64,000 nt of DNA from positions 3,038,001-3,102,000 of the forward strand of contig NZ_SMFZ01000002.1 of assembly GCF_004339565.1 (NCBI RefSeq), read 5' to 3'. This document shows, one piece after another, positions 1-64,000 of the stretch. Source of the DNA: Pseudonocardia endophytica. Its GTDB lineage: Bacteria > Actinomycetota > Actinomycetes > Mycobacteriales > Pseudonocardiaceae. Position 1 is the stretch's first letter, and the number at the start of each line of letters is the position of its first letter. A program made the position numbers and the translations under genes. Below the pieces are notes generated by a model, which was not told the DNA's origin, made no database searches, and was given only the letters and a program-made list of their open reading frames with translations.

Positions 1-1
1 G

Positions 2-958
2 CGGGCCGGGCGGGTCGGGGCGCAGTTCTGGTCGGTGTACGTGCCGGGGTCGTTCACCGGCGACAGCGCCGTGACGGCCGTGTTCGAGCAGGTGGACCGC
101 GTGCACCAGCTCGCCGCGCGCTACCCGTCGCTGGCCATGACCGGCAGCGCGGACGACGTCGACGCGGCGTTCGGGGCCGGGCGGATCGCCTCGCTGATGG
201 GGGCCGAGGGCGGGCACGCGATCGCGAACTCGCTCGGCGTGCTGCGGTCGCTGCGCCGCTCCGGCGTCCGCTACATGACGTTGACGCACAACCTGAACAA
301 CGACTGGGCCGACTCCGCCACCGACGAGCCGGTGCACGGCGGGCTCACCCCGTTCGGGCGCGAGGTGGTCGCCGAGATGAACCGGATCGGCATGATCGTC
401 GATCTGTCCCACGTGGCCGCGACGACGATGCGCGACGCGCTGTCCTCGACGTCCGCGCCCGTCCTGTTCACGCACTCCGGCGCCCGCTCGGTCACCGACC
501 ACCCGCGCAACGTGCCGTCCGACGTGCTCGCCGCACTGCCGGGCAACGGCGGGGTGTGCATGGTGACGTTCGTGCCGCGGTTCGTGTCCGGCGCCGTGGC
601 CGAGTGGGACGGCCGGCTCGCCGACGCGATGGACGCGGCCGGGCTCGACCACCGGGACCTCGCCGCGCGGAACGCGTTCGCCGAGCGCTGGGACGGGCCG
701 GAGGCGCCCCGGGCGACGGTCGACGACGTCGTCGCGCACCTGGACCACGTGCGGGAGGCGGCCGGGATCGACCACGTCGGGATCGGCGGCGACTACGACG
801 GCGTCGCCGACCTGCCGTCCGGACTGGAGGACGTGTCCGGCTACCCGCGCCTGTTCGACGCGCTCCTCGACCGCGGCTGGAGCAGCGAGGACTGCACGAG
901 GCTGGCCGGGGCCAACGCGCTGCGCGTGCTCCGGGCCGCCGACGAGGTGGCCGGCTGA
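2..958 (+). CDS. Membrane dipeptidase, peptidase M19 family (5' truncated)
   Basis: The reading frame is open from base 2 and begins inside the conserved [13 protein letters not shown] segment of M19 (renal-type) dipeptidases, so the true start lies upstream of the window. M19 enzymes are zinc-dependent and hydrolyse dipeptides. Visible metal and active-site landmarks are the bridging Glu in MGAEGGHA, His in VDLSHVA, His in LFTHSGARS and Asp in GIGGDYDG. The first HxD motif is missing because of the window edge. The gene converges on the DUF309 gene and is followed by a strong palindrome at 1062-1116. The family assignment is confident; the substrate is unknown. Confidence 0.93.
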
Positions 959-1061
959 CCCCGCCTCCGCGCAGCCCCACAGACCCGCCACCCCACCCAT
1001 CCCACCCGTCCCGTCCCACCGATCCCACTCGCCCCGCCCGCCCCACCCACCCCGCCCACTT

Positions 1062-1116
1062 CCGAACGAACGGCACCTTCGAGCAGTGTGATTGCGCGAA
1101 GGTGCCGTTCGTTCGG
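1062..1116. terminator. Palindrome family 1, copy 1 (bidirectional terminator candidate)
   Basis: Perfect 20-bp arms (left 1062-1081, right 1097-1116) around a 15-nt loop lie between the convergent dipeptidase and DUF309 genes. The left arm reads CCGAACGAACGGCACCTTCG. Near-identical copies occur near 15.5, 24.8, 44.03, 44.15 and 51.4 kb. There is no obvious T-tract on either side. The rest of 959-1160 is low-complexity C/G-rich DNA in which I see no gene. Confidence 0.8.
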
Positions 1117-1160
1117 GAAGGGAGTGGGCGGCGGGCCCGCGGGGCCGGGTGGAGGCGGGG

Positions 1161-1643
1161 TCAGCCGCGGAGGCGGGGGCACAGCCCGTCCGCCGGCGCA
1201 TCGCCGTCCGTTCCGATCCGCTCCACCAGGTCGTCGGCATGGCGGCAGATCCCGTCGAGGTCCAGGCCGGCCGGGGCCGGAACGGTCGCGCCGACCCGCC
1301 ATCGCCGCACCCCTTCGGCGCCGCGCTCGAGCAACGAGACCGCACCACGGGCGTTGCCGCGCTGGGCGTGCGTCAGCCCGACGGCCACCTGCGCCAGTGC
1401 CCGCCACAGCTCACGGGTCTCCGGCCCGGCCGCCTTCCAGACGCCCTCCAGGACCTCGTGCGCCTGGAACGGCAGGCCGTCGTCGAGCAGTCGCTGGGCC
1501 TCGGCGACCGCGTCGTCGGGTTCGAGCACCAGGTCCTCCGGTACCCGCTCGACGCCATCGGCACCGTGTGGCAACGGGCGTCCGGCCGCGTCCCGCGGGC
1601 GCGCGTTGCGTGCCCGGCCCTGCTCGTCGCGGTCCCGTGCCAT
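1161..1643 (-). CDS. DUF309 domain-containing protein
   Basis: This 160-aa protein has the DUF309 core: an N-terminal RDAAGRPLPHG segment, then DGLPFQAHEVLEGVWK and a helix-rich tail with GLTHAQRGNARGA. The family is small, all-helical and of unknown biochemical function, widespread in Actinobacteria and Bacilli. The ATG at 1643 is preceded by a CAGGGT hexamer 7 nt upstream, consistent with a leaderless message. It is divergent from the SDR gene, with 34 nt between start codons, so the two may share a control region. Confidence 0.85.
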   Translation of the reverse strand: MARDRDEQGRARNARPRDAAGRPLPHGADGVERVPEDLVLEPDDAVAEAQRLLDDGLPFQAHEVLEGVWKAAGPETRELWRALAQVAVGLTHAQRGNARGAVSLLERGAEGVRRWRVGATVPAPAGLDLDGICRHADDLVERIGTDGDAPADGLCPRLRG

Positions 1644-1677
1644 GTGACCGACCCTGGCACACGACTACGGTCGCGGC

Positions 1678-2436
1678 ATGAGTGATCTCTTCGACGTCGG
1701 CGGCAAGGTTGCCGTCGTCACCGGCGGTACGAGCGGGATCGGGCGCATGATCGCCCGGGGTTTCGCCGAGGCAGGGGCGACGGTCTACGTCTCCAGCCGC
1801 AAGGCGGACGCGGTCGCCGAGACCGCCGCCGAGCTCGGCGTCACCGGGATCGCCGCGGACCTCTCCACCGAGGCCGAGTGCCTGCGGCTCGCCTCCGAGG
1901 TCGGCGGCCGCGAACAGCGGGTCGACGTGCTGGTGAACAACGCGGGCGCGACCTGGGGCGCGCCGTTGGAGGACTTCCCCGCGGCGGCGTGGGACAAGGT
2001 GCTCGACCTCAACGTGAAGTCGCCGTTCTTCCTGACCCGGGCGTTCCTGCCGCTGCTGGAGGCCGGCGCGACCGAGGACGACCCGTCCCGCGTGATCAAC
2101 ATCGGCAGCATCGACGGCCTGCGTGTGCCCGAGCTGCCGAACTACTCGTACTCGGCCAGCAAGGCGGCGGTGCACCAGCTCACCCGCGTGCTCGCCCGCG
2201 ACCTCGGACCGCGACGGATCACCGTGAACGCGATCGCGCCGGGGCCGTTCCCCAGCAAGATGATGCGCGCGACGCTGGAGGCGGCCGGGGACGAGATCGC
2301 CGCGGAGTCACCACTGGGGCGGATCGGGCGCCCGGACGACGTGATCGGTGCGAGCCGCTTCCTGGCCTCACGGGCCGGCTCCTACGTGACCGGCGCGGTG
2401 ATCCCGGTGGACGGTGGGATGTGGACGACGCGGTAA
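1678..2436 (+). CDS. SDR family oxidoreductase
   Basis: A 252-aa classical short-chain dehydrogenase/reductase. The Rossmann glycine motif TGGTSGIGR lies near residues 16-24, NNAG near residue 87, a catalytic Ser in NIGSIDG, and YSYSASKAA supplies the Tyr-x3-Lys pair. The C-terminal ending VTGAVIPVDGGM is typical of RhlG/FabG-like 3-oxoacyl reductases. The substrate cannot be read from sequence. TACGGT lies 6 nt before the ATG, so the mRNA is probably leaderless. The gene ends before the 19-bp repeat array. Confidence 0.92.
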   Translation: MSDLFDVGGKVAVVTGGTSGIGRMIARGFAEAGATVYVSSRKADAVAETAAELGVTGIAADLSTEAECLRLASEVGGREQRVDVLVNNAGATWGAPLEDFPAAAWDKVLDLNVKSPFFLTRAFLPLLEAGATEDDPSRVINIGSIDGLRVPELPNYSYSASKAAVHQLTRVLARDLGPRRITVNAIAPGPFPSKMMRATLEAAGDEIAAESPLGRIGRPDDVIGASRFLASRAGSYVTGAVIPVDGGMWTTR

Positions 2437-2470
2437 GTAGCGGCCGAACCGCGCCGGCGGGATGCGCGCT

Positions 2471-2826
2471 GGTCGGCGGGGTGCGTGCTGGTCGGCGGGA
2501 CGCGTTCTGATCCGGGGGACGCGCGTTGGTCGGCGGGGTGCGTGCTGGTCGGCGGGGTGCGTGCTGGTCCGCGGAACGCGCTCTGATCGGCGAAACGCGC
2601 TTTGATCCGCGGGACGCGCTCTGGTCGGCGGGGTGCGCTCTGGTCGGCGGGGTGCGCTCTGGTCCGCGGGACGCGCTCTGGTCCGCGGAACGCGCTCTGA
2701 TCGGCGGAACGCGCGCGTCCGGACGGGCGCGTTCGCCGGATCTGCGTGCGTTCGCCGGATCTGCGTGCGTTCGCCGGATCTGCGTGCGTTCGTGGGAACA
2801 GCGAGTGTTCGCCGGATCGGTGCATA
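2471..2826. repeat. 19-bp repeat array with an inverted second half
   Basis: Thirteen contiguous 19-bp units run from 2471 to 2717, for example GGTCGGCGGGGTGCGTGCT and GATCGGCGAAACGCGCTTT. After a 14-bp gap (2718-2731), five further 19-bp units (2732-2826, for example TTCGCCGGATCTGCGTGCG) match the reverse complement of the first type. The two halves could therefore pair into a long stem. The array fills the convergent gap between the SDR and LLM genes. Open frames here encode only the repeat and are not genes. Confidence 0.9.
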
Positions 2827-2885
2827 CCAAGCCGAGCGGGCGCCGCGGGACGAGCCGGTGCGAGGGAGGCGAGCCGGTGCGGCCC

Positions 2886-3809
2886 TCAGTCCTCCAGCGG
2901 GCCCATCTCGGCGGTGAACTCGTCGATGAATCCTTGCCAGTCCGCCACCGGACCGGCCGGGCGCACGACGAACTTGGTCAGCCCGCCCTCGACGTAGCGC
3001 CGGACGAGCTCGGCGGCGCCGTCCCAACCGTCCGCGACCAGGGACTTCGGGTCGACGTCCGGTCGCTGCGCGACGGCGCGCTGCAGCGCGGTGTCCGGGT
3101 CGATGCCGGGAAGCACGATCGAGATGTTCGTGCCGTAGTGGTCGTCCTCGACCTCGCGGCCGGACTCTCGCGCCGCGTCCTCGATCACCGTGCGGGCGCG
3201 GGCCGCCTCGTCCGGGGTGAGGAAGCTGCCCAGCCAGCCGTCGGCGAGCCGCCCGACCCGCCGGAGTCCGACGTCCGCGCGGCCGCCGAGCCAGAGATCC
3301 AGCGGCTTCTGCGGGCGCGGCACGACACGGGCCTCGTCGAGGTGGAAGTACGCGCCGTGGTGGGTGACGGACTCCTCGGTGAGCAGCCGTCGCACGACGA
3401 CGAGTGCCTCCTCGAACACGTCGGCACGCGTGCCGTCGACGGGGTAGAACTGGCGCTCCCGCTTCGTCGCGGCGCGCACGCCGAACGCGGGCAGGATCCG
3501 CTTCGGCGCCAGGACGGCCATGGTCGCGAGCTGTGCGGCCACGAGCGACGGGTTGCGGCCCGGCAGCACGAGCACGCCGGTGCCGACCTTGAGGTTCTGC
3601 GTGCGGGCGGCGGCCCACGCCATCCCGATCGTGGCGTCCGGCCCGCCCTGGGACACGAAGTCCGGCAACCACAGCGAGTCGATGCCCGCCTTCTCGATCG
3701 CATCCACGAACTCGTCGAACTCGGCGCCGGGCTCGGAACCCGACGGGCCGATGGAACCGATCCCGATCCTGACCTTCACGTCCGTCGACGCTAACCGGGC
3801 CTTCCTCAT
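2886..3809 (-). CDS. LLM class (probably F420-dependent) oxidoreductase
   Basis: A 307-aa luciferase-like TIM-barrel protein. It opens with VKVRIGIGSIGPSG and shows IDSLWLPDFVSQGGPD, LKVGTGVLVLPGRNP and LWLGGRADVGLRRVGRLADGWL. These blocks are usual in actinobacterial F420-dependent LLM enzymes, which move hydride between F420 and a small organic substrate. The ATG at 3809 forms an ATGA overlap with the VWA stop and suggests translational coupling. A GTG at 3779 would give the more usual N-terminus. It is the last gene of the co-directional 5685-2886 group. Confidence 0.88.
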   Translation of the reverse strand: MRKARLASTDVKVRIGIGSIGPSGSEPGAEFDEFVDAIEKAGIDSLWLPDFVSQGGPDATIGMAWAAARTQNLKVGTGVLVLPGRNPSLVAAQLATMAVLAPKRILPAFGVRAATKRERQFYPVDGTRADVFEEALVVVRRLLTEESVTHHGAYFHLDEARVVPRPQKPLDLWLGGRADVGLRRVGRLADGWLGSFLTPDEAARARTVIEDAARESGREVEDDHYGTNISIVLPGIDPDTALQRAVAQRPDVDPKSLVADGWDGAAELVRRYVEGGLTKFVVRPAGPVADWQGFIDEFTAEMGPLED

Positions 3810-4795
3810 CCCGCCAGGAGCCGGTTCAGTGCCGGTGCGACGTCACGGTGCGTGGCCACCGGCGCCATCCGGCCGCGGCCGAGACGGGCCAGGTCGCGGC
3901 CCAGCGGGGCGTCGTGCTCGCCGTCGGTCTCCAGCAGCACGTGCAGCTCCGGGAAGCGCCGGGCGATCAGGCGCGGGTCCGGGCCCGCGTTGTGCACGGC
4001 GTCGGTGAGCAGCACGGCCGTGCGCCGCCGGGCCGACGAGCGCTCCAGCTCGGTCAGCGCGACGGACAGCCCGAACCCGACGTTCGTCAGCCCGCGCGCC
4101 GGGATCCGGACCAGCTGGTCCAGCATCCGCGCCGGCGTCGTCGGCACGACCAGCGGCGACAGCACGGCCGCGTCCGACCAGAACGCGACGAGCGCGATCT
4201 GGTCACCGGACAGGTCCGCGGACAGCGCCGCGACCGTGGCCGCCGCGATCCGCACCTTCTCCCCACGCATCGAGCCGGACACGTCGACGATCAGCACGGC
4301 GGCCTTGCGCGGTCGCATCCGCTCGCGCACGACGATGTCGGTGTCCTCCGGCACCGGGCGCTCGGTGAGCACCTCGATCGTGCGGTCGAGGTCGATGTCG
4401 TCGCTGCGGTAGCGGTACGGGACCGACGCCAGCGCGCCGTTCCCGCGCTCGGCCCGCGGGTCGCGCGGTCGCCGCCGGAGCGACAGCCGTCGTGCGATCC
4501 GCTGCGCCATCCGGGCGACCTCGCGGTCCGGCGGAGCGTCCTCGAGCAGCTCGTCGAGGCCGCGCACCCGGGCCGTCTGCGACGTCAGCACGACGCCCTG
4601 GCCGCCCGCCTCCTGACGGTCGGTGTCGCCGTCGCCCCGCTGGGAACCGAGGTCGACGACGACCGGTGGCCCGGCACCGTGCTGGAACACCGACGGCGCC
4701 GCGTCGAGCAGCTTCGGCTTGCGGCGCAACGGTTCCCACGTCCGTCGGGCACCGCTGGACGCGGTGGGCAGCGCGACGGCGTTGTCGATGTTCAG
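3806..4795 (-). CDS. VWA domain-containing protein, partner of MoxR ATPase
   Basis: The C-terminal half is a von Willebrand A domain with an intact metal site: DVSGS in LIVDVSGSMRGE, a Thr in GLTNVGFGL and an Asp in LLTDAVHN. The N-terminal part is basic (MAQRIARRLSLRRRPRDPR). VWA proteins of this type work with MoxR AAA+ ATPases, as encoded by the next gene upstream, in chaperone-like cofactor or metal insertion. The start is uncertain. The coding pattern reaches the MoxR stop, where only a CTG (4795) overlaps as CTGA; the first conventional in-frame start is a GTG at 4690, giving 294 aa. Confidence 0.82.
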   Translation of the reverse strand: MNIDNAVALPTASSGARRTWEPLRRKPKLLDAAPSVFQHGAGPPVVVDLGSQRGDGDTDRQEAGGQGVVLTSQTARVRGLDELLEDAPPDREVARMAQRIARRLSLRRRPRDPRAERGNGALASVPYRYRSDDIDLDRTIEVLTERPVPEDTDIVVRERMRPRKAAVLIVDVSGSMRGEKVRIAAATVAALSADLSGDQIALVAFWSDAAVLSPLVVPTTPARMLDQLVRIPARGLTNVGFGLSVALTELERSSARRRTAVLLTDAVHNAGPDPRLIARRFPELHVLLETDGEHDAPLGRDLARLGRGRMAPVATHRDVAPALNRLLAG

Positions 4796-5685
4796 GCGGT
4801 GCGGACCCGGCGCTGCCCGCCGGGGGAGGAGAAAAAATGGTTCTCCCAGATCTCGGTGATCACCTGTTCCGGACCGACCTCGGCCGCCTCGTCCACCGCC
4901 ACCCGCGCCGAGAGCGCGAGCAGCGCGGCGTCGAGCACCCGCTGCTCGTGGGAGTCGTACGTGCCGAGGTTGTCCAGCTCGACGGCCAGCGCGACCGTGT
5001 CGATCGCCCCGCGCACGCTGGACCCGCGGCGCAGCTCGCCGTGGTCGCGCGTGGCCCGGGTGATCGCCACCGCGTCGGTGACCAGCCGGTCGTCGGTCGC
5101 GCCGGTGCGGACCCGGACGATGTCCGCCTCCTCGGCCGCGTCCTGGTAGCCGACGGCGAGCCGGCACCAGCGGTCGTAGACGGAGTCCGAGATCCGGGCG
5201 GTACCGACGTTGTCGAACGGGTTCATCGACGCCAGCACCCGGAACGTCGGGAGCGCCGCGATCGTGCCGACCCGGGGGACGGCCACCTCGCGCTCGGCCA
5301 TCGCCGCCAGCAGGACATTGAGCGTGTCCTCCGGCGCCCGGTTGAGCTCCTCGATGTAGAGGAACCCGCCGGTGGTCATCGCCTCCAGCAGTGGCCCGGC
5401 GACGAAGTTGTCCTCCGAGTAGTCCTCGCGCAGCACGCGCGCCGGGTTGTGGTGCCCCACCAGGCGCGACGGCGTCAGCTCCGCGTTGCCCTCGACCAGC
5501 ACGAACGGGATGTCCCAGTTGCGTGTGATCGCGCGCAGCACGGTCGACTTGCCGGTCCCCGGCGGGCCCTCCAGCAGGATGTCCCGGCCCGCCGTGACGG
5601 CCGCCAGCACCAGATCCAGTTCCCGGCGCCGCCCGACGAGGTCGGCGGCGATGCGGTCGCGGCGCTCCCGATTCGTTCCCGTCAC
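4792..5685 (-). CDS. MoxR family AAA+ ATPase
   Basis: A 297-aa AAA+ ATPase. Walker A is GPPGTGKS at residues 40-47 and Walker B is FLYIEELNR near 108-116. A sensor-1-type Asn lies in LASMNPFD and an arginine-rich segment in YDRWCRLAVGYQ. MoxR proteins pair with VWA proteins, here the overlapping downstream gene, and act as chaperones for metalloenzyme or complex maturation. It starts with GTG one nucleotide after the SDR stop. The client cannot be named; neighbouring oxidoreductases are only suggestive. Confidence 0.9.
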   Translation of the reverse strand: MTGTNRERRDRIAADLVGRRRELDLVLAAVTAGRDILLEGPPGTGKSTVLRAITRNWDIPFVLVEGNAELTPSRLVGHHNPARVLREDYSEDNFVAGPLLEAMTTGGFLYIEELNRAPEDTLNVLLAAMAEREVAVPRVGTIAALPTFRVLASMNPFDNVGTARISDSVYDRWCRLAVGYQDAAEEADIVRVRTGATDDRLVTDAVAITRATRDHGELRRGSSVRGAIDTVALAVELDNLGTYDSHEQRVLDAALLALSARVAVDEAAEVGPEQVITEIWENHFFSSPGGQRRVRTA

Positions 5686-5686
5686 G

Positions 5687-6529
5687 TCAGACGTTCGGGT
5701 TCCGGTAGGGGGCGGTGCCGCCCGCGTCGACGACCTGAGTGTGGCCGGTGACGTACCGCGCCTCGTCGGAGGCGAGGTAGAGCACGGCGTTCGAGATGTC
5801 GACCGCCTCGACCCACGGGATCGGCAGCGCGTTGACGCCCTTGAACTCGTTCATCGCCTCGTCGCGGGTGGCGCCGGTGCGGCCGAGGAACAGCTCCCGG
5901 ATCACGTCGTTCTGGATCATCGGGGTGTCCACCGTGGTCGGGTGCACGGAGTTGCACCGGACGTTGTGCTGCGCCAGCTCGACGGCGAGCGTGCGCATCA
6001 GGCCGGTGACGCCGTGCTTGGCGGCCGTGTAGTGGGCCAGGTTGCCGAACGCGACCAGACCGGCCGTCGAACTCGTCAGGATGATCGACCCGCTGCCCTG
6101 CTCGATCATCACCGGGATGGCGGGCTTCACCGTCTTCCAGACGCCGACCAGGTTGATGTCGACCATCTCCTGGAACATCTCCTCGGTCAGCTCCCACGCG
6201 GGAGCGGCCGTGGCGATGCCGGCGTTCGCGACGACGATGTCCAGGCGGCCGAACTCGGACACGGCGTCGGCGACGGCGGACTCCATCGCCGCCAGGTCCC
6301 GCACGTCGGCCTTGCGGCTGATCACCCGGCGGTCCAGGTCCTCGATCATCGACGCCGTCTCGGCCAGGTCGGCGTCCGTGGCGCCGTCGTACTTGACCGT
6401 CTTGAGGCCCTGGCAGATGTCGAGCGCGACGATGTCGGCGCCCTCCTGCGCAAGACGTACGGCGTGACTGCGGCCCTGACCGCGCGCCGCGCCCGTGACC
6501 AGAGCGACCTTGCCCTCGACCCGTCCCAT
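5687..6529 (-). CDS. Mycofactocin-coupled-type SDR oxidoreductase
   Basis: A 280-aa SDR beginning MGRVEGKVALVTGAARGQGR, the hallmark N-terminus of the mycofactocin-associated SDR family, whose members carry a non-exchangeable NAD. NAG occurs in VVANAGIAT, catalytic Ser in ILTSSTAG and Tyr-x3-Lys in HYTAAKHG. The C-terminus is VTGHTQVVDAGGT. Family members oxidise alcohols and pass electrons to mycofactocin. An ATG at 6529 was chosen over an upstream frame extension because the family starts exactly here. It heads the SDR-MoxR-VWA-LLM run. No mycofactocin biosynthesis gene lies in the window. Confidence 0.9.
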   Translation of the reverse strand: MGRVEGKVALVTGAARGQGRSHAVRLAQEGADIVALDICQGLKTVKYDGATDADLAETASMIEDLDRRVISRKADVRDLAAMESAVADAVSEFGRLDIVVANAGIATAAPAWELTEEMFQEMVDINLVGVWKTVKPAIPVMIEQGSGSIILTSSTAGLVAFGNLAHYTAAKHGVTGLMRTLAVELAQHNVRCNSVHPTTVDTPMIQNDVIRELFLGRTGATRDEAMNEFKGVNALPIPWVEAVDISNAVLYLASDEARYVTGHTQVVDAGGTAPYRNPNV

Positions 6530-6664
6530 GCGGTGTCCCCTCACCTGGAGGCCGCGCCTCGCTGCGCGGCCCGTACCGACACCGTCGCGAGGGCCGAGGA
6601 GAGCGGTCAATACGACATCCGTGTGCGGTCGTGTTCTCTCCCAAGGACTCCGCACGGAGCGCAG

Positions 6665-6898
6665 CTAGGTGCCGGTCGGCCCGTCCGCCCGTCCGGAGCG
6701 GTCCGCGGGGTCTTCGGATCCCGTCTCCGACGGCGCGGGGGTGGCGTCCGACGACGCGCCGTCCCGCGGCTCGTCGTGCAGCTCCGCCTTCAGGATCCGC
6801 GCGGAACGGCCCAGGCTGCGGGCGGCGTCCGGCAACCGGCGGGCACCGAACAGCAGGACCGCGATCGCGATCACGATCAGCCAGTGCCACGGACTCAT
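6665..6898 (-). CDS. TatA-like twin-arginine translocase subunit
   Basis: A 77-aa protein: a short periplasmic start MSPWHW, one hydrophobic helix (about residues 5-18, LIVIAIAVLLFG), then the amphipathic ARRLPDAARSLGRSARILKAEL helix typical of TatA/E, and a charged disordered tail. TatA oligomers form the export path for folded proteins carrying RR signal peptides. No tatB or tatC lies nearby. The ATG at 6898 was chosen because the hydrophobic helix must be near the N-terminus. It is divergent from the PBP gene across about 190 bp. Whether it is the main TatA or a paralogue is not decidable here. Confidence 0.87.
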   Translation of the reverse strand: MSPWHWLIVIAIAVLLFGARRLPDAARSLGRSARILKAELHDEPRDGASSDATPAPSETGSEDPADRSGRADGPTGT

Positions 6899-7091
6899 CT
6901 CACCCAATGCCCACTCCTCTCCGCATCGGTCAGTCTGCCCGTTCCGACCCGCGCCCACCCGTCCGTGTGGCGGCATTCTCAGGCCATTCCCAGGAACTGT
7001 CGGAATCGTCCGTCGCTGGTGGTCCCCGGTGAACGGCGTCCGGATCGGGTGGTCCAGCACGGAGGGCGGATCGCCTGGTAGACCTGCACGC

Positions 7092-9152
7092 GTGCGTGTG
7101 GAGCGTGGTCGCCAGATGGCGGCGCTGATCGTCGTCGCCGGAGTGCTGCTGGCCGGAATGCTGTTCCCCCTGGTGGGCGGTACGGGCATTCTCGCGAGCC
7201 AGGTCGCGGAATCGGCGGCCGAGACGTCCGGTTCGATTCGCAGTGGGCAATTGCCGACGACGTCGGTGATGACCGACTCGTCCGGTGCGCCCGTCGCGTA
7301 CTTCTACGACCGTTACCGGCAGAGCGTGCCGAGCGAGAAGATCTCGACGGCGATGAAGGCGGCGATCGTCGCGATCGAGGACCGCCGGTTCTTCGAGCAC
7401 GGCGGAGTGGACCCGGTCGGTGCGGCGCGCGCCCTTGTGAACAACTCCAACGGCGGGGCGCAGCAGGGCGGGTCGACGCTGACCGAGCAGTACGTCAAGA
7501 ACTACGACCTCTACGTCGTCGCGCGCACCGACGCCGAGCGGGAGGCCGCCGTCGCGCCGAACTACGCGCGCAAGATCAAGGAGGCCGAGCTGGCGGTCAG
7601 CCTGGACCACCAGCAGACCAAGGACCAGATCCTCACCGGATACCTGAATCTCGTCTACTTCGGACACGGCGCGTACGGGGTGCAGGCCGCGGCGCAGGCC
7701 TACTTCGGCGTCGATGCGAGCGCGCTCACCGTCGGCCAGGCCGCGATGCTCGCCGGGATGGTGCAGAGTCCGGCCCAGTTCGACCCGGTGAACCACCCGG
7801 CCGACTCGACCGCGCGGCGGAACCTCGTCATCGACCAGATGCAGCAGGCGGGCTCGATCACCCCGGCGCAGGCCACCCCGGCGAAGGCGACGCCGCTGGG
7901 CGTGCGACCGGACCCCGAGGTGCCTGCCGAGGGCTGCACCGGCGCCGGGGACGCCGGCTACTTCTGCGACTACGTGCTCTCCTACCTGGAGAAGGCCGGA
8001 ATGAGCCGGCAGCAGCTGACCGACGGCGGCTACACGATCCGCACGACACTCGACCGCGACCAGCTCGGCAAGCTCAAGGCGGCCGTCGACGGACAGGTGC
8101 CGCCCGGGCAGCCGCACGTCGCGAACGTGATGTCGATCGTGAAGCCGGGGGCCACGAGCCACCCGGTGACGGCGATGGCGGCGAACCGGACGTTCGGCAA
8201 CGCGGACGGGGAGTCGTCCTACGGGCTGCCGTTCGAGCCGGAGAACATGGGCGCCGGCTCGGTCTACAAGATCTTCACGGCGGCGACGGCGCTGCAGCAG
8301 CACGACATCGGGATCGACTCGATCATCCCGGTACCGCCGAGCGGGTACGCGTCGCCGATCTACAAGGACGGCGACGGCAATCCGATCCCGGTCGGCAACG
8401 CCGGCAACTACGCCGGCCAGCTGTCGCTGCAGGACGCTCTCGCACAGTCGCCGAACACCGCGTTCGTGAAGCTGGAGGAGACGACGGGCGTGTCACCCGT
8501 TGTCGACATGGCGGTCAACCTCGGGCTCACCTCGCTCGCCGAGAAGCCCGCGGGGGACGACGACGCGCAGTCGATCGCGGCCACGATGAAGGCGTCCAAC
8601 CAGGCGTCGTTCACGCTCGGCGTCACCCCGACCAGCGCGCTCGAGCTGGCGAACGTGCAGGCCACCCTCGCCTCGCACGGCACATTCTGCCCGCCGACGC
8701 CGCTGACGTCGGTGACCGGGCCGGACGGCAAGCCGGTCCCGATCCCGCAGGAGGGCTGCCGGCAGGCGATCGCGCCGGGCATCGCGGACACGCTGATGAA
8801 CGGGCTGAGCAAGGACGACCAGCCGGGCGGGACGTCGGCCGCGGCGGCGGGCACCGAGCAGTGGGCCCGCCCGATCGCGGCGAAGACCGGGACGACGCAG
8901 GAGTACAAGTCCGCGACGTTCGTCGGCGCGACACCGGATCTGGCGGGCGCCGACATCGTGTTCGACGACTCGAACTCGCCCCGCCCGATCTGCGAGGGCA
9001 GCCCGCCCTACAGCTGCGGGAGCGGCAACATCTACGGCGGCATGGCACCGGCCCGCACGTTCTACCGGGCGATGGGGGACATCCTCGGCGGCGCTCCGCC
9101 GACACCGCTCCCGGCCCCCGACCCGCAGTACCTGAACGGCCGGGACGGCTGA
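7092..9152 (+). CDS. Class A penicillin-binding protein (transglycosylase/transpeptidase)
   Basis: About 686 aa with an N-terminal membrane anchor (MAALIVVAGVLLAGMLFPLVG). The GT51 transglycosylase domain has catalytic Glu in IEDRRFF (about residue 96). The transpeptidase domain has SVYK (Ser about 390), SPN (about 453) and KTGT (Lys about 598). The enzyme polymerises and cross-links peptidoglycan at the outer face of the membrane. GTG at 7092 is chosen because VRVERGRQ provides a short basic lead before the anchor; ATG at 7116 is an alternative. A Cys-containing segment between GT and TP domains (EGCTGAGDAGYFCDY) may form a disulphide. Confidence 0.92.
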   Translation: MRVERGRQMAALIVVAGVLLAGMLFPLVGGTGILASQVAESAAETSGSIRSGQLPTTSVMTDSSGAPVAYFYDRYRQSVPSEKISTAMKAAIVAIEDRRFFEHGGVDPVGAARALVNNSNGGAQQGGSTLTEQYVKNYDLYVVARTDAEREAAVAPNYARKIKEAELAVSLDHQQTKDQILTGYLNLVYFGHGAYGVQAAAQAYFGVDASALTVGQAAMLAGMVQSPAQFDPVNHPADSTARRNLVIDQMQQAGSITPAQATPAKATPLGVRPDPEVPAEGCTGAGDAGYFCDYVLSYLEKAGMSRQQLTDGGYTIRTTLDRDQLGKLKAAVDGQVPPGQPHVANVMSIVKPGATSHPVTAMAANRTFGNADGESSYGLPFEPENMGAGSVYKIFTAATALQQHDIGIDSIIPVPPSGYASPIYKDGDGNPIPVGNAGNYAGQLSLQDALAQSPNTAFVKLEETTGVSPVVDMAVNLGLTSLAEKPAGDDDAQSIAATMKASNQASFTLGVTPTSALELANVQATLASHGTFCPPTPLTSVTGPDGKPVPIPQEGCRQAIAPGIADTLMNGLSKDDQPGGTSAAAAGTEQWARPIAAKTGTTQEYKSATFVGATPDLAGADIVFDDSNSPRPICEGSPPYSCGSGNIYGGMAPARTFYRAMGDILGGAPPTPLPAPDPQYLNGRDG

Positions 9153-9221
9153 GCCGGCTCCGCGTCGCCGCCCCCGGTTGGACCCGCCGCGGTCCGGGCC
9201 GCACCGTCCACGTCCCACGCC

Positions 9222-9277
9222 GAACGAACGTGACATCCGTTCGGATCATCGCTACGGGTGCCACGTCGGTGCGGTTC
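9222..9277. terminator. Imperfect inverted repeat between convergent genes
   Basis: GAACGAACGTGACATCCG (about 9222-9240) can pair imperfectly with CGGGTGCCACGTCGGTGCGGTTC-type sequence near 9255-9277. The left end, CGAACGAACG, is identical to the tip of palindrome family 1, so this could be a decayed relative. It lies between the convergent PBP and isomerase-like genes. Confidence 0.45.
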
Positions 9278-9337
9278 CCCCGCGCCGTGAGGGCGGCGGC
9301 CCGGTGACCGCGCACAGCGCCGCCTCCGGTGGTCCTG

Positions 9338-9937
9338 TCACGGCGTCCAGTGCGGGTCGCGGCCCGCGAAGCCGAGGGCACGGTGGAACCGCGACGCGTC
9401 CGCGGCGACCTCGACCACCGGTCCGAACAGGCCCTCGCGACCGGCCTCCTGGCCGGGTGCGGACATGGCGGCGGTGAAGCCGTGCACGGCCTCGACCGCG
9501 TCGTCGTCCGGCGAGAACGTCTGCCCGGTCGCGACGGCGAGATCCCAGCCGTGCAGCACGATCTCGTCCAGGGCGATCGTGCCGGCGATCTCGCCCGGCA
9601 GGTCGAGACCACCGGCGGCGGTCATGCCGGTCCAGGCCTCCGGATCGGCCCACGCCATGGCGAGCGTGTCCAGCCGGGCCGGGATCTCGTCCCGCCACGC
9701 GGCCGGGAGTGCGGCGGCGTCGGCCTGCGGCGCGGTGCCGCCCGCTTCCGGTGACTTCTCGGCCGCAGCGGTGAACGCCCAGGTCAGGCCGTGCAGATGG
9801 TGGAGCAGCGCGGCGACGGTCATGTCCGGGCACGGCGTCGGGCCGGTCAGCTGCTCGTCGCGGACACCGGCGACGACGGCGGCCACCGCCGACGCGGTCG
9901 GCGCGAAGTCGGGACGGGCGTTCTCGGTGCTGGTCAC
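9338..9937 (-). CDS. TIGR03086-type metal-binding protein (maleylpyruvate isomerase-like, DinB fold)
   Basis: A 199-aa protein with the mycothiol-dependent maleylpyruvate-isomerase/DinB-like four-helix fold: DEQLTGPTPCPDMTVAALLHHLHG at the start, a second helix with DEIVLHGWDLAVATGQ, and a GLFGPVVEVAADAS tail. Histidines in these blocks are the probable metal ligands. Related enzymes use mycothiol as cofactor; others have no known substrate. The GTG at 9937 is favoured by GGAGG four nucleotides upstream (GGAGGACATGTG), which rules against the longer frame to 10075. Confidence 0.85.
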   Translation of the reverse strand: MTSTENARPDFAPTASAVAAVVAGVRDEQLTGPTPCPDMTVAALLHHLHGLTWAFTAAAEKSPEAGGTAPQADAAALPAAWRDEIPARLDTLAMAWADPEAWTGMTAAGGLDLPGEIAGTIALDEIVLHGWDLAVATGQTFSPDDDAVEAVHGFTAAMSAPGQEAGREGLFGPVVEVAADASRFHRALGFAGRDPHWTP

Positions 9938-10202
9938 ATGTCCTCCCGGGGGGACGGCTGGGGCTCTCGATGCGGTGGACCGCCTGCCCGTCGGAAACTC
10001 ATCGGCCGGAGGGACCGACCGCTCGAGGTGAACGTGAGCGTCCTCCCAGGCTCCGCGGCCGACCCTGGTGTTCACGTCGAGCGGGTTGCGACACCCGGTA
10101 GAAGTTGGCCCCGGCGGGGTGCGGGACAGCGGTCGCGACTCGACGCTGTGGTTCGAGCGACCGGCGACCCGCCGCGGGCAGCGGGACCCGGTCCGGCCGG
10201 AA
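9938..10202. other. Intergenic stretch without a recognised gene
   Basis: 265 bp separate the isomerase-like gene from the end of the SWIM protein gene. Both run leftward. Open frames here lack family similarity and are overlaps of the neighbours. The promoter for the isomerase-like gene should lie here, but I cannot pick a convincing -35/-10 pair. Confidence 0.4.
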
Positions 10203-11051
10203 CTACGGCTCGTCCGCCATCCGGAGGTAGGCCGGGCGCAGCAGGTCGGTCACCCGCTTGCCGCGCACCCGCACCGGGAGCTCCGGCACCTGGTCGAGCA
10301 CCGCGTCCGGCGACGTCGCCGGGGGAGCGGGCGGGAGCGTGTCCACCGGCGCGGACGTCCAGAAGCGGTCCAGGACGTCGGCCAGCGGCGGGACGGACGC
10401 CGACGGCTCGGACGGCCCGATCTCCGCGCGCGTGGTCCCGCGGCGTTCGCGGAGGTTCTCCAGCAACGTCTCCCGGTCCCGCCCTCGTAGCGCGAGGATC
10501 TCGAACGGGTCGGCGTCGAAGCGCTCGGCGAGCAGGTAGAACGCGGCGGCCAGGTGCTTGCAGGGCACCGTGACGTCCGGACACGTGCAGTCCATGGACA
10601 GGTCGGTCGCGCCGGACTCCGGGAACAACGCGAGGCCGAGCCCTCCGAGCAGCTCCTCGATCTCCGGCGGCATCCCCCCGGCCAGGAGCGCTGCGGCGTA
10701 CCAGGCGTCGTCGACGAGCGCCTGCTCCACCCGCGTCCACTCGGACTTGTCCCATGTCCGCACGCCGATCCGCACGGTGTACGGCTTCGGCCGGGTGCCC
10801 TGCACGAGCGCGACGGCGGCGCCCGCCGCGACGTCCAGGGACACGATCTGCCCGGACCGCGCGTACGTGCGGCCCCGGGAGAGCCGACCGCCGACGCCGA
10901 GATCGGTGAGCGTGTCCAGGAAGCGGGCCGACCACCAGGTCCGCGCGACCGTGCCGCGCGTCGAGTGGATCTGGATGCCGCCGCCCGGCACCGGGAGCGG
11001 CTTGCGCGGCGTGTAGTCCTCGTCGGCCCAGAACGGGCGGCCGTCAGGCAT
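10203..11051 (-). CDS. SWIM zinc-finger domain protein
   Basis: 282 aa with a SWIM finger CxCx6CxH at Cys155, Cys157, Cys164 and His166 (DCTCPDVTVPCKH). The N-terminal part reads TWWSARFLDTLTDLGVGGRLSRGRTYARSGQI, typical of actinobacterial SWIM proteins encoded next to SNF2 helicases. SWIM fingers bind zinc and are thought to mediate DNA or protein contacts. The ATG at 11051 overlaps the helicase stop by 8 nt, so the two are translationally linked and likely act together on chromatin, transcription or repair complexes. The precise role is unknown. Confidence 0.9.
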   Translation of the reverse strand: MPDGRPFWADEDYTPRKPLPVPGGGIQIHSTRGTVARTWWSARFLDTLTDLGVGGRLSRGRTYARSGQIVSLDVAAGAAVALVQGTRPKPYTVRIGVRTWDKSEWTRVEQALVDDAWYAAALLAGGMPPEIEELLGGLGLALFPESGATDLSMDCTCPDVTVPCKHLAAAFYLLAERFDADPFEILALRGRDRETLLENLRERRGTTRAEIGPSEPSASVPPLADVLDRFWTSAPVDTLPPAPPATSPDAVLDQVPELPVRVRGKRVTDLLRPAYLRMADEP

Positions 11052-14000
11052 CGGCGTCTGCCCCCTCGGTGCCGTCCAGGATCGCGTTCTCACCCAGCGC
11101 GAACACGTCCCGCAGCTCGCCGGTGGACAGCCCGGTCAGCCAGTCCTCGCCGTCCGAGACGACCATGCCGGACAGCGACTTCTTGGACTCGATCAACGCC
11201 TCGATCCGTTCCTCGACCGTGCCGGGGCAGCAGAACTTGCGGACCTGCACCGAGCGCTTCTGCCCGATCCGGAACGCCCGGTCGGTCGCCTGGTTCTCGA
11301 CGGCCGGGTTCCACCAGCGGTCCAGGTGGACGACGTGGTTGGCCGCGGTCAGCGTCAGCCCCGTACCGCCGGCCTTCAGCGAGAGCAGGAACACCGACGG
11401 GCCGTCCGGGGACTGGAACCGGGTGACCATCGCGTCCCTCTTCGTCTTCGACGTGCCGCCGTGCAGGTAGGCGACCTCGGTGTCGAACCGCGCGGACAGG
11501 TGCGGGTGCAGCATCGCCGCGAACTCGGTGAACTGCGTGAACAGCAGCACCTTGTCGCCCGCGGCGAGGATGTCGCCGAGCAGCTCGTCCAGCCGCGCGA
11601 TCTTCCCGGAGCGCGGTCGGCCGTCCGGGTGCGCGATCGGGGAGCCGTCGTGCAGCAGCTGCGCCGGGTGGTTGCACACCTGCTTGAGCTTGGCCATGGC
11701 GGCCAGCACGTTGCCGCGGCGCTCGATCCCGTCGGAGCCCTCGATCTTCTCCATCATGTCGTCGACGACCGTGCGGTACAGCGACGCCTGCTCCCGGGTG
11801 AGCCGGTAGTCCTGCAGGATCTCGATCTTCTCCGGCAGGTCGTCGATCACCTCCGGGTCGGTCTTGACCCGGCGCAGCAGGTAGGGCCGGGTGATCCGGC
11901 GCAGCGTGCGTGCGGACTCCGCGTCGCCGTGCCGCTCGATCGGCACCGCGAACCGGTTCCGGAACCGCTCCGGGCTGCCGAGCAGTCCGGGGTTCAGGAA
12001 GTCCAGCACCGACCAGAGTTCGGCCAGCCGGTTCTCCATCGGCGTGCCGGTCATCGCGATCCGGTGGCCCGCGTCCAGCCGGCGTGCGGTGCGCGACGGT
12101 CCGGCGTTCGCGTTCTTGATCGCCTGGGCCTCGTCGAGCACGACCCGGTGCCATCGGCGCGGTTCCAGCTCGTCGAGATCGCGAGCGGCCGTACCGTACG
12201 TGGTGACGACGAGGTCGGCGCCGGCCAGAGCCTCCGACAACGCCTCGCCGCGCGGGCGGGAGGCGCCGTGGTGGGCGTGCACCCGCAGGTGCGGCGCGAA
12301 CCTCGCCGCCTCCCGTTGCCACGTCCCGACCAGCGACATCGGGCAGAGGATCAGCGTCGGCGCCCGGTCCGCGCCGGCCCCCTCGGCACGGTCGTGACAC
12401 TCCAGGGCCAGCAGCTGCACCGTCTTGCCGAGCCCCATGTCGTCGGCCAGGCAGGCGCCGAGCCCGAGCGAGGACAGGAACGCCAGCCATGCGACCCCGC
12501 GTTCCTGGTACGGGCGCAGCGTCGCCTCGAGTCCCTCCGGGGCGGGCAGCGGCTCCAGCGTCCGCTCGGCCGTGCCGTCCAGGAGATCGCCCAGCCAGCC
12601 GTCGGCCCGCAGGCTCGTGACCGGCAGCGGCGCGTCCACCTCCCCGCGGCTCACGGCCAGCACGTCGGCTGCCGTCGGCGCGTGGGAGCGCTTGCGGCGC
12701 AGGAAGTCCAGCCCGCGGGCGAGCGCGTCCGCGTCCACCGACACCCATTGACCGCGCACCCGCACGAGCGGCGCCTTCGCCGCGACCAGCGCAGCGATCT
12801 CCTCCTCGCCGAGCTCCTCGTCGCCGACGGCGATCGACCAGCGGAACGACGCCAGCTCGTCCCGCCCCAGACCGCCGCGGGTGATCACTCCGGGCGCCGC
12901 GGCCGAGCTCGCGGACAACCGCAGTCCGATCGGGCGCGCCCCGTTCCACCCGGCCGGGAGCTGCACCCCGAAGCCGGCCGTGACCAGCACGGACGCGTCG
13001 TGCGTGAGGAACCGGTGCGCGCCGGCCACGTCGAGGTCGAACGCCTGCGGGCGGGCCTGGCGCAGCGACGGCACGAGCGACGGCATCGCCTGCGCCGCCC
13101 GGCCCAGCTCGGCCAGCAGCAGCTCCTGGGCGCCGTCGATCAGCCGGTCCGCCGTACCCGACCACACGTCTCCCGCGTCCAGCTGCAGGCTCGGGTCCTC
13201 GGTCGACCGCAGCGCGAACTGGAGCTCCCAGCGCGTGCCGTCGCCGGTCTGGTCCTCCTCGTCGGGCCCCGGGTCCGACGGGTCGTGCAGTGTGCGCACC
13301 TCGGCCAGCCGGAACACCGCCCGGGCCGGGCCCGGCGGTTCGGTGCCGATCTCGTCCCACGACTCCAGCGCGTCGGCCAGCTCGCCGGTCGGTTCGGCGT
13401 CGCCGGTCAGCACGTCGTCGTCGCTGGTCAGCGCCGCGAGCCAGGCCTCGACGTCGGACGGGGCCGCGCGCGTGCGCCGTTCCGGGACCAGCCGCAGTGG
13501 CTCGCCGGACCGGCCGAGCCGCTCACGGACCGCGGCGTCGGTGAACGCGGCCAGCGCGGCGTCGACGAGCTCACCGGGGTCGTGCCCGGCGACGTCACCG
13601 GCGCGGCGCTGCTCGGCCCGTGCCTCGGGCGGCATCGACTCGACGAGCGTCGCCCGCGCCACCTCGTCGAGCCCCTGCACCACCGGCCGCCACCGCGCGC
13701 GGTGCTCCGGACCCGACCCGTCGAGCGTCGGCAGCACCCTCCCGCGAGCCGCCAGCTCGTCGGCCAGCCGGAGCACCGACAGCAGGTGCTCCGCCGAGTC
13801 CGCGTAGCGGACGTCGGGCGACGGGTCGAGCAGCTCGGCCGCGTCCACGGCCACGGCGGGCACGCTCCACGGCGCGAGCATCGGCTCCGACCGCGACCGC
13901 ACACCACCGGCCGTCCGGACCAGACCCGGGGAGTCGTGCGGACCGTTCGGGTGCGACGGCAGCAGCAGCGTGACCGACGCCGCGCGGCCCGGGTGGATCG

Positions 14001-14145
14001 CCGCGAGCTCCGCCGAGGGCACGGCGAACGGGTGCGGCCGCGCGCTGCGCACCGACCGGCGTGACGTGCGGGCCGGGCGCTCCCCGTCCTCCGCCCAGAG
14101 CAGCACGCCCCGACCGGGGGACCAGAGGGCATGCACCACGAGCAC
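11044..14145 (-). CDS. SNF2-family DEAD/DEAH-box helicase
   Basis: A 1033-aa Swi2/Snf2 ATPase. The N-terminal about 500 residues form the helicase-associated region (LRVRGQWVSVDADALARGLDFL). The motor follows, with Walker A DDMGLGKT near residue 567, Walker B DEAQ near 670 and AMTGTPMEN. The second RecA lobe has LLFTQFTEF, LKAGGTGLTLTAANHVVHLDRWWNPAVE and QATDRAFRIGQ. Such proteins translocate on double-stranded DNA and remodel protein-DNA complexes; the RapA/HepA group recycles RNA polymerase. It starts GTG with TAACCT 6 nt upstream (leaderless). It is coupled to the SWIM gene and divergent from a PadR-like gene. Confidence 0.93.
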   Translation of the reverse strand: MLVVHALWSPGRGVLLWAEDGERPARTSRRSVRSARPHPFAVPSAELAAIHPGRAASVTLLLPSHPNGPHDSPGLVRTAGGVRSRSEPMLAPWSVPAVAVDAAELLDPSPDVRYADSAEHLLSVLRLADELAARGRVLPTLDGSGPEHRARWRPVVQGLDEVARATLVESMPPEARAEQRRAGDVAGHDPGELVDAALAAFTDAAVRERLGRSGEPLRLVPERRTRAAPSDVEAWLAALTSDDDVLTGDAEPTGELADALESWDEIGTEPPGPARAVFRLAEVRTLHDPSDPGPDEEDQTGDGTRWELQFALRSTEDPSLQLDAGDVWSGTADRLIDGAQELLLAELGRAAQAMPSLVPSLRQARPQAFDLDVAGAHRFLTHDASVLVTAGFGVQLPAGWNGARPIGLRLSASSAAAPGVITRGGLGRDELASFRWSIAVGDEELGEEEIAALVAAKAPLVRVRGQWVSVDADALARGLDFLRRKRSHAPTAADVLAVSRGEVDAPLPVTSLRADGWLGDLLDGTAERTLEPLPAPEGLEATLRPYQERGVAWLAFLSSLGLGACLADDMGLGKTVQLLALECHDRAEGAGADRAPTLILCPMSLVGTWQREAARFAPHLRVHAHHGASRPRGEALSEALAGADLVVTTYGTAARDLDELEPRRWHRVVLDEAQAIKNANAGPSRTARRLDAGHRIAMTGTPMENRLAELWSVLDFLNPGLLGSPERFRNRFAVPIERHGDAESARTLRRITRPYLLRRVKTDPEVIDDLPEKIEILQDYRLTREQASLYRTVVDDMMEKIEGSDGIERRGNVLAAMAKLKQVCNHPAQLLHDGSPIAHPDGRPRSGKIARLDELLGDILAAGDKVLLFTQFTEFAAMLHPHLSARFDTEVAYLHGGTSKTKRDAMVTRFQSPDGPSVFLLSLKAGGTGLTLTAANHVVHLDRWWNPAVENQATDRAFRIGQKRSVQVRKFCCPGTVEERIEALIESKKSLSGMVVSDGEDWLTGLSTGELRDVFALGENAILDGTEGADADA

Positions 14146-14224
14146 GAACCCAGGTTAGAAGTACCCACCGACAGTTCCGGCGGGCCCCAGGGTGGGTATC
14201 CGTGCCGACGGAAGGGAGGCGTGG

Positions 14225-14611
14225 ATGACCGTCACACTGCGCGACCGCCACCACCTGCACCTCGTGCTGCTCGCGGGCCTGCGTGACCGCCCGGCGAGCG
14301 GAGCGGATCTCGACAGGGAGCTCGCCCGGCGCTCCGGCGGACGCCTCCGGATCGGTGTCCGGACCGTCTACGCGGAGCTGCACCACCTCGCCCGCAACGA
14401 TCTCGTCGCCTCCGACGGTCCTGGCCGCTACCGGCTGACCGACGCCGGGCTGCGCTCGCTCCGCCATCGGGAGCGGCAGTGGGACGGCTACACCGCCGCC
14501 GTCGACGGTGTTCTCGCCACGGGCCGGCCCGACGACTCCGACGGCCGCCGGGCCGAGCCGGACCTCAGAGCCGGCCCATCAGCTCGTCGAGCTGCTCGTA
14601 GCCCTCGTTGA
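14225..14611 (+). CDS. PadR-like winged-helix transcriptional regulator
   Basis: A 128-aa protein with a PadR-type winged helix: LHLVLLAGLRDRPASGADLDRELA, then RIGVRTVYAELHHLARNDLVASDGPGRYRLTDAGLRSL. PadR regulators usually repress nearby genes and respond to small molecules. ATG at 14225 is supported by GGGAGG 6 nt upstream. The last 47 bases overlap antisense with the 3' end of the SRPBCC gene, an unusual convergent overlap. The C-terminal Arg/Ala-rich tail inside the overlap looks non-conserved. Confidence 0.78.
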   Translation: MTVTLRDRHHLHLVLLAGLRDRPASGADLDRELARRSGGRLRIGVRTVYAELHHLARNDLVASDGPGRYRLTDAGLRSLRHRERQWDGYTAAVDGVLATGRPDDSDGRRAEPDLRAGPSARRAARSPR

Positions 14612-15047
14612 TGCCGACCTCCATGCCGCTGGCCATCGCGCCGTCCCGGGCGTCGACGCTCTCGAACGTCGACGTGCCGACGAGCCTGGTCCGCCCGTCG
14701 CCCAGGTCCTCGAACGTCAGCGTCTCCAGGCACACGCCGTCGGGCATGCCCTCCCACGTGAACGTCTGCACGATCCGCTCGTCCGGCCGGACCTCGTGGA
14801 ACGAGCCGTAGAACGAGTACGTGCCGTTCTCGTCGTGGTGGGCGTAGCGGTAGCCACCACCGGTGACCGCGTCGAACCGGTCGATGGTCATCCGCAGGCG
14901 GCGCGGGCCGAGCCACTGCTTGACCAGGTCCGCCTCGGTGTGGGCGCGGAACAGGTTGTGCACCGGTGCGTCGAACTCGCGTTCGATGCGGATCACCGGC
15001 AGGGCCGGGTCGGCGGTGATGCTGGTGGGGTTGGTGGTCTGGTTCAT
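14565..15047 (-). CDS. SRPBCC (AHSA1-like) family protein
   Basis: 160 aa with the START/Bet v1-like AHSA1 fold: VIRIEREFDAPVHNLFRAHTEADLVKQWLGP, FDAVTGGGYRYAHHDENGTYSFYGSFHEV and a C-terminal helix MASGMEVGINEGYEQLDELMGRL. Members bind hydrophobic ligands; a catalytic role is rarely known. The ATG overlaps the ArsR stop (ATGA at 15047-15044). ArsR-SRPBCC gene pairs are a common arrangement in which the regulator controls the ligand-binding protein. The 3' end overlaps the convergent PadR gene. Confidence 0.9.
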   Translation of the reverse strand: MNQTTNPTSITADPALPVIRIEREFDAPVHNLFRAHTEADLVKQWLGPRRLRMTIDRFDAVTGGGYRYAHHDENGTYSFYGSFHEVRPDERIVQTFTWEGMPDGVCLETLTFEDLGDGRTRLVGTSTFESVDARDGAMASGMEVGINEGYEQLDELMGRL

Positions 15048-15394
15048 GACTGCTCCTCGGTGTGGTCGTGCTCAGGGGAATCCATCGCGGCGAGCAGGGC
15101 GTCGAGACGCTCGTAGCGCGCCTCGGCCTGCCGCCGGTACCGCTCGATCCATGCCGTCATCAGGTCGAACACCTCCGCCTCGAGGTGGACCGGACGGCGT
15201 TGGGCCTCCCGGGTCCGGGAGACGAGCCCCGCGTCCTCGAGCACCTTGAGGTGCTTCGAGACGGCCTGCAGGGACACGTCGTAGGGCTCGGCGAGCTCGT
15301 TCACCGTCGCGTCGTCGGCCGCCAGCCGGGCGACCATGTCGCGCCGGATCGGGTCGGCGAGTGCGGAGAACACCCGCGAGAGCCGGTCGTCCAT
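15044..15394 (-). CDS. ArsR-family transcriptional regulator
   Basis: 116 aa, a winged-helix ArsR/SmtB fold: SRVFSALADPIRRDMVARLAADDATVNELAEPYDVSLQAVSKHLKVLEDAGLVSRTREAQRRP. No cysteine metal-binding motif is present, so it belongs to the non-metal ArsR type usually paired with SRPBCC genes. It is the first gene of a two-gene unit and is coupled to the SRPBCC gene by ATGA. Two CAACC-N4-GGTTG dyads directly upstream (15410-15425 and 15454-15471) are good candidates for its own operators and suggest autoregulation. Confidence 0.92.
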   Translation of the reverse strand: MDDRLSRVFSALADPIRRDMVARLAADDATVNELAEPYDVSLQAVSKHLKVLEDAGLVSRTREAQRRPVHLEAEVFDLMTAWIERYRRQAEARYERLDALLAAMDSPEHDHTEEQS

Positions 15395-15409
15395 GTCCCT
15401 CCCCGTTCT

Positions 15410-15425
15410 CAACCTCTCGGTTGAA
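15410..15425 (-). promoter_or_regulatory. Putative ArsR operator 1
   Basis: CAACCTCTCGGTTGAA is a dyad, CAACC-N4-GGTTG, centred about 23 bp before the ArsR start codon. The same dyad recurs at 15454-15471. Both lie outside coding sequence and upstream of only the ArsR-SRPBCC unit. Confidence 0.65.
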
Positions 15426-15453
15426 TAGAACGGTAGCCGTCGGCGCCGACGTA

Positions 15454-15471
15454 TTCAACCCCCAGGTTGAA
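15454..15471 (-). promoter_or_regulatory. Putative ArsR operator 2
   Basis: TTCAACCCCCAGGTTGAA is a near-perfect dyad (TTCAACC, N4, GGTTGAA). Its centre is about 45 bp from operator 1, roughly four helical turns, so two bound dimers could sit on the same face of the promoter. Confidence 0.65.
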
Positions 15472-15487
15472 AAAGCCTGCCCCGACG

Positions 15488-15541
15488 CGAACGAGGGGCA
15501 CGTTCGAGCAATCACACTGCTCGAAGGTGCCCCTCGTTACG
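15488..15541. terminator. Palindrome family 1, copy 2
   Basis: Arms starting CGAACGAGGGGCACGTTCGAGCA and its complement (one mismatch over about 23 bp) flank a short loop. It lies just after the pirin stop codon and before the ArsR operators. This is the only family copy between two co-directional genes, which fits a terminator for pirin. Confidence 0.75.
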
Positions 15542-15555
15542 AGAGCGCGGTCGGC

Positions 15556-16542
15556 TCAGGGCGTGGTGTTGCCCAGGCTGCCGTGCGGGACGTAGTTCGC
15601 CGGGATCACGCCGAGGCGTCCGCGCTGGTAGTCCTCGAACGCCGTCATGACCTCCTCGCGGGTGTTCATCACGAACGGCCCGGCCCAGGCGACCGGCTCG
15701 CGGATCGGCAGCCCACCGAGGATCACGACATCCAGGCCGGGCAGGCGGGACTCCTGGGACGTGTTGCCGGACACGGTGATCAGGTCACCCGGTCCGAACA
15801 CGGCGAGCTGTCCGGTGTGGATCGGCTGACCGTCGCGGCCGACCGTGCCCGCTCCGGAGAGCACGTAGACCAGCGCGTTGTACTCCCGCGGCCACGGCAG
15901 GCGCAGCTGCGCGCCGGGCGAGATCGTCGCGTGCACCATCGCCATCGGGGTGTTCGTCGCGCCGGGGCCGCTGACCGCCCCGACGTCGCCGGCGATCACG
16001 CGGAGCAGGGCGCCGCCGTCCGACGAGGTGAGCAGGCCGGCCTCGGCCGCCCGGAGGTCCTGGTACTTCGGCTCGACCCACTTGTCCTTGCGCGGCAGGT
16101 TCACCCAGAGCTGCAGGCCGTGGAACAGTCCGCCGGAGCGGACCAGCGCCTCCGGCGGCCGCTCGATGTGCAGCAGGCCGGAGCCCGCCGTCATCCACTG
16201 CGTGTCGCCATTGGTGATCGTGCCACCGCCGCCGTGCGAGTCACCGTGCTCGAACGTGCCGTCGATGATGTAGGTGACGGTCTCGAAGCCGCGGTGCGGG
16301 TGCCAGTCGGTTCCCTTCGGCTCGCCGGGCGCGTACTCGACCTCGCCCATCTGGTCCATGTGCAGGAACGGGTCCAGGTCGCGCATGTCGACCCCGGCGA
16401 ACGCGCGGCGGACCGGGAAGCCCTCGCCCTCGTGGCCGGACGGGGCGGTCGTCACCTGGCGGACGCCGCGGTCGAGGTCGGTCGGCCCCGGTTCCGGGAC
16501 GCGGGGAAGGGTGGTGACGTCGGAGACGGTCACGGCGGGCAT
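15556..16542 (-). CDS. Pirin family protein
   Basis: 328 aa, a bicupin pirin. The N-terminal cupin has the metal motif HPHRGFETVTYIIDGTFEHGDS, and the second half has YNALVYVLSGAGTVG and DVVILGGLPIREPVAWAGPFVMNT. Bacterial pirins can be quercetin 2,3-dioxygenases or act as redox or protein-interaction modulators; which applies here is unknown. Start ATG 16542 is supported by GGAGG 5 nt upstream. A family-1 palindrome follows the stop. Confidence 0.93.
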   Translation of the reverse strand: MPAVTVSDVTTLPRVPEPGPTDLDRGVRQVTTAPSGHEGEGFPVRRAFAGVDMRDLDPFLHMDQMGEVEYAPGEPKGTDWHPHRGFETVTYIIDGTFEHGDSHGGGGTITNGDTQWMTAGSGLLHIERPPEALVRSGGLFHGLQLWVNLPRKDKWVEPKYQDLRAAEAGLLTSSDGGALLRVIAGDVGAVSGPGATNTPMAMVHATISPGAQLRLPWPREYNALVYVLSGAGTVGRDGQPIHTGQLAVFGPGDLITVSGNTSQESRLPGLDVVILGGLPIREPVAWAGPFVMNTREEVMTAFEDYQRGRLGVIPANYVPHGSLGNTTP

Positions 16543-16688
16543 CGGGACCTCCGGGGTGCCAGGTTGTTGCGTGTTCAACAGTGTGCCCGATGGAACCGCA
16601 CGACCGCACGGCGCATTCCCGTGCGCCGCGACGCGCGAGGCACCAGACTCGGCCCCGGTCGACATGGGCGTCGGAAGGAGCGGATCAC

Positions 16689-17579
16689 ATGAGTGAGCTG
16701 TCGGTGGTGCTGGAGGGGCTGTCGTTCCTGGAGGGGCCGCGATGGCATTCCGGCCGCATCTGGGTCAGCGACTTCTACACCCACCGCGTGCTCTCCGCCG
16801 ACGAGGACGGCTCGCACCTGCGCACCGAGGCTGAGGTGCCGCAGCAACCGTCCGGGACCGGGTGGCTGCCGGACGGCCGGATGCTCGTCGTCTCCATGCG
16901 CGACGGCAAGGTCCTGCGCCGCGAGCACGACGGATCCCTCGCCACGCACGCGGACCTGTCGTCGCATGCGGACACGCTGCTCAACGACATGGTCGTCGCC
17001 GAGGACGGCACGGCGTGGGTCGGCAGCTTCGGTTTCGACCTGATGTCGCTCGCGCCGCGCAGGGCCGCACCGCTGCTGCGCGTCGACCCGGACGGCACGG
17101 TGTCGGTCGCCAGCGAGCCGCTGCACTTCCCGAACGGGCCGACGCTCGTCGACTCCGGGACGCTCGTCGTCGCGGAGACGTTCGGCAACCGCTTGTCCGC
17201 GTTCGACATCGGCCCCGACGGCGCGCTGTCCGACCGGCGCGACTGGGCGGCGTTCGGGCCGGTGCCGGAGAGCGAGGAGCCGCTGGAGGCGCTCGGCGCG
17301 CTGACCGTCGCGCCGGACGGGATCTCGACGGTCGACGCCGAGGGCGCGATCTGGGTGGCCGACGCGAAGAACAACCGCGTCGTGCGCGTCCGGCAAGGTG
17401 GTGACATCGCCGAGGAGATCTCGACGGAGGCGGTCGGCTGCTACGCCTGCATGCTCGGCGGCGCCGACGGCCGCACGCTCTACCTGTGCACCGCGCCCGG
17501 CTTCGCCGAGCACGAGCGCCGCGAGACCCGCCTCGGCGCCCTTCTCTGCGCGCGCGTCGACGTGCCGGCGGCCGCCTGA
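16689..17579 (+). CDS. SMP-30/gluconolactonase/LRE family protein
   Basis: A 296-aa six-bladed beta-propeller. Typical blocks are LEGPRWHSGRIWVSDFYTHRV, GWLPDGRMLVVSMRDGKVLR, TLLNDMVVAEDGTAWVGSFGFD and FPNGPTLVDSGTLVVAETFGNRL, which include the Glu, Asn and Asp metal ligands of gluconolactonase-type lactonases. These enzymes hydrolyse sugar or other lactones. ATG 16689 follows an AAGGAG site. It is probably co-transcribed with the PPOX gene 31 nt downstream. Confidence 0.92.
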   Translation: MSELSVVLEGLSFLEGPRWHSGRIWVSDFYTHRVLSADEDGSHLRTEAEVPQQPSGTGWLPDGRMLVVSMRDGKVLRREHDGSLATHADLSSHADTLLNDMVVAEDGTAWVGSFGFDLMSLAPRRAAPLLRVDPDGTVSVASEPLHFPNGPTLVDSGTLVVAETFGNRLSAFDIGPDGALSDRRDWAAFGPVPESEEPLEALGALTVAPDGISTVDAEGAIWVADAKNNRVVRVRQGGDIAEEISTEAVGCYACMLGGADGRTLYLCTAPGFAEHERRETRLGALLCARVDVPAAA

Positions 17580-17610
17580 GCGGGACTCGCCGAGCGAGGA
17601 GACGACACGA

Positions 17611-18033
17611 GTGCCCCAGCTCGACGAAGCCGCCTGCCACGACCGGCTCGCCGCCGCACGGGTCGCCCGGCTGGCGACGTTGCGCAAGGACGGCACGCCA
17701 CGGCTGATCCCGATGACGTTCGCCGTCGTCGACGGCGTGGTGTGCTCGGCGATCGACAGGATCAAGCCGAAGGCGGACAGCAGGCTGGCGCGGCTGCGGG
17801 ACATCGACCGGGACCCGCGCGTCGCGCTCGTCGTCGACCGCTACGACGACGACTGGTCGCAGCTCTGGTGGGTCCGCGTGGACGCGACGGCGGCCGAGCA
17901 CACCGAGGGCGACCTGCGCGAACGGGCACTGGACGCGTTGCAGGACAAGTACGAGCCGTACCGGGCGGAGCGCCCGGACGGCTCCGTCCTGGTGTTCACC
18001 CCGACCGCGTGGGCGGGCTGGACCGCGACCTGA
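17611..18033 (+). CDS. TIGR03668-type PPOX-class F420-dependent oxidoreductase
   Basis: A 140-aa split-barrel flavin/F420-binding protein: RVARLATLRKDGTPRLIPMTFAVVDGVVCSAIDRIKPKADSRLARLRDIDRDPRVALVVDRYDDDWSQLWWVRVDA. The family binds coenzyme F420 and reduces diverse substrates. GTG 17611 follows GAGGAG. It is the second gene after SMP-30, and a perfect 15-bp stem follows it. Confidence 0.92.
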   Translation: MPQLDEAACHDRLAAARVARLATLRKDGTPRLIPMTFAVVDGVVCSAIDRIKPKADSRLARLRDIDRDPRVALVVDRYDDDWSQLWWVRVDATAAEHTEGDLRERALDALQDKYEPYRAERPDGSVLVFTPTAWAGWTAT

Positions 18034-18062
18034 CCCCGCCGGGTGGCGTGTCGCACCTCCGC

Positions 18063-18102
18063 CCGGCGTGTCGCACCGGTTGCGGCGGGTGCGACACGCC
18101 GG
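18063..18102. terminator. 15-bp perfect inverted repeat
   Basis: CCGGCGTGTCGCACC (18063-18077) pairs perfectly with 18088-18102 around a 10-nt loop. A partial third copy of GTGTCGCACC lies just upstream near 18048-18057, so alternative pairings are possible. It sits between the convergent PPOX and alpha/beta-hydrolase genes. There is no T-run. Confidence 0.8.
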
Positions 18103-18180
18103 AGCGGGGTGCGGCGGTGAGCGAACCGGTGCGGCACGCGGTGACCGGCGCGGTGCCGGCCGGTCCGGCGGTGCGCCGGC

Positions 18181-18942
18181 TCAGGGGAGACCGGACAGGA
18201 AGTCCACGACGGCGCGGTCGGTGTCGTCCGGAAGCTCCAGGTGCGGGGAGTGCCCGCAGCCGAGCTCGACGATCCGGACGTCGCCGCGGGCGTTGTCCCG
18301 CACGGACTCCACGTGCGCGAGCGTGCCGTAGGCGTCGTCGTCGCCCTGCACGGCGAGCACCGGCGCGGTGATGCCGGACAGCTCGGCGCGCACGTCCCAG
18401 TCGCGGAACTCCGGGGCGAGCCAGACGTCGTTCCAGCTGCGGAACGTGACGTCGGCGTCGCGGTGGTGCCGGGCCATCCGCTCGCGCAGGCCTCCGTCGT
18501 CGTAGGCGGTGCGGGCGGCGGCGATCCCGTCGATGCCCCGCTGTTCGACGAACGTGTGCGGGGCGAGCACGACGACGCCGGTGACCGGCACCGGACCGGC
18601 GGCCGCGAGCAGGGCGATCGTGCCGCCGTCGGAGTGCCCGACCAGCACCGGACGGTCCAGCCCGAGCCGGTCGACGAGCCGGGGGAGCACGCCCTTCGCC
18701 TCGTCGGTCATGAACGTGGTCGGGCGCGGGCCGGGCGGCAGGTCGGAGAAGCCGTGACCGAGTCGTGAGTAGGCGACCGCCCGCCGGCCGGAGGCCACGG
18801 CGATCCGCTGGTGGAACCCGCGCCAGAGCCCGACCGACCCGAGTCCTTCGTGGAGGAACAGCAGGGGAGCGCGGTCGTCGAGGCCGGGGACGTCGTCGTA
18901 CTCGAAGCGGAGGCCGTCCAGATCCAGGGTCGAGAGCGTCAC
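18181..18942 (-). CDS. Alpha/beta hydrolase
   Basis: 253 aa, alpha/beta-hydrolase fold. The oxyanion strand is PLLFLHEGLGSVGLWRGF, the nucleophile elbow is GHSDGG (Ser), and the C-terminal His is in LGCGHSPHLELPDDT; an Asp in QGDDDAYG is a candidate acid. The substrate is not readable. GTG 18942 overlaps the YjbR-type gene stop as GTGA, making it the third gene of a coupled trio. Confidence 0.9.
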   Translation of the reverse strand: MTLSTLDLDGLRFEYDDVPGLDDRAPLLFLHEGLGSVGLWRGFHQRIAVASGRRAVAYSRLGHGFSDLPPGPRPTTFMTDEAKGVLPRLVDRLGLDRPVLVGHSDGGTIALLAAAGPVPVTGVVVLAPHTFVEQRGIDGIAAARTAYDDGGLRERMARHHRDADVTFRSWNDVWLAPEFRDWDVRAELSGITAPVLAVQGDDDAYGTLAHVESVRDNARGDVRIVELGCGHSPHLELPDDTDRAVVDFLSGLP

Positions 18943-19313
18943 GCCTGGCCATCCAACACGGCGATCAACTTCTTCGGCGCCACGCACCGGTACGCGTCGG
19001 TGGCGATCTCCCGGATCTCCTCCCAGTCGGGTGCCAGCTCGCCCTCGCCGTCGAGGATCACGCCCAGCCAGCCGCGGTGCCCGACGTACGGCGGGCGGAA
19101 GAACCGCCCCGGCTCCTCGGCGACGAGCTCCTCCTGCACGCCGGGTGGTGCGGCGCACCAGAACGCGAGGTGCTCGCTGCCGTGGTGGTAGGGCGTGTAG
19201 CTGACGAACGACTTGCGGACGAACCACGTCGGCGAGCCGTGGCTGATCTTCTCCGTCGCCTCGGGCAGTGACAGGCAGATCTCCCGCAGGCGGGGCAGAG
19301 GGTCGTCGCTCAC
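18939..19313 (-). CDS. MmcQ/YjbR family DNA-binding protein
   Basis: 124 aa with the YjbR/CyaY-like fold: REICLSLPEATEKISHGSPTWFVRKSFVSYTPYHHGSEHLAFWCAAP, then FRPPYVGHRGWLGVILDG and APKKLIAVLDG. The family has a double-wing fold and is annotated as DNA-binding, with no defined function. GTG 19313 overlaps the VOC stop (GTGA), and its own stop overlaps the hydrolase start in the same way. Confidence 0.9.
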   Translation of the reverse strand: MSDDPLPRLREICLSLPEATEKISHGSPTWFVRKSFVSYTPYHHGSEHLAFWCAAPPGVQEELVAEEPGRFFRPPYVGHRGWLGVILDGEGELAPDWEEIREIATDAYRCVAPKKLIAVLDGQA

Positions 19314-19693
19314 GACCCCGGACGGTAGGTCCCGAAGCACCAGCGGTTGTCCTCGGGATCGGTGACGGCGAACTCCCGCGATCCGTACGGCTGGTCGGTC
19401 AGGCCGAGCGCGACCGTCGCGCCCGCGGCGACCGCCTTGTCGTGCAACGAGTCCGGGTCGTCGGTGGTCAGGTAGAGGACCGCTGTGCCGCTGTCGAACG
19501 CGCCGGCGGGATCGGAGCGCTGGGCCAGCAGCAGGGTGTCCGTGTCGTCGCCGTCGTCCCAGGCCAGGACGGCGTGCACGACGGTCCCGGAGTCGTCGGC
19601 GTGCACGGCGACCTCACGCAGGCCGAGGGCGCCGGTGAGGAACGAGATGGCCGCGCGGGGGTCGTCGTAGCGCAGCGTCGGGTGCATGCTCAT
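19310..19693 (-). CDS. VOC family protein (glyoxalase/bleomycin-resistance fold)
   Basis: 127 aa with paired beta-alpha-beta-beta-beta modules: HPTLRYDDPRAAISFLTGALGLREVAVHADD, VLYLTTDDPDSLHDKAVAAGATVALGLTDQPYGSREFAVTDPEDNRWCFGTY. Metal-binding positions are partly recognisable (His at residue 4, Glu in SREFAVTD). It could be a dioxygenase, glyoxalase or drug-binding protein. ATG 19693 has TAGCGT 8 nt upstream. It heads the VOC-YjbR-hydrolase unit. Confidence 0.9.
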   Translation of the reverse strand: MSMHPTLRYDDPRAAISFLTGALGLREVAVHADDSGTVVHAVLAWDDGDDTDTLLLAQRSDPAGAFDSGTAVLYLTTDDPDSLHDKAVAAGATVALGLTDQPYGSREFAVTDPEDNRWCFGTYRPGS

Positions 19694-19749
19694 GGCGCGG
19701 AACGCTAGCGGCGGCGGAGCCCACCGGATTGCACGAATGGGAACGCGGG

Positions 19750-20577
19750 CTACAGCCGGGCGTCCTCCGGGAGGCGTGGTGTGAGACCCCACTCCGACCG
19801 GAACGCCGTCGGCGTGACGCCCGCCAGCGCGCGGAACTCGCGCACGAGGTGGGGTTGGTCGGAGTATCCGCAGGTCGCGGCGATGTCGGCCAGCGACGAG
19901 GTGCCGGCCACCACGAGCCCGGACGCCCGCTCGAAGCGCAGCACCCGCCCGGTCGTCTTCGGGGCGAGACCCACCTGGTCGCGGAACCGGGTCAGCAGGT
20001 GGCGCCTGCTCCAGCCGGTCTCCGCGGCGAGGTCATCGACCCGCACCGCCCCGGCGGTGGCACACAGCCGCGACCAGGCGTGGCGGACCTCCGGATCCGG
20101 GTGCCGGGCCCGGTCGTCGAGCATCCGGCCGGCGAGCAGCCGGTTCACGTGCGCGATCCGTGCCGGCCAGCCGGGCAGCGCCGCCAGCCGTTCCGGCATG
20201 GACGCGAGCGCCCGGTCGCCGAGCTCGTCGAGGGCTGGGACGCGGCCGGTCAGAGACTCCGTCGAGTGTCCGAGCAGGGTGTAGAGGCCGAGCGGCGTGA
20301 GGTCGATCTGCAGTCCGGACTGCTCGCCGGTGAACTCGGTGAGCACCGCCGAGTCGCCCATCCCCGCCACGAACGATCCGCACTCGAGGGCGCCGAACGC
20401 GCCGCGCATCGACATCCGCGTGCCGAAGAAGACGACCAGCGCGCAGCTCCCGACCGGCGCCTGGCGGCGCCGCACCGGTGCGGCACTGAACTCCCGGAAG
20501 CCGAGGTACCGGCGCACGTGACCGGCCAGCACGGCCGGCGGCCGTGCCGGCGCGTACTCCGGGACGACGTCCGGCAC
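19750..20577 (-). CDS. AraC-family transcriptional regulator
   Basis: 275 aa. The C-terminal AraC/XylS double helix-turn-helix is clear: VDDLAAETGWSRRHLLTRFRDQVGLAPKTTGRVLRFERA and SSLADIAATCGYSDQPHLVREFRALAGVTPTAFRSEW. The N-terminal domain (CALVVFFGTRMSMRGAFGALECGSFVAG) presumably senses a ligand. GTG 20577 has CAGACT 6 nt upstream. It is divergent from the TauD/ABC operon and is a plausible regulator of it, an inference from position only. Confidence 0.92.
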   Translation of the reverse strand: MPDVVPEYAPARPPAVLAGHVRRYLGFREFSAAPVRRRQAPVGSCALVVFFGTRMSMRGAFGALECGSFVAGMGDSAVLTEFTGEQSGLQIDLTPLGLYTLLGHSTESLTGRVPALDELGDRALASMPERLAALPGWPARIAHVNRLLAGRMLDDRARHPDPEVRHAWSRLCATAGAVRVDDLAAETGWSRRHLLTRFRDQVGLAPKTTGRVLRFERASGLVVAGTSSLADIAATCGYSDQPHLVREFRALAGVTPTAFRSEWGLTPRLPEDARL

Positions 20578-20808
20578 CGGCCCAGTCTGCCGAACACCGG
20601 CGGTCCGGGCACGGGTGATTTCCGGGGGACGTCCGTGCGGCATCGCTCGCCCGCTTGCGTGCCGTACCGGCGGTCGGTCAGGATCGCCCGGTGATCGTGG
20701 ACCTCCGGCTCTGGGCTCGACTGCACGTCGACCTGTGCCGGACCCGTTCGTCCGCCTGTCGTTGAGCGACCGCTCCGACCCTCCGCACGTCTCGTTCCAG
20801 GGAGAACT

Positions 20809-21699
20809 GTGTCCGTCACCGTCCCGAGCGCCGCTCCCCGCCCCTCCGACGTCCTCCACCTCGAGCCACTGGGCCCCGATTTCGGGGTGCTCGTCCACGA
20901 CCTCGACCTGGCCGTCGCCGACGACACGCGCCTGGCCGCCGTCCGTGCCGCGCTGACCGAGTACAAGGTCCTGTTCTTCCGCGGCCAGACCCTCGACCCC
21001 GACGCCCAGGTGCGGCTCGGGAACAGGCTGGGGGAGCTGACCGCGTCGCACCCGGTCGTGCCCGGCATCGACGCCGCGCACGCCGAGATCTACGCGCTGG
21101 ACAGCGCCGACGACGGGTTCTCCGACATCTGGCACACCGACGTCACGTTCATGAAGCGCCCGCCGCTCGGCTCGATCCTGCGCGCGGTGACGCTGCCGCC
21201 GTCCGGCGGTGACACGAACTGGGCCGACCTGGAGCTGGCGTACGCCTCCCTGTCCGCCCCGGTCCAGCGCCTGGCCGACGAGCTGACCGCCGAGCACGAC
21301 GGCTTCAAGGACTTCGGCGAGCGTCTCCACCAGCGCCAGGGCGGCCAGGGCAGCGAGTGGGACGGCGAGACGATCACGGCGCTGGAGCCGGTCGTGCACC
21401 CGGTCGTGCGGGTGCACCCGGAGACCGGGCGGAGGTCGCTGTTCGTGAACCCGGGCTTCACGACGCGGATCGTCGGTGTCTCCGAGGCCGAGAGCCGGCA
21501 CCTGCTCGACCTGTTCTACGCACACCTGACGAAGCCGGAGCACATCGTCCGGCACCGCTGGGCCGAGGGTGACGTCGCCATGTGGGACAACCGGTCCACC
21601 GCCCACTACGCGAACCGCGACTACGGCGACGCGCGGCGCGTGATGCACCGCGTCACGCTGCGCGGCGACGGGCCGGTCGGCGTCGAGGTGCTGCGTTGA
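20809..21699 (+). CDS. TauD/TfdA family Fe(II)/2-oxoglutarate dioxygenase
   Basis: 296 aa. The iron triad is His109-x-Asp111 (IWHTDVTF) and distal His266 (RSTAHYANRDYG), followed by ARRVMHRVTL with the 2-oxoglutarate-binding Arg. TauD enzymes hydroxylate taurine, other sulfonates or related small acids and release sulfite or an aldehyde. It lies directly upstream of a ProU-type ABC transporter, whose TTG start overlaps its stop, so the dioxygenase probably attacks what the transporter imports. The substrate is unknown. A 230-bp gap separates it from the AraC gene. Confidence 0.92.
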   Translation: MSVTVPSAAPRPSDVLHLEPLGPDFGVLVHDLDLAVADDTRLAAVRAALTEYKVLFFRGQTLDPDAQVRLGNRLGELTASHPVVPGIDAAHAEIYALDSADDGFSDIWHTDVTFMKRPPLGSILRAVTLPPSGGDTNWADLELAYASLSAPVQRLADELTAEHDGFKDFGERLHQRQGGQGSEWDGETITALEPVVHPVVRVHPETGRRSLFVNPGFTTRIVGVSEAESRHLLDLFYAHLTKPEHIVRHRWAEGDVAMWDNRSTAHYANRDYGDARRVMHRVTLRGDGPVGVEVLR

Positions 21700-22631
21700 C
21701 GGTGAGATCGGTGCGGCGGCTCCTGCTCGCCGTGCTCCTGGTCGCGGCCACCGTGACCGGGTGCGCGTCGGGGCCGGACACCGGCGGCGTGACCGTGCGC
21801 GCGGCCCAGTTCCCGTGGAGCGCGGCGAAGCTGACGAACACGATCCTGTCCGAGGTCGCGACGACCCATCCCGAGCTGGGTGTCACGGACTGGAAGACGA
21901 TCCAGGTGAGCCCCGCGACGGCGTGGGCGGGAGCACAGCGCGGCGACGTCGACGTGCTGTCCGAGATCGCCATGCCGAACCAGCGGAAGCTGGCGGACAA
22001 GGCGAAGGACCGGATCGACGTGCTCCGCCCGACGTACAGCGGCGCCGAGCAGGGCTGGTTCGTACCGACCTACGCGCTCGCCCCCGGGCAGCCACTGGCC
22101 GGGCTGCGCAACGTGAACCAGCTCAACCGGTACGCGCCCGCCCTGGACGGCAAGCTGATCGACTCGGACCCGAGCTTCCTGACGACCGAGCAGAACGCGA
22201 AGCGCCTGTCCGGGTACAAGCTCGACCTGGAGCAGGTGACGTCCAGCGAGGCGGCGCAGATCGCCGAGCTGCAGCGGGCCTACGAGCGCCGGGCGCCGAT
22301 CCTGGTGTTCCTCTACCACCCGTCGTACGTGTTCCAGCAGTTCGACATGACGCAGCTGCAGGAACCGGCCCCGTACGAGGACGGCTGCTTCGACACCGGC
22401 GACGGTGCGTGCGCGATGCCGGACTACTCGGCGTGGACGGCGATCAGCAAGGACCTGCGGACGACGGCGCCGCGGTTCGCCTCGATGCTGGAGCGCTTCC
22501 AGCTGCCGCTGCCCGACGTCGAGACGATGCTCAGGCGCGTCGACGTGGACAACGAGGACGTGGAGACGGTGGCCAGGGACTACGTGGCGACGCACCCGCA
22601 GCTGGTGCAGAGGTGGGTGGGAGCAGCATGA
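21696..22631 (+). CDS. Glycine betaine/quaternary-amine ABC transporter substrate-binding lipoprotein
   Basis: About 311 aa with a lipoprotein signal: basic RSVRRLLLAVLLVAATVTGC, Cys about residue 23. The mature part resembles ProX/OpuAC: VRAAQFPWSAAKLTNTILSEV, VSPATAWAGAQRGDVDVLSEIAMPNQ and EQGWFVPTYAL, with several Trp residues that could form a cation box. Start: TTG 21696 is favoured because GAGG lies 7 nt upstream and it overlaps the dioxygenase stop (TTGA). GTG 21702 is the alternative. It overlaps ProV by ATGA. Confidence 0.88.
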   Translation: MTVRSVRRLLLAVLLVAATVTGCASGPDTGGVTVRAAQFPWSAAKLTNTILSEVATTHPELGVTDWKTIQVSPATAWAGAQRGDVDVLSEIAMPNQRKLADKAKDRIDVLRPTYSGAEQGWFVPTYALAPGQPLAGLRNVNQLNRYAPALDGKLIDSDPSFLTTEQNAKRLSGYKLDLEQVTSSEAAQIAELQRAYERRAPILVFLYHPSYVFQQFDMTQLQEPAPYEDGCFDTGDGACAMPDYSAWTAISKDLRTTAPRFASMLERFQLPLPDVETMLRRVDVDNEDVETVARDYVATHPQLVQRWVGAA

Positions 22632-23830
22632 GCCCGATGATCTCGGTCCGGAACCTGACCAAGGTGTTCGGCGAGGGCAAGACCGTCGACGACGCCGTCG
22701 CGCTGGCGGGCGAGGGGATCGGCCGCGGCGAGATCCAGCAGCGCACCGGCGCGACGCTGGCCGTGCACGACGTGTCGTTCGACATCGAGCCCGGTGAGCT
22801 GTTCGTGATCATGGGCCTGTCCGGATCCGGGAAGTCCACACTGGTCCGGCTGCTGAACCGGCTGATCGAGCCCACGTCCGGGTCGATCGAGGTCGACGGC
22901 CGCGATCTCGGCTCGCTCGGCGACGCGGACCTGCGGTCGTTGCGCAACAAGCGGATCGCCATGGTGTTCCAGCACTTCGCGCTGCTGCCGCACCGCACCG
23001 TGCGGCAGAACGCCGAGTACGGGCTGCAGATCCGCGGCGTCGATCCCGGGGAACGTCGGGAGAAGGCTCAGTGGGCGCTCGAGCAGGTCGGTCTCGGAGA
23101 CCGGGCCGACGCCCGTCCGGGTCAGCTGTCCGGCGGCATGCAGCAACGTGTCGGTCTGGCCCGCGCGCTGGCCAGCGACACCGACGTGCTGCTGATGGAC
23201 GAGCCGTACTCGGCGCTCGACCCGCTGATCCGCCGGGACATGCAGCACCTGCTGGTGCGGCTGCAGCGGGAGCTCCGCAAGACGATCGTGTTCATCACGC
23301 ACGACCTCAACGAGGCGATGCTGCTCGGCGACCGGATCCTGCTGCTCAAGGACGGCCGGCTGGTCCAGGTCGGGACCGGGCCGCAGATCCTCGAGTCGCC
23401 TGCCGACGACTACGTGCGGGACTTCGTGTCCGACGTGGACCGCAGCCGGGTACTCACCGCGTCCGACGTGATCCGGGACCCGCGGATCACGGTGACACTC
23501 GACGAGCGACCGGCCGATGTGCTCGTCCGGCTCGGGAAGGCGGAGGCGACCGGCGCCTACGTCGTCGACGACGAGAGGCGCATCCTCGGCGTGATCCGCG
23601 ACGACTGGCTGGGCACCGCGGCGTCGAACGGGAACTCCGGCATCGACCGGAACGCGCTCGTCGAGGAGTTCCGCACCACCGAGTCCGACCGTCCGCTGAT
23701 CGACCTGCTGCACCAGGTGGGCCGCAACCCCGTCCCGCTGGCGGTGATCGACGACGAGCGCAGGCTGCTCGGCGTCGTGCCCCGCGGGGCCGTGCTGGCC
23801 GCCCTCTCCGACCCGAACAGGAGCAGCTGA
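22628..23830 (+). CDS. Glycine betaine/L-proline-type ABC transporter ATP-binding protein (ProV-like)
   Basis: 400 aa. Walker A is GLSGSGKST, signature LSGGMQQR, Walker B VLLMDEPYSALDP and the H-loop TIVFITHDLNEAM. The long insertion before Walker A (VDDAVALAGEGIGRGEIQQRTGATLAV) is characteristic of ProV/OpuAA. Two C-terminal CBS modules (GAYVVDDERRILGVI and PLAVIDDERRLLGVV) suggest ionic-strength or nucleotide sensing, as in OpuA. ATGA overlap with the binding-protein gene; one nucleotide before ProW. Confidence 0.94.
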   Translation: MSPMISVRNLTKVFGEGKTVDDAVALAGEGIGRGEIQQRTGATLAVHDVSFDIEPGELFVIMGLSGSGKSTLVRLLNRLIEPTSGSIEVDGRDLGSLGDADLRSLRNKRIAMVFQHFALLPHRTVRQNAEYGLQIRGVDPGERREKAQWALEQVGLGDRADARPGQLSGGMQQRVGLARALASDTDVLLMDEPYSALDPLIRRDMQHLLVRLQRELRKTIVFITHDLNEAMLLGDRILLLKDGRLVQVGTGPQILESPADDYVRDFVSDVDRSRVLTASDVIRDPRITVTLDERPADVLVRLGKAEATGAYVVDDERRILGVIRDDWLGTAASNGNSGIDRNALVEEFRTTESDRPLIDLLHQVGRNPVPLAVIDDERRLLGVVPRGAVLAALSDPNRSS

Positions 23831-23831
23831 C

Positions 23832-24749
23832 ATGCCACGGATCGAGCTGGGCAGCTATGTCGAGGCGTTCGTCCTCTGGCTGCTGCAGGCGATACCCGGC
23901 CTGCTCGACGGCATCGGGGCCGTCGTCGAGGCCGTGGTCGACGCGCTCACGGTCGTGCTGACGGGGCCGCCGTTCTGGGTGTGGGTGATCATCCTGACGG
24001 TGGCCGCGCTGCTGGTCCGCGGTTGGGGCCTGGCCGTGTTCACGCTGGTCGCGTTCCTGCTGGTGGACTCGCTGAACCTGTGGCAGGAGACGATGGAGAC
24101 GCTCGGCGTCGTGATCGTCGCCGCGGTGATCGCGACGGCGATCGGCGTCCCGCTGGGCATCTGGGCGGCCCGCAGACGGGCGGCCGGCACGGTGCTGCGG
24201 CCGCTGCTGGACCTGATGCAGACCACACCGGTGTTCGTCTACCTGATCCCGGCCGTGTTCTTCTTCGGCATCGGCGTCACCCCGGGTGTGGTCGCGACGA
24301 CCGTGTTCTCCATCCCGCCCGCCGTCCGCCTGACCGAGCTGGGCATCCGCGGCGTGGACTCCGAGGTCGTCGAGGCGGCGCACGCGTTCGGCGCCCACCC
24401 GCGCCAGATCCTGCGCGAGGTGCAGCTGCCGATGGCGCTGCCGTCGATCATGGCAGGCATCAACCAGGTGATCATGCTGGCGCTGTCCATGGTGGTCGTC
24501 GCCGGCCTGGCAGGCGCCGGGGGACTGGGCACCGTCGTGGTGAGCGCGGTGACCCAGCTGGACATCGCGTCCGGGTTCGAGGGCGGACTGGCGGTCGTGA
24601 TCGTGGCGATCTTCCTGGACCGCTTCACGTCCGCACTCGCCGAGCGTCCGAGCCGCGGCCTCTGGTCGAAGCTGCGCGCCCGCCGTACGTCGACCGCGCC
24701 CGCGGCGGGCGCCGACGAGTCCCGCTCGCCGCAGCCCGCCGCGGCCTGA
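23832..24749 (+). CDS. Glycine betaine-type ABC transporter permease (ProW-like)
   Basis: A 305-aa integral membrane protein with about seven hydrophobic segments. The permease EAA-type loop is EAAHAFGAHPRQILREVQLPMALPSIMAGINQ. An N-terminal amphipathic stretch precedes FWVWVIILTVAALLV. It transports the substrate presented by the upstream lipoprotein, powered by ProV. It is the last gene of the TauD-ProX-ProV-ProW operon, and a family-1 palindrome follows 15 nt after its stop. Confidence 0.94.
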   Translation: MPRIELGSYVEAFVLWLLQAIPGLLDGIGAVVEAVVDALTVVLTGPPFWVWVIILTVAALLVRGWGLAVFTLVAFLLVDSLNLWQETMETLGVVIVAAVIATAIGVPLGIWAARRRAAGTVLRPLLDLMQTTPVFVYLIPAVFFFGIGVTPGVVATTVFSIPPAVRLTELGIRGVDSEVVEAAHAFGAHPRQILREVQLPMALPSIMAGINQVIMLALSMVVVAGLAGAGGLGTVVVSAVTQLDIASGFEGGLAVVIVAIFLDRFTSALAERPSRGLWSKLRARRTSTAPAAGADESRSPQPAAA

Positions 24750-24765
24750 CCCGCCCCCTCTTTCG

Positions 24766-24816
24766 CAACGAACGGCACCTTCGAGCAGTGGCATTGCTCG
24801 ACGGTGCCGTTCGTTC
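24766..24816. terminator. Palindrome family 1, copy 3
   Basis: AACGAACGGCACCTTCGAGCA pairs with its complement ending near 24815, with one mismatch, around a small loop. It lies between the convergent ProW and MerR genes. Upstream it is preceded by CTCTTT but no downstream T-tract is present. Confidence 0.78.
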
Positions 24817-24839
24817 GCCGAGGCGGGCGAGTGGGTGGG

Positions 24840-25586
24840 CTACTGCAGCTGCGCGTTCGCGTAGACGGTCATCGCGTCGCGCAGGTACGGCGTCAGGCCC
24901 TCGGCGTAGCCGTCGATCGTCGCGGTGAACCGCGGGTCGGACACGTACATCTCGCCGAGCCCGACGTAGGCCTCCCGGCCGGGGACCCAGAACCGGCTGA
25001 CCCACGCGTGGTGCGCGCCGACGGCGTCCTGCACGGCCGGGGCATCGACGGGCGTGCCGGCCGCCATCAGCTCGGCCAGCCTGCGGTGCACGGCGTTCAT
25101 CTCCCCGTGCACCTCCGCCGCCGTCTCCCGGTCCCAGCCGGCCGCCGTCTGCTGGACGGCGACGGCCTCGTCGCCCCACCGCTCGCGCGCCTCGGCGCCG
25201 TGCGGGTCGTCGCGGAACGCCGCGAACATCTCCTCGGCACTCATCGGGTCTCCCCCTTCGGACTCGTCGATGGACTTCGCGACGGTGGCGGCGAGCCGCA
25301 GCAGGCGGTCCGCGTCGGCGAGCAGGCGGTCGTGGTGGCGGCGCAGCGCCGCGACCTCGTCGTCCTGCCCGTCGAGCACCGACGCGATCTCCGCCAGGCC
25401 CATCCCGAGCTCGCGCAGCAGCAGCACGTGCTGAAGCCGCCGCAGCTCGGCACGTCCGTAGACCCGCTGGCCGCCCGCACCGGTGCCGGCCGGGACGAGC
25501 AGCCCCACGTGGTCGTAGTGCCGCAGCGTCCGCGAGCTGATCCCGGTCAGGCGGACCAGCTCGGCCGTGGACCAGCTCTCCGTCAC
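24840..25586 (-). CDS. MerR-family regulator with TipAS effector domain
   Basis: 248 aa. The N-terminal MerR helix-turn-helix and wing are STAELVRLTGISSRTLRHYDHVGLLVPAGTGAGGQRVYGRAELRRLQHVLLLRELGMGLAEIASVLD. A coiled coil then leads to a TipAS-like antibiotic-recognition domain (MSAEEMFAAFRDDPHGAEARERWGDE, VHRRLAELMAAG). TipA-type regulators bind thiopeptides or other xenobiotics and activate promoters. GTG 25586 has TAGCGT 7 nt upstream. A TTGAC-GTCAA dyad lies midway between this start and the divergent kinase start. Confidence 0.92.
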   Translation of the reverse strand: MTESWSTAELVRLTGISSRTLRHYDHVGLLVPAGTGAGGQRVYGRAELRRLQHVLLLRELGMGLAEIASVLDGQDDEVAALRRHHDRLLADADRLLRLAATVAKSIDESEGGDPMSAEEMFAAFRDDPHGAEARERWGDEAVAVQQTAAGWDRETAAEVHGEMNAVHRRLAELMAAGTPVDAPAVQDAVGAHHAWVSRFWVPGREAYVGLGEMYVSDPRFTATIDGYAEGLTPYLRDAMTVYANAQLQ

Positions 25587-25603
25587 GCGCGGAACGCTAG
25601 GCG

Positions 25604-25618
25604 TTGACGCCGCGTCAA
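25604..25618. promoter_or_regulatory. Putative MerR operator in divergent promoter
   Basis: TTGACGCCGCGTCAA is a perfect dyad (TTGAC, N5, GTCAA). Its centre is 25 bp from the MerR-TipAS start and 23 bp from the kinase start. Both genes have -10-like hexamers (TAGCGT; CAAGAT) between the dyad and their start codons, so one bound dimer could control both. Confidence 0.68.
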
Positions 25619-25633
25619 CCGCAAGATGGCGTC

Positions 25634-26275
25634 GTGAACGATCTCGCGCGGGAGCTGCTGAGCCTGGTCGGCGACGGGAGCGGACGGGTGCTCGTCGGCG
25701 TCACCGGGGCGCCGGGGGCGGGCAAGACGACGCTCGCCCGTGACCTGGTCGCCGCGCTGCGCGACGTGCCGCCACCCGGACACCGGCCGGGGGAGTGGAT
25801 CGCGCACGTGCCGATGGACGGGTTCCACCTCGCCGACGTCGCTCTGGAATCGCTCGGGCTGCGGGACCGGAAGGGCGCCGCCGAGACGTTCGACGCGCAC
25901 GGCTACCTCGCGCTGCTGCGCCGCCTGCGCGCGGACGGGCCGGAGACCGTGTGGGCGCCCGCGTTCGAGCGGGAGCTGGAACAGCCTCTGGCCGGGGCGA
26001 TCGGGGTCGGGCCCGGCGCGCGCCTGGTCCTGACCGAAGGCAACTACCTCCTGCTCGACGACGACCCGTGGCCGGCCGTCGCGGCCGAGCTGGACCGGGT
26101 GTGGTTCGTCGACCCGCCGGACGACGTGCGCCTCGAGCGGCTCGTCGCCCGGCACGAGCGGTTCGGCAAGGCCCCGGAGTTCGCGCGGCAGTGGGTGCAC
26201 GACGTCGACGAGCCGAACGCCCGGCTGGTGCAGGCGACCCGGGCCCGGGCCGACCGGGTGGTGGAGGTGGGCTGA
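25634..26275 (+). CDS. P-loop nucleoside/nucleotide kinase family protein
   Basis: 213 aa, a uridine-kinase/pantothenate-kinase-like P-loop fold. Walker A is GAPGAGKTT, the acceptor-site segment is VPMDGFHLADVALESLGLRDRKGAAETFDAHGY, and VLTEGNYLLLDDDPWP and WFVDPPDDVRLERLVARHERFGKAPEFARQWV complete the fold. The GFH and GNYLL motifs match fructose/nucleoside-type kinases (YggC-like), whose substrates are poorly defined. GTG 25634 with CAAGAT 6 nt upstream suggests a leaderless mRNA. It is divergent from MerR-TipAS. Confidence 0.87.
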   Translation: MNDLARELLSLVGDGSGRVLVGVTGAPGAGKTTLARDLVAALRDVPPPGHRPGEWIAHVPMDGFHLADVALESLGLRDRKGAAETFDAHGYLALLRRLRADGPETVWAPAFERELEQPLAGAIGVGPGARLVLTEGNYLLLDDDPWPAVAAELDRVWFVDPPDDVRLERLVARHERFGKAPEFARQWVHDVDEPNARLVQATRARADRVVEVG

Positions 26276-26300
26276 CCGCCGCGGGGTGGCCGGGCGTCGA

Positions 26301-26364
26301 TGATCGGCGAGCCGGTCCGGATCAGGGCGGGAGACTGCGCCGAACCGGACTCGTCCGCCGATCA
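26301..26364. repeat. Hairpin family 2, isolated copy
   Basis: TGATCGGCG (26301-26309) pairs with CGCCGATCA (26356-26364); internal CCGGTCCGG/CCGGAC segments can extend the stem. The outer ends match the repeat cluster at 41.86-42.47 kb. The right end contains the lysE stop codon (reverse TGA at 26364-26362). It sits between convergent genes. Confidence 0.65.
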
Positions 26365-26961
26365 TGACGTGCCGACGGCCAGCGACACCGCCAGCGCGAC
26401 CATCACCGCGGCCACCGTCACGTCGAGCACCCGCCATGCCGTGGGGCGGGCGAACATCCCGGCCAGGCGTGACGCACCCAGGCTGACCGAGAAGAACCAC
26501 GTCACGCTCGCGGTGATCACGCCCGCCCCGAACAGCCACCGCCCGTCGCCCTGGTGCGCGTTCGCGATCGAGCCGAGCATCAGGACGTCGAGGTAGAGGT
26601 GCGGGTTGAGCAGGGTCAGCGCGGCGGCCGTGCCCAGCACGGTGAGCAGCGACCCACCCCGCCCGGACGCGTGCAGGGATCCCGGCCGCACCGCCCGCTG
26701 CAGCGCGAACGCGGCGTACACGAGCAGGTAGACCACTCCGACGACCCGGATGACCTCCAGCAGCCCGGGAACCCTGGTCACCAGCGCCCCGACCCCGGCG
26801 ATCGCCGCCGCGATCAGCACCAGGTCCGCCGCCGAGCAGAACGACGCGACCGCCACCGGGTGCTCCCGTCGCAGGCCCTGGCGCAGCACGAACGCGTTCT
26901 GCGCGCCGATCGCGGGGATGAGGGCGATACCGGTCCCGAAACCGGCGAGGAGCGTCAGCAC
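26362..26961 (-). CDS. LysE/ArgO family amino acid exporter
   Basis: 199 aa with about five or six hydrophobic helices. The signature LTLLAGFGTGIALIPAIGAQNAFVLRQGLRREHP matches the LysE/ArgO N-terminus, and LNPHLYLDVLMLGS is the second conserved motif. It exports basic amino acids, probably L-lysine or L-arginine. GTG 26961 is preferred over ATG 27003: the family begins here, a TAGCGT hexamer lies 7 nt upstream, and the ATG lies inside the putative LysG operator. It is divergent from lysG. Confidence 0.92.
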   Translation of the reverse strand: MLTLLAGFGTGIALIPAIGAQNAFVLRQGLRREHPVAVASFCSAADLVLIAAAIAGVGALVTRVPGLLEVIRVVGVVYLLVYAAFALQRAVRPGSLHASGRGGSLLTVLGTAAALTLLNPHLYLDVLMLGSIANAHQGDGRWLFGAGVITASVTWFFSVSLGASRLAGMFARPTAWRVLDVTVAAVMVALAVSLAVGTS

Positions 26962-26998
26962 GTGATCGACGCTAGGAAGCCCGTGGCCCGGCGTCCAA

Positions 26999-27016
26999 CT
27001 CATGTTTCTTCATGAG
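26999..27016. promoter_or_regulatory. Putative LysG/ArgP operator
   Basis: CTCATGTTTCTTCATGAG is a perfect dyad (CTCATG, N6, CATGAG) and includes an ATG-N6-CAT core of the kind bound by LysR-type regulators. It lies between the divergent lysE and lysG starts. TAGAAT at 27020-27025 follows it on the lysG side. Confidence 0.68.
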
Positions 27017-27031
27017 CCTTAGAATCACTTC

Positions 27032-27919
27032 ATGTACGACCGGGAGCGGCTGGCGACGCTGAGCGCGGTCGTCGACGAGGGCGGGTTCGAGCCGGCCGCC
27101 GCTCGGTTGCACGTCACGCCCTCCGCCGTGTCGCAGCGGATCAAGGCTCTGGAGCAGCAGGCCGGCCAGGTGCTGGTCCGCCGGACCCGCCCGTGCCGCG
27201 CGACGGACGCCGGGCAGGCACTGCTGCGGCTGGCCCGCCAGATCTCGGTGCTCGAGGGCGAGGTGACCCGTTCGTTGGGCGACCCGCGGGAGGCGACCCA
27301 CCTGCCGGTCGCGGTGAACGCCGACTCGCTCACGCACTGGTTCCTGGACGCGGTGACCCCGCTGGTCGTCGCGCACGGCGTCCGGTTGGACCTGCACGTC
27401 GACGACGAGGAGCACACCGCGGCGCTGCTGCGCGACGGCACGGTCGTGGGTGCCGTGACGACCGCACCGGAGCCGGTGCAGGGCTGCGTCGCCGAGCCGC
27501 TCGGCGCGACCCGCTACCGGCCCGTCGCAACGCCCGGGATCGCCGCCCAGTGGTTCGACGGGCAGGACCCGGTCCATGCGTTCCCGGCTGCTCCACGGGT
27601 GGACTTCGGACCGAAGGACCGGCTGCAGACCCGGTTCGTCCGGCAGATCACGCACCGGCCGTGCACCGGTCCCGCGCACCGCGTCCCGGCCGCCGACGGG
27701 TACCACGCGGCGATCCGCGCGGGACTCGGCTGGGGCATGTTCACCGATGCGCCGGCCATGGCCGAGGCCGCCACCGGCGACCTGGTGCTGATCGGCGGCG
27801 AGCGCCACCTCGACGTGCCGCTGTACTGGCAGCACTGGCGGATGCGCACGACCGTGCTCGACGACCTGGCCGCGTCGGTCCGGCGGGTCGCGGCCGGGGT
27901 GCTGGTCCCGCGCGGGTGA
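27032..27919 (+). CDS. lysG: LysR-family regulator, LysG/ArgP type
   Basis: 295 aa. The N-terminal winged helix is LATLSAVVDEGGFEPAAARLHVTPSAVSQRIKALEQQAGQVLVRRTRPCRATDAGQALLRLARQ, followed by a periplasmic-binding-like effector domain. The sequence and its divergence from lysE match the Corynebacterium LysG/E. coli ArgP arrangement, in which lysine or arginine induces the exporter. TAGAAT lies exactly 6 nt before the ATG and there is no ribosome-binding site, so a leaderless transcript is likely. Confidence 0.93.
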   Translation: MYDRERLATLSAVVDEGGFEPAAARLHVTPSAVSQRIKALEQQAGQVLVRRTRPCRATDAGQALLRLARQISVLEGEVTRSLGDPREATHLPVAVNADSLTHWFLDAVTPLVVAHGVRLDLHVDDEEHTAALLRDGTVVGAVTTAPEPVQGCVAEPLGATRYRPVATPGIAAQWFDGQDPVHAFPAAPRVDFGPKDRLQTRFVRQITHRPCTGPAHRVPAADGYHAAIRAGLGWGMFTDAPAMAEAATGDLVLIGGERHLDVPLYWQHWRMRTTVLDDLAASVRRVAAGVLVPRG

Positions 27920-27923
27920 CGGG

Positions 27924-28136
27924 TCAGGCCCCGCTGCGCCAGGGCCTGCCCAGCCGGATGTCGCAGGTGATCTCGTCGGCCGGCACCCCGGTCAGGTCCG
28001 CGATGAGCTCGCGCACCGCGTCCTCCGCGCCGCGCGGATCGTCGACGGTGGTCGACGCCTCGATCCCCGGTACGTAGAGCGTCAACCGGCGATCGGCCCG
28101 CCAGGCCACCACGTCGAAGTGATGGCGTCCGTTCAC
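27924..28136 (-). CDS. Small protein, HicB-like fold suspected
   Basis: 70 aa: VNGRHHFDVVAWRADRRLTLYVPGIEASTTVDDPRGAEDAVRELIADLTGVPADEITCDIRLG. The strand, then LYVPGIE, then a helix with alternating charged residues resembles HicB-type partial RNase H folds, but no HicA toxin gene is adjacent and no DNA-binding tail is present. It may be a stand-alone relative. GTG 28136 has TACGGT 7 nt upstream, supporting this start. It converges on lysG with a 4-nt gap; a short stem (27925-27931/27942-27948) covers its 3' end. Confidence 0.6.
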   Translation of the reverse strand: MNGRHHFDVVAWRADRRLTLYVPGIEASTTVDDPRGAEDAVRELIADLTGVPADEITCDIRLGRPWRSGA

Positions 28137-28193
28137 ACCGACAACCGTAGCCGGTCGGCCGACGCGGCGGGCAGGGTCCGCGGTCGGCACCGG

Positions 28194-31100
28194 TCAGCCG
28201 TTCGTCCCGTCGCCGGACCGGTCGGACCCGCCGCCGAGGAGCCCGCCGCCGCCGTTCGAGTCGTCGGACGGATTGGCCGTCGACTGCGGCGGGGACGACG
28301 TCGCCGGCGCCGGCGGGGGAGGCGGAGGTGGCGGCGGGGCCGCCTGCGTCGGCTCGGGGGCCTGCGTCGGCTCCGGCGTGGCCGGTCGCACCGGCGTCAC
28401 GGGCGTGTCCGGCTCGTTCGGCGCACGGTCCGACGGCGGCTTGCCGATCGCCTTGAACGTCGGGAAGTCGACCGCCTGACCGGCCCGCACGACGTCCGCC
28501 ATGAACGACTGCCAGACGTGCCCCGGCAGGTCCTTGCCGTTGATCGGCGCACCGCTCGCGTCCTGGATCGGGTCGTTGCGGTCGGTGCCGACCCACACGG
28601 CGCTGACGATGTCCGGCGTGAACCCGGCGAACCAGGCGTCGTTGTTCTGGCCCTCGATGCGCGACTGCACGGTGCCCGTCTTCGCGGCGACCTCCTGGCC
28701 GGACGGCAGCGCCAGGTCGTCGTTCTTCGCGACGTCCATCATGCCCTCGGCGACGTTGCGCGCGACCTGCTCCGGGAAGCGCTGCTCGCCCTCGCCCGGC
28801 TGGTACTCGTACAGCACCCGCCCGTCGGAGTCGACAACCTTGGACACGAGGTGCGGCGCGTGCCACACCCCGCCGTCGGCGATGGTCGCGTAGGCGGACG
28901 CCAGCTGGACCGGGGTGGTCTCCTTGTTGCCCAGCGCGAGGCGCGCGTCCGGATTGTCCAGCGGGGACGTGATGCCGGCCAGCCGGGCCGCGTCGGCGAC
29001 CTTCTGTGGTCCGACCTCGGCCGCGAGCTTCGTGAACACGACGTTGTTCGAGATCGTCAGGGCCTGCTTGAGGTCGCACTTCGGGCAGTTCGCGCCGTCC
29101 GCGTTGCGCAGGCCCACCTGCTCGGAGCCGTCGTAGGTCTGGCCGAGCCCGATCGGCGGATCGTTCATGAGCCCGGCGAGCACGACGAACGGCTTGAACG
29201 TCGATCCCGGCTGCTTGGACACCTTCGCGTAGTCGATGCCGGTGCCGTCCTTGCCGCCGTAGTAGCCGACGATGCCACCGGTCTTCGGGTCGATCGCGAC
29301 CGCGCCGGTGCGCAGGACGTCCGGCTGCCCCTCCATCTGCTTCTGGACGGAGTCGGTGAGCTGCTGCTGGCGGCCCGGGTCGATCGTCGTCGTGACCTGC
29401 AGCCCGCCCTGGGAGAACGCCTGGTCGGAGATGCCGAGGTTGGAGAGCTCGGACTTGACGGCGTTCAGGATGTGACCGCGGTCGTCGGTCAGCGAGCTCG
29501 ACGCGGAGCTGTTCTGCGGCGAGATCGTCTGCGGGAACTGGGCGCTCGCGCGGTCGGCCTTCGAGATCCAGTTCATCTGGGCCATGCCGTCCATCACGAA
29601 CGACCAGCGCTCGCGCGCCTTCTGTGGGTCGATCGCCGGGTCCCAGCGCGACGGCGACTGGATGACGCCGGCCAGCAGCGCGCCCTCGCTGGGCGACAGC
29701 TGGTTCGCCGGCTTGCCGAAGTAGGCGAAGCTGGCCGACTGGATGCCGTACGCGCCGCGGCCGAAGTAGATCGCGTTCAGGTAGTCGTTGAGGATCTCGT
29801 CCTTCGTCTTGGACTGCGAGACCTTCAACGAGATGATCAGTTCCTTGTACTTGCGCCAGTACGACGCCTCGTTGCCGACGAGCGTGTTCTTCACGTACTG
29901 CTGCGTGATCGTCGAACCGCCGCCGCCCACGCCGATGAGCTGGTTGAACGCCGCACGCAGGATGCCGGTGATGTCGAATCCGGGGTTCGAGTAGAAGCTG
30001 CGGTCCTCCGCCGAGAGGACGGCCTCCCGGACCTGCTGCGGGACGTCGTTGATCCCGACCTTGATCCGGTTGCCCTGCTCGGGAACGAGCCGTGCGAGCT
30101 GCGCGCCGTCCGCGTAGGACACGGTCGCGACCTGGTTGTTCACCGCGTCGTCCGGGTTGGGCACGGAGAAGAACGCCCAGCCGAGCCCCAACAGCAGCAG
30201 CGGCAGGAGCACGATCGACGCCGCGGTCCCGATCAGCGAGAACGTGATCTGCCTGCGACGACGGGTGCGCAGCTGCTCCGGTGACAGCGCGGCCTTCTGC
30301 TCGGCGTCGAGGATGCCCAGCTTCGTGCGGGCGAACTCGATCCCCGGGCCGGCGAACGCGACGACCTTGCCGAGCGGCCCGGATGCCGGGACGGGGGCCG
30401 CGCGTCGACGGCGGCGGGGTGGCGCGCCCTCGTCACCGGCTCCGGTCCGCTGCGACGCGCGGGTGGGGGCCTCGCGGCCGTGCCGTGCGGTGGTGCGGTC
30501 GGCGGGCATCGTCCGGGTCGCGCCATCACCGTCCGGTCCGGTGGTTCCGGCTGCGGTGGCCCGTGTCCGGCCGTCGCCCGCGATGCGTGTCGGGGGGCCG
30601 TCGGGGCCACGGTCGGGTGCGCCGTGACGTCCGGTGCGGCTACCGGTCGTGGCCGTTCCCTGATCCTGAGCCACGTGGACGCCACGCGTCGGGGTTCCGT
30701 TCGGCGGCACACCGTCGGCACGCGTGTCGTCGTGCCGGGCGCCGTTGCGCGCGGCGCCGTCCCGGGTGGCGTCGCCGTGCCGGCGTCCGTTCTGCCGGGC
30801 ACCGGCGCCGTCCGCGTGTGCGCCGTTCGAGTGCGCGCCATCGGGCCGCGAACCGTTGGACCGCGCGCCGTTCGCGTGTGCGCCGTCCGGGCGGGTCGGG
30901 TCGGCGGGAGCACCGTTCCGACGCGCTCCGTTCGCCGGTGCTCCGTCCGGCTGGGCCGTGCGGGGACCACGCCGCGGAGCTGCCGCAGGCGGACGGGCGT
31001 CGGGCGGGGGTGTCGCCGGCGGGGGAGTCGCCGGCCGGTCGGCCGGTCGCGCCGGGGGCGGAGCGGCGGAGGGACGCCTGCCGGGCGGCGGGGTCTGCGG

Positions 31101-31394
31101 CTCGCGCGGGGCGGGCGGCGGCGTTCCCGGGTCCCTCGGGACCGTTCCGGGGTCGCGCGGGACCGTGCCGCCCCGGACCCGCAGGCCCACACGGGACGTG
31201 GAGTCGGAGCCGGGCGCCCGCCCGCCATGGTCGCGAGCCTCCGGTCCCCGGTTGCCGCGCTCGTCGCCACCGTCCGCAGGATCCGGTCGCCGGTCGTCGC
31301 GCCTGCCCTCCGGGCGCCGTCGGTCACCAGCACGCCGGTCACCGGGGGCGTCGGACGACGGCCGCCGCGACGGTGGAGTGGGACCTGCGGGCAC
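28194..31394 (-). CDS. Class A penicillin-binding protein (PonA type) with long disordered N-terminus
   Basis: 1066 aa. About 350 cytoplasmic residues are Pro/Arg/Asn-Gly-Ala-rich repeats, followed by one membrane helix (ITFSLIGTAASIVLLPLLLLGLG). The GT51 domain has catalytic Glu in AEDRSFYS (about 463). The transpeptidase domain has STFK (Ser731), SNN in TISNNVVF and KTGT (Lys905). A Pro/Gly-rich tail ends the protein. It is a bifunctional peptidoglycan synthase of the mycobacterial PonA1 type. GTG 31394 is supported by AAAGGAG 8 nt upstream. The N-terminal extension is far longer than usual for the family. Confidence 0.93.
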   Translation of the reverse strand: MPAGPTPPSRRPSSDAPGDRRAGDRRRPEGRRDDRRPDPADGGDERGNRGPEARDHGGRAPGSDSTSRVGLRVRGGTVPRDPGTVPRDPGTPPPAPREPQTPPPGRRPSAAPPPARPADRPATPPPATPPPDARPPAAAPRRGPRTAQPDGAPANGARRNGAPADPTRPDGAHANGARSNGSRPDGAHSNGAHADGAGARQNGRRHGDATRDGAARNGARHDDTRADGVPPNGTPTRGVHVAQDQGTATTGSRTGRHGAPDRGPDGPPTRIAGDGRTRATAAGTTGPDGDGATRTMPADRTTARHGREAPTRASQRTGAGDEGAPPRRRRRAAPVPASGPLGKVVAFAGPGIEFARTKLGILDAEQKAALSPEQLRTRRRRQITFSLIGTAASIVLLPLLLLGLGWAFFSVPNPDDAVNNQVATVSYADGAQLARLVPEQGNRIKVGINDVPQQVREAVLSAEDRSFYSNPGFDITGILRAAFNQLIGVGGGGSTITQQYVKNTLVGNEASYWRKYKELIISLKVSQSKTKDEILNDYLNAIYFGRGAYGIQSASFAYFGKPANQLSPSEGALLAGVIQSPSRWDPAIDPQKARERWSFVMDGMAQMNWISKADRASAQFPQTISPQNSSASSSLTDDRGHILNAVKSELSNLGISDQAFSQGGLQVTTTIDPGRQQQLTDSVQKQMEGQPDVLRTGAVAIDPKTGGIVGYYGGKDGTGIDYAKVSKQPGSTFKPFVVLAGLMNDPPIGLGQTYDGSEQVGLRNADGANCPKCDLKQALTISNNVVFTKLAAEVGPQKVADAARLAGITSPLDNPDARLALGNKETTPVQLASAYATIADGGVWHAPHLVSKVVDSDGRVLYEYQPGEGEQRFPEQVARNVAEGMMDVAKNDDLALPSGQEVAAKTGTVQSRIEGQNNDAWFAGFTPDIVSAVWVGTDRNDPIQDASGAPINGKDLPGHVWQSFMADVVRAGQAVDFPTFKAIGKPPSDRAPNEPDTPVTPVRPATPEPTQAPEPTQAAPPPPPPPPPAPATSSPPQSTANPSDDSNGGGGLLGGGSDRSGDGTNG

Positions 31395-31759
31395 CCGGCT
31401 TCTCCTTTCCCGGCCCCGGGTCGGGGCGATGTTTCCGGCGGATCAACGAGCGCCGTGCGGCCCGCGATGTGCCCCGTGCACGACGTCACTCGAATGTCGG
31501 CACCACCTCGACGTGCCGGATCCGGTCCGTGACCGGCCCCTGACCACGCAGGTCGAGCCGCCGTTTCATCGTGCGCCGCACCGCCCGGGCGCGCTCATGA
31601 TCACGGGTGTGCGTCGAGCAGCGGCAGGCATGCTGCGACGACCTGCCGATCGAACCCTGCGACATTCAGGACATCCGGGTTCGGCGGCCGGTGGAGCGAG
31701 CCGGACGGTCATCTCCCGTTCATGATCAGCACCGGGCGGCGTCCGTGCAGGTCGGCGCG
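31395..31759. other. 365-bp intergenic region upstream of the PBP gene
   Basis: No credible coding sequence, RNA gene or strong repeat was seen. The PBP promoter should lie here; the ribosome-binding site AAAGGAG is at its right-hand start. The composition is slightly less extreme in GC than the flanking genes. Confidence 0.4.
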
Positions 31760-32146
31760 TCAGCCGAGCAGCGCACCCATCCGTTCGCGCAGCGCGGTCG
31801 CCGCCGAGTAGGGCCGGACCAGCACGGTGAGCTCCGTCATCGCCCCACCGGACCCGCCGCCGCGCAGGATGTCGACCCCCTGGATCGACCGCTCGCCGAC
31901 ACGGGCCTCGAACTCCAGGACGTGACCGTCGTCACCGGCGTACTCGCGGACGTAGCGGAAGTCCTCGAACGTCGCGAACGCGGCATCCAGGATGCGCCGC
32001 AACGCGTCCCGGCCCCTGTACGGAGCGTGCACGACGGGCGACAGGAACTCCACGTCGTCGTCGAACAGGGCGACGGCAGCGGCGATGTCGCCCGCCTCGA
32101 TCGCGGCCCGGAACGCGGCGGGCCCGGCCGTGACGGGATCGGTCAT
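31760..32146 (-). CDS. SnoaL-like / nuclear transport factor 2 family protein
   Basis: 128 aa with the NTF2-like cone fold: FRAAIEAGDIAAAVALFDDDVEFLSPVVHAPYRGRDALRRILDAAFATFEDFRYVREYAGDDGHVLEFEARVGERSIQGVDILR. The pocket may bind a small ligand or perform isomerase or hydrolase chemistry; no catalytic assignment is possible. ATG 32146 is chosen because GGGAT lies at a proper distance; ATG 32155 is possible. It lies downstream of, and in the same direction as, the LLM gene. Confidence 0.82.
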   Translation of the reverse strand: MTDPVTAGPAAFRAAIEAGDIAAAVALFDDDVEFLSPVVHAPYRGRDALRRILDAAFATFEDFRYVREYAGDDGHVLEFEARVGERSIQGVDILRGGGSGGAMTELTVLVRPYSAATALRERMGALLG

Positions 32147-32172
32147 GTCCGGCATCCCATCACGGCCCGCTG

Positions 32173-33195
32173 TCAGGCCGCGGCGCGCCCCGACGGCACC
32201 AGCCCGGCCGCGTCGGCGAGCAGCTCGTAGGAGTGCAGTCGGTCGGTGCCCTCGAACATCGACGTCGTGATCATCAGCTCGTTCGCCCCGGTCTCGGCCA
32301 GCAGCTTGTCCAGGCCCTCGCGCACGGTGTCGGGCGAGCCGATGATCTGGTCGGCCTGGCGGTCGTCGACGAACCGGCGGGCCGACGGGGACCACTCGAA
32401 GTCGGCGACCTCCTGCGGCGAGGGCAGCGGACCCGGCTGGCCGAGCCGCAACCGCAGGAACTGCAGTGCGGCAGGCAGGGCCAGCTCACGTGCCCGCTCG
32501 TCGGTGTCCGCGACGAACGCGGCGGCGGCCACCAGGGCGTACGGCTCGGAGAGCATCGTCGACGGCCGGAAGTTCTCCCGGTAGATCGCGAGCGCGGGCA
32601 AGGTGTTCTCGGCGCTGAAGTGGTGCGCGAACGCGAACGGCAGGCCGAGCAGCCCGGCCACCTTGGCGCTGTAGCCGCTCGAGCCGAGCAGCCAGAGCGC
32701 GGGGGCGTTCCCCGTGGCGGGCACCGCGGGCACGGCGGCATCGCCGCGGAAGTAGGAGGCGAGCTCGACGAGCTGGTCCGGGAAGTCGTCGGCGGACAGC
32801 TGCTCGGGGCGGATGCCGCGCAGGGCGGCCGCGGTCCGCGGGTCGGTGCCGGGGGCGCGGCCCAGGCCGAGGTCGATCCGCCCGGGGTGCAACGCCTCCA
32901 GCGTGCCGAACTGCTCCGCGACGACGAGCGGGCGGTGGTTGGGCAGCATCACGCCGCCGGACCCGACGCGGATGTGCTCGGTGGCGCCGGCCAGGTGGGC
33001 GATCAGCACGGGCGGCGACGAGCTGGCGATGCCGGGCATCGCGTGGTGCTCGGCCACCCAGTACCGGTGGTAGCCGAGCTCCTCGGCCCGGCGGACCAGC
33101 CGGGTGCTGTGCGCGAGCGCGTCGGTCGCCGTCGTCCCGGCCGCGACCGGGACGAGGTCGAGCACGGACAGCGGGACATCGAGAGCATCAACCAC
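32173..33195 (-). CDS. LLM class flavin-dependent oxidoreductase (MsnO8-like)
   Basis: 340 aa. The N-terminus [63 protein letters not shown] and [14 protein letters not shown] are diagnostic of the MsnO8-type LLM group. These are FMN-dependent monooxygenase-like TIM barrels without known general substrates. GTG 33195 starts the frame, 55 bp from the divergent HIT gene. The SnoaL gene 26 bp downstream is likely co-transcribed. Confidence 0.92.
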
Positions 33196-33250
33196 GACCG
33201 GTGCAACGCCGCAGGGCGACCGGCTTCTTCCCGGCCCCTAGGATCGGGCC

Positions 33251-33811
33251 ATGCAGGAGGGGACCGGTGCGCAGGATCCGGAGTGGGTCGCGCAGGACGG
33301 GGTCGGGACGCCGGACGGCTTCGCCCGCCTGTGGACCCCGCACCGGCTGGCGTACATCAAGGACTCGGCCGACACGGGATGCCCGTTCTGCCGGATCGCG
33401 TCGGAGCCGGACGAGGACAGCCTCGTCGTCGCGCGCGGCCACGAGGTCTACGCCCTGCTGAACCTCCACCCGTACAACCCGGGCCACCTGATGGTGCTGC
33501 CGTACCGGCACGTCGCGGACCTCGAGGCCCTCACCGACAGCGAGATGCTGGAGCTGATGGCGTTCACCCGCCAGGCCGTCGTCACGATGAAGAAGGTGGC
33601 CGCGCCGCACGCGTTCAACGTGGGCCTGAACCTGGGGCACGTGGCGGGCGGCTCGCTGGCCGACCACCTCCACCAGCACGTCGTACCGCGGTGGGGCGGC
33701 GACGCGAACTTCATCGCCGTCGTCGGGCAGACCAAGGTCATCCCGCAGCTGCTCGCCGAGACACGAGCACAGCTGGCCGCCGCGTGGGAAGGGCCGGGCG
33801 CTCCCGACTAG
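33251..33811 (+). CDS. HIT family protein (AP4A phosphorylase/hydrolase type)
   Basis: 186 aa. A zinc-type CPFCRI motif is followed by the HIT core, ALLNLHPYNPGHLMVLPYRHVADLEAL, and the histidine triad HLHQHVV. Mycobacterial homologues hydrolyse or phosphorolyse diadenosine polyphosphates. It lies immediately before pgsA, the conserved actinobacterial order. TAGGAT lies 6 nt before the ATG with no ribosome-binding site (leaderless). Confidence 0.93.
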   Translation: MQEGTGAQDPEWVAQDGVGTPDGFARLWTPHRLAYIKDSADTGCPFCRIASEPDEDSLVVARGHEVYALLNLHPYNPGHLMVLPYRHVADLEALTDSEMLELMAFTRQAVVTMKKVAAPHAFNVGLNLGHVAGGSLADHLHQHVVPRWGGDANFIAVVGQTKVIPQLLAETRAQLAAAWEGPGAPD

Positions 33812-33855
33812 TCTGGCGCCCACCTGCCGCCGCACGAGAAGAGCGCTCGTACCCG

Positions 33856-34464
33856 ATGCTCAACCTGTTCGCCCGTGGCCACGTCAACCGGGTCACCGAC
33901 CCGGTGGGGCGCTGGCTGGTGGACCGCGGTCTGAGCCCGGACGCGATCACGGTCGCCGGGACCGTCGGCGCCGTCGCGAGCGCGGTCGGGTTCCTGCCGT
34001 GGGGCGGCCTGGTCGCCGGCCCGTTGCTGATCACCGCGTTCGTGCTGCTGGACCTCGTGGACGGCGCGATGGCCCGCGCCCGCGGCTACGGCACACCGTT
34101 CGGCGCGGTGCTGGACTCGACGTGCGACCGGATCGTCGACGGCGCGCTGTTCGCCTCGCTGGCGTGGTGGTGCCTCGGCGGGGGCGACGAACGCGTGGCC
34201 GGTGCGGCGGCGCTGGTCTGTCTCGTGGGCGGGCAGCTGGTGTCCTACGTGAAGGCCCGCGCGGAGAGCGTCGGGCTGGCCGCGGAGGGCGGGCTCGTGG
34301 AACGCGCGGAACGCCTGATCCTCGGGCTGCTCGGCGCGTTCCTGGCCGGGGTCGGCGTGCCCTACGCGCTGCCGGTCGCGCTCGGCCTGCTCGCCGCGGG
34401 CACCGTCGTGACGCTCGCGCAGCGGGTGTTCGCCGTGCGCCGCAGCGCCGCGGAGCGGGCGTGA
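33856..34464 (+). CDS. pgsA: Phosphatidylinositol phosphate synthase (CDP-alcohol phosphatidyltransferase)
   Basis: 202 aa, about six membrane helices. The CDP-alcohol motif is complete: Asp66, Asp69-Gly70, Ala73-Arg74, Gly83, Asp87 and Asp91 (DLVDGAMARARGYGTPFGAVLDSTCD). In mycolata this enzyme joins CDP-diacylglycerol and inositol 1-phosphate at the inner membrane, the first step towards phosphatidylinositol mannosides. The identity rests on sequence plus the pgsA-patA-pimA order. Its stop overlaps the next start (GTGA). Confidence 0.93.
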   Translation: MLNLFARGHVNRVTDPVGRWLVDRGLSPDAITVAGTVGAVASAVGFLPWGGLVAGPLLITAFVLLDLVDGAMARARGYGTPFGAVLDSTCDRIVDGALFASLAWWCLGGGDERVAGAAALVCLVGGQLVSYVKARAESVGLAAEGGLVERAERLILGLLGAFLAGVGVPYALPVALGLLAAGTVVTLAQRVFAVRRSAAERA

Positions 34465-35399
34465 CCGGCGAGAGCTGGAAGGAGCGCCTGGCCGGGGCGG
34501 AGTACGCCGCGGCATGGGCGCTCGTCCGGCGGCTGCCGGAGCCGCTGGTGGCGCGCGCGTTCCGGGCGGGAGCCGACCTGGCCGCCCGCCGGGGCGGTGA
34601 CGGCGTGGCACGCCTGCGCGCGAACCTGGCCAGGGTCCGGCCGGACGTGTCGGCCGCCGAGCTCGACCTGCTCGTCCGCGACGGGTTGCGCAGCTACGCC
34701 CGCTACTGGCACGAGGTGTTCCGGCTCCCGGCCATGGACCCGCAGGCGCTGCACGCGGCGATGGACCCGCACGTGCACGGCATCGGGTCCTCGCTGGACA
34801 CGCTGCGGGCCGGGCGCGGGGTGATCTACGCGCTGCCGCACTCCGGCAACTGGGACGTCGCGGGCGTCTACATCGTGCGCGAGCTCGTCCGGATGGGGCT
34901 GCCGGCCGGCATGACGACCGTCGTGCAGCGGCTGCGTCCGGAGTCGCTGTTCCGCCGGTTCGTCGCCTACCGCGAGTCGCTCGGCTTCGAGATCGTCACC
35001 GCGGAGTCCGGTGCGGCCGGTCGCGCCGCGCACCGGGCGATGACCCGGCGGCTGGCCTCCGGCGGCGTCGTCTGCCTGATCGCCGACCGCGATCTGGCAG
35101 GCACCGGCGTCGACGTGCGGTTCTGCGACGAGCCCGCGCGCTTCCCGTCCGGACCCGCCCGGCTGGCCGCGCTGACCGGTGCCGCGCTGCACCCCGCCTG
35201 CGCCGTGTTCACCGACGATGCGTGGGGCGTGCTCGTCGGCGAGGAGATCCCGGTGCCGGACCGGGCCGCCGTCGCACCGGCCGTGCAGGCGATCGCCGAC
35301 GCGTTCGGCGCGATGATCGCCGAGCGCCCGCAGGACTGGCACATGCTGCAGCCGATCTGGGCCGCCGACGCCCCGACTCCCGCGATGGCCGCGCGATGA
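34461..35399 (+). CDS. Phosphatidylinositol mannoside acyltransferase (PatA-like)
   Basis: 312 aa of the LpxL/HtrB lysophospholipid acyltransferase family. The HX4D motif is in LPHSGNWD, and CLIADRDLAGTGVDVRF follows. In mycobacteria the homologue acylates the mannose of PIM1/PIM2 on the cytoplasmic membrane face. GTGA overlap with pgsA and ATGA overlap with pimA give a tightly coupled operon. Confidence 0.92.
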   Translation: MTGESWKERLAGAEYAAAWALVRRLPEPLVARAFRAGADLAARRGGDGVARLRANLARVRPDVSAAELDLLVRDGLRSYARYWHEVFRLPAMDPQALHAAMDPHVHGIGSSLDTLRAGRGVIYALPHSGNWDVAGVYIVRELVRMGLPAGMTTVVQRLRPESLFRRFVAYRESLGFEIVTAESGAAGRAAHRAMTRRLASGGVVCLIADRDLAGTGVDVRFCDEPARFPSGPARLAALTGAALHPACAVFTDDAWGVLVGEEIPVPDRAAVAPAVQAIADAFGAMIAERPQDWHMLQPIWAADAPTPAMAAR

Positions 35400-36538
35400 C
35401 CGGCGACCGGCTGCGCGTCGGGATCGTCTGCCCGTACTCGCTGGACGTCCCCGGCGGGGTCCAGGCGCACGTGCTGGACCTGGCCGCCGCGCTGCGGGTG
35501 CTCGGGCACCACGTCGAGGTGCTGGCCCCGGCCGAGACCGGTACCGCGATGCCGGAGTTCGTGACGTCGGCGGGCCGCTCGCTCGGCGTGCCCTACAACG
35601 GGTCCGTCGCCCGCGTGACGTTCGGGCCGGTCACCTACCAGCGGGTGAAGCGCTGGCTCGCCGAGCGCGAGTTCGACGTGCTGCACCTGCACGAGCCGAC
35701 GACGTTCAGCATCTCGGTGCTGGCGCTGCTGGCCGCGCAGGGGCCGATCGTCGCCACGTTCCACACGTCGACCGAGCGCTCTCGCGCGCTCGTCGCGTTC
35801 GGTGGGGTGCTGCGGCCGCTGATGGAGAAGGTGACCGCCCGGATCGCGGTGTCCGCCATGGCCCGGCGGGTTCAGGTGGAGCACCTCGGCGGGGACGCGA
35901 CCGAGGTGCCGAACGGCGTCGACGTCGCCCGGTTCGCGGACGGCCCCGTGCTCCCCGGACGCCCACCCGGCCCGACCGTCGGCTTCCTCGGCCGCTTCGA
36001 CGAGCCTCGCAAGGGCATGCCGGTGCTGCTGGACGCCGTACGCGCGCTGTCCAGGACCCGGCCCGGCCTGCGGTTGCTCGTCGTCGGCCGCGGCGACGAG
36101 GCGGCGCTGCGCCGGCAGGCCGGCCCGGACCTCGCCGGGCGGATCGACTTCCTCGGCGCCGTCGACGAGCCGACGAAGGCGGCCGCGCTGCGGTCGATGG
36201 ACGTCTACTGCGCCCCCAACCTCGGCGGCGAGAGTTTCGGCATGGTGCTGCTGGAGGCGATGGCCGCGGGAGCGCCGGTCGTGGCCAGTGACATGGAGGC
36301 GTTCCGGGCCGTCGTCGGCGACGACGCCGGGCGCCTCGTGCCGACCGGTGACGCACCGGCGCTGGCCCGGGTTCTCGGCGGGCTGCTCGACGACGACGGC
36401 GCCCGCGCCGCGCTGACCCGTGCCGGACGGGAGCGGGCGGCCGCGTTCGACTGGCCGGTCGTGGCGCGGGAGGTGCTGCAGGTCTATCGCGCCGCGATCG
36501 CCGCCGACCCACGCGTCGTCGCAGGCGGGGCGGCGTGA
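35396..36538 (+). CDS. pimA: Phosphatidylinositol mannosyltransferase (GT4)
   Basis: 380 aa, GT-B fold. The N-terminal acceptor domain shows VGIVCPYSLDVPGGVQAHVLDLAAAL, a hallmark of PimA; the donor domain has FLGRFDEPRKGMPVLLDA and the E-x7-E motif GESFGMVLLEAMAAG. It transfers mannose from GDP-mannose to phosphatidylinositol. ATGA overlap with the acyltransferase gene and GTGA overlap with the LemA-like gene. Confidence 0.95.
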   Translation: MTGDRLRVGIVCPYSLDVPGGVQAHVLDLAAALRVLGHHVEVLAPAETGTAMPEFVTSAGRSLGVPYNGSVARVTFGPVTYQRVKRWLAEREFDVLHLHEPTTFSISVLALLAAQGPIVATFHTSTERSRALVAFGGVLRPLMEKVTARIAVSAMARRVQVEHLGGDATEVPNGVDVARFADGPVLPGRPPGPTVGFLGRFDEPRKGMPVLLDAVRALSRTRPGLRLLVVGRGDEAALRRQAGPDLAGRIDFLGAVDEPTKAAALRSMDVYCAPNLGGESFGMVLLEAMAAGAPVVASDMEAFRAVVGDDAGRLVPTGDAPALARVLGGLLDDDGARAALTRAGRERAAAFDWPVVAREVLQVYRAAIAADPRVVAGGAA

Positions 36539-37116
36539 ACGCGATCCTGCTCGTCCTGCTGGTCGCCGCCGCGGTGCTGGTCGTGATCGGCCTCACGGTG
36601 TGGTGCGGGGCACGGGTCAACCGTCTCGACCGGCTGCACGTCCGGGTCGACGCGGCCCGGGCCGGGCTGGGGGAGGCGCTGCGCCGGCGGGTGGAGGTCG
36701 CGGAACGGGTCGCCGACGCGCTCGGGCCGGCGGGGGAGAGTCTGCGGACGGCCGCGCGGACCGCGGGCGCGGGCGACGCGCCCACCCCGGACGGCCGGGA
36801 CCCGGCCGGCTCCCGTCAGGCCCGAGAAGCCGCGGAGAACGTGCTGACCAGGCAACTCGCCGTCGTCGACAGGGCAGGGATCGGTACGCAGCTGACGGAC
36901 GAGCTGGCCGACGCCCAGCAGCTCGTGATCCTCGCCCGCCGGGTGCACAACGACGCCGTACGGGACACGCTCGGCCTGCGGTCGCGGCGCCTGGTCCGGT
37001 GGCTGCACCTCGCCGGGACGGCACCGGTCCCGGTCTACTTCGAGATCGTCGACCCGGAGCCGGACGCGGCCGGCGCACCGGCGCCTCCGCGCCCTACGGG
37101 CGCCGGAGAACGCTGA
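36535..37116 (+). CDS. LemA-like membrane protein
   Basis: 193 aa. One N-terminal membrane helix (AILLVLLVAAAVLVVIGLTVW) is followed by CGARVNRLDRLHVRVDAARAGLGEALRRRVEVAERVADAL, which resembles the LemA helical domain, then an alanine-rich helical region and a proline-rich tail. The function is unknown. It is coupled to pimA by GTGA. In mycobacteria this position is held by a Nudix gene, so the cluster differs here. Confidence 0.8.
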   Translation: MNAILLVLLVAAAVLVVIGLTVWCGARVNRLDRLHVRVDAARAGLGEALRRRVEVAERVADALGPAGESLRTAARTAGAGDAPTPDGRDPAGSRQAREAAENVLTRQLAVVDRAGIGTQLTDELADAQQLVILARRVHNDAVRDTLGLRSRRLVRWLHLAGTAPVPVYFEIVDPEPDAAGAPAPPRPTGAGER

Positions 37117-37158
37117 CGTAGAATCCCTCCGACGCCATCAATGAGGTTGAGGAGCACC

Positions 37159-38073
37159 GTGTCCGCTGAGTCCGTCCCCGTGAACGCCGGCCCCGAGCAC
37201 GGAACCGCGCGCGTCAAGCGCGGGATGGCCGAGATGCTCAAGGGTGGCGTGATCATGGACGTGGTCACCCCGGAGCAGGCGAAGATCGCCGAGGACGCCG
37301 GCGCGGTGGCCGTGATGGCGCTCGAGCGCGTCCCCGCCGACATCCGGGCGAACGGCGGCGTGGCTCGCATGAGCGACCCGGAGATGATCACCGGAATCGT
37401 CGAGGCGGTGTCCATCCCGGTGATGGCGAAGGCCCGGATCGGGCACTTCGTCGAGGCCCAGGTGCTGCAGGCGCTCGGTGTCGACTACATCGACGAGTCG
37501 GAGGTCCTCACCCCGGCCGACGAGGCCCACCACATCGACAAGTGGCAGTACACCGTGCCGTTCGTGTGCGGCGCGACGAACCTGGGCGAGGCCCTGCGCC
37601 GGATCTCCGAGGGCGCGGCGATGATCCGCTCCAAGGGTGAGGCCGGCACCGGCAACGTCGTCGAGGCGACCCGGCACATGCGGTCCATCCGCTCCGAGAT
37701 CGGCAAGCTGTCGACGTTGGACACGGCCGAGCTCTACCTCGCGGCGAAGGAGCTGCGTGCGCCCGTCGAGCTCGTCGCGGAGATCGCGCGCACCGGGCAG
37801 CTCCCGGTGGTGCTGTTCACCGCGGGCGGGATCGCGACGCCGGCGGACGCCGCGATGATGATGCAGCTGGGCGCGCAGGGCGTGTTCGTCGGCTCCGGGA
37901 TCTTCAAGTCCGGCGACCCGGCGCAGCGCGCGTCGGCGATCGTGAAGGCGACGACGTTCCACGACGACCCCGACATGATCGCGAAGGTCTCGCGTGGTCT
38001 CGGTGAGGCGATGGTCGGCCTGAACGTCGCCGACCTGCCCGCCGAGCAGCGCTACGCCAGCCGCGGCTGGTAA
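37159..38073 (+). CDS. pdxS: Pyridoxal 5'-phosphate synthase subunit PdxS
   Basis: 304 aa, TIM-barrel synthase subunit. [75 protein letters not shown] and [31 protein letters not shown] are all canonical. It makes PLP from ribose 5-phosphate, glyceraldehyde 3-phosphate and ammonia supplied by PdxT. GTG 37159 follows a GAGGAG site; TAGAAT at 37119-37124 is a possible promoter. PdxT is 18 kb away instead of adjacent. A terminator follows. Confidence 0.97.
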
Positions 38074-38095
38074 CACACACTCCCTTCCGAACACA

Positions 38096-38123
38096 CGCCC
38101 CGTCCGGGTCTCCGGGCGGGGCG
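38096..38123 (+). terminator. Rho-independent-type terminator after pdxS
   Basis: CGCCCCGTCCGG pairs with CCGGGCGGGGCG (11 of 12) around GTCT, followed by CTTTCGTG. This is the most classical terminator in the window and closes the pgsA-pdxS transcription unit. Confidence 0.85.
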
Positions 38124-38237
38124 CTTTCGTGTGAGGAGCAGCCTCCGGTTCCGGACCGCCACGCTCCGCACTCACCCGTGCGACGGGCGTCGCGCCCGAT
38201 GTGATGACACAGGTACGCATGGTGACGCTGTGACACC

Positions 38238-38260
38238 TAGCGTCTCTCGTGACTCACGAG
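38238..38260 (+). promoter_or_regulatory. Putative promoter and dyad of the GH16 gene
   Basis: A TAGCGT -10-like hexamer (38238-38243) is followed at 38246-38260 by CTCGTGACTCACGAG, a perfect dyad. It would sit on the transcription start as an operator, or form a 5'-leader hairpin ahead of the GGAGGAG ribosome-binding site. Confidence 0.5.
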
Positions 38261-38282
38261 GCGACTGTGGCGGAGGAGTCGG

Positions 38283-40028
38283 ATGAGACGCTCTGTGGTG
38301 ATCGCGGGGATCGTCGTGGTGTCGTTGGCGGTGCTCCCGTCAGCGGCGTTCGCGGATCAGACCCTCGCCGCGGCGGAACCTGCACAGCCGGCGGACTGCC
38401 GGCCGGCCGGGGGCGACCCCGGAGGCGGATCCGGAACGGGTGACCCGGCGACGGGGGGTGACCACCCTGCCGGGAACCCGGGGACGGCCGGGGGTGAGAA
38501 GCCGGACGCGGACGAGCCGGGTGCCGACAAGCCGGCCGGCGACAAGTCCGGCGCGGAGAAGCCGGACCAGGACGACGGCGCCGGGGCGAACGCGGGTTCG
38601 GGGGCCGACCCGGGCTCCGGTTCCGGCTCTGGTTCCGGCTCCGGTGAGGGCGTCGCGGACGACCCGCCCGCCGGGGACGGCTCGGGCGGGGACAAGTCCG
38701 ACGGGTCCGGCAGCTCGGGTGGTGGCGACAAGCCCGATGGCTCGGGCGGGGACAAGTCGGACGGCTCGGGTGGCTCCGGCGGCTCCGGCGACGGCGAGAA
38801 GTCCGGTGGATCCGGTAGCTCCGGCGACAAGTCCGGCAGCTCCGGCGGGTCCGGCGACGGGGACAGGTCCGGCGGATCCGGCGGGCAGGGCGACGACAAG
38901 TCCGGCGGTGACGGTTCCGGCGGTGACCAGTCCACCGGCGACCGGTCCACCGGTGACAAGCCCTCGGGCGAGGATCCGGCCGACGGCGGCTCCGGGACGT
39001 CGTCGACCGGCGACAAGCCGGCCGCTGATCCGGCGACCGGCGACAAGCCGGCGGCTGATCCGGCGACCGGCGACGACCCGGCCCAGGCTCCGGCGGGTGA
39101 CCGGCCCGCGGGCGACAAGCCGGCCGCGGGGGCCGGGGCCACCGAGCCCGACGACTGTGCGGCACCGAAGGCCCCGGCAGCGCCCGCCGACCCCGCCGCA
39201 CCGGCCGGAGCGGCGACCAGCGCTGCGGTGATGCACAACTGGGGCAAGCCGAACCGAGTCGACGACTTCACCAACGGACTCGGTGACTGGTCCCTCTACG
39301 ACGGTGAGGGCCACGCCGGCAACGGCCGTCGCTCACCGGACGCGGCGTCCACGAAGGACGGCCTGCTCACGATCAACGGGGACGCGGACGGGACGACGGC
39401 CGGCATGGCGTGGAACCCGGGGCAGAAGTACGGCCGCTGGGAGGGCCGGGTCAAGGCGCCCGCGTCCGACCCGACGTACAACGCACTGCTCCTGCTCTGG
39501 CCGGACGCGGAGAACTTCCCGGTCGGCGGCGAGGTCGACTTCATGGAGATGACCGACCACCTCCGGCAGGAGACGAACCTGTTCCTGCACTACGGCGCCG
39601 ACAACAGCCAGGTGCAGGGCAAGGTCGACATCGACGCGACCCAGTGGCACAACTGGGCCGTCGAGTGGACGCCGGAGAAGATCACCACCTACGTCGACGG
39701 CAAGCAGTGGTGGTCCACGACGGACACGTCGATCCTGCCGCCCGGCCCGATGCACCTGTGCATCCAGCTCGACTGGTTCCCCGGAAACGGGGGCGGCGGC
39801 GTCAAGCCGTCCGAGATGCAGGTGGACTGGGTCCGCCAGTATCCGCTGCCGGAGAGCGAGCAGGGGGACTCCAAGGGCGGCGACGACAAGAGCGCCGGTG
39901 ACGACAAGGGGGGTTCCGAGGGCCTGCTCGACGGCGTCGGCGGGGCGCTCGGCCGCCTCACCGAGGGCGCCCCCGACCCGACCGGCTCGGCCCAGCGTGG
40001 CCCGAGCGGCGTCACTGGTACTCCATGA
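38283..40028 (+). CDS. Secreted glycoside hydrolase family 16 protein with Gly/Ser/Asp-rich linker
   Basis: 581 aa. A signal peptide (RRSVVIAGIVVVSLAVLPSAAFA) is followed by about 290 residues of SGGDKSDGSG-like and DKPAADPATG low-complexity repeat. A GH16-like jelly roll (about 315-525) has catalytic Glu417-x-Asp419-x-x-Glu422 (GGEVDFMEM). A further SKGGDDKSAGDDKGG tail ends the protein. GH16 enzymes cleave beta-1,3/1,4-glucans or related polysaccharides; the specificity is not readable. The linker should hold the catalytic domain away from the cell. The ATG follows GGAGGAG. The 3' end overlaps the XRE gene by 17 nt. Confidence 0.88.
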   Translation: MRRSVVIAGIVVVSLAVLPSAAFADQTLAAAEPAQPADCRPAGGDPGGGSGTGDPATGGDHPAGNPGTAGGEKPDADEPGADKPAGDKSGAEKPDQDDGAGANAGSGADPGSGSGSGSGSGEGVADDPPAGDGSGGDKSDGSGSSGGGDKPDGSGGDKSDGSGGSGGSGDGEKSGGSGSSGDKSGSSGGSGDGDRSGGSGGQGDDKSGGDGSGGDQSTGDRSTGDKPSGEDPADGGSGTSSTGDKPAADPATGDKPAADPATGDDPAQAPAGDRPAGDKPAAGAGATEPDDCAAPKAPAAPADPAAPAGAATSAAVMHNWGKPNRVDDFTNGLGDWSLYDGEGHAGNGRRSPDAASTKDGLLTINGDADGTTAGMAWNPGQKYGRWEGRVKAPASDPTYNALLLLWPDAENFPVGGEVDFMEMTDHLRQETNLFLHYGADNSQVQGKVDIDATQWHNWAVEWTPEKITTYVDGKQWWSTTDTSILPPGPMHLCIQLDWFPGNGGGGVKPSEMQVDWVRQYPLPESEQGDSKGGDDKSAGDDKGGSEGLLDGVGGALGRLTEGAPDPTGSAQRGPSGVTGTP

Positions 40029-40566
40029 TCAGCACCGCGGAGGCGGTGTCGGTCAGGGCGCGGTAGCCGTGCGGCCGGTCGGCGGGGAACGTGACGTAGT
40101 CACCCGGGTCCAGCGTGACCTCCTCGCCGGCCGGTCCGGCCGTCCACCGGCCCTCGGCGACGATCATGTGCTCGGTCGTGCCGGGGCTGTGCGGGGCGGC
40201 GTTGCGGGCGTCCCCGGTCTCGCTCGTGATCAGATGGATGTCCCGCCGGGCCCCCGGCGGGCAGGCGGCGAGCAGGCTCCCGGTGAACGGCGACTCGTCC
40301 GAACCGATCGCGGGCCGGTCCGCGGCGCGGATCACCCGGACGCCGGTCGTCTCCGGCTCGACGAGCGAGCTGAACGGCACTCCCGCGACGACGGCGATCG
40401 CCCACAGCGTCTCGACGCTCGGGTTGCCGGTGCCGGACTCCAACTGGGACAGCGTCGACTTCGCGATCCCGGCCCGCCGCGCAAGCTCGGCGGAGGATAT
40501 CCCGAGCCGGTTCCGCTCCCTCCGGATGGCGGCGGCGATCGCGGCGAGGGGCGGCGTTCGATCCAT
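40012..40566 (-). CDS. XRE-family regulator with cupin domain
   Basis: 184 aa. The N-terminal helix-turn-helix is IAAAIRRERNRLGISSAELARRAGIAKSTLSQLESGTGNPSVETLWAIA; the C-terminal cupin is EHMIVAEGRWTAGPAGEEVTLDPGDYVTFPADRPHGYRALTD. These regulators sense small molecules through the cupin and often control adjacent transporters. ATG 40566 follows GAGGAGACCG. It is divergent from azlCD with only 54 bp between starts, so it probably controls the exporter and itself. Confidence 0.93.
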   Translation of the reverse strand: MDRTPPLAAIAAAIRRERNRLGISSAELARRAGIAKSTLSQLESGTGNPSVETLWAIAVVAGVPFSSLVEPETTGVRVIRAADRPAIGSDESPFTGSLLAACPPGARRDIHLITSETGDARNAAPHSPGTTEHMIVAEGRWTAGPAGEEVTLDPGDYVTFPADRPHGYRALTDTASAVLIMEYQ

Positions 40567-40583
40567 CGGTCTCCTCGTTCGGC

Positions 40584-40613
40584 TTGACGAACGTTCCGGC
40601 TGTCGTTCACTGT
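40584..40613 (+). promoter_or_regulatory. Putative azlCD promoter and operator
   Basis: TTGACG (40584-40589) and CACTGT (40608-40613) are spaced 18 bp, with the azlC ATG 7 nt further on. A GAACG-N10-CGTTC dyad (40589-40608) fills the spacer and is a candidate site for the divergent XRE-cupin regulator. Confidence 0.5.
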
Positions 40614-40620
40614 ACCGGTT

Positions 40621-41559
40621 ATGTGTTCGGCAGAACGAACGGATCGCTCGGTGCGGCGCGCCGACGTGCGGGATGCCGCGACGATCGCGGTGGCGGTCGG
40701 AGTGGTCGGCGTCTCGTTCGGAGCGCTCGCGCCGTCCGCAGGCCTGTCCCCGGCGATGACGATGGCCATGTCGGTCGTCGTCTTCGCCGGAGGGGCGCAG
40801 CTGGCCGTCACCGGCATCCTCGCGGCGGGCGGTGGTGTGGTGGCCGCCGTCGTCGCGGGTCTGGTCCTGAACCTGCGCCACCTGCCGTTCGGTCTGGCGA
40901 TCGCCTCGACGCTCGGCCGGGGCCCGTCGCGGCTCGCCGCGGCACACGTCGTGACGGACGAGTCGACAGCGTTCGTCCTGGCCAGGGGCAGCGGGACGGC
41001 TCGGGCACGACGGGCCTTCTGGACCCTGGGCGTCCTCAAGTACCTGATGTGGCAGGTCGGCACCGCGCTCGGCCTGGTGCTCGGCACGATCGTCCCGGAG
41101 CCGACGGCGTTCGGTGTGGACGCCGCGTTCCCGGCCGCGATGCTGGCGATGCTGCTGCCCATGCTGCGTCAGGCCGACGCGCGCCGGGTCGGTGCCGGAG
41201 CGGCCGCCGTCGCGCTGGTCGCTTCGCCGTTCGCGCCTGCCGGGGTCCCGGTGCTGGCCGGACTGCTGGGCGTCGGTCTGGCCGGGCGCCGTGCGGGCCG
41301 AGGTTCCGACGGTGGTGGCTCGGATGGTGGTGGCTCGGGCGGTGGCGGCTCGGGCGGTGGCGGCTCTGGCGGTGGCGGCTCCGGCGGTGGTGGCTCGGAC
41401 GGTGGTGGCTCGGACGGTGGTGGCTCGGACGGCGGCGGCCCGGACGGCGGCGGCCCGGACGGCGGACGCCGATCGGTCGGGCGCCGGTGCACCACGGTCC
41501 TCGCGAGGTGGGACCGCGTCCACCAGTTGATGTTCGCCGCTCCGGGGAGGCCGTCATGA
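40621..41559 (+). CDS. azlC: AzlC family branched-chain amino acid exporter subunit
   Basis: 312 aa. Residues about 15-225 are a polytopic AzlC domain: VSFGALAPSAGLSPAMTMAMSVVVFAGGAQLAVTGILAAGGG, LNLRHLPFGLAIA and HVVTDESTAFVLA. With AzlD it exports branched-chain amino acids or analogues. It carries an unusual C-terminal extension of about eleven (S/P)(D/G)GGG pentads (residues 229-283) followed by a basic stretch. The ATG overlaps no ribosome-binding site and may be leaderless. The stop overlaps azlD (ATGA). Confidence 0.92.
   Translation: MCSAERTDRSVRRADVRDAATIAVAVGVVGVSFGALAPSAGLSPAMTMAMSVVVFAGGAQLAVTGILAAGGGVVAAVVAGLVLNLRHLPFGLAIASTLGRGPSRLAAAHVVTDESTAFVLARGSGTARARRAFWTLGVLKYLMWQVGTALGLVLGTIVPEPTAFGVDAAFPAAMLAMLLPMLRQADARRVGAGAAAVALVASPFAPAGVPVLAGLLGVGLAGRRAGRGSDGGGSDGGGSGGGGSGGGGSGGGGSGGGGSDGGGSDGGGSDGGGPDGGGPDGGRRSVGRRCTTVLARWDRVHQLMFAAPGRPS
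41305..41469 (+). repeat. 15-bp in-frame repeat in azlC
   Basis: About eleven 15-bp units of the type GGTGGTGGCTCGGAC encode SDGGG, SGGGG or PDGGG pentads. The central four are SGGGG, identical to a classic flexible linker. The unit length is a multiple of three, so copy number can vary without breaking the frame. Confidence 0.88.
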
Positions 41560-41864
41560 CCGTCGCTGCGCTGGCCGTCCTGGCCGTCGGTACCTACCTG
41601 ATGCGGCTCGTTCCTCTGATGGCCCACGACCGGATGTCACTGTCCGCCCGAACGATCCGCCTGGTCGAGCTCGGCGCGGTCGCACTGCTGGTGGCCCTGA
41701 CCGCGACCGGCACCTGGTTCGAGGGCGACGCCTTCGCCGGCTGGGCCCGCCCGGCGGCCGTCCTGGTCGCCGGCGTCGCGGCCTGGAAGCGGCTGCCGTT
41801 CATCGTCGTGGTCCTCCTGGCCGCGGGCACGGCCGCCGGTCTGCGACTGGTCGGTGTCCCGTGA
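41556..41864 (+). CDS. azlD: AzlD family branched-chain amino acid exporter subunit
   Basis: 102 aa with three or four hydrophobic helices: LAVLAVGTYLMRLVPLMAHDRM, LVELGAVALLVALTATGTWF and FIVVVLLAAGTAAGLRL. It is the small subunit of the AzlCD exporter, coupled to azlC by ATGA. Its stop codon is the TGA of a TGATCGGCGG repeat end at 41862, so a hairpin-family-2 element abuts the reading frame. Confidence 0.93.
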   Translation: MTVAALAVLAVGTYLMRLVPLMAHDRMSLSARTIRLVELGAVALLVALTATGTWFEGDAFAGWARPAAVLVAGVAAWKRLPFIVVVLLAAGTAAGLRLVGVP

Positions 41865-42474
41865 TCGGCGGAACCGGCCGGATCGCGCCACCGGTGTGGC
41901 ACGGCTGGACCGGTTCCGCCGATCACGGTCGGACCGCGGCCCGCTGGGAATCTCCTGACGGTGCGGCGCGGACGCGTTCACCGCAGCGGGCGCGGTGGCT
42001 CCCGACTTGCCATGATCGGCGGAATGGGCACAGACGCGCCACCAGTGGCGCAGTCTGACCGGTTCCGCCGATCACGGTCGGACCGCGGCCCGCTGGGAAT
42101 CTCCTGACGGTGCGGCGCGGACGCGTTCACCGCAGCGGGCGCGGTGGCTCCCGACTTGCCATGATCGGCGGAATGGGCACAGACGCGCCACCAGTGGCGC
42201 AGTCTGACCAGTTCCGGCGATCACGGTTCACCTGCAGCCGTAGCCACCCGGAACGATCGGCGGAATCGGCCGCATCACGCCCGATGTGGCGCGTCCTGAC
42301 CACTCCCGCCGATCATGGCCACCGATCGTTCGGAGAACGCCGGCGCGTCCACCGAGCAGAGGACGGCGGTCTCCCATGACGGCGGCCGGGGCTGCGCTCG
42401 CTCCCACCCAGCGTGATCGGCGGAACCGGCTGGATCGCGCCACCTGTGGCGCGCCGTGACCGGTTGCGCCGATC
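41862..42474. repeat. Cluster of five hairpin-family-2 elements
   Basis: Copies lie at 41862-41925, 42013-42074, 42162-42223, 42255-42314 and 42414-42474. Each about 62-bp copy has outer arms TGATCGGCGGAA / TTCCGCCGATCA. Most also contain an inner palindrome GCGCCACCNGTGGCGC, so a folded copy would be a stem interrupted by a second hairpin. No gene was seen in 41865-42543. Confidence 0.85.
41912..42209. repeat. Perfect 149-bp tandem duplication
   Basis: Bases 41912-42060 and 42061-42209 appear identical. Each copy runs from the right arm of one hairpin-family-2 element to just before the right arm of the next. Identity over non-coding DNA implies a recent duplication, probably by recombination between repeats. 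The first mismatch after the second copy is G to A at 42210. Confidence 0.9.
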
Positions 42475-42543
42475 TCCGGTCGGGCGACCGCGCTCACACC
42501 GGCCGGGCGAGCGGACGAACCCGACGACCGTCAGGATCGGGGC

Positions 42544-43998
42544 ATGCGCGTTCTGGTCGTCGGCGCCACCGGCTACATCGGGTCCCGGCTCGTCCCGCGC
42601 CTGCTCGCGGCGGGCCACGCGGTGCGGGTGCTGGTGCGGACCCCGTCGCGGCTCGACGGGCACGCCTGGGCACCCGATCGCGTCGAGGTCCGGGTCGGTG
42701 ACGCCACCGATGCCGCGACGGTCGCGTCCGCCTGCCGCGGGACCGACGCCGTCGTGCATCTCGTGCACGCCATGGACGGTCCTGGCTACGCCGAGCGCGA
42801 CCGGGCCGCCGCGCGGGCGCTGGCCGACGGCGCCGCGGAGGCCGGCGTCGGCCGGATCGTGTACCTCGGCGGTCTGCAGCCGGACGCGCCGGACGGCGAG
42901 GTGTCCGGTCACCTGAGCTCGCGCCGCGAGGTCGGCGACATCCTGCTCGACGGGCCGGTGCCGACCGTCGTGCTGCGCGCCGGGATCGTCGTCGGTACCG
43001 GTTCGGCGAGCTTCGAGATGATCCGGCACCTCACCGAGACGGCGATGAACGGGCCGCTCGTGCTGCCGCTGCCGGACCGGCTGTGGAACCGCATCCAGCC
43101 GGTGGCCGTCGACGACGTGCTGCACGCCGTCGTCGGATGCCTGCGTCTTCCGTCCGATGTGCACGGTGCCTTCGACGTCGGCGGGCCGGAGGTGCTCACG
43201 TACCACGGGCTGATGGCCGGGTACGCCGAGGTCGCGGGGCTGGCCCAGCCGCTCCCGCTGCCGGTGCCGGTCTCCGCCCCCCGGCTGACCGCGCGGGCGG
43301 TCTCGGCGCTGACGCCGGTCGGGCGCGGCCTGGCCGAACCGCTCGTCGAGTCGATGCGCCACGAGCTGGTGTGCGACAAGGAGAGTCTCGACGAGCTGTG
43401 GCACCTGGTCGGCGAGCCACCTGGCGGACCGACGCCGTACGCCGAGGCCGTGCGACGGGCTCTCGACGAGGACGGCGACGCCGGCCGCGGCGCTGCGGAC
43501 CCACCCGGTGCCGGGCCGCTCGAGCTCGTCTCCGAGCACGCGCACGACGTGCACGCACCGGCCCGCGCGGTCTGGGCGGTGATCGAGACGCTCGGTGGTG
43601 ACACCGGGTGGTACACCGTGCCGGGCGTCTGGACCGTCCGCGGCTGGCTCGACCGTCTGGCCGGAGGGCCCGGTGACCGGCGCACGCGGCCGTCCCGGTT
43701 CGCGCCGGGGGAGGCGCTGGACTGGTGGCGGATCGAGGAGGTCGATCCCGGGCGCCGGCTGCAGCTGCGCGCCGAGGCCAAGATGCCCGGAACGGCTCGT
43801 CTGGAGCTGCGCGTCGAGGAGACCGGGCGCCGGACGAGCCGCTACGTCCAGCGCGTCACGTTCCGCCCGCGTGGGATGGCCGGCCGGGCCTACTGGTTCG
43901 CGGTACAGCCCGCGAGCCGGTTCGTGTTCGCGGTGATGGCCCGCACGATCGCCGGTGTCGCCGTCACCCGGCACCGCCAGGCCGTCCGGGCCCTCTGA
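42544..43998 (+). CDS. NAD(P)H-binding SDR / DUF2867 two-domain protein
   Basis: 484 aa. Residues 1-280 form an atypical SDR (VLVVGATGYIGSRLVPRLLAAGHAVRVLVRTPSRL, VVHLVHAMDGPGY). The C-terminal about 170 residues match DUF2867 (VWAVIETLGGDTGWYTVPGVWTVRGWLDRLAGGPGDRRTRPSRFAPGEALDWWRIEEVDPGRRLQLRAEAKMPG), a START-like fold. The fusion is widespread, and its role (quinone- or lipid-related reductase) is unproven. CAGGAT lies 6 nt before the ATG (leaderless). Confidence 0.9.
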   Translation: MRVLVVGATGYIGSRLVPRLLAAGHAVRVLVRTPSRLDGHAWAPDRVEVRVGDATDAATVASACRGTDAVVHLVHAMDGPGYAERDRAAARALADGAAEAGVGRIVYLGGLQPDAPDGEVSGHLSSRREVGDILLDGPVPTVVLRAGIVVGTGSASFEMIRHLTETAMNGPLVLPLPDRLWNRIQPVAVDDVLHAVVGCLRLPSDVHGAFDVGGPEVLTYHGLMAGYAEVAGLAQPLPLPVPVSAPRLTARAVSALTPVGRGLAEPLVESMRHELVCDKESLDELWHLVGEPPGGPTPYAEAVRRALDEDGDAGRGAADPPGAGPLELVSEHAHDVHAPARAVWAVIETLGGDTGWYTVPGVWTVRGWLDRLAGGPGDRRTRPSRFAPGEALDWWRIEEVDPGRRLQLRAEAKMPGTARLELRVEETGRRTSRYVQRVTFRPRGMAGRAYWFAVQPASRFVFAVMARTIAGVAVTRHRQAVRAL

Positions 43999-44026
43999 CC
44001 CCGAGACGCAACTGACCCCGACACGC

Positions 44027-44075
44027 AACGAACGGGCCGTTCGAGCAATCATGTTGCTCGAACGGCCCGTTCGTT
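44027..44075. terminator. Palindrome family 1, copy 4
   Basis: Perfect 22-bp arms (44027-44048 and 44054-44075) around a 5-nt loop. The core is GGGCCGTTCGAGCAA rather than GGCACCTTCGAGCAA, with compensating changes in both arms. It is the first of two tandem palindromes between the convergent DUF2867 and sugar-ABC genes. Confidence 0.85.
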
Positions 44076-44131
44076 CGCGCGGTCGTCCCCCCCGCCTCAC
44101 CCGGCCCACTCGCGCCACCCGCCCCGCCCCG

Positions 44132-44184
44132 CGAACGAGCGGCACCTTCGGGCAATGGCATTGCTCGAAGGTGCCGTTCGTTCG
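44132..44184. terminator. Palindrome family 1, copy 5
   Basis: Arms beginning CGAACGAGCGGCACCTTCG and its near-complement, with two mismatches that allow wobble pairing, around a CAATGGCATTG centre. It lies 57 bp after copy 4, so this gap has one strong signal for each converging operon. Confidence 0.8.
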
Positions 44185-44225
44185 GAAGGGGAGAGGTGGG
44201 GCGGCCCGGACGAGTGGGTGGGCGC

Positions 44226-45500
44226 CTACTTCTCCTCGGCGTGGTGCCTGCCGGTGACCGACGTGCCGTGCTCGCGGGCCTGCGCCACCTGTTCGGCGCG
44301 GTCCTCGCTCGCCATGCGGGTCAGCTCGGCGCCGGCCTCCGGGTCGCGGGTGAGGTTGTCGCCGGTGGACGGGTCGAACACATGGATCTTCCGCGCGTCC
44401 AGCCAGAACTCGGCCTCGCGGCCCTCCCGGATCCGGCTGGTCGAGTCGATGGACACGATCGCCTGCGTGCGCAGCTGGTCCGAATCCAGCTCCCGGGACA
44501 GCTCCTTGAGCTGCGCCGCGACCTCCTCGGGGGCCTCGTACGGGATGTAGGCGAACTGCGAGTCGCCGAGCCACTCGGTGACGTCCACGCGGGCCGAGAA
44601 CGTCGAGCCCACGTGCTTCTTGGCCTCGTCGACGAGCGACGCGTCCTCGAAGTACTCCGGCCGGATCCCGACCAGCACCAGGTCCTTGCCCTTGATCTTC
44701 TCGGCGCGCGCCGAGTCGAGCTCGATCTTTCCGAACGGGGTCTCGAGCGCACTACCGGACACCGTGGCGGGCAGGAAGTTCATCGGCGGCGAGCCGATGA
44801 ACCCGGCCACGAACAGGTTGACCGGCTGCTCGTAGAGCTCACGCGGCGACGCGACCTGCTGGATGACGCCCTTGCGCAGCACGCAGACCCGGTCCCCGAG
44901 CGTCATCGCCTCTGTCTGGTCGTGCGTCACGTAGACGGTCGTGATCCCCAGCCTGCGCTGCAGGCGGGCGATCTCCGTGCGCATCTGGCCGCGGAGCTTG
45001 GCGTCCAGGTTGGACAGCGGCTCGTCGAACAGGAACGCGTCCGCGTCCCGCACGATCGCCCGGCCCATCGCGACGCGCTGGCGCTGACCGCCGGACAGGT
45101 TGGCCGGCTTGCGCTGCAGGTGCTCGTGGAGCTCCAGGACGTCGGCCGCCTCGTTGACCTTCTTGCGCACCTCGTCCTCCGGCGCCTTGGCCAGGCGCAG
45201 CGGGAACGCGATGTTCTCGAAGACGGACAGGTGCGGGTAGAGCGCGTAGTTCTGGAACACCATCGACAGGTTCCGGTCGCGCGGGGCCTTCTCGTTGACC
45301 CGCGTGCCGCCGATGTCCATCTCACCGGAGGTGATGTCCTCCAGTCCGACGATCATCCGCAGCAGCGTGGACTTCCCGCAGCCGGACGGGCCGACGAGGA
45401 TCATGAACTCGCCGTCGGCGATGTCCATGCTCACGTCGTTCACGGCCGGGAAGCCGTCCCCGTACTTCTTGACGATGTTCTTCATCTCGATCGACGCCAT
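44226..45500 (-). CDS. Sugar ABC transporter ATP-binding protein (SugC/UgpC/MsmK-like)
   Basis: 424 aa. Walker A is GPSGCGKST, signature LSGGQRQRVAMGRA, Walker B FLFDEPLSNLDAKLR and the H-loop VYVTHDQTEAMTLGDRV. A C-terminal OB-type regulatory domain follows. It energises the two permeases encoded upstream; SugC in mycobacterial trehalose import is the closest functional analogue. It starts ATG with AAAGGAA upstream, 33 bp after the permease, and is the last gene of the operon. Confidence 0.93.
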   Translation of the reverse strand: MASIEMKNIVKKYGDGFPAVNDVSMDIADGEFMILVGPSGCGKSTLLRMIVGLEDITSGEMDIGGTRVNEKAPRDRNLSMVFQNYALYPHLSVFENIAFPLRLAKAPEDEVRKKVNEAADVLELHEHLQRKPANLSGGQRQRVAMGRAIVRDADAFLFDEPLSNLDAKLRGQMRTEIARLQRRLGITTVYVTHDQTEAMTLGDRVCVLRKGVIQQVASPRELYEQPVNLFVAGFIGSPPMNFLPATVSGSALETPFGKIELDSARAEKIKGKDLVLVGIRPEYFEDASLVDEAKKHVGSTFSARVDVTEWLGDSQFAYIPYEAPEEVAAQLKELSRELDSDQLRTQAIVSIDSTSRIREGREAEFWLDARKIHVFDPSTGDNLTRDPEAGAELTRMASEDRAEQVAQAREHGTSVTGRHHAEEK

Positions 45501-45533
45501 GGCCGGTCGGTTCCTTTCTCGAGAAGTACGGGA

Positions 45534-46367
45534 TCAACCCTTGACGGCGCCGTTGGTCAGACCGGCCACGATGCGGCGCTGGAAGATCAGCACCAGCACG
45601 ACGACCGGGATGGTGACGATCACCGCGGCGGCGGCGATCGGGCCGTTCGGCGACTCGAACTGCGACGCGCCGGAGAACAGGCCCAGTGCCGCGGGCACCG
45701 GACGGGCCGCTCCCGACGACGTGAGCGAGATGCCGTAGGCGAAGTCGTTCCACGCGATGAAGAACGCCAGGATCGCGGTGGTGAACACGCCCGGCGTCGC
45801 CAGCGGGACGATCACCTTGCGGAACGCCTGCCACGTCGTCGCGCCGTCCACCTGCGCCGCCTGTTCCATCTCCCACGGGATCTCGCGGAAGAACGCGGAC
45901 AGCGTCCAGATCGACAGCGGCAGCGTCAGCGACAGGTACGGGATGATCAGGCCGGGCCAGGTGTCGTAGAGCCCGATCAGCCGCCACAGGTTGAACAGCG
46001 GCGTCACGATCGAGATCACCGGAAAGATCGCCACGCCGAGCGCCGTGGACAGGATGAGCTTTTTCCCCCTGAAGTCCAGCCGGGCGATCGCGTAGGCGGC
46101 GAACATCGCCAGGATGCACGCGATCGCCGTGGCGATCAGGCAGATCCCGAACGAGTTCCGCAACGCGGGCAGGAACAGGTCCGCGGCGTCGCCGACGAGG
46201 ATCTGGGAGTAGTTCTCCCAGGAGATCTGCGTCGGGAGGAACGCCTTGTTCGAGATGTCGTCGGACGACTTCAGCGACAGCGAGATGATCCAGCCGACCG
46301 GGAACAGGGCGTAGATCACGATCACGACGCCCGCGATGTACCAGAGAACCTTCTCCCGGGTGGACAT
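45534..46367 (-). CDS. Sugar ABC transporter permease (MalG/SugB-like)
   Basis: 277 aa with six membrane helices and the MalG-type EAA loop EMEQAAQVDGATTWQAFRKVIVPLATPG. VLWYIAGVVIVIYALFPVGWIISLSLK begins the protein. It forms the channel with the partner permease. Its ATG overlaps the upstream permease stop by one base (TGATG). Confidence 0.93.
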   Translation of the reverse strand: MSTREKVLWYIAGVVIVIYALFPVGWIISLSLKSSDDISNKAFLPTQISWENYSQILVGDAADLFLPALRNSFGICLIATAIACILAMFAAYAIARLDFRGKKLILSTALGVAIFPVISIVTPLFNLWRLIGLYDTWPGLIIPYLSLTLPLSIWTLSAFFREIPWEMEQAAQVDGATTWQAFRKVIVPLATPGVFTTAILAFFIAWNDFAYGISLTSSGAARPVPAALGLFSGASQFESPNGPIAAAAVIVTIPVVVLVLIFQRRIVAGLTNGAVKG

Positions 46368-47326
46368 CACTTCTCCCCTCGTGCCTGGGACAGGTCGACC
46401 TTGAATCCCTTGATGAACAGCGCGCAGATCAACGCGACGGACAGGAACAGCAGCACCGAGACCGCCGATCCGAGCCCGATCTCGACACGCGAGATCGTCT
46501 GCCGGTAGGCCAGGAACGACACCGTCTCCGTCGAGTTCGCGCCGCCCGTCATGACGAACACGCTGTCGAACACGCGGAACGCGTCCAGCGTGCGGAACAG
46601 CAGCGCGACCATGATCGCGGCCTTCATGTTCGGGATGGTCACCTTCGTCATCCGCTGCCACCAGGACGCGCCGTCGACCTTGGCGGCCTCCTGCAGCACG
46701 TCGGGCACCTGGGCCAGTCCGGCGAGCAGCAGCAGCGAGATGAACGGCGTGGTCTTCCAGATCTCGGCCAGGCAGATCACGAACAGCGACGACCACGTGC
46801 CGTCGAACCACGCCGTGTCCGCCGTGATGCCGGGGATCCAGTCGAACCACGAGTTCACGAACCCGGAGTCGGCCGAGAACGCGAACTGCCAGGCGAACGC
46901 GGACACGACGGTGATCACCGCGTACGGGATCAGGATCGCGGCCCGCAGGATCGGCCGGATCGCCTGCAGCGCCTTCATCATCACCAGCGCCAGCGCGAAG
47001 CCGAGCACCAGCTCGACGGCGACCGTGACCACCGTGATGAACAGCGTGACGCCGAACGAGGTCCACCAGATCTCGTCGCCGAGCACGACGAGGTAGTTGT
47101 TGATCCCGATGAACTCGCGGTTCTCCGGGTCGGTGAGCCGGTAGTCGAACAGGGAGTAGTAGAACGCCTGGACGATCGGGTACGCCGTGACCAGCAACAT
47201 GATCACGAACGCCGGTCCGGCGAGCATCCAGCCGAGCCGCTGCTCGGCCTTCGCCCGGTCGCTGGCGCCGCCCGGTCCCGGAGCCGGGTCCGTCGTGGAG
47301 GGAGTCCGTTCCGTCGTGGTCGTCAC
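46367..47326 (-). CDS. Sugar ABC transporter permease (MalF/SugA-like)
   Basis: 319 aa. After a Thr/Pro-rich cytoplasmic lead come six membrane helices and the EAA loop LQEAAKVDGASWWQRMTKVTIPNMKA. FVIMLLVTAYPIVQAFYYSLFDYRL is typical of the MalF/SugA side. GTG 47326 overlaps the binding-protein stop (GTGA). Confidence 0.93.
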   Translation of the reverse strand: MTTTTERTPSTTDPAPGPGGASDRAKAEQRLGWMLAGPAFVIMLLVTAYPIVQAFYYSLFDYRLTDPENREFIGINNYLVVLGDEIWWTSFGVTLFITVVTVAVELVLGFALALVMMKALQAIRPILRAAILIPYAVITVVSAFAWQFAFSADSGFVNSWFDWIPGITADTAWFDGTWSSLFVICLAEIWKTTPFISLLLLAGLAQVPDVLQEAAKVDGASWWQRMTKVTIPNMKAAIMVALLFRTLDAFRVFDSVFVMTGGANSTETVSFLAYRQTISRVEIGLGSAVSVLLFLSVALICALFIKGFKVDLSQARGEK

Positions 47327-48621
47327 AGGAGCTTCTCCTTCGCCAGGACCGCGCGGATCAGGTCCGCGGTCGCGGGGCCGACGGTGTTCGGGTCGATACC
47401 GCCCGGCGGGTGGTAGAGCCGCTGGATCGACTCCGAGACCTCGGAGTAGTAGGCCGTCTGCGGGCGCGGCTTCGCCTGCTGCAGCGACTGCGCGATGACC
47501 GGGGCCATCGGGAACTCCTTGACCACCTCCGGGTCGGTGAAGACCGAGATCTTCGCCGCGGGGTTGCCGTTGGTCAGGAAGTACTGCTTCTGGTTCTCGG
47601 TCGAGACGATGCACTCGGTCGCCTGGTAGGACAGGTCGACGTTGGTGCTGAACGCGCTGACGCCCAGGTTGATCCCGCCGTAGGGCGGGGCGCTCGGCTT
47701 CGACGCGTCGGTGCGCGGGTAGAGCGCCCACCCGTAGTCGGACTGGGTGCTGGCCGGGGCGGTGCCGTCCTCGACGGCGCTCTTGACCTTGCCCCAGATG
47801 AACGGCCAGATCGGCGAGAACATCGCGTCGCCGTCCTGGAACGCGGTGGCGTTCTCGTCCTCGCCCGACGTGGAGAAGCTGGACCCGGCGACGGGTGCGG
47901 TCGCCTTCATGATCTCGGCGGCCTTCGTCGAAGCCGGTGAGTCGAGCCCGAGCTGGACACCCTTCGGGTCGCCGGGCGACGGGTTGGTGATGATCTCGCC
48001 GCCGCCGCTCTCGACGAGCGCGTTCAGCCAGACCGTCAGCGACTCGGCGCGCTTGCCCTGTGCGGCGACCTGCTTGTTCTTCTTCTGCGCCGCGGCGATG
48101 ACCTGGTCCCACGTGACCGGCTTGGACATGTCCAGCCCGGTCCCGGCCATCATCGACTTGCGGTACCAGAGCAGCTGCGTGTTCGCCCAGAACGGGACGG
48201 TGACGAGCTTGCCGTCCCAGCTCGCGCCCTCCTTCGCGGAGTTCGCGACGCCCGCGGTGGTGCGCTGACCGACGTCGGCAGGCACCGGAGCCAGGAACCC
48301 GGCCTCGGAGAACTCCGGGATGTAGGGCGGGTCGATGCTCATGATGTCGATCGACGTGTCGTTCGCGGCGAGGCGGCGGACGAGCTGCTGGCGCTGCTCG
48401 GACGACTCGCGCGGCAGCGTCGAGACGGCGATCTGGTACTTCCCGCCGGACGCCGCCGTGCATTTCTGCGCGATCTCGGCCTGGCCGCCGTCGTCCGGGT
48501 TGATGAACCAGGTCAGGGTCGGTGGCCCGGCGGGCCCTCCGGCGCATCCGGCGAGACCGGCGAGGGCGGCGACCGCCACACCGGCCGCCAGGACGCGGCT
48601 CCTCCATCTACGGCGACGCAT
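47323..48621 (-). CDS. Sugar ABC transporter substrate-binding lipoprotein (LpqY-like)
   Basis: 432 aa with lipobox LAGC (Cys26). The mature protein shows an LpqY-like pattern: TLTWFINPDDGGQAEIAQKC, VSTLPRESSEQRQQLVRRLAANDTSIDIMSID, WANTQLLWYRKSMM, TVWLNALVESGGGEI and GGINLGVSAFSTN. Similarity to mycobacterial LpqY and the identical gene order (LpqY-SugA-SugB-SugC) suggest trehalose or another alpha-glucoside as ligand; this is inference. It is the first gene of the operon. A LacI-type operator lies 189 bp upstream. Confidence 0.9.
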   Translation of the reverse strand: MRRRRWRSRVLAAGVAVAALAGLAGCAGGPAGPPTLTWFINPDDGGQAEIAQKCTAASGGKYQIAVSTLPRESSEQRQQLVRRLAANDTSIDIMSIDPPYIPEFSEAGFLAPVPADVGQRTTAGVANSAKEGASWDGKLVTVPFWANTQLLWYRKSMMAGTGLDMSKPVTWDQVIAAAQKKNKQVAAQGKRAESLTVWLNALVESGGGEIITNPSPGDPKGVQLGLDSPASTKAAEIMKATAPVAGSSFSTSGEDENATAFQDGDAMFSPIWPFIWGKVKSAVEDGTAPASTQSDYGWALYPRTDASKPSAPPYGGINLGVSAFSTNVDLSYQATECIVSTENQKQYFLTNGNPAAKISVFTDPEVVKEFPMAPVIAQSLQQAKPRPQTAYYSEVSESIQRLYHPPGGIDPNTVGPATADLIRAVLAKEKLL

Positions 48622-48809
48622 GGGCGTTCAACTCCGAACTCTCTGCGGGACGGGGACGGACGGGACGGGGACAGGGACGGCGGACGTGCCCGGCGCGGGC
48701 GGCGACCGTTCGTCGGGGAGGGGAGCGGGGACGGGTCCGTTCGGGCGCACCGGCACGGACCTCCCCCTCGTCGACGTCCCGGCAGGTCGGATCCGGCAGG
48801 CCCCTCGCC

Positions 48810-48823
48810 TGGAAACGCTTTCA
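48810..48823. promoter_or_regulatory. LacI-family operator upstream of the sugar ABC operon
   Basis: TGGAAACGCTTTCA fits the TGNAANCGNTTNCA consensus of LacI/GalR regulators exactly. On the minus strand a TTGACA (about 48858-48853) and a weak TCAGAG lie just upstream, so a bound regulator would block initiation of the lpqY-sugABC-like operon. Confidence 0.82.
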
Positions 48824-48918
48824 ACCTCGAACTCTGACCCCTTCGTGTGATAGGTGTCAAGGGTCACAATCGTGATCGTTATGGCTGCGTGAGAGATTCA
48901 GCCAGATTCAGAAGTAAG

Positions 48919-48932
48919 TGCAAACGCTTCCA
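48919..48932. promoter_or_regulatory. LacI-family operator upstream of the LacI gene
   Basis: TGCAAACGCTTCCA also fits TGNAANCGNTTNCA. It lies 23 bp before the LacI GTG, between the divergent sugar-ABC and regulator genes. The two sites are 109 bp apart, so autoregulation or looping is plausible. Confidence 0.82.
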
Positions 48933-48954
48933 AGATTTCGGGTTATCGTGAGCC

Positions 48955-49989
48955 GTGCCCTCCTCGGTCAATCTGGCCGACGTCGCCCGCCTGGCGGGGG
49001 TGTCGCCGGCGACGGCGTCACGGGCGCTGTCCGACCATCCGCACGTCGCACCGAGCACGCGGGAACGGGTCTGGCGGGTCGCGCGGGAGCTCGAGTACGT
49101 CGTGTCCCCGGAGGCGTCCCGGCTGGCCGGAGGGGCGACGGGCCGGGTTGCGGTCGTCGTCCCGCACCTGTCGCGCTGGTACTTCGGCGCCGTGCTGGAG
49201 GGGTTGGAGGCGGGGCTGCGGACCGCCGGGTTGGACCTGCTGCTCTACCGGGTCGGTGACGCCGCGGACCGCGCCGCGTTCTTCACCGAGCTACCGGCGC
49301 GGCGCAAGGTCGACGCCGTCGTGCTGGTCGGGCTGGCCGTCGACGACGAGGAACGGGGCCGTTTGGAGCGGATCGGCGTGCAGATCGTCGCTGCGGGCGC
49401 CCAGGTCGCCCCGCACCCGTCGGTGCGGATCGACGACCACGTGGCCGGGCGCCAGGCCGTCGACCACCTCGTCCATCTCGGACACAAACGGATCGCGATG
49501 ATCGCCGCCTACGATCCCGAGCAGCGCGGCGCGCACCCGGCCGGACGGACGTCGGCGTACTTCGCGGCGCTGGCCGACGCCGGGCTGCCGGTGGACGAGG
49601 AGCTGGTGCGGACCGTGGGCTGGGGCGCGGACGAGGGGGCCGAGGCGATGGGCACTTTGCTCGGGCGGTCGGCACCGCCGACGGCGGTCTACGCGCACTC
49701 CGACGAGGTGGCGCTCGGTGCGCTCCGCACACTGCGCCGGGCCGGCCTGCGGGTGCCCGACGACGTGTCGGTGATCGGCGTGGACGACCACCCGCTGGCC
49801 GCGCTGACCGACCTGTCCACGGTCGGCCAACCCGCCGGGGAGGTGGGGACGATCGCCGGCCGGATGGTCGTCGCCGGCCTGCGTGGTGAGGCGTTCGAGG
49901 CGCCGGTCCTGGTCCCTACCCGGCTGGTGGTGCGTGGCAGCACCGGGCCGCCCCGCCCGGATCGTGCTCTCGGACGGAGGAGGCGGTGA
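48955..49989 (+). CDS. LacI-family transcriptional regulator
   Basis: 344 aa. The N-terminal HTH and hinge are VNLADVARLAGVSPATASRALSDHPHVAPSTRERVWRVARELEYVVSPEASRLA, followed by a periplasmic-binding-like sensor (VAVVVPHLSRWYFGAVLEGLEAGLRTAGLDLLLYRVG, DDVSVIGVDDHPLA). It most likely represses the divergent sugar importer through the two operators in the shared 333-bp gap and is relieved by the imported sugar. GTG 48955; TATCGT lies 5 nt upstream. Confidence 0.94.
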   Translation: MPSSVNLADVARLAGVSPATASRALSDHPHVAPSTRERVWRVARELEYVVSPEASRLAGGATGRVAVVVPHLSRWYFGAVLEGLEAGLRTAGLDLLLYRVGDAADRAAFFTELPARRKVDAVVLVGLAVDDEERGRLERIGVQIVAAGAQVAPHPSVRIDDHVAGRQAVDHLVHLGHKRIAMIAAYDPEQRGAHPAGRTSAYFAALADAGLPVDEELVRTVGWGADEGAEAMGTLLGRSAPPTAVYAHSDEVALGALRTLRRAGLRVPDDVSVIGVDDHPLAALTDLSTVGQPAGEVGTIAGRMVVAGLRGEAFEAPVLVPTRLVVRGSTGPPRPDRALGRRRR

Positions 49990-51311
49990 TGGCGGTTCCG
50001 GAGCTGACGATGCGCGCCACCGGCCCCGAGCTGCTGGCTCTCCCGTGGGACCAGCCGCTCGGCGAGTGGAGCGTCACCGACGTCCCGATCCGCGACGTGC
50101 CGGTGGGGCCGAGCCGTCATCTCGTCCGGTTCGTGGAGGCGGACGGGACGCTGTGGGCGCTCAAGGAGCTGCCGGAGCGGATCGCGCGCCGCGAGTACGA
50201 GGTGCTGCGCCGGCTCGAGGTCGACGGGCTGCCCGCCGTGCGACCGGCGGGGGTCGTGCACCAGCCGGAGCACGACGCGTCGATCCTGGTCACGCGCTAT
50301 CTCGTCGGGTCGTGGCAGTACCGGCGGCTGTTCCTGCGGCTGCCGCCCAACCGCCCGCGCCACCGCGCCCGGCTGTTCGACGCGATGGCCGGGCTGCTCG
50401 TCGAACTGCACCGGCACGGCGTGTTCTGGGGCGACTGCTCGCTGGCGAACACGCTGTTCATGCGCGACGGGCAGCTGTTCGCGGCCTACCTGGTGGACGC
50501 CGAGACCAGCGAGGTCCACGCCACGATCTCGAACGGCCAGCGCGAGCACGACCTGGACATCATGGTCGAGAACGTGGCCAGCGGGATGATCGACCTGGCG
50601 ACGCGGCTGGAGCGCCCGCCGGAGATCTACCCGCAGCTGATCGAGGAGGCGCAGGGCATTCCGGACCGGTACCGGGCGCTCTGGGACGCGCTGCACGCCA
50701 CCCCGACGTTCGCGTTCGGCGACCGGTACCGGGTGGAGGGCAAGATCCGCGAGCTGAACGACCTCGGGTTCGCCGTCGACGAGCTGTCGCTACGGCCCGT
50801 CGAGGGCGACGCGGGGCAGGCGCGCCTGCAGGTCGCGGTGGGCGACAAGACGTTCCACAGTGAACGGTTGCGGGAGCTGACCGGACTGGACGTGGGAGAG
50901 GGGCAGGCGACGATCCTGCTCGGCGACCTGCGTGCCCACCAGGACTGGCTGCGACGTCGGACCGGTCACGAGGCGGGCGGCGACGAGCTGGCGCGCAGCT
51001 GGCGGGACGTCTGCTTCGACCCCGGCACGGCTGCGGCGCACGAGGCTCTGGGCGGGGTGGGCACGCCGGTGCAGGCCTACTGCGACCTGCTCGAGGTGCG
51101 GTGGATCCTCTCCGAGCGTGCCGGCGCCGACGTCGGCAACGACGCCGCACTGGCGGCGCTCGGCAACTCCGCGCCGACCGACTCGGCCGCGCGCACCGCC
51201 GTCGCGGACGCCGACACGGGGCAGATCCCGCGCCTGGACCCGGGCCTGCTGCACACGCTCGACGCGGAAGCGGGCATGTACGACGAGGACGCCCGCAACC
51301 GCGACCTGTAG
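49989..51311 (+). CDS. DUF4032 domain-containing protein (kinase-like N-terminus)
   Basis: 440 aa. The N-terminal part resembles small kinase folds: LWALKELPERIARREYEVLRRLE, LLVELHRHGVFWGDCSLANTLF (a catalytic-loop-like HRHGVFWGDCSLAN) and YLVDAETSEVH (DFG-like position). The DUF4032 region follows, with VQAYCDLLEVRWILSERAG. The activity is unproven. ATG 49989 is chosen because GGAGG lies 8 nt upstream; GTG 49986 would overlap the LacI stop by four. It lies immediately downstream of LacI, so it may be co-transcribed with it. Confidence 0.88.
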   Translation: MAVPELTMRATGPELLALPWDQPLGEWSVTDVPIRDVPVGPSRHLVRFVEADGTLWALKELPERIARREYEVLRRLEVDGLPAVRPAGVVHQPEHDASILVTRYLVGSWQYRRLFLRLPPNRPRHRARLFDAMAGLLVELHRHGVFWGDCSLANTLFMRDGQLFAAYLVDAETSEVHATISNGQREHDLDIMVENVASGMIDLATRLERPPEIYPQLIEEAQGIPDRYRALWDALHATPTFAFGDRYRVEGKIRELNDLGFAVDELSLRPVEGDAGQARLQVAVGDKTFHSERLRELTGLDVGEGQATILLGDLRAHQDWLRRRTGHEAGGDELARSWRDVCFDPGTAAAHEALGGVGTPVQAYCDLLEVRWILSERAGADVGNDAALAALGNSAPTDSAARTAVADADTGQIPRLDPGLLHTLDAEAGMYDEDARNRDL

Positions 51312-51404
51312 CGGGCTGCTCGGGCTCGGCCGGGACGTCCTGACGGTGCTCCTGCCCACCGACGAGCTGCAGCCGGCCGGCACGGGGAGCAGTGCCCCCG
51401 ACCT

Positions 51405-51459
51405 CCGAACGAACGGCACCTTCGAGCAACGGCATTGCTCGAAGGTGCCGTTCGTTCGG
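51405..51459. terminator. Palindrome family 1, copy 6
   Basis: Perfect 25-bp arms (51405-51429 and 51435-51459) around a 5-nt loop CGGCA, the longest perfect copy. It is located between the convergent DUF4032 and EF-G2 genes. The remaining sequence to 51520 is G/C-rich and non-coding. Confidence 0.85.
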
Positions 51460-51520
51460 GACGGGGGTTGGCGGGCGTGGCTGGGTTGGCGGGCGTGGCG
51501 GGGTGGGCGGGGCGGGGCGG

Positions 51521-53611
51521 TCAGGCGCGCTCGGCGTAGCGGGCGAACGCGCGGGTGCAGGTCGCCGTGCCGGACGTCATGGCGCGCAGGTCGATCGCGT
51601 GCCGGAGCAGCTCCGTCCTCGGCACCTCGGCGCGGACGACGGTGCGGCCCGGCGTGTCGTCCACATCGGTCCCCAGCACGCGGCCGCGGCGGCCGGACAG
51701 GTCGCCGAGCACGGCCCCGAGATGCTCGTCGAGGATCCGGATGCGGACCTCGTCGAGCGGTTCGAGCAGCGTCGTGCCACAGGCGGCGACGGCCTCGCGC
51801 AGGGCGAGCGAGCCGGCCGTCTGGAACGCGGCGTCGGACGAGTCGACGCTGTGCGCCTTGCCGTCCACCAGCGTCGCCTTCACGTCGACGACCGGGTGTG
51901 CCGGCTCCCCGTCCGCCACGGCAAGCCCGCGTTCGAGCTGCGTGCGGATGCCCTTCTCCACGCTGGGCACGTACTGCGTCGGCACCGAGCCGCCGACCAC
52001 GGCGGACCGGAACTCGAATCCGGACCCGGGCGGCAGCGGCTCGAACTCGACGTGGCACACGGCGTACTGGCCGTGCCCGCCGGACTGTTTGACGTGCTTG
52101 CCGGTCGCGCGGCCCGCGTGGTCCAGCGTGATCCGCAGCGGGACCCGGACCTCCTCCGTCTCCACCTCGACGCCGGCGTCGCGCAGCCGGGACAGCGCGA
52201 CGTCGGCGTGCGCCTCCCCGGTGCACCACAGCACGGTCTGGTGGGTCTCCTGGTTGCGTTCGAGCGCGAGCGCAGGGTCGGTCGCGACGAGCTTCGCCAA
52301 CGCCCGCGCGACGGCGTCCTCGTCGCCGCGGTTGCGGGCCACGAGCGCGATCGGGAGCAGCGGCTCCGGCCGGTCCCAGGCCACCAGGTCGAGCGGATCG
52401 GTGGTGGCGGACAACGTGTCCCCGGTGCCCGCGGACAGGCGGGTGACCGCGCAGATGTCTCCAGCGGGGCAGGCCGCGGTCTCGGTCAGCGCGGAGCCGA
52501 GCGCGGAGTACAGGTGGGCGACCTTCTCGTCGCCGTCGTGCGCCTCGGGGCTCGTCCGCGGGGAGGGGACGACCCCGCCGGATCCGATGTGGACGGTGGT
52601 GTCGGGGCGCAGCGTCCCGGAGAACACGCGCACCAGCGACACGCGGCCGACGTACGGGTCGGACGCCGTGCGCACGACCTCGGCGGCGAGCGGGCCGTCC
52701 GGGTCGGGGGCGAGCTCGCGCCCGTCGACGGTGCGCGGCAGCGGGCGCTCCTGGGGCGAAGGGAACGCGCCGGTCATGATCTCCAGCAGCGCGTCGAGCC
52801 CGATGCCGGAGGCGGAGCACACGGGCACGACGGGGTGGAACGCGCCGCGCGCGACGGCCGTCTCCAGGTCGTCGACGAGCGTCCCGACGGGGATCTCCTC
52901 GCCGGCCAGGTAGCCCTCCATCAGGGCCTCGTCCTCGGACTGCTCGATGATCCCCTCGATCAGGACCGACCGGGCGTCCTCGGCTCCGTCGGGGGCGGAA
53001 CCGGCCGGCGTCTGGGACAGCAGCCCGTACAGCGCGTCCATGCCGCCGTCGTCGCGCCGGATCGGCAGGTAGCAGGGCGCGACGCCGCTGCCGAACACGT
53101 CCTGGCAGGCCAGCTGCGTGCTCTCCACGTCGGCCTGTGCCGCGTCGCACCGCGCGACGACGACGGCGCGCGGGATCCCGGCGGCGACGCACTCCTCCCA
53201 CAGGGCGAGCGTGCCGGGGTCGAGCGTGCCTTCCCTGCCCTCGGCGGCGGGGACGACGAACAGCGCCGCGTCGGCCGCGCGCAGCCCGGCCCGCAGCTCG
53301 CCGAGGAAGTCGCCGTATCCCGGTGTGTCCAGCAGGTTGACCTTGATCCCGTCGTGCACGAACGGGGCGACCGAGAGCCCGATCGACCGGTGCTGCCGGA
53401 CGGCGGCCGGGTCGTGGTCGCAGGTGGTGGTGCCCTCGGTGACCGAGCCGGCCCTCGGGATCGTGCCGGTGTGCGCCAGCAGCGCGTCCACCAGCGTCGT
53501 CTTCCCGGATCCGGAGGGCCCGACGAGGACCACGTTGCGGATGTCGGCGGGTGCGGCCGCGGCGACCGCGGTCGCCGCACCCCCCGCCTGACGTTCTGCT
53601 CTGACCGTCAT
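51521..53611 (-). CDS. Elongation factor G-like protein EF-G2
   Basis: 696 aa with EF-G domain order: G domain, domain II, then III-V (GSVPTQYVPSVEKGIRTQLERG). The P-loop is GPSGSGKTT (31-39). The G3 motif is DTPGYGDF, so the catalytic His of the usual DTPGHVDF is Tyr99. The NKxD motif is replaced by ARCD (153-156). Mycobacterial EF-G2 binds GTP but lacks normal ribosome-stimulated hydrolysis, which fits. It is not the main translocase. ATG 53611 follows GGAGG. Confidence 0.92.
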   Translation of the reverse strand: MTVRAERQAGGAATAVAAAAPADIRNVVLVGPSGSGKTTLVDALLAHTGTIPRAGSVTEGTTTCDHDPAAVRQHRSIGLSVAPFVHDGIKVNLLDTPGYGDFLGELRAGLRAADAALFVVPAAEGREGTLDPGTLALWEECVAAGIPRAVVVARCDAAQADVESTQLACQDVFGSGVAPCYLPIRRDDGGMDALYGLLSQTPAGSAPDGAEDARSVLIEGIIEQSEDEALMEGYLAGEEIPVGTLVDDLETAVARGAFHPVVPVCSASGIGLDALLEIMTGAFPSPQERPLPRTVDGRELAPDPDGPLAAEVVRTASDPYVGRVSLVRVFSGTLRPDTTVHIGSGGVVPSPRTSPEAHDGDEKVAHLYSALGSALTETAACPAGDICAVTRLSAGTGDTLSATTDPLDLVAWDRPEPLLPIALVARNRGDEDAVARALAKLVATDPALALERNQETHQTVLWCTGEAHADVALSRLRDAGVEVETEEVRVPLRITLDHAGRATGKHVKQSGGHGQYAVCHVEFEPLPPGSGFEFRSAVVGGSVPTQYVPSVEKGIRTQLERGLAVADGEPAHPVVDVKATLVDGKAHSVDSSDAAFQTAGSLALREAVAACGTTLLEPLDEVRIRILDEHLGAVLGDLSGRRGRVLGTDVDDTPGRTVVRAEVPRTELLRHAIDLRAMTSGTATCTRAFARYAERA

Positions 53612-53720
53612 GGCGACCACCTCCGGCAGCGATGTGCTCTGGATCACACACCTTCGCCGTCCGAGATCACAACCCCCGATCGGCCGAGGGTGCTTCCCGG
53701 GCCCGGTAGGGTCGCCGTCC

Positions 53721-55113
<1,393 letters not shown>

Positions 55114-55127
<14 letters not shown>

Positions 55128-55851
55128 CCACCTGTGGCGTGGTCACGACCGGTGCCGCGGCGACCGGCGGGAGCAGGAGCACCGACGCTCCGACGACGGC
55201 CAGCACGGCCGACCCGACCGTGAACCGCCGACGCCGGCGGGCGGGCGGCGCGGCGCGCACCGGCTCCCGGACCGGCGCCCCTGCGGCGTCGACGAACGCG
55301 CGGGCGGCCCGGTCGAGCAGGCGCGCGCCCGGCTCCTCGGCGGCGCTCCGGACGCGCTCGGCGGCACGGTCGATCCCTGGCCGTTCGACGGTCAGGGCGA
55401 CCGGCTGCGGCAGGACGTGCACGGGCACGCCGTACGACGCGGTCAGCTCGGCCCGGATCTCCGGCCGCAGCGCCGGGCCGCAGAACAGCACGACGGGCTG
55501 CCCGACGCCACCGCGCCAGCCCCGCTCGCCCTCGACGACCGTGCCCCACAGCGCGACGCACCCGAGCAGCGTGACCCGCCCGAACCCGACGCCGCCGACG
55601 TCGGCCGGGTCCCGCGCCGCGTAGATCCCGCAGGTGCAGTCCGGGTCCGGTGCCGGGTGTCCGCGCAGCTCGCACGCCGCTGCCAGCGGCGCCCCGCCGT
55701 GCCATTCGGTGGACACCTGCAGCGGGGACCGCAGCAGGGCGCGGTCCGGGTCGCGGATCTGCCAGGTCCGCCATCCGACGACGACGCCGGCGACGTCCGG
55801 CGCCGTGCCCGCCTCGGGATCGCCGTGGGACTCGGGTGCCGGGGCGGTCAC
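55114..55851 (-). CDS. Conserved hypothetical protein with CxCGIYA motif and C-terminal membrane helix
   Basis: 245 aa. [56 protein letters not shown] and [23 protein letters not shown] are reminiscent of an uncharacterised actinobacterial family sharing a CxCGIYA motif, possibly metal-binding. A basic stretch PPARRRRRF precedes one hydrophobic helix near the C-terminus ([21 protein letters not shown]). GTG 55851 overlaps the small upstream gene by four bases. The function is unknown. Confidence 0.82.
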
Positions 55852-56003
55852 ACCCCGACCCGGACGGCGGGAGCCGTCGCCGTCGCGTCGACCTCGACCG
55901 GTGCCGTCGTGTCGGGCGTCTCCTCCTCGGTGATCCCGGCCTCGGCGACCGGACTCATGACGGGTTCGGCCCGGAATACCCGGACCGTACGACCGATGTT
56001 CAT
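55848..56003 (-). CDS. 51-aa small protein coupled to the CxCGIYA gene
   Basis: [20 protein letters not shown], then an acidic Glu/Thr/Pro-rich stretch ending APAVRVGV. The ATG at 56003 has a strong GGAGGGG 5 nt upstream, and the stop overlaps the next GTG (GTGA), so it is very likely translated. No signal peptide or membrane helix is present. The basic N-terminus plus acidic tail could be a peptide partner or leader. I do not recognise a family. Confidence 0.72.
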
Positions 56004-56151
56004 CTGTTCCCCTCCGCACGCGGACGTGTGGGAGGCGTCCGCGCCACACCAGAATCCGGCCGGGCCCCGCGGCGGGGACACCGCCGGACGGTGCCCGGGG
56101 TCACCGCCGTACGGCCGGTTACCGCAGGTAGCAGCGGGTTATCCTGGATGC

Positions 56152-56781
56152 ATGTCGTCCCCGACCGTCGGTGTGCTGGCGCTGCAGGGCAACGTCCCGG
56201 AGCACTTGGAGGCGCTGGCCGCGTCCGGAGCACGGCCGATCGCGGTGCGGCGCGCGTCCGAGCTCGCGGCGGTGGACGGTCTGGTGCTGCCCGGCGGCGA
56301 GTCGACGACGATGAGCAGGCTCCTGGACGTGTTCGAGCTCCTCGAGCCGCTGCGCGACCGCCTGCGCGACGGCATGCCGGCCTACGGGTCGTGCGCCGGG
56401 ATGATCCTGCTCGCGGACCGGATCCTGGACGGCCGCCCGGACCAGCACCAGCTCGGCGGGCTGGACGTCGTGGTGCGGCGGAACGCGTTCGGTCGCCAGG
56501 TCGACTCGTTCGAGACGGACCTGGAGTTCCGGGGCGTGCCGGACGGCCCGATGCACGCGGTGTTCATCCGGGCGCCGTGGGTGGAGAAGGCCGGGGGCGA
56601 CGTCGAGGTGCTGGCGTCGGTCCCGCACGTCACCAGCGAGGGCGAGGACGCGGGCGCCGCGGCCGGCCGCCCGGTGGCGGTGCGTCAGGGGCCGGTGCTG
56701 GCCACGGCGTTCCACCCGGAGCTGACCGGCGACCGGCGGGTGCACGGCCTGTTCGTCGAGATGGTGCGCGCGACGCTCTGA
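56152..56781 (+). CDS. pdxT: Pyridoxal 5'-phosphate synthase glutaminase subunit PdxT
   Basis: 209 aa, class I glutaminase. [32 protein letters not shown], nucleophile Cys81 in [18 protein letters not shown] and [13 protein letters not shown] (His, Glu). It releases ammonia from glutamine for PdxS. TATCCT lies 6 nt before the ATG, so it is probably transcribed from its own leaderless promoter, consistent with its separation from pdxS. Confidence 0.96.
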
Positions 56782-56906
56782 CCAGCGGTCCCGAGTCCGC
56801 CGGGTGAGGCGTTCCCCACGCTCGGCCGGGGGCGCACCGTGTGGGGCGGCGACGTCCGTGCGGACACGCTGGTGGAGCCCGTCACGCCGTCGGAGGAGGA
56901 CTCCTC

Positions 56907-57395
56907 ATGGCCACCACCGTCCCGCTCCACCCGTCGCATCCCGTCCGGCCGGTCCGGCCGTCCTCGGTCACGCTGAGCGTCGCGCTGTGGCTGGGCGCCA
57001 TCCTCGCCGGCGTCGCCGAGACGTTCGTCCATCTGTCCACTCCGGACGCGCCGACCGGTCCCGCCGTGATGGTGCGTTTCGGCGTCTACCTGGTGCTGGG
57101 CGCGCTCGTCCTGACGCTGCGCACCGGGAGCAACGCCGTCCGCTGGACGGTCGCCGTCGTGATCGGCGGGGTCGGCATGCTGTCGCTCGTGGTCGAGCCG
57201 ATCGGGTATCTGGCCGCCGGGGGATCGGTCGGGGCGTTCCTGGCGACGGCCGGATGGGCCGATCTCGCGGTGGCCGGTCTGCGCAGCCTGCACGTCCTGG
57301 AGGTGCTGGTCGCGCTGGCGCTGCTGTTCCACCCGTCGTCGACGGCGTTCTTCCGGCCGCGTACGCACAACGCCCGGTACCGGACGCGGCGATGA
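56907..57395 (+). CDS. Four-helix membrane protein of unknown function
   Basis: 162 aa with about four hydrophobic helices (LSVALWLGAILAGVAETFVHL, FGVYLVLGALVLTLRTG, VAVVIGGVGMLSLVVEPIGYLAAGG, VLEVLVALALLFHP) and a basic C-terminal tail RTHNARYRTRR. ATG 56907 follows GGAGGAGG. I do not recognise a characterised family. It lies between pdxT and yebC and may be read through from pdxT. Confidence 0.8.
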   Translation: MATTVPLHPSHPVRPVRPSSVTLSVALWLGAILAGVAETFVHLSTPDAPTGPAVMVRFGVYLVLGALVLTLRTGSNAVRWTVAVVIGGVGMLSLVVEPIGYLAAGGSVGAFLATAGWADLAVAGLRSLHVLEVLVALALLFHPSSTAFFRPRTHNARYRTRR

Positions 57396-57545
57396 TCGCC
57401 CGCACAGGGGGCCGGGCCTGCGATCGCCGTCGCCGGTAGCATCGGGAGGTTGACGCAGGTCCGTGCCCGGCACGTTCGACCTGCACGGCTGCGGGGCCCT
57501 TTCCCTCGGCGGCCCGGACGCGAGCAGATGAGAGGTGGGGAGCCG

Positions 57546-58295
57546 ATGAGCGGTCACTCCAAGTGGGCGACGACGAAGCACAAGAAGGCCGTGATCGACG
57601 CCCGGCGCGGCAAGATGTTCGCCAAGCTGATCAAGAACATCGAGGTCGCGGCCCGGACCGGCGGCGGTGACCCGGACGGCAACCCCACGCTGTTCGACGC
57701 GATCCAGAAGGCGAAGAAGAGCTCGGTCCCGAACGACAACATCGACCGCGCGGTCAAGCGCGGCTCCGGGGCGGACGGCGCCGGCGTCGAGTACCAGGCC
57801 ATCACGTACGAGGGCTACGGCCCGAACGGCGTCGCCCTGCTGGTCGAGTGCCTGACCGACAACAAGAACCGGGCGGCCACCGAGGTCCGGACGGCGATGA
57901 CCCGCAACGGCGGCCAGATGGCCGACCCCGGGTCGGTCGCCTACCTGTTCACCCGCAAGGGCGTCGTCGTGCTGCCGAAGGGCGAGCTGTCCGAGGACGA
58001 CGTGCTGCTCGCCGTCCTGGAGGCGGGCGCGGAGGACGTCAACGACCTCGGCGACAGCTGGGAGGTCGTGTCCGAGGCGGGCGACGTGGTGGCGGTGCGC
58101 ACGGCGCTGCAGCAGGCCGGCATCGACTACGACTCCGCGGACCAGACGTTCCTCCCGTCGATGCAGATCGAGCTCGACGCGGACGGCGCCAAGAAGATCT
58201 TCCGGCTGATCGAGGCGCTGGAGGACTCGGACGAGGTGCAGAACGTGTACTCGAACTTCGACGTCTCCGACGAGGTCATGGCCGAGGTCGGCTGA
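57546..58295 (+). CDS. YebC/PmpR family transcriptional regulator / translation factor
   Basis: 249 aa. The invariant start [37 protein letters not shown] is present, followed by [42 protein letters not shown] and MARNGG-like [18 protein letters not shown]. Family members are linked to transcription control and to translation of proline stretches. ATG 57546 with AGAGGTGGGGAG upstream. Its position before ruvC is conserved, although polA intervenes here. Confidence 0.95.
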
Positions 58296-58306
58296 GCGCG
58301 ACGGCC

Positions 58307-58341
58307 GCCGCCTACGTGGTCTCGCAGATCGCGTAGGCGGC
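58307..58341. terminator. Hairpin overlapping the convergent yebC and lipoprotein ends
   Basis: GCCGCCTACG (58307-58316) pairs perfectly with CGTAGGCGGC (58332-58341) around a 15-nt loop. It includes the stop codon and last codons of the lipoprotein gene and begins 12 nt after the yebC stop. Confidence 0.72.
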
Positions 58342-58806
58342 CACCGAGGTGGCGATGTCCGAGCTCGATTCTGCATCGTCAATGTCCGAGGCCAGCGAGG
58401 CGACTCGCTGTCGTGCCCCGGCCGGGGAGTTCGTCATCCCCAGTGCGGTGTCAGCGGCGTCCTCCCAGCTCTCCGCCCCATAGAGGTCCGCGACGTCGTT
58501 GGCTGTGCACGCGGCGGAGACGACCTGCCTCGCGTCGTCGATCTCCAGATCGTCGACGTGCGGAGCGACGATGGACTCGGTCTGAACAGCGACCCGGTCG
58601 GCGAGCGGAGTCAGCTCCACCGGAGCGACGGTGACACGCGGCTTCGGCAACGGGATCTCACGACCAGCGCCGGCGAGAACCCGCACCTCACGCGCGACGT
58701 CGTCGCCGACCTGGGCCCCGGCCCGAACGCCACCGGGACAACCGGCCAGGAACACACTGCTGAACAGGACGAAACCAACCAGCACGCGCGCACTCGTCTT
58801 CGGCAT
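58312..58806 (-). CDS. Hypothetical lipoprotein
   Basis: 164 aa. The lipoprotein signal is MPKTSARVLVGFVLFSSVFLAGC with Cys23. The mature part (VTVAPVELTPLADRVAVQTESIVAPHVDDLEIDDARQVVSAACTANDVADLYGAESWEDAADTAL) is acidic and helical. I recognise no family. Two further Cys residues (in SAACTAND and YAICETT) could form a disulphide. ATG 58806 follows GGAGGACACG. Confidence 0.8.
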   Translation of the reverse strand: MPKTSARVLVGFVLFSSVFLAGCPGGVRAGAQVGDDVAREVRVLAGAGREIPLPKPRVTVAPVELTPLADRVAVQTESIVAPHVDDLEIDDARQVVSAACTANDVADLYGAESWEDAADTALGMTNSPAGARQRVASLASDIDDAESSSDIATSVAAYAICETT

Positions 58807-58943
58807 CGTGTCCTCCGGGCCCGATCGCCGACAGCCGGTCGAGGTCGGCGTCGATACCCACTCGCAAGAGCAGCGAACCGCGTTACGGCCGACGGGGGCG
58901 CGGCCGCCGTTCCTGTCGGGGGTCGGTTCTAGACTCCTCACCG

Positions 58944-61736
58944 ATGAGCACCGCGACGCAGACCACAGTGAAGAAGGCCGGATCGGACCACCCCCGGCTC
59001 CTGCTGCTCGACGGTCATTCGCTGGCCTACCGGGCGTTCTTCGCGCTGCCCGCGGAGAACTTCCGCACCGGCACCGGGCAGACCACGAACGCCGTCTACG
59101 GCTTCACCTCGATGCTGATCAACCTGCTGCGGGACGAGGAGCCGACGCATCTGGCCGTCGCGTTCGACGTCTCGCGCAAGACGTTCCGCGCCGAGCGCTA
59201 CGCCGAGTACAAGGCGAACCGGTCCACCACGCCGGACGACTTCCGCGGCCAGATCGACCTCATCAAGGAGGTCCTGAACGCGCTGAACATCCCGGTGTTC
59301 GGCGTGGACGGCTACGAGGCGGACGACCTGATCGCCACGCTCGCGACGCAGGCCGAGGCCGAGGGCTTCGACGTGCTCATCACCACCGGGGACCGGGACG
59401 CGTTCCAGCTGGTCACGGATCATGTGACCGTCCTGTACCCGAAGCGCGGCGTGTCCGACCTGGGGCGGATCGACCCGGCCGAGGTGGACAACCGCTACGG
59501 CCTCACCCCGGCCCAGTACCCGGACTTCGCGGCGCTGCGCGGGGACCCGTCGGACAACCTGCCGTCGATCCCGGGCGTGGGGGAGAAGACGGCGGCCAAG
59601 TGGGTCCGCGAGTTCGGGTCGCTGGCCGAGCTGACCGACCGGGTGGACGAGGTCAAGGGCAAGGCCGGGGACGCGCTGCGCGAGAACCTGGCCAACGTCA
59701 CGCTCAACCGGCAGCTCACCGAGCTGGTGCGGGACGTCGACCTGGGGGCCGGTCCGTCGCAGCTGGAGGTGCGGGCCTGGGACCGGGATGCCGTGCATCG
59801 GCTGTTCGACGAGCTGGAGTTCCGCGTGCTGCGCGAGCGCCTGTTCGCGACGCTGCAGAGCGCCGAGCCGGAGGCCGAGTCCGGGTTCGAGGTCGCGGGC
59901 TCGGTGATCGAGCCGGGCTCGGTCCGGTCCTGGCTGGACACGCACGCCCGCGACGGGCGGCGCGTCGCGCTGTCGTTCGCCGGGGTCAGCGGGCCTGTCG
60001 CGGCGCGGGACGTGCTCGGGATCGCGCTGGCCGTCGGGGAGCCGACCGTCGAGGACCGGGCGGCGGGCGCCGAGGCCGGTGTGCCACAGGCCGGGTACCT
60101 GGCGCTGGCGTCCCTGACGCCGGACGACGAGAAGGCGCTGGGTGACTGGCTGGCCGACGCGTCGGTCGCGAAGGCGGCGCACGACGTGAAGGCCGTCCTG
60201 CACGCGCTGCGCTCGCGCGGCTGGACGCTGGCGGGGCTGACCAGCGACACGGCGCTCGCCGCGTACCTGGCCAAGCCCGGGCAGCGCACGTTCGACCTGG
60301 CCGACCTCGCGCTGCGCTACCTGCGCCGTGAGCTGCGCACCGAGGCCCCCGACGACGGCCAGCTCTCGCTGCTCGGCGGCGAGGAGGAGAAGGACGACGA
60401 GGCCGCGCAGCAGGAGATGCTCGCGGCGTCGGCGATCCAGGAGCTGGCGGACGCGCTGGACGCGGACCTCGCCGAGCGCGGCGGGTCGGAGCTGCTCGCC
60501 GAGCTGGAGCTGCCGCTCGCGTTCGTGCTGGCCGACCTCGAGGCGGCCGGGATCGCCGTCGACCAGGAGATGCTGTCCGACCTGGAGTCGGAGTTCGGCG
60601 CCGCCGTCCGCCAGGCCGCGCAGGACGCGTACGCGGTGATCGGCAAGGAGATCAACCTCGGGTCGCCGAAGCAGCTGCAGACCGTGCTGTTCGACGAGTT
60701 GGAGATGCCGAAGACGAAGCGCACGAAGACGGGCTACACGACCGACGCGGACGCGCTGCAGACGCTCTACGAGCAGACCGGGCACGAGTTCCTGCGGCAC
60801 CTGCTGGCGCACCGGGACGCGACCCGACTGAAGGTCACCGTCGACGGGTTGATCAAGTCGGTGGCCGACGACGGCCGGATCCACACGACGTACTCGCAGA
60901 CGATCGCGGCCACCGGGCGGCTGTCCTCGACCGACCCGAACCTGCAGAACGTGCCGATCCGCACGGCGGCCGGGCGGCGGATCCGGGACGCGTTCGTCGT
61001 GGGCCGGGACGGCGGGGCGGGCTCCGACGGCGCTGCCTACGGCGAGCTGATGACCGCGGACTACAGCCAGATCGAGATGCGGATCATGGCGCACCTGTCC
61101 GAGGACCAGGCGCTGATCGAGGCGTTCCGCTCGCAGCACGACTTCCACGCCGAGACGGCGGCGCGTGTGTTCAAGGTGGACGCCCCGGACGTCAGCGTCG
61201 AGCAGCGCGCCAAGATCAAGGCGATGAACTACGGCCTGGCCTACGGGCTGTCCGCGTACGGCCTGTCCACCCAGCTGCGGATCCCGACCGACGAGGCCAA
61301 GGGCCTGATGGACGAGTACTTCGCCGGTTTCGGCGGGGTGCGGGACTACCTGGGCGGCGTCGTCGACCAGGCGCGCAAGGACGGCTACACGGCGACGATC
61401 ATGGGCCGCCGCCGCTATCTTCCGGACCTGACCAGCGACAACCGGCAGCGTCGCGAGATGGCCGAGCGGATGGCGCTGAACGCCCCGATCCAGGGCAGCG
61501 CCGCGGACATCATCAAGGAGGCGATGCTGCGGGTGCACCGTGCGCTCGCCGCGGAGGGCCTCCGGAGCCGGATGCTGCTGCAGGTGCACGACGAGCTCGT
61601 GTTCGAGGTCGCCGACGGCGAGCGCGAGGCCTGCGAGGAGCTCGTGCGGCGGGAGATGGCGGCCGCGGCCGAGCTGACCGTGTCGCTCGACGTGTCCGTC
61701 GGCTACGGGCGCAGCTGGGACAGCGCCGCGCACTGA
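58944..61736 (+). CDS. polA: DNA polymerase I
   Basis: 930 aa. The N-terminal 5'-3' exonuclease has LLLLDGHSLAYRAFFALP, AFDVSRKTFR, GYEADDLIATLA, TTGDRDAFQLV and SDNLPSIPGVGEKTA. The middle domain lacks the DxE proofreading motif, as is usual for actinobacterial PolA. The polymerase has motif A TADYSQIEMR (about 706), motif B RAKIKAMNYGLAYG and motif C VHDELVFEV (about 880). It fills Okazaki and repair gaps. TAGACT lies 8 nt before the ATG. Confidence 0.97.
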   Translation: MSTATQTTVKKAGSDHPRLLLLDGHSLAYRAFFALPAENFRTGTGQTTNAVYGFTSMLINLLRDEEPTHLAVAFDVSRKTFRAERYAEYKANRSTTPDDFRGQIDLIKEVLNALNIPVFGVDGYEADDLIATLATQAEAEGFDVLITTGDRDAFQLVTDHVTVLYPKRGVSDLGRIDPAEVDNRYGLTPAQYPDFAALRGDPSDNLPSIPGVGEKTAAKWVREFGSLAELTDRVDEVKGKAGDALRENLANVTLNRQLTELVRDVDLGAGPSQLEVRAWDRDAVHRLFDELEFRVLRERLFATLQSAEPEAESGFEVAGSVIEPGSVRSWLDTHARDGRRVALSFAGVSGPVAARDVLGIALAVGEPTVEDRAAGAEAGVPQAGYLALASLTPDDEKALGDWLADASVAKAAHDVKAVLHALRSRGWTLAGLTSDTALAAYLAKPGQRTFDLADLALRYLRRELRTEAPDDGQLSLLGGEEEKDDEAAQQEMLAASAIQELADALDADLAERGGSELLAELELPLAFVLADLEAAGIAVDQEMLSDLESEFGAAVRQAAQDAYAVIGKEINLGSPKQLQTVLFDELEMPKTKRTKTGYTTDADALQTLYEQTGHEFLRHLLAHRDATRLKVTVDGLIKSVADDGRIHTTYSQTIAATGRLSSTDPNLQNVPIRTAAGRRIRDAFVVGRDGGAGSDGAAYGELMTADYSQIEMRIMAHLSEDQALIEAFRSQHDFHAETAARVFKVDAPDVSVEQRAKIKAMNYGLAYGLSAYGLSTQLRIPTDEAKGLMDEYFAGFGGVRDYLGGVVDQARKDGYTATIMGRRRYLPDLTSDNRQRREMAERMALNAPIQGSAADIIKEAMLRVHRALAAEGLRSRMLLQVHDELVFEVADGEREACEELVRREMAAAAELTVSLDVSVGYGRSWDSAAH

Positions 61737-61761
61737 GTCGGCGCGGTCCCGCCGGGTCACC

Positions 61762-61833
61762 GACCTCGCAGGGCATCGCGCGACGTCACAGGCCGTGCGG
61801 GGCCTGCGACGTCCGGCCGGGGCCTGCGAGGTC
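61762..61833. terminator. Nested inverted repeat between polA and the MOSC gene
   Basis: The outer arms GACCTCGCAGG (61762-61772) and CCTGCGAGGTC (61823-61833) pair perfectly. Inner arms GACGTCACAGGCC (61782-61794) and GGCCTGCGACGTC (61801-61813) pair with one mismatch. The right outer arm overlaps the MOSC stop codon. Inner and outer arms are also similar to each other, so alternative folds exist. Confidence 0.78.
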
Positions 61834-62389
61834 AGCCTGCACGGGCGCCGGCTGCGGGCATCAGGATGCCCAGTTCGGCCGGACCGAGGCGGAGCACGCC
61901 GTCGTCGAGCGGGGTGCAACGGACGCCGCCCCGGCCGCGCAAGGCTCGGAACGCGCCGGGTGCGAGTACGACGTCCATCCACCCGCACGGATGCGCGGCC
62001 CGGTAGGCCTGGAACCGCACCGGGCCGTCGCCGGAGTCGAGGGTGAACACGGCCCCGGTGCCGCCGCGTCCCGGCGCGGCCAGCGCGTCGACGTCGGCGC
62101 CGCGCAGCACGATGTTGCGGCGTGCGGTCGCCGGTGCGAACGCGGGCCCCGGCCCGAGCTCGTCGCGGACGGTGTCCAGCGACTCCGCGGCGAACACGGT
62201 CACCGCGGCGTGGCGGTGCGCGGGGTGGCCGCAGTACCGGTCGCCGACGAGCCCGTCGCCGGCCCGAACCAGGACCGACGACCGGGTGACCGGTTCCGGA
62301 TCGGCCCGCGGACCGTCGGCCGGACGGCCCTGGTAGGCGTGCACCGGTGACACGATCAGAGTCGTGATCTCCACCGGGTCTCGGTCCAC
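61832..62389 (-). CDS. MOSC domain-containing protein
   Basis: 185 aa. GLVGDRYCGHPAHRHAAVTVFAAESLDTV, ARRNIVLRGADVDAL and RFQAYRAAHPCGWMDVVLAPGAFRALRGRGGVRC match the MOSC (molybdenum cofactor sulfurase C-terminal) beta-barrel; Cys in HPCGWMD is the conserved residue. Such proteins bind or transfer sulfur or molybdopterin. GTG 62389 has TAGCGT 7 nt upstream and no ribosome-binding site. It is divergent from ruvC across about 370 bp. Confidence 0.85.
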   Translation of the reverse strand: MDRDPVEITTLIVSPVHAYQGRPADGPRADPEPVTRSSVLVRAGDGLVGDRYCGHPAHRHAAVTVFAAESLDTVRDELGPGPAFAPATARRNIVLRGADVDALAAPGRGGTGAVFTLDSGDGPVRFQAYRAAHPCGWMDVVLAPGAFRALRGRGGVRCTPLDDGVLRLGPAELGILMPAAGARAG

Positions 62390-62527
62390 GCGGTCGACGC
62401 TACGCGCGGTGGACGTGCGTCCGGGTAGGCCTCTCGTCCGGTGTCGGGTCGTCTCTCGACGGGGTCGCGAGGCTCGTCGGGCGACGGGACCGACTGCGGG
62501 CGCCGGTCCGCGACGGCGCCGGCCCCC

Positions 62528-62585
62528 GTGAGATGACGCTCATGGTTCTCCCGGGCGTCCGCCGGAACGACTGACGTCATCTCAC
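62528..62585. promoter_or_regulatory. Inverted repeat in the divergent MOSC/ruvC gap
   Basis: GTGAGATGACG (62528-62538) and CGTCATCTCAC (62575-62585) pair perfectly with a 36-nt centre that contains a further GGTTC/GAAC stem. It lies between divergent starts, so it is not an ordinary terminator; it could be an operator or belong to another repeat class. Otherwise 62390-62761 shows only a TAGCCT hexamer (62720-62725), a candidate ruvC -10. Confidence 0.55.
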
Positions 62586-62761
62586 CCCGGGCCGGTGTCG
62601 CCTCGGCGTGGTGTGCGACGGGCGCGGTGGGACCGTGCCGGTCCGCACCGTGCGGCGTGGCGCTCGAGCGGGCGCGAGGGTGGCGGCGCGCCCCGGCCGG
62701 ACGGGACGGGGCCCGCCGGTAGCCTGCTGAACCGACGTCGGGGGAGTCGGGAGGGGTGCGC

Positions 62762-63901
62762 GTGCGGGTGCTCGGGGTCGACCCGGGGCTGACTCGGTGC
62801 GGGCTCGGTGTCGTCGAGTCCGGGTCCGGACGGGCTGTGAGCTGCGTCGACGTCGGTGTCGTGCGCAGCGGGACGGACGTGCCGCTGGAACGCAGGCTCG
62901 CCGGTGTGGCGGACGCGGTCGAGGAGTGGGTGGCTCGGCACCGGCCGGACGTCGTCGCCGTCGAGCGCGTGTTCAGCCAGCACAACGTGCGCACCGTGAT
63001 GGGTACGGCGCAGGCCAGCGGGGTCGTCGCGCTCGTCGCGGCGCGGGCAGGGCTCCCGGTCGCGTTCCACACCCCGAGCGAGGTCAAGGCCGCCGTGACG
63101 GGCGAGGGTCGGGCAGGGAAGGCGCAGGTCGGGGCCATGGTGACCCGGCTGCTCGGGCTGGCAGAGGCGCCGAAGCCTGCGGACGCGGCGGACGCGCTCG
63201 CGCTGGCGATCTGTCACTGCTGGCGGGCGCCGATGCAGGACCGGATGGCCGAGGCGCAGGCCCGCGCCGCCGAGCTCGCCGCGGTGCACCGGGCGCGCCT
63301 CTCGGACGCGGCCCGCGGCGCCGCCGCGACCTGGGCGGACGTGGCAGCACGACAGGACCAGGCCGCGCGCCCCGGTGCGCCCGCGACCTGGGAGGAGCTG
63401 GCGGCACGCTCGGCCCTCCGTGGCCGGGCCGCGGGCGGGGCGCGGACCGCGGGCAGCCGCCGAACCGCAGGCGGCAGCCGGTCGACACCGGACGCGGGCC
63501 GGACGCCGGACACCGCGCCGGCGGCGGCCGACCGGAGCCGGGGCTCTCGTCGGGCGGTGGACCCCGGTCGGGCCGCGGATACGGGTCGGGCCGCGGGTAC
63601 GGGTCGGGCCGCGGGTACGGGTCGGGCCGCGGGTACGGGTCGGGCCGCGGGTACGGGTCGGGCCGCGGATACGGGTCAGGCCGCGGATACGGATCAGGCG
63701 GTGGATACGGATCAGGCGGTGGGTACGGCGCGGGCCGCGGGCGCCGGTCGGGCCGGCTCGCAACGCGCGGCGGCGAACGGAGACGCGCCTGGACAGGACC
63801 GGGCGACACGCATCGGGCGGGACGCGGGAATGTCGGACCCGCACGGTAGCGTCCCGGATCGAACGGGCGTTCGTGCCTCGGAGGAGCAGGAGCAGCGGTG
63901 A
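62762..63901 (+). CDS. ruvC: Crossover junction endodeoxyribonuclease RuvC with long C-terminal extension
   Basis: 379 aa, about twice the family length. Residues 1-170 are normal Ruv[14 protein letters not shown] (catalytic Asp), [24 protein letters not shown] (Glu), [19 protein letters not shown] and [15 protein letters not shown] (Asp pair). The remaining about 205 residues are Ala/Arg/Gly-rich and end in nine hexapeptide repeats (GRAAGT type). RuvC resolves Holliday junctions with RuvAB. GTG 62762 gives the family N-terminus and lies after GGGAGGGG. Its stop overlaps ruvA (GTGA). Confidence 0.95.
63566..63727 (+). repeat. 18-bp in-frame repeat in ruvC
   Basis: Nine 18-bp units of the type GGTCGGGCCGCGGGTACG encode [12 protein letters not shown] (four times), [18 protein letters not shown] and DQAVGT (residues 269-322). 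The first six are nearly identical, and later units have drifted. The unit length preserves frame. Confidence 0.9.
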
Positions 63902-64000
63902 TCCACTCGGTGCGCGGGACGGTGCTGGAGATCAACCTGGACCACGCGGTGGTCGAGGTCGGCGGTGTCGGTCTCGGTGTGTTCGCCACGCCGAACACGC
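63898..64000 (+). CDS. ruvA: Holliday junction helicase subunit RuvA (3' truncated)
   Basis: The first 34 codons are present: [20 protein letters not shown] and [14 protein letters not shown], matching the OB-fold N-terminus of RuvA. RuvA binds the four-way junction and loads RuvB. GTG 63898 overlaps the ruvC stop as GTGA. The rest lies beyond the window. Confidence 0.92.

Follow-up and report, generated by a model that had tools for sequence, protein, structure and literature searches.

The six palindromes of the 64-kb window analysed here, the whole 64,000-nucleotide stretch of Pseudonocardia endophytica DNA, are members of a genome-wide repeat family. Sequence comparison makes it somewhat probable that this palindromic repeat spreads and is retained at gene ends, where its hairpin, lacking a U-tract, would act as a bidirectional terminator.

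A palindromic family with a rigid 49-bp core

A first-pass annotation of the window had listed six palindromes, five between convergent genes and one after a pirin gene, and every sequence was recovered at its position and in that gene setting (Table 1). The substitution it had described in copy 4, GGGCCG for GGCACC, is matched in both arms, and no T-tract lies downstream of the six copies on either strand, again as annotated. When the window's inverted repeats are ranked by length, the top 25 include copies 2, 3, 4 and 6 as separate arm pairs (I14, I10, I9 and I7), and copies 1 and 5 fall within longer, looser inverted pairs (I3 and I4). Searching the window with a 17-nt arm and up to three mismatches gave 13 matches against 0.24 expected, a count reached by none of 100 shuffles; one of the 13, at 12763, is not in a palindrome. 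Mismatches are present in the arms of copies 1-3, the RNA of copy 5 pairs along its full length when G-U pairs are counted, and predicted RNA energies for the six copies range from -37.5 to -48.9 kcal/mol. The cores of copies 4 and 5 are offset by 107 bp, and that of copy 2 starts 17 bp past the stop of the pirin gene (Pfam Pirin, 7.2e-30), with the ArsR-type regulator gene beyond it on the same strand. No Rfam match was found in the window at gathering score.

Table 1. Palindrome copies of the window, with an example of an outward flank
Feature	Position	Strand	Description	Predicted MFE (kcal/mol)	Neighbouring genes
Copy 1	1062..1116	.	55-bp palindrome	-45.3	Convergent: Peptidase_M19 gene (ends 958, +), DUF309 gene (ends 1161, -)
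Copy 1 outward flank	1117..1140	+	G-rich; example of such flanks beside copies in this genome		
Copy 2	15488..15541	.	54-bp palindrome	-40.2	After pirin gene (15556-16542, -), before ArsR-type regulator gene (15044-15394, -)
Copy 3	24766..24816	.	51-bp palindrome	-37.5	Convergent: BPD_transp_1 permease gene (ends 24749, +), MerR/TipAS regulator gene (ends 24840, -)
Copy 4	44027..44075	.	49-bp palindrome, GGGCCG arms, perfect 22-bp arms	-42.9	Convergent: genes ending 43998 (+) and 44226 (-)
Copy 5	44132..44184	.	53-bp palindrome	-45.5	Same convergent region as copy 4
Copy 6	51405..51459	.	55-bp palindrome, perfect 25-bp arms	-48.9	Convergent: DUF4032 gene (ends 51311, +), EF-G-like gene (ends 51521, -)

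A broad 49-bp pattern gave 119 matches in the 7.57-Mb P. endophytica genome and none in the reversed control. Thirty-three copies from this genome made up the detailed set, from which C2:2699894, with 14 mismatches, was left out, although it was kept in the list of copies inside reading frames. The core consists of two arms of about 21 nt and a 7-nt centre, and its length is fixed: 29 inverted arm pairs occur at offset 32, and the only two other pairs join neighbouring copies. Each palindrome also comprises two 15-bp near-palindromes (CGAA-N7-TTCG) at a constant unit spacing of 30 bp, the second unit being in direct orientation in some copies; 34 of 37 close unit spacings are exactly 30. One of the scans that recorded direct second units requires one of three anchor triplets. 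A unit count over 1.664 Mb found 128 single units with 1-2 mismatches, mostly in genes, and no mismatch-free single unit outside pairs, and the reversed-sequence control held 69 units of all kinds. DNA uptake sequences are recognised by single arms greatly over-represented genome-wide, and a pair of such sequences was rejected on the 128 singles against 69 reversed and on the exact spacing.

The constant spacing, the direct second units, the tandem units at 30 bp in one relative (G072) and an outer sequence common to different genera, though partly fixed by the search pattern, would all suit a pair of protein-binding units occupied by a sequence-specific factor, for example a roadblock or chromosome-organising protein. 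Arms that differ between copies of one genome and still match themselves are unlike a single protein specificity, and this, with the lack of mismatch-free units outside pairs, leaves a binding site improbable.

Arm pairing is kept under compensating change. Within P. endophytica, 21 double-changed cells were counted against 13.5 in shuffled data (4/500), two of five covariation measures being not clearly above shuffles (71/500 and 89/500); 68 distinct copies from other genomes gave 168 against 71.1 (0/500). The earlier claim that pairing is under selection is supported as regards compensating arm changes, in this genome and in relatives, and is weakened by the 8 of 33 own copies in which at least 3 of 21 positions are unpaired. 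Unpaired arms showed only a trend with in-gene position (p = 0.14). Loop orientation relative to transcription had no bias (10 same, 10 opposite, 3 unassignable), and an RNA-specific loop was rejected because in P. kunmingensis the asymmetric loop of the copies, TACCTAG, favours neither strand.

Placement at gene ends and inside reading frames

As the annotation had proposed, copies follow stop codons, in P. endophytica and in relatives; they also shun divergent regions. Genes were called with a simple dicodon caller, and Pfam served as a check on 10 proteins of the window and on the 7 own reading frames that hold copies. The 33 own copies comprise 13 in convergent, 13 in tandem and 1 in divergent regions, with 6 in reading frames. 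By base share, 4.1 of the 27 intergenic copies would be expected in convergent regions (p = 5e-5) and 8.9 in divergent ones (p = 3e-4); per base, convergent regions are favoured over tandem ones (13 copies in 27,884 bp versus 13 in 95,967 bp). In P. kunmingensis, where stretches were picked because copies were present in them, 38 copies were divided into 11 convergent (5.7 expected, p = 0.019), 23 tandem, 1 divergent (of 35; 11.0 expected, p = 3e-5), 2 inside genes and 1 at an edge. A further set of 109 loci after removal of duplicates (L111-L220), which takes in one own-genome copy (L119) and a few P. kunmingensis copies, contained 62 convergent, 32 tandem, 6 inside and 9 edge copies, with none of the 94 intergenic copies divergent. 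Selection may also produce such placement by purging copies from promoters and genes.

The annotation had named copies scattered inside genes as evidence against its reading, and this applies in part, with 6 of 33 copies in reading frames (7 counting degenerate C2:2699894). Five of the seven lie in one frame, as do 11 of 15 when 8 called reading frames of other genomes are added (p = 0.002 if independent). Pfam, applied to the own reading frames, placed four of the seven above cut-off, one weakly below it and two without a match. One reading frame, to which Pfam assigns only E1-E2_ATPase and hydrolase and which we take to be KdpB-like from its sequence, is longer than its counterpart in each of the 21 aligned relatives by 38-55 alignment columns, which include the element. 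Around in-gene copies the added DNA exceeds the core length, so the moving unit need not be the core itself.

Of 100 copy-free convergent gaps measuring 40-250 bp, 38 contained some hairpin (score at least 9), compared with 8 of 184 divergent gaps and none of 100 convergent gaps after mononucleotide shuffling. A second hairpin was present in 1 of 12 gaps with a copy (one-sided p = 0.036), which weakly supports the use by copies of the place where other gene-end hairpins sit; at a score of at least 11 the comparison, 26 of 100 versus 1 of 12, was not significant (p = 0.16). Masking a copy shortens the DNA in which a second hairpin could fit. The U-tract of a classical terminator is absent, outward T being 0.09-0.14 in the first 18 nt of 54 flanks. 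Outward G reached 0.69 at +7..12 in the 54 flanks of 27 non-gene own copies, compared with 0.33 at the same distance after stops in 202 control flanks from copy-free convergent regions, and with a weaker 0.45 beside 17 other own-genome hairpins.

Much of this could also come from a purely selfish repeat that spreads widely and survives only at gene ends because insertion elsewhere damages promoters and reading frames, its hairpin serving its own copying and not termination. The frame bias inside genes, the orientation-neutral loop, the hairpin comparison at the stricter score and, as described below, the species-specific families and the 16 genus genomes with no match agree with that account, which we nevertheless judge rather unlikely: convergent regions are favoured over tandem ones per base, though tandem gaps hold promoters too, and pairing survives changes, though copying could need it as well.

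Occurrence in relatives and signs of movement

The 49-bp design, with species-specific arms that still pair, is present in 46 of 62 Pseudonocardia genomes and in Actinomycetospora. Some genomes hold roughly 120-220 copies, and 16 of the 62, other species of the genus, have no match. The exact whole palindrome had no match among named genomes (the own record was possibly excluded). A 75-base query with copy 6 had no match in plasmid or phage collections, and carriage by either was rejected on this result. Genomes G024 and G065, 100% identical over six 3,047-base loci, differ in their palindromes, one with Ns; they were dropped as a close pair with changed loops, the differences being read as assembly errors. 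The literature consulted on Pseudonocardia and Streptomyces repeats or terminators, mostly open-access, describes no such Pseudonocardia repeat.

Copies show sharp edges amid unrelated flanks (profile of 33 of 38 P. kunmingensis copies, with 16 of 49 columns fixed by the pattern). From 205 queries of joined flanks, 12 matches lacked the 49-base gap; seven of these were inspected, and two are clear orthologous element-free sites with no visible duplication. The flanks of a G064 copy (L118) align through the junction to element-free P. endophytica DNA, with a 2-base offset beside the element, and the copy that P. endophytica carries at C2:152327 is missing from G035 (L290). An ATC duplication flanks one longer insert of about 170 bp that contains a copy; neither a target duplication of the 49-bp core nor an enzyme that might move it was found. 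The empty sites would fit either insertion or loss of a copy, and do not set the direction. At the site matching copies 4 and 5, G072 has a hairpin with different arms and the 49-bp design, and some sites may therefore be old ones common to relatives; comparison of diverged gaps with G072 gave no clean junction, and joined gene ends around copy 6 gave a readable gap at the own locus only. The empty sites speak for movement, and the hairpin comparison at the stricter score and the G072 hairpin of like design speak against it.

That G072 hairpin would also suit ordinary terminators, a set of hairpins multiplied through gene conversion and maintained by selection, without transposition, as would the placement, the unrelated hairpins at other convergent ends and the long, stable, U-poor hairpins that Term-seq work notes in Streptomyces (PMC12207403). 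A terminator needs pairing, not an exact length or a conserved outer sequence, and copies within reading frames with clear Pfam domains, as well as the empty sites, are hard to reconcile with ordinary terminators, which we consider very unlikely to be the whole explanation.

Known repeats and a proposed mechanism

The annotation had offered a REP-like element at gene ends and a bidirectional terminator as alternatives; the two descriptions fit jointly, and membership of the REP/RAYT class is not supported. REP elements carry a GTAG signature. The family resembles REP/REPIN elements in forming many small extragenic hairpins per genome, and differs in its fixed-length palindrome and in that no RAYT (Y1_Tnp, PF01797) was found: the own genome gave no matches and 5 of 62 genus genomes did, none of them the copy-rich G000, G003 and G031. 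REP/REPIN membership was rejected because PF01797 had no match in the own genome. The PF01797 model also matches 5 of 14 controls. MITEs are likewise dispersed, non-coding and bounded by inverted repeats, whereas the core here is almost wholly inverted repeat, and with arm pairs up to 150 bp apart neither an autonomous partner nor a target duplication of the 49-bp core was found. I-shaped and X-shaped hairpin terminators without a U-tract are known from actinobacteria, and TRIT repeats are reportedly described in the RNIE paper. Both resemble the family as hairpins at gene ends. TRIT repeats are also mentioned in PMC3526491. The review PMC10969869 describes SPRITE as a small repeat, dispersed in the genome, whose hairpin resembles a terminator; the family matches it as a dispersed repeat with a hairpin at gene 3′ ends, and differs in phylum, in the missing U-tract and in the fixed 49-bp core. 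That review also describes Rickettsia palindromic elements of about 150 bp, mostly in reading frames; copies here also lie in frame within protein genes, whereas the core measures 49 bp and most copies sit at gene ends.

The terminator reading proposed at the outset would involve a palindromic repeat, dispersed and self-spreading, whose 49-bp core is rigid. It would spread as DNA through a putative trans-acting activity guided by two cues, the conserved outer arm (AACGAACGGC...TCG) and the shape of the hairpin. Copies landing just past stop codons, chiefly between convergent genes, would be retained because a transcript of either strand could fold a 20-25-bp GC-rich stem and so, with no need of a U-tract, serve as a bidirectional terminator, perhaps aided by the adjoining G-rich flank. 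A more specific version, for which we see a little under an even chance, is a mobile terminator: a 49-bp hairpin, spread by a non-RAYT activity, that would give two-way terminators to Pseudonocardia and Actinomycetospora gene ends and enter reading frames in a tolerated frame.

To our knowledge, little has been established about how GC-rich actinobacteria, in which U-tracts are few, end transcription. A family with roughly 120-220 copies in some genomes and no match in other species of the genus is a natural experiment, and matching sites with a copy, another hairpin or none allow RNA 3′ ends to be compared. The family would show how copying, as opposed to gradual mutation, can provide new terminators. 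It also points to a putative enzyme that moves very small hairpins.

A rigidly spaced palindrome family

All six palindromes that the first-pass annotation had placed in the window were confirmed in the sequence, as was their position at gene ends, with five between convergent genes and copy 2 after the pirin gene; copies 4 and 5 lie in one common intergenic region. A 17-nt arm with up to three mismatches matched 13 times in the window against 0.24 expected. Across the P. endophytica genome (7.57 Mb in two contigs, window included), an 18-nt arm at the same tolerance gave 129 forward and 122 reverse matches, compared with 4 and 0 when the pattern was reversed, and a broad 49-bp palindrome pattern gave 119 matches and 0 for its control. 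A fixed-length scan of 1.664 Mb of contig C2 found 34 copies and none with the reversed control, and 23 of the 41 strong hairpins from a sequence-free scan (C2, 1.664 Mb) belonged to the 49-bp family, as counted from the list. The spacing is rigid: among inverted arm pairs 15–150 bp apart, the offset was 32 in 29 and otherwise only 139, twice, where two adjacent copies are joined.

At least one match with up to two mismatches was present in 46 of 62 genomes of the genus, own included (range 0–191 per genome). A single match in a genome could be fortuitous, given that another listing included at least one that was not a palindrome. G003 gave 221 with a slightly different pattern. At the family level, with up to one mismatch, matches came from 32 of 297 genomes, spread over 6 of 46 genera, more than two per genome being found in two genera only. 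Among the 80 stretches listed from an exact scan of named genomes, 78 were named Pseudonocardia or Actinomycetospora, and the remaining two 'Pseudonocardiales bacterium' and Rhodococcus koreensis. The outer design and length are constant, while inner arms and loop vary by species (e.g. TACCTAG or CTTCCGAAG). Genomes G024 and G065 (L345–L365) are 100% identical over six 3-kb loci, yet at three palindromes inspected they show different loop letters or Ns, suggesting that assemblies from short reads cannot be relied on at hairpins of this kind.

Pairing holds in 91.1% of cells across the 33 own copies, of which 31 are distinct. Double-changed cells numbered 21 against 13.5 after shuffling, a level that 4 of 500 shuffles reached; the numbers of pairs showing a double change (7 vs 5.7) and of further pair types (11 vs 9.7) stayed within the shuffles. 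For the full set of 68 distinct copies taken from named genomes, 93.3% of cells pair and 168 were double-changed against 71.1, a number reached in 0 of 500 shuffles; since the search-pattern columns are invariant in this set, only the free columns contribute to this signal. The three innermost pairs were unpaired in 14–18 of these 68 copies. At least three positions were unpaired in 8 of the 33 own copies, and some own copies have a half-flipped structure with two units in direct orientation.

Coordinates of palindrome copies and neighbouring repeats
Feature	Sequence	Position	Remark
Copy 1	window	1062-1116	
Copy 2	window	15488-15541	
Copy 3	window	24766-24816	
Copy 4	window	44027-44075	
Copy 5	window	44132-44184	
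Copy 6	window	51405-51459	
Double copies	window; own C2	44027-44184; 304144-304299	core to core exactly 107 bp in both; members separated by 58-bp C-rich gap
Second hairpin family	window; own C2	18052-18113; 1803006, 2886269, 3150542, 3351723	arms GGCGTGYCGCACC / GGTGCGRCACGCC; by eye
Arm-like units	G072:C1	2951515-2951621	30-bp tandem array, core ACGAGAGCTCCGTTCG
189-bp repeat	L268	13650-14023	composed of units similar to those of G072
Another palindromic repeat	P. kunmingensis L340; L342; L331	8763-9162; 4430-4600; 18070-18240	centre CGACAGATCTGTCG; in L340 split by ~170-bp insert that carries a 49-bp copy, ATC on both sides
Longer repeat	Pseudonocardia sp. TRM90224 L184; L171	4049; 1084-1195	with and without 49-bp copy inside
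Single palindrome outside clade	Rhodococcus koreensis L194	1322-1370	same 49-bp design, between convergent genes

Gene ends and a possible role in termination

The 33 own copies comprise 13 convergent, 13 tandem, 1 divergent and 6 inside ORFs, compared with 4.1 convergent and 8.9 divergent expected for the 27 intergenic copies by intergenic base share. Of 38 P. kunmingensis copies, 11 are convergent against 5.7 expected and 1 is divergent against 11.0 expected; a further 23 are tandem, 2 inside and 1 at an edge. The wider set L111–L220 has 109 after duplicate removal, with 62 convergent, 32 tandem, none divergent, 6 inside and 9 at an edge. Of the copies in tandem gaps, 9 of 13, 17 of 23 and 22 of 32, respectively, lay closer to the upstream stop. 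Many copies start no more than 30 bp from the stop codon, and in some the two overlap.

Convergent gaps of 40–250 bp were compared with divergent gaps, with shuffled convergent gaps as the control. Another hairpin was present in 38 of 100 convergent gaps without a family copy against 8 of 184 divergent gaps (p 6e-13), and in 0 of 100 shuffled gaps. Only 1 of 12 convergent gaps with a family copy held a second hairpin, compared with the 38 of 100 without (p 0.036), a comparison in which masking shortens the copy-bearing gaps; at a stricter hairpin score the difference was not significant (26/100 vs 1/12, p 0.16). For these reasons, only the marking of convergent gene ends by unrelated hairpins is firm.

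For six own-copy places, the two neighbours were recovered within 6 kb in G072; in three of these the direct neighbours are unchanged. Five of the six had no family-type hairpin, one of them, matching own C2:3013173, carrying an unrelated hairpin; a hairpin of that 49-bp design, but with different arms and two mismatches to the broad pattern, occupies the place of copies 4 and 5. No T-tract was present in the copy flanks, in agreement with the earlier annotation. The outward flanks in the own genome are G-rich on both strands (G 0.69 at +7..12 against 0.33 in the control), less so in relatives. A Streptomyces Term-seq study describes terminator hairpins as long, stable and U-poor (PMC12207403). 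Gene-end copies may be retained as bidirectional U-less terminator hairpins; the chief alternative is that the repeat has no terminator role at all.

Copies inside ORFs and signs of movement

Seven of the own copies fall within open ORFs, the degenerate copy C2:2699894 being added to the six of the placement count. Pfam found E1-E2_ATPase, HypF, hydantoinase A and FAD_binding_2 domains in four, a weak Sacsin match below the cut-off in a fifth and no match in two. In the E1-E2_ATPase ORF, which we take to be KdpB from its sequence, 38–55 columns are gaps against 21 of 21 aligned relatives, and the core makes up 17 residues only. The HypF-like ORF has the element at residues 206–222; matches from 26 genomes split at own ~188–199 and 227–245, and loci in G032, G012 and G006 align unsplit. 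A hydrophilic peptide of NERH..ESAVR type is encoded by 5 of the 7 own in-ORF copies and by 6 of the 8 from other genomes (p 0.002 if independent); frame use is biased. Of the 8 from other genomes, 4 stop no more than 12 residues short of the C-terminus, which likewise puts them at a gene end.

The P. kunmingensis core holds ~1.7–1.9 bits per position, 16 of its columns being set by the search pattern, and its flanks fall to background within ~20 bp, except for ~14 bp common to a subset of copies. The asymmetric loop was oriented 10 to 10 relative to transcription, with 3 unassignable and no bias. Two orthologous sites are without the element. At the own match of the G064 copy (L118), in C2 near 1502200-1502340, the flanks continue through the junction, next to which they are offset by 2 bases, and in G035 (L290) the copy of own C2:152327 is absent along with ~20 bp around it; no duplication was visible at either. 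These sites would fit insertion or loss alike. From the observed family, its constant length, pairing and placement, the in-ORF copies and the sites with and without the element, we infer movement, an enzyme that would carry it out, and termination; the moving unit would measure about 49 bp at the G064 site and more in the KdpB-like ORF.

Relation to known repeats

REP/RAYT identity was rejected as no RAYT gene was found, and an uptake sequence was rejected as single arms of that type were not in excess. Rfam had no match in the window, and a 75-base query with copy 6 gave none in the plasmid and phage collections. The family belongs with known kinds, SPRITE-like terminator repeats and Rickettsia palindromic elements, as described in one source (PMC10969869). 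What sets it apart as new is a core of fixed length, an outer arm that is conserved, an inner arm that varies but still pairs, and the clade of its hosts. The most economical reading is that a 49-bp palindrome spreads as a dispersed repeat and would be kept at gene ends in a putative terminator role.
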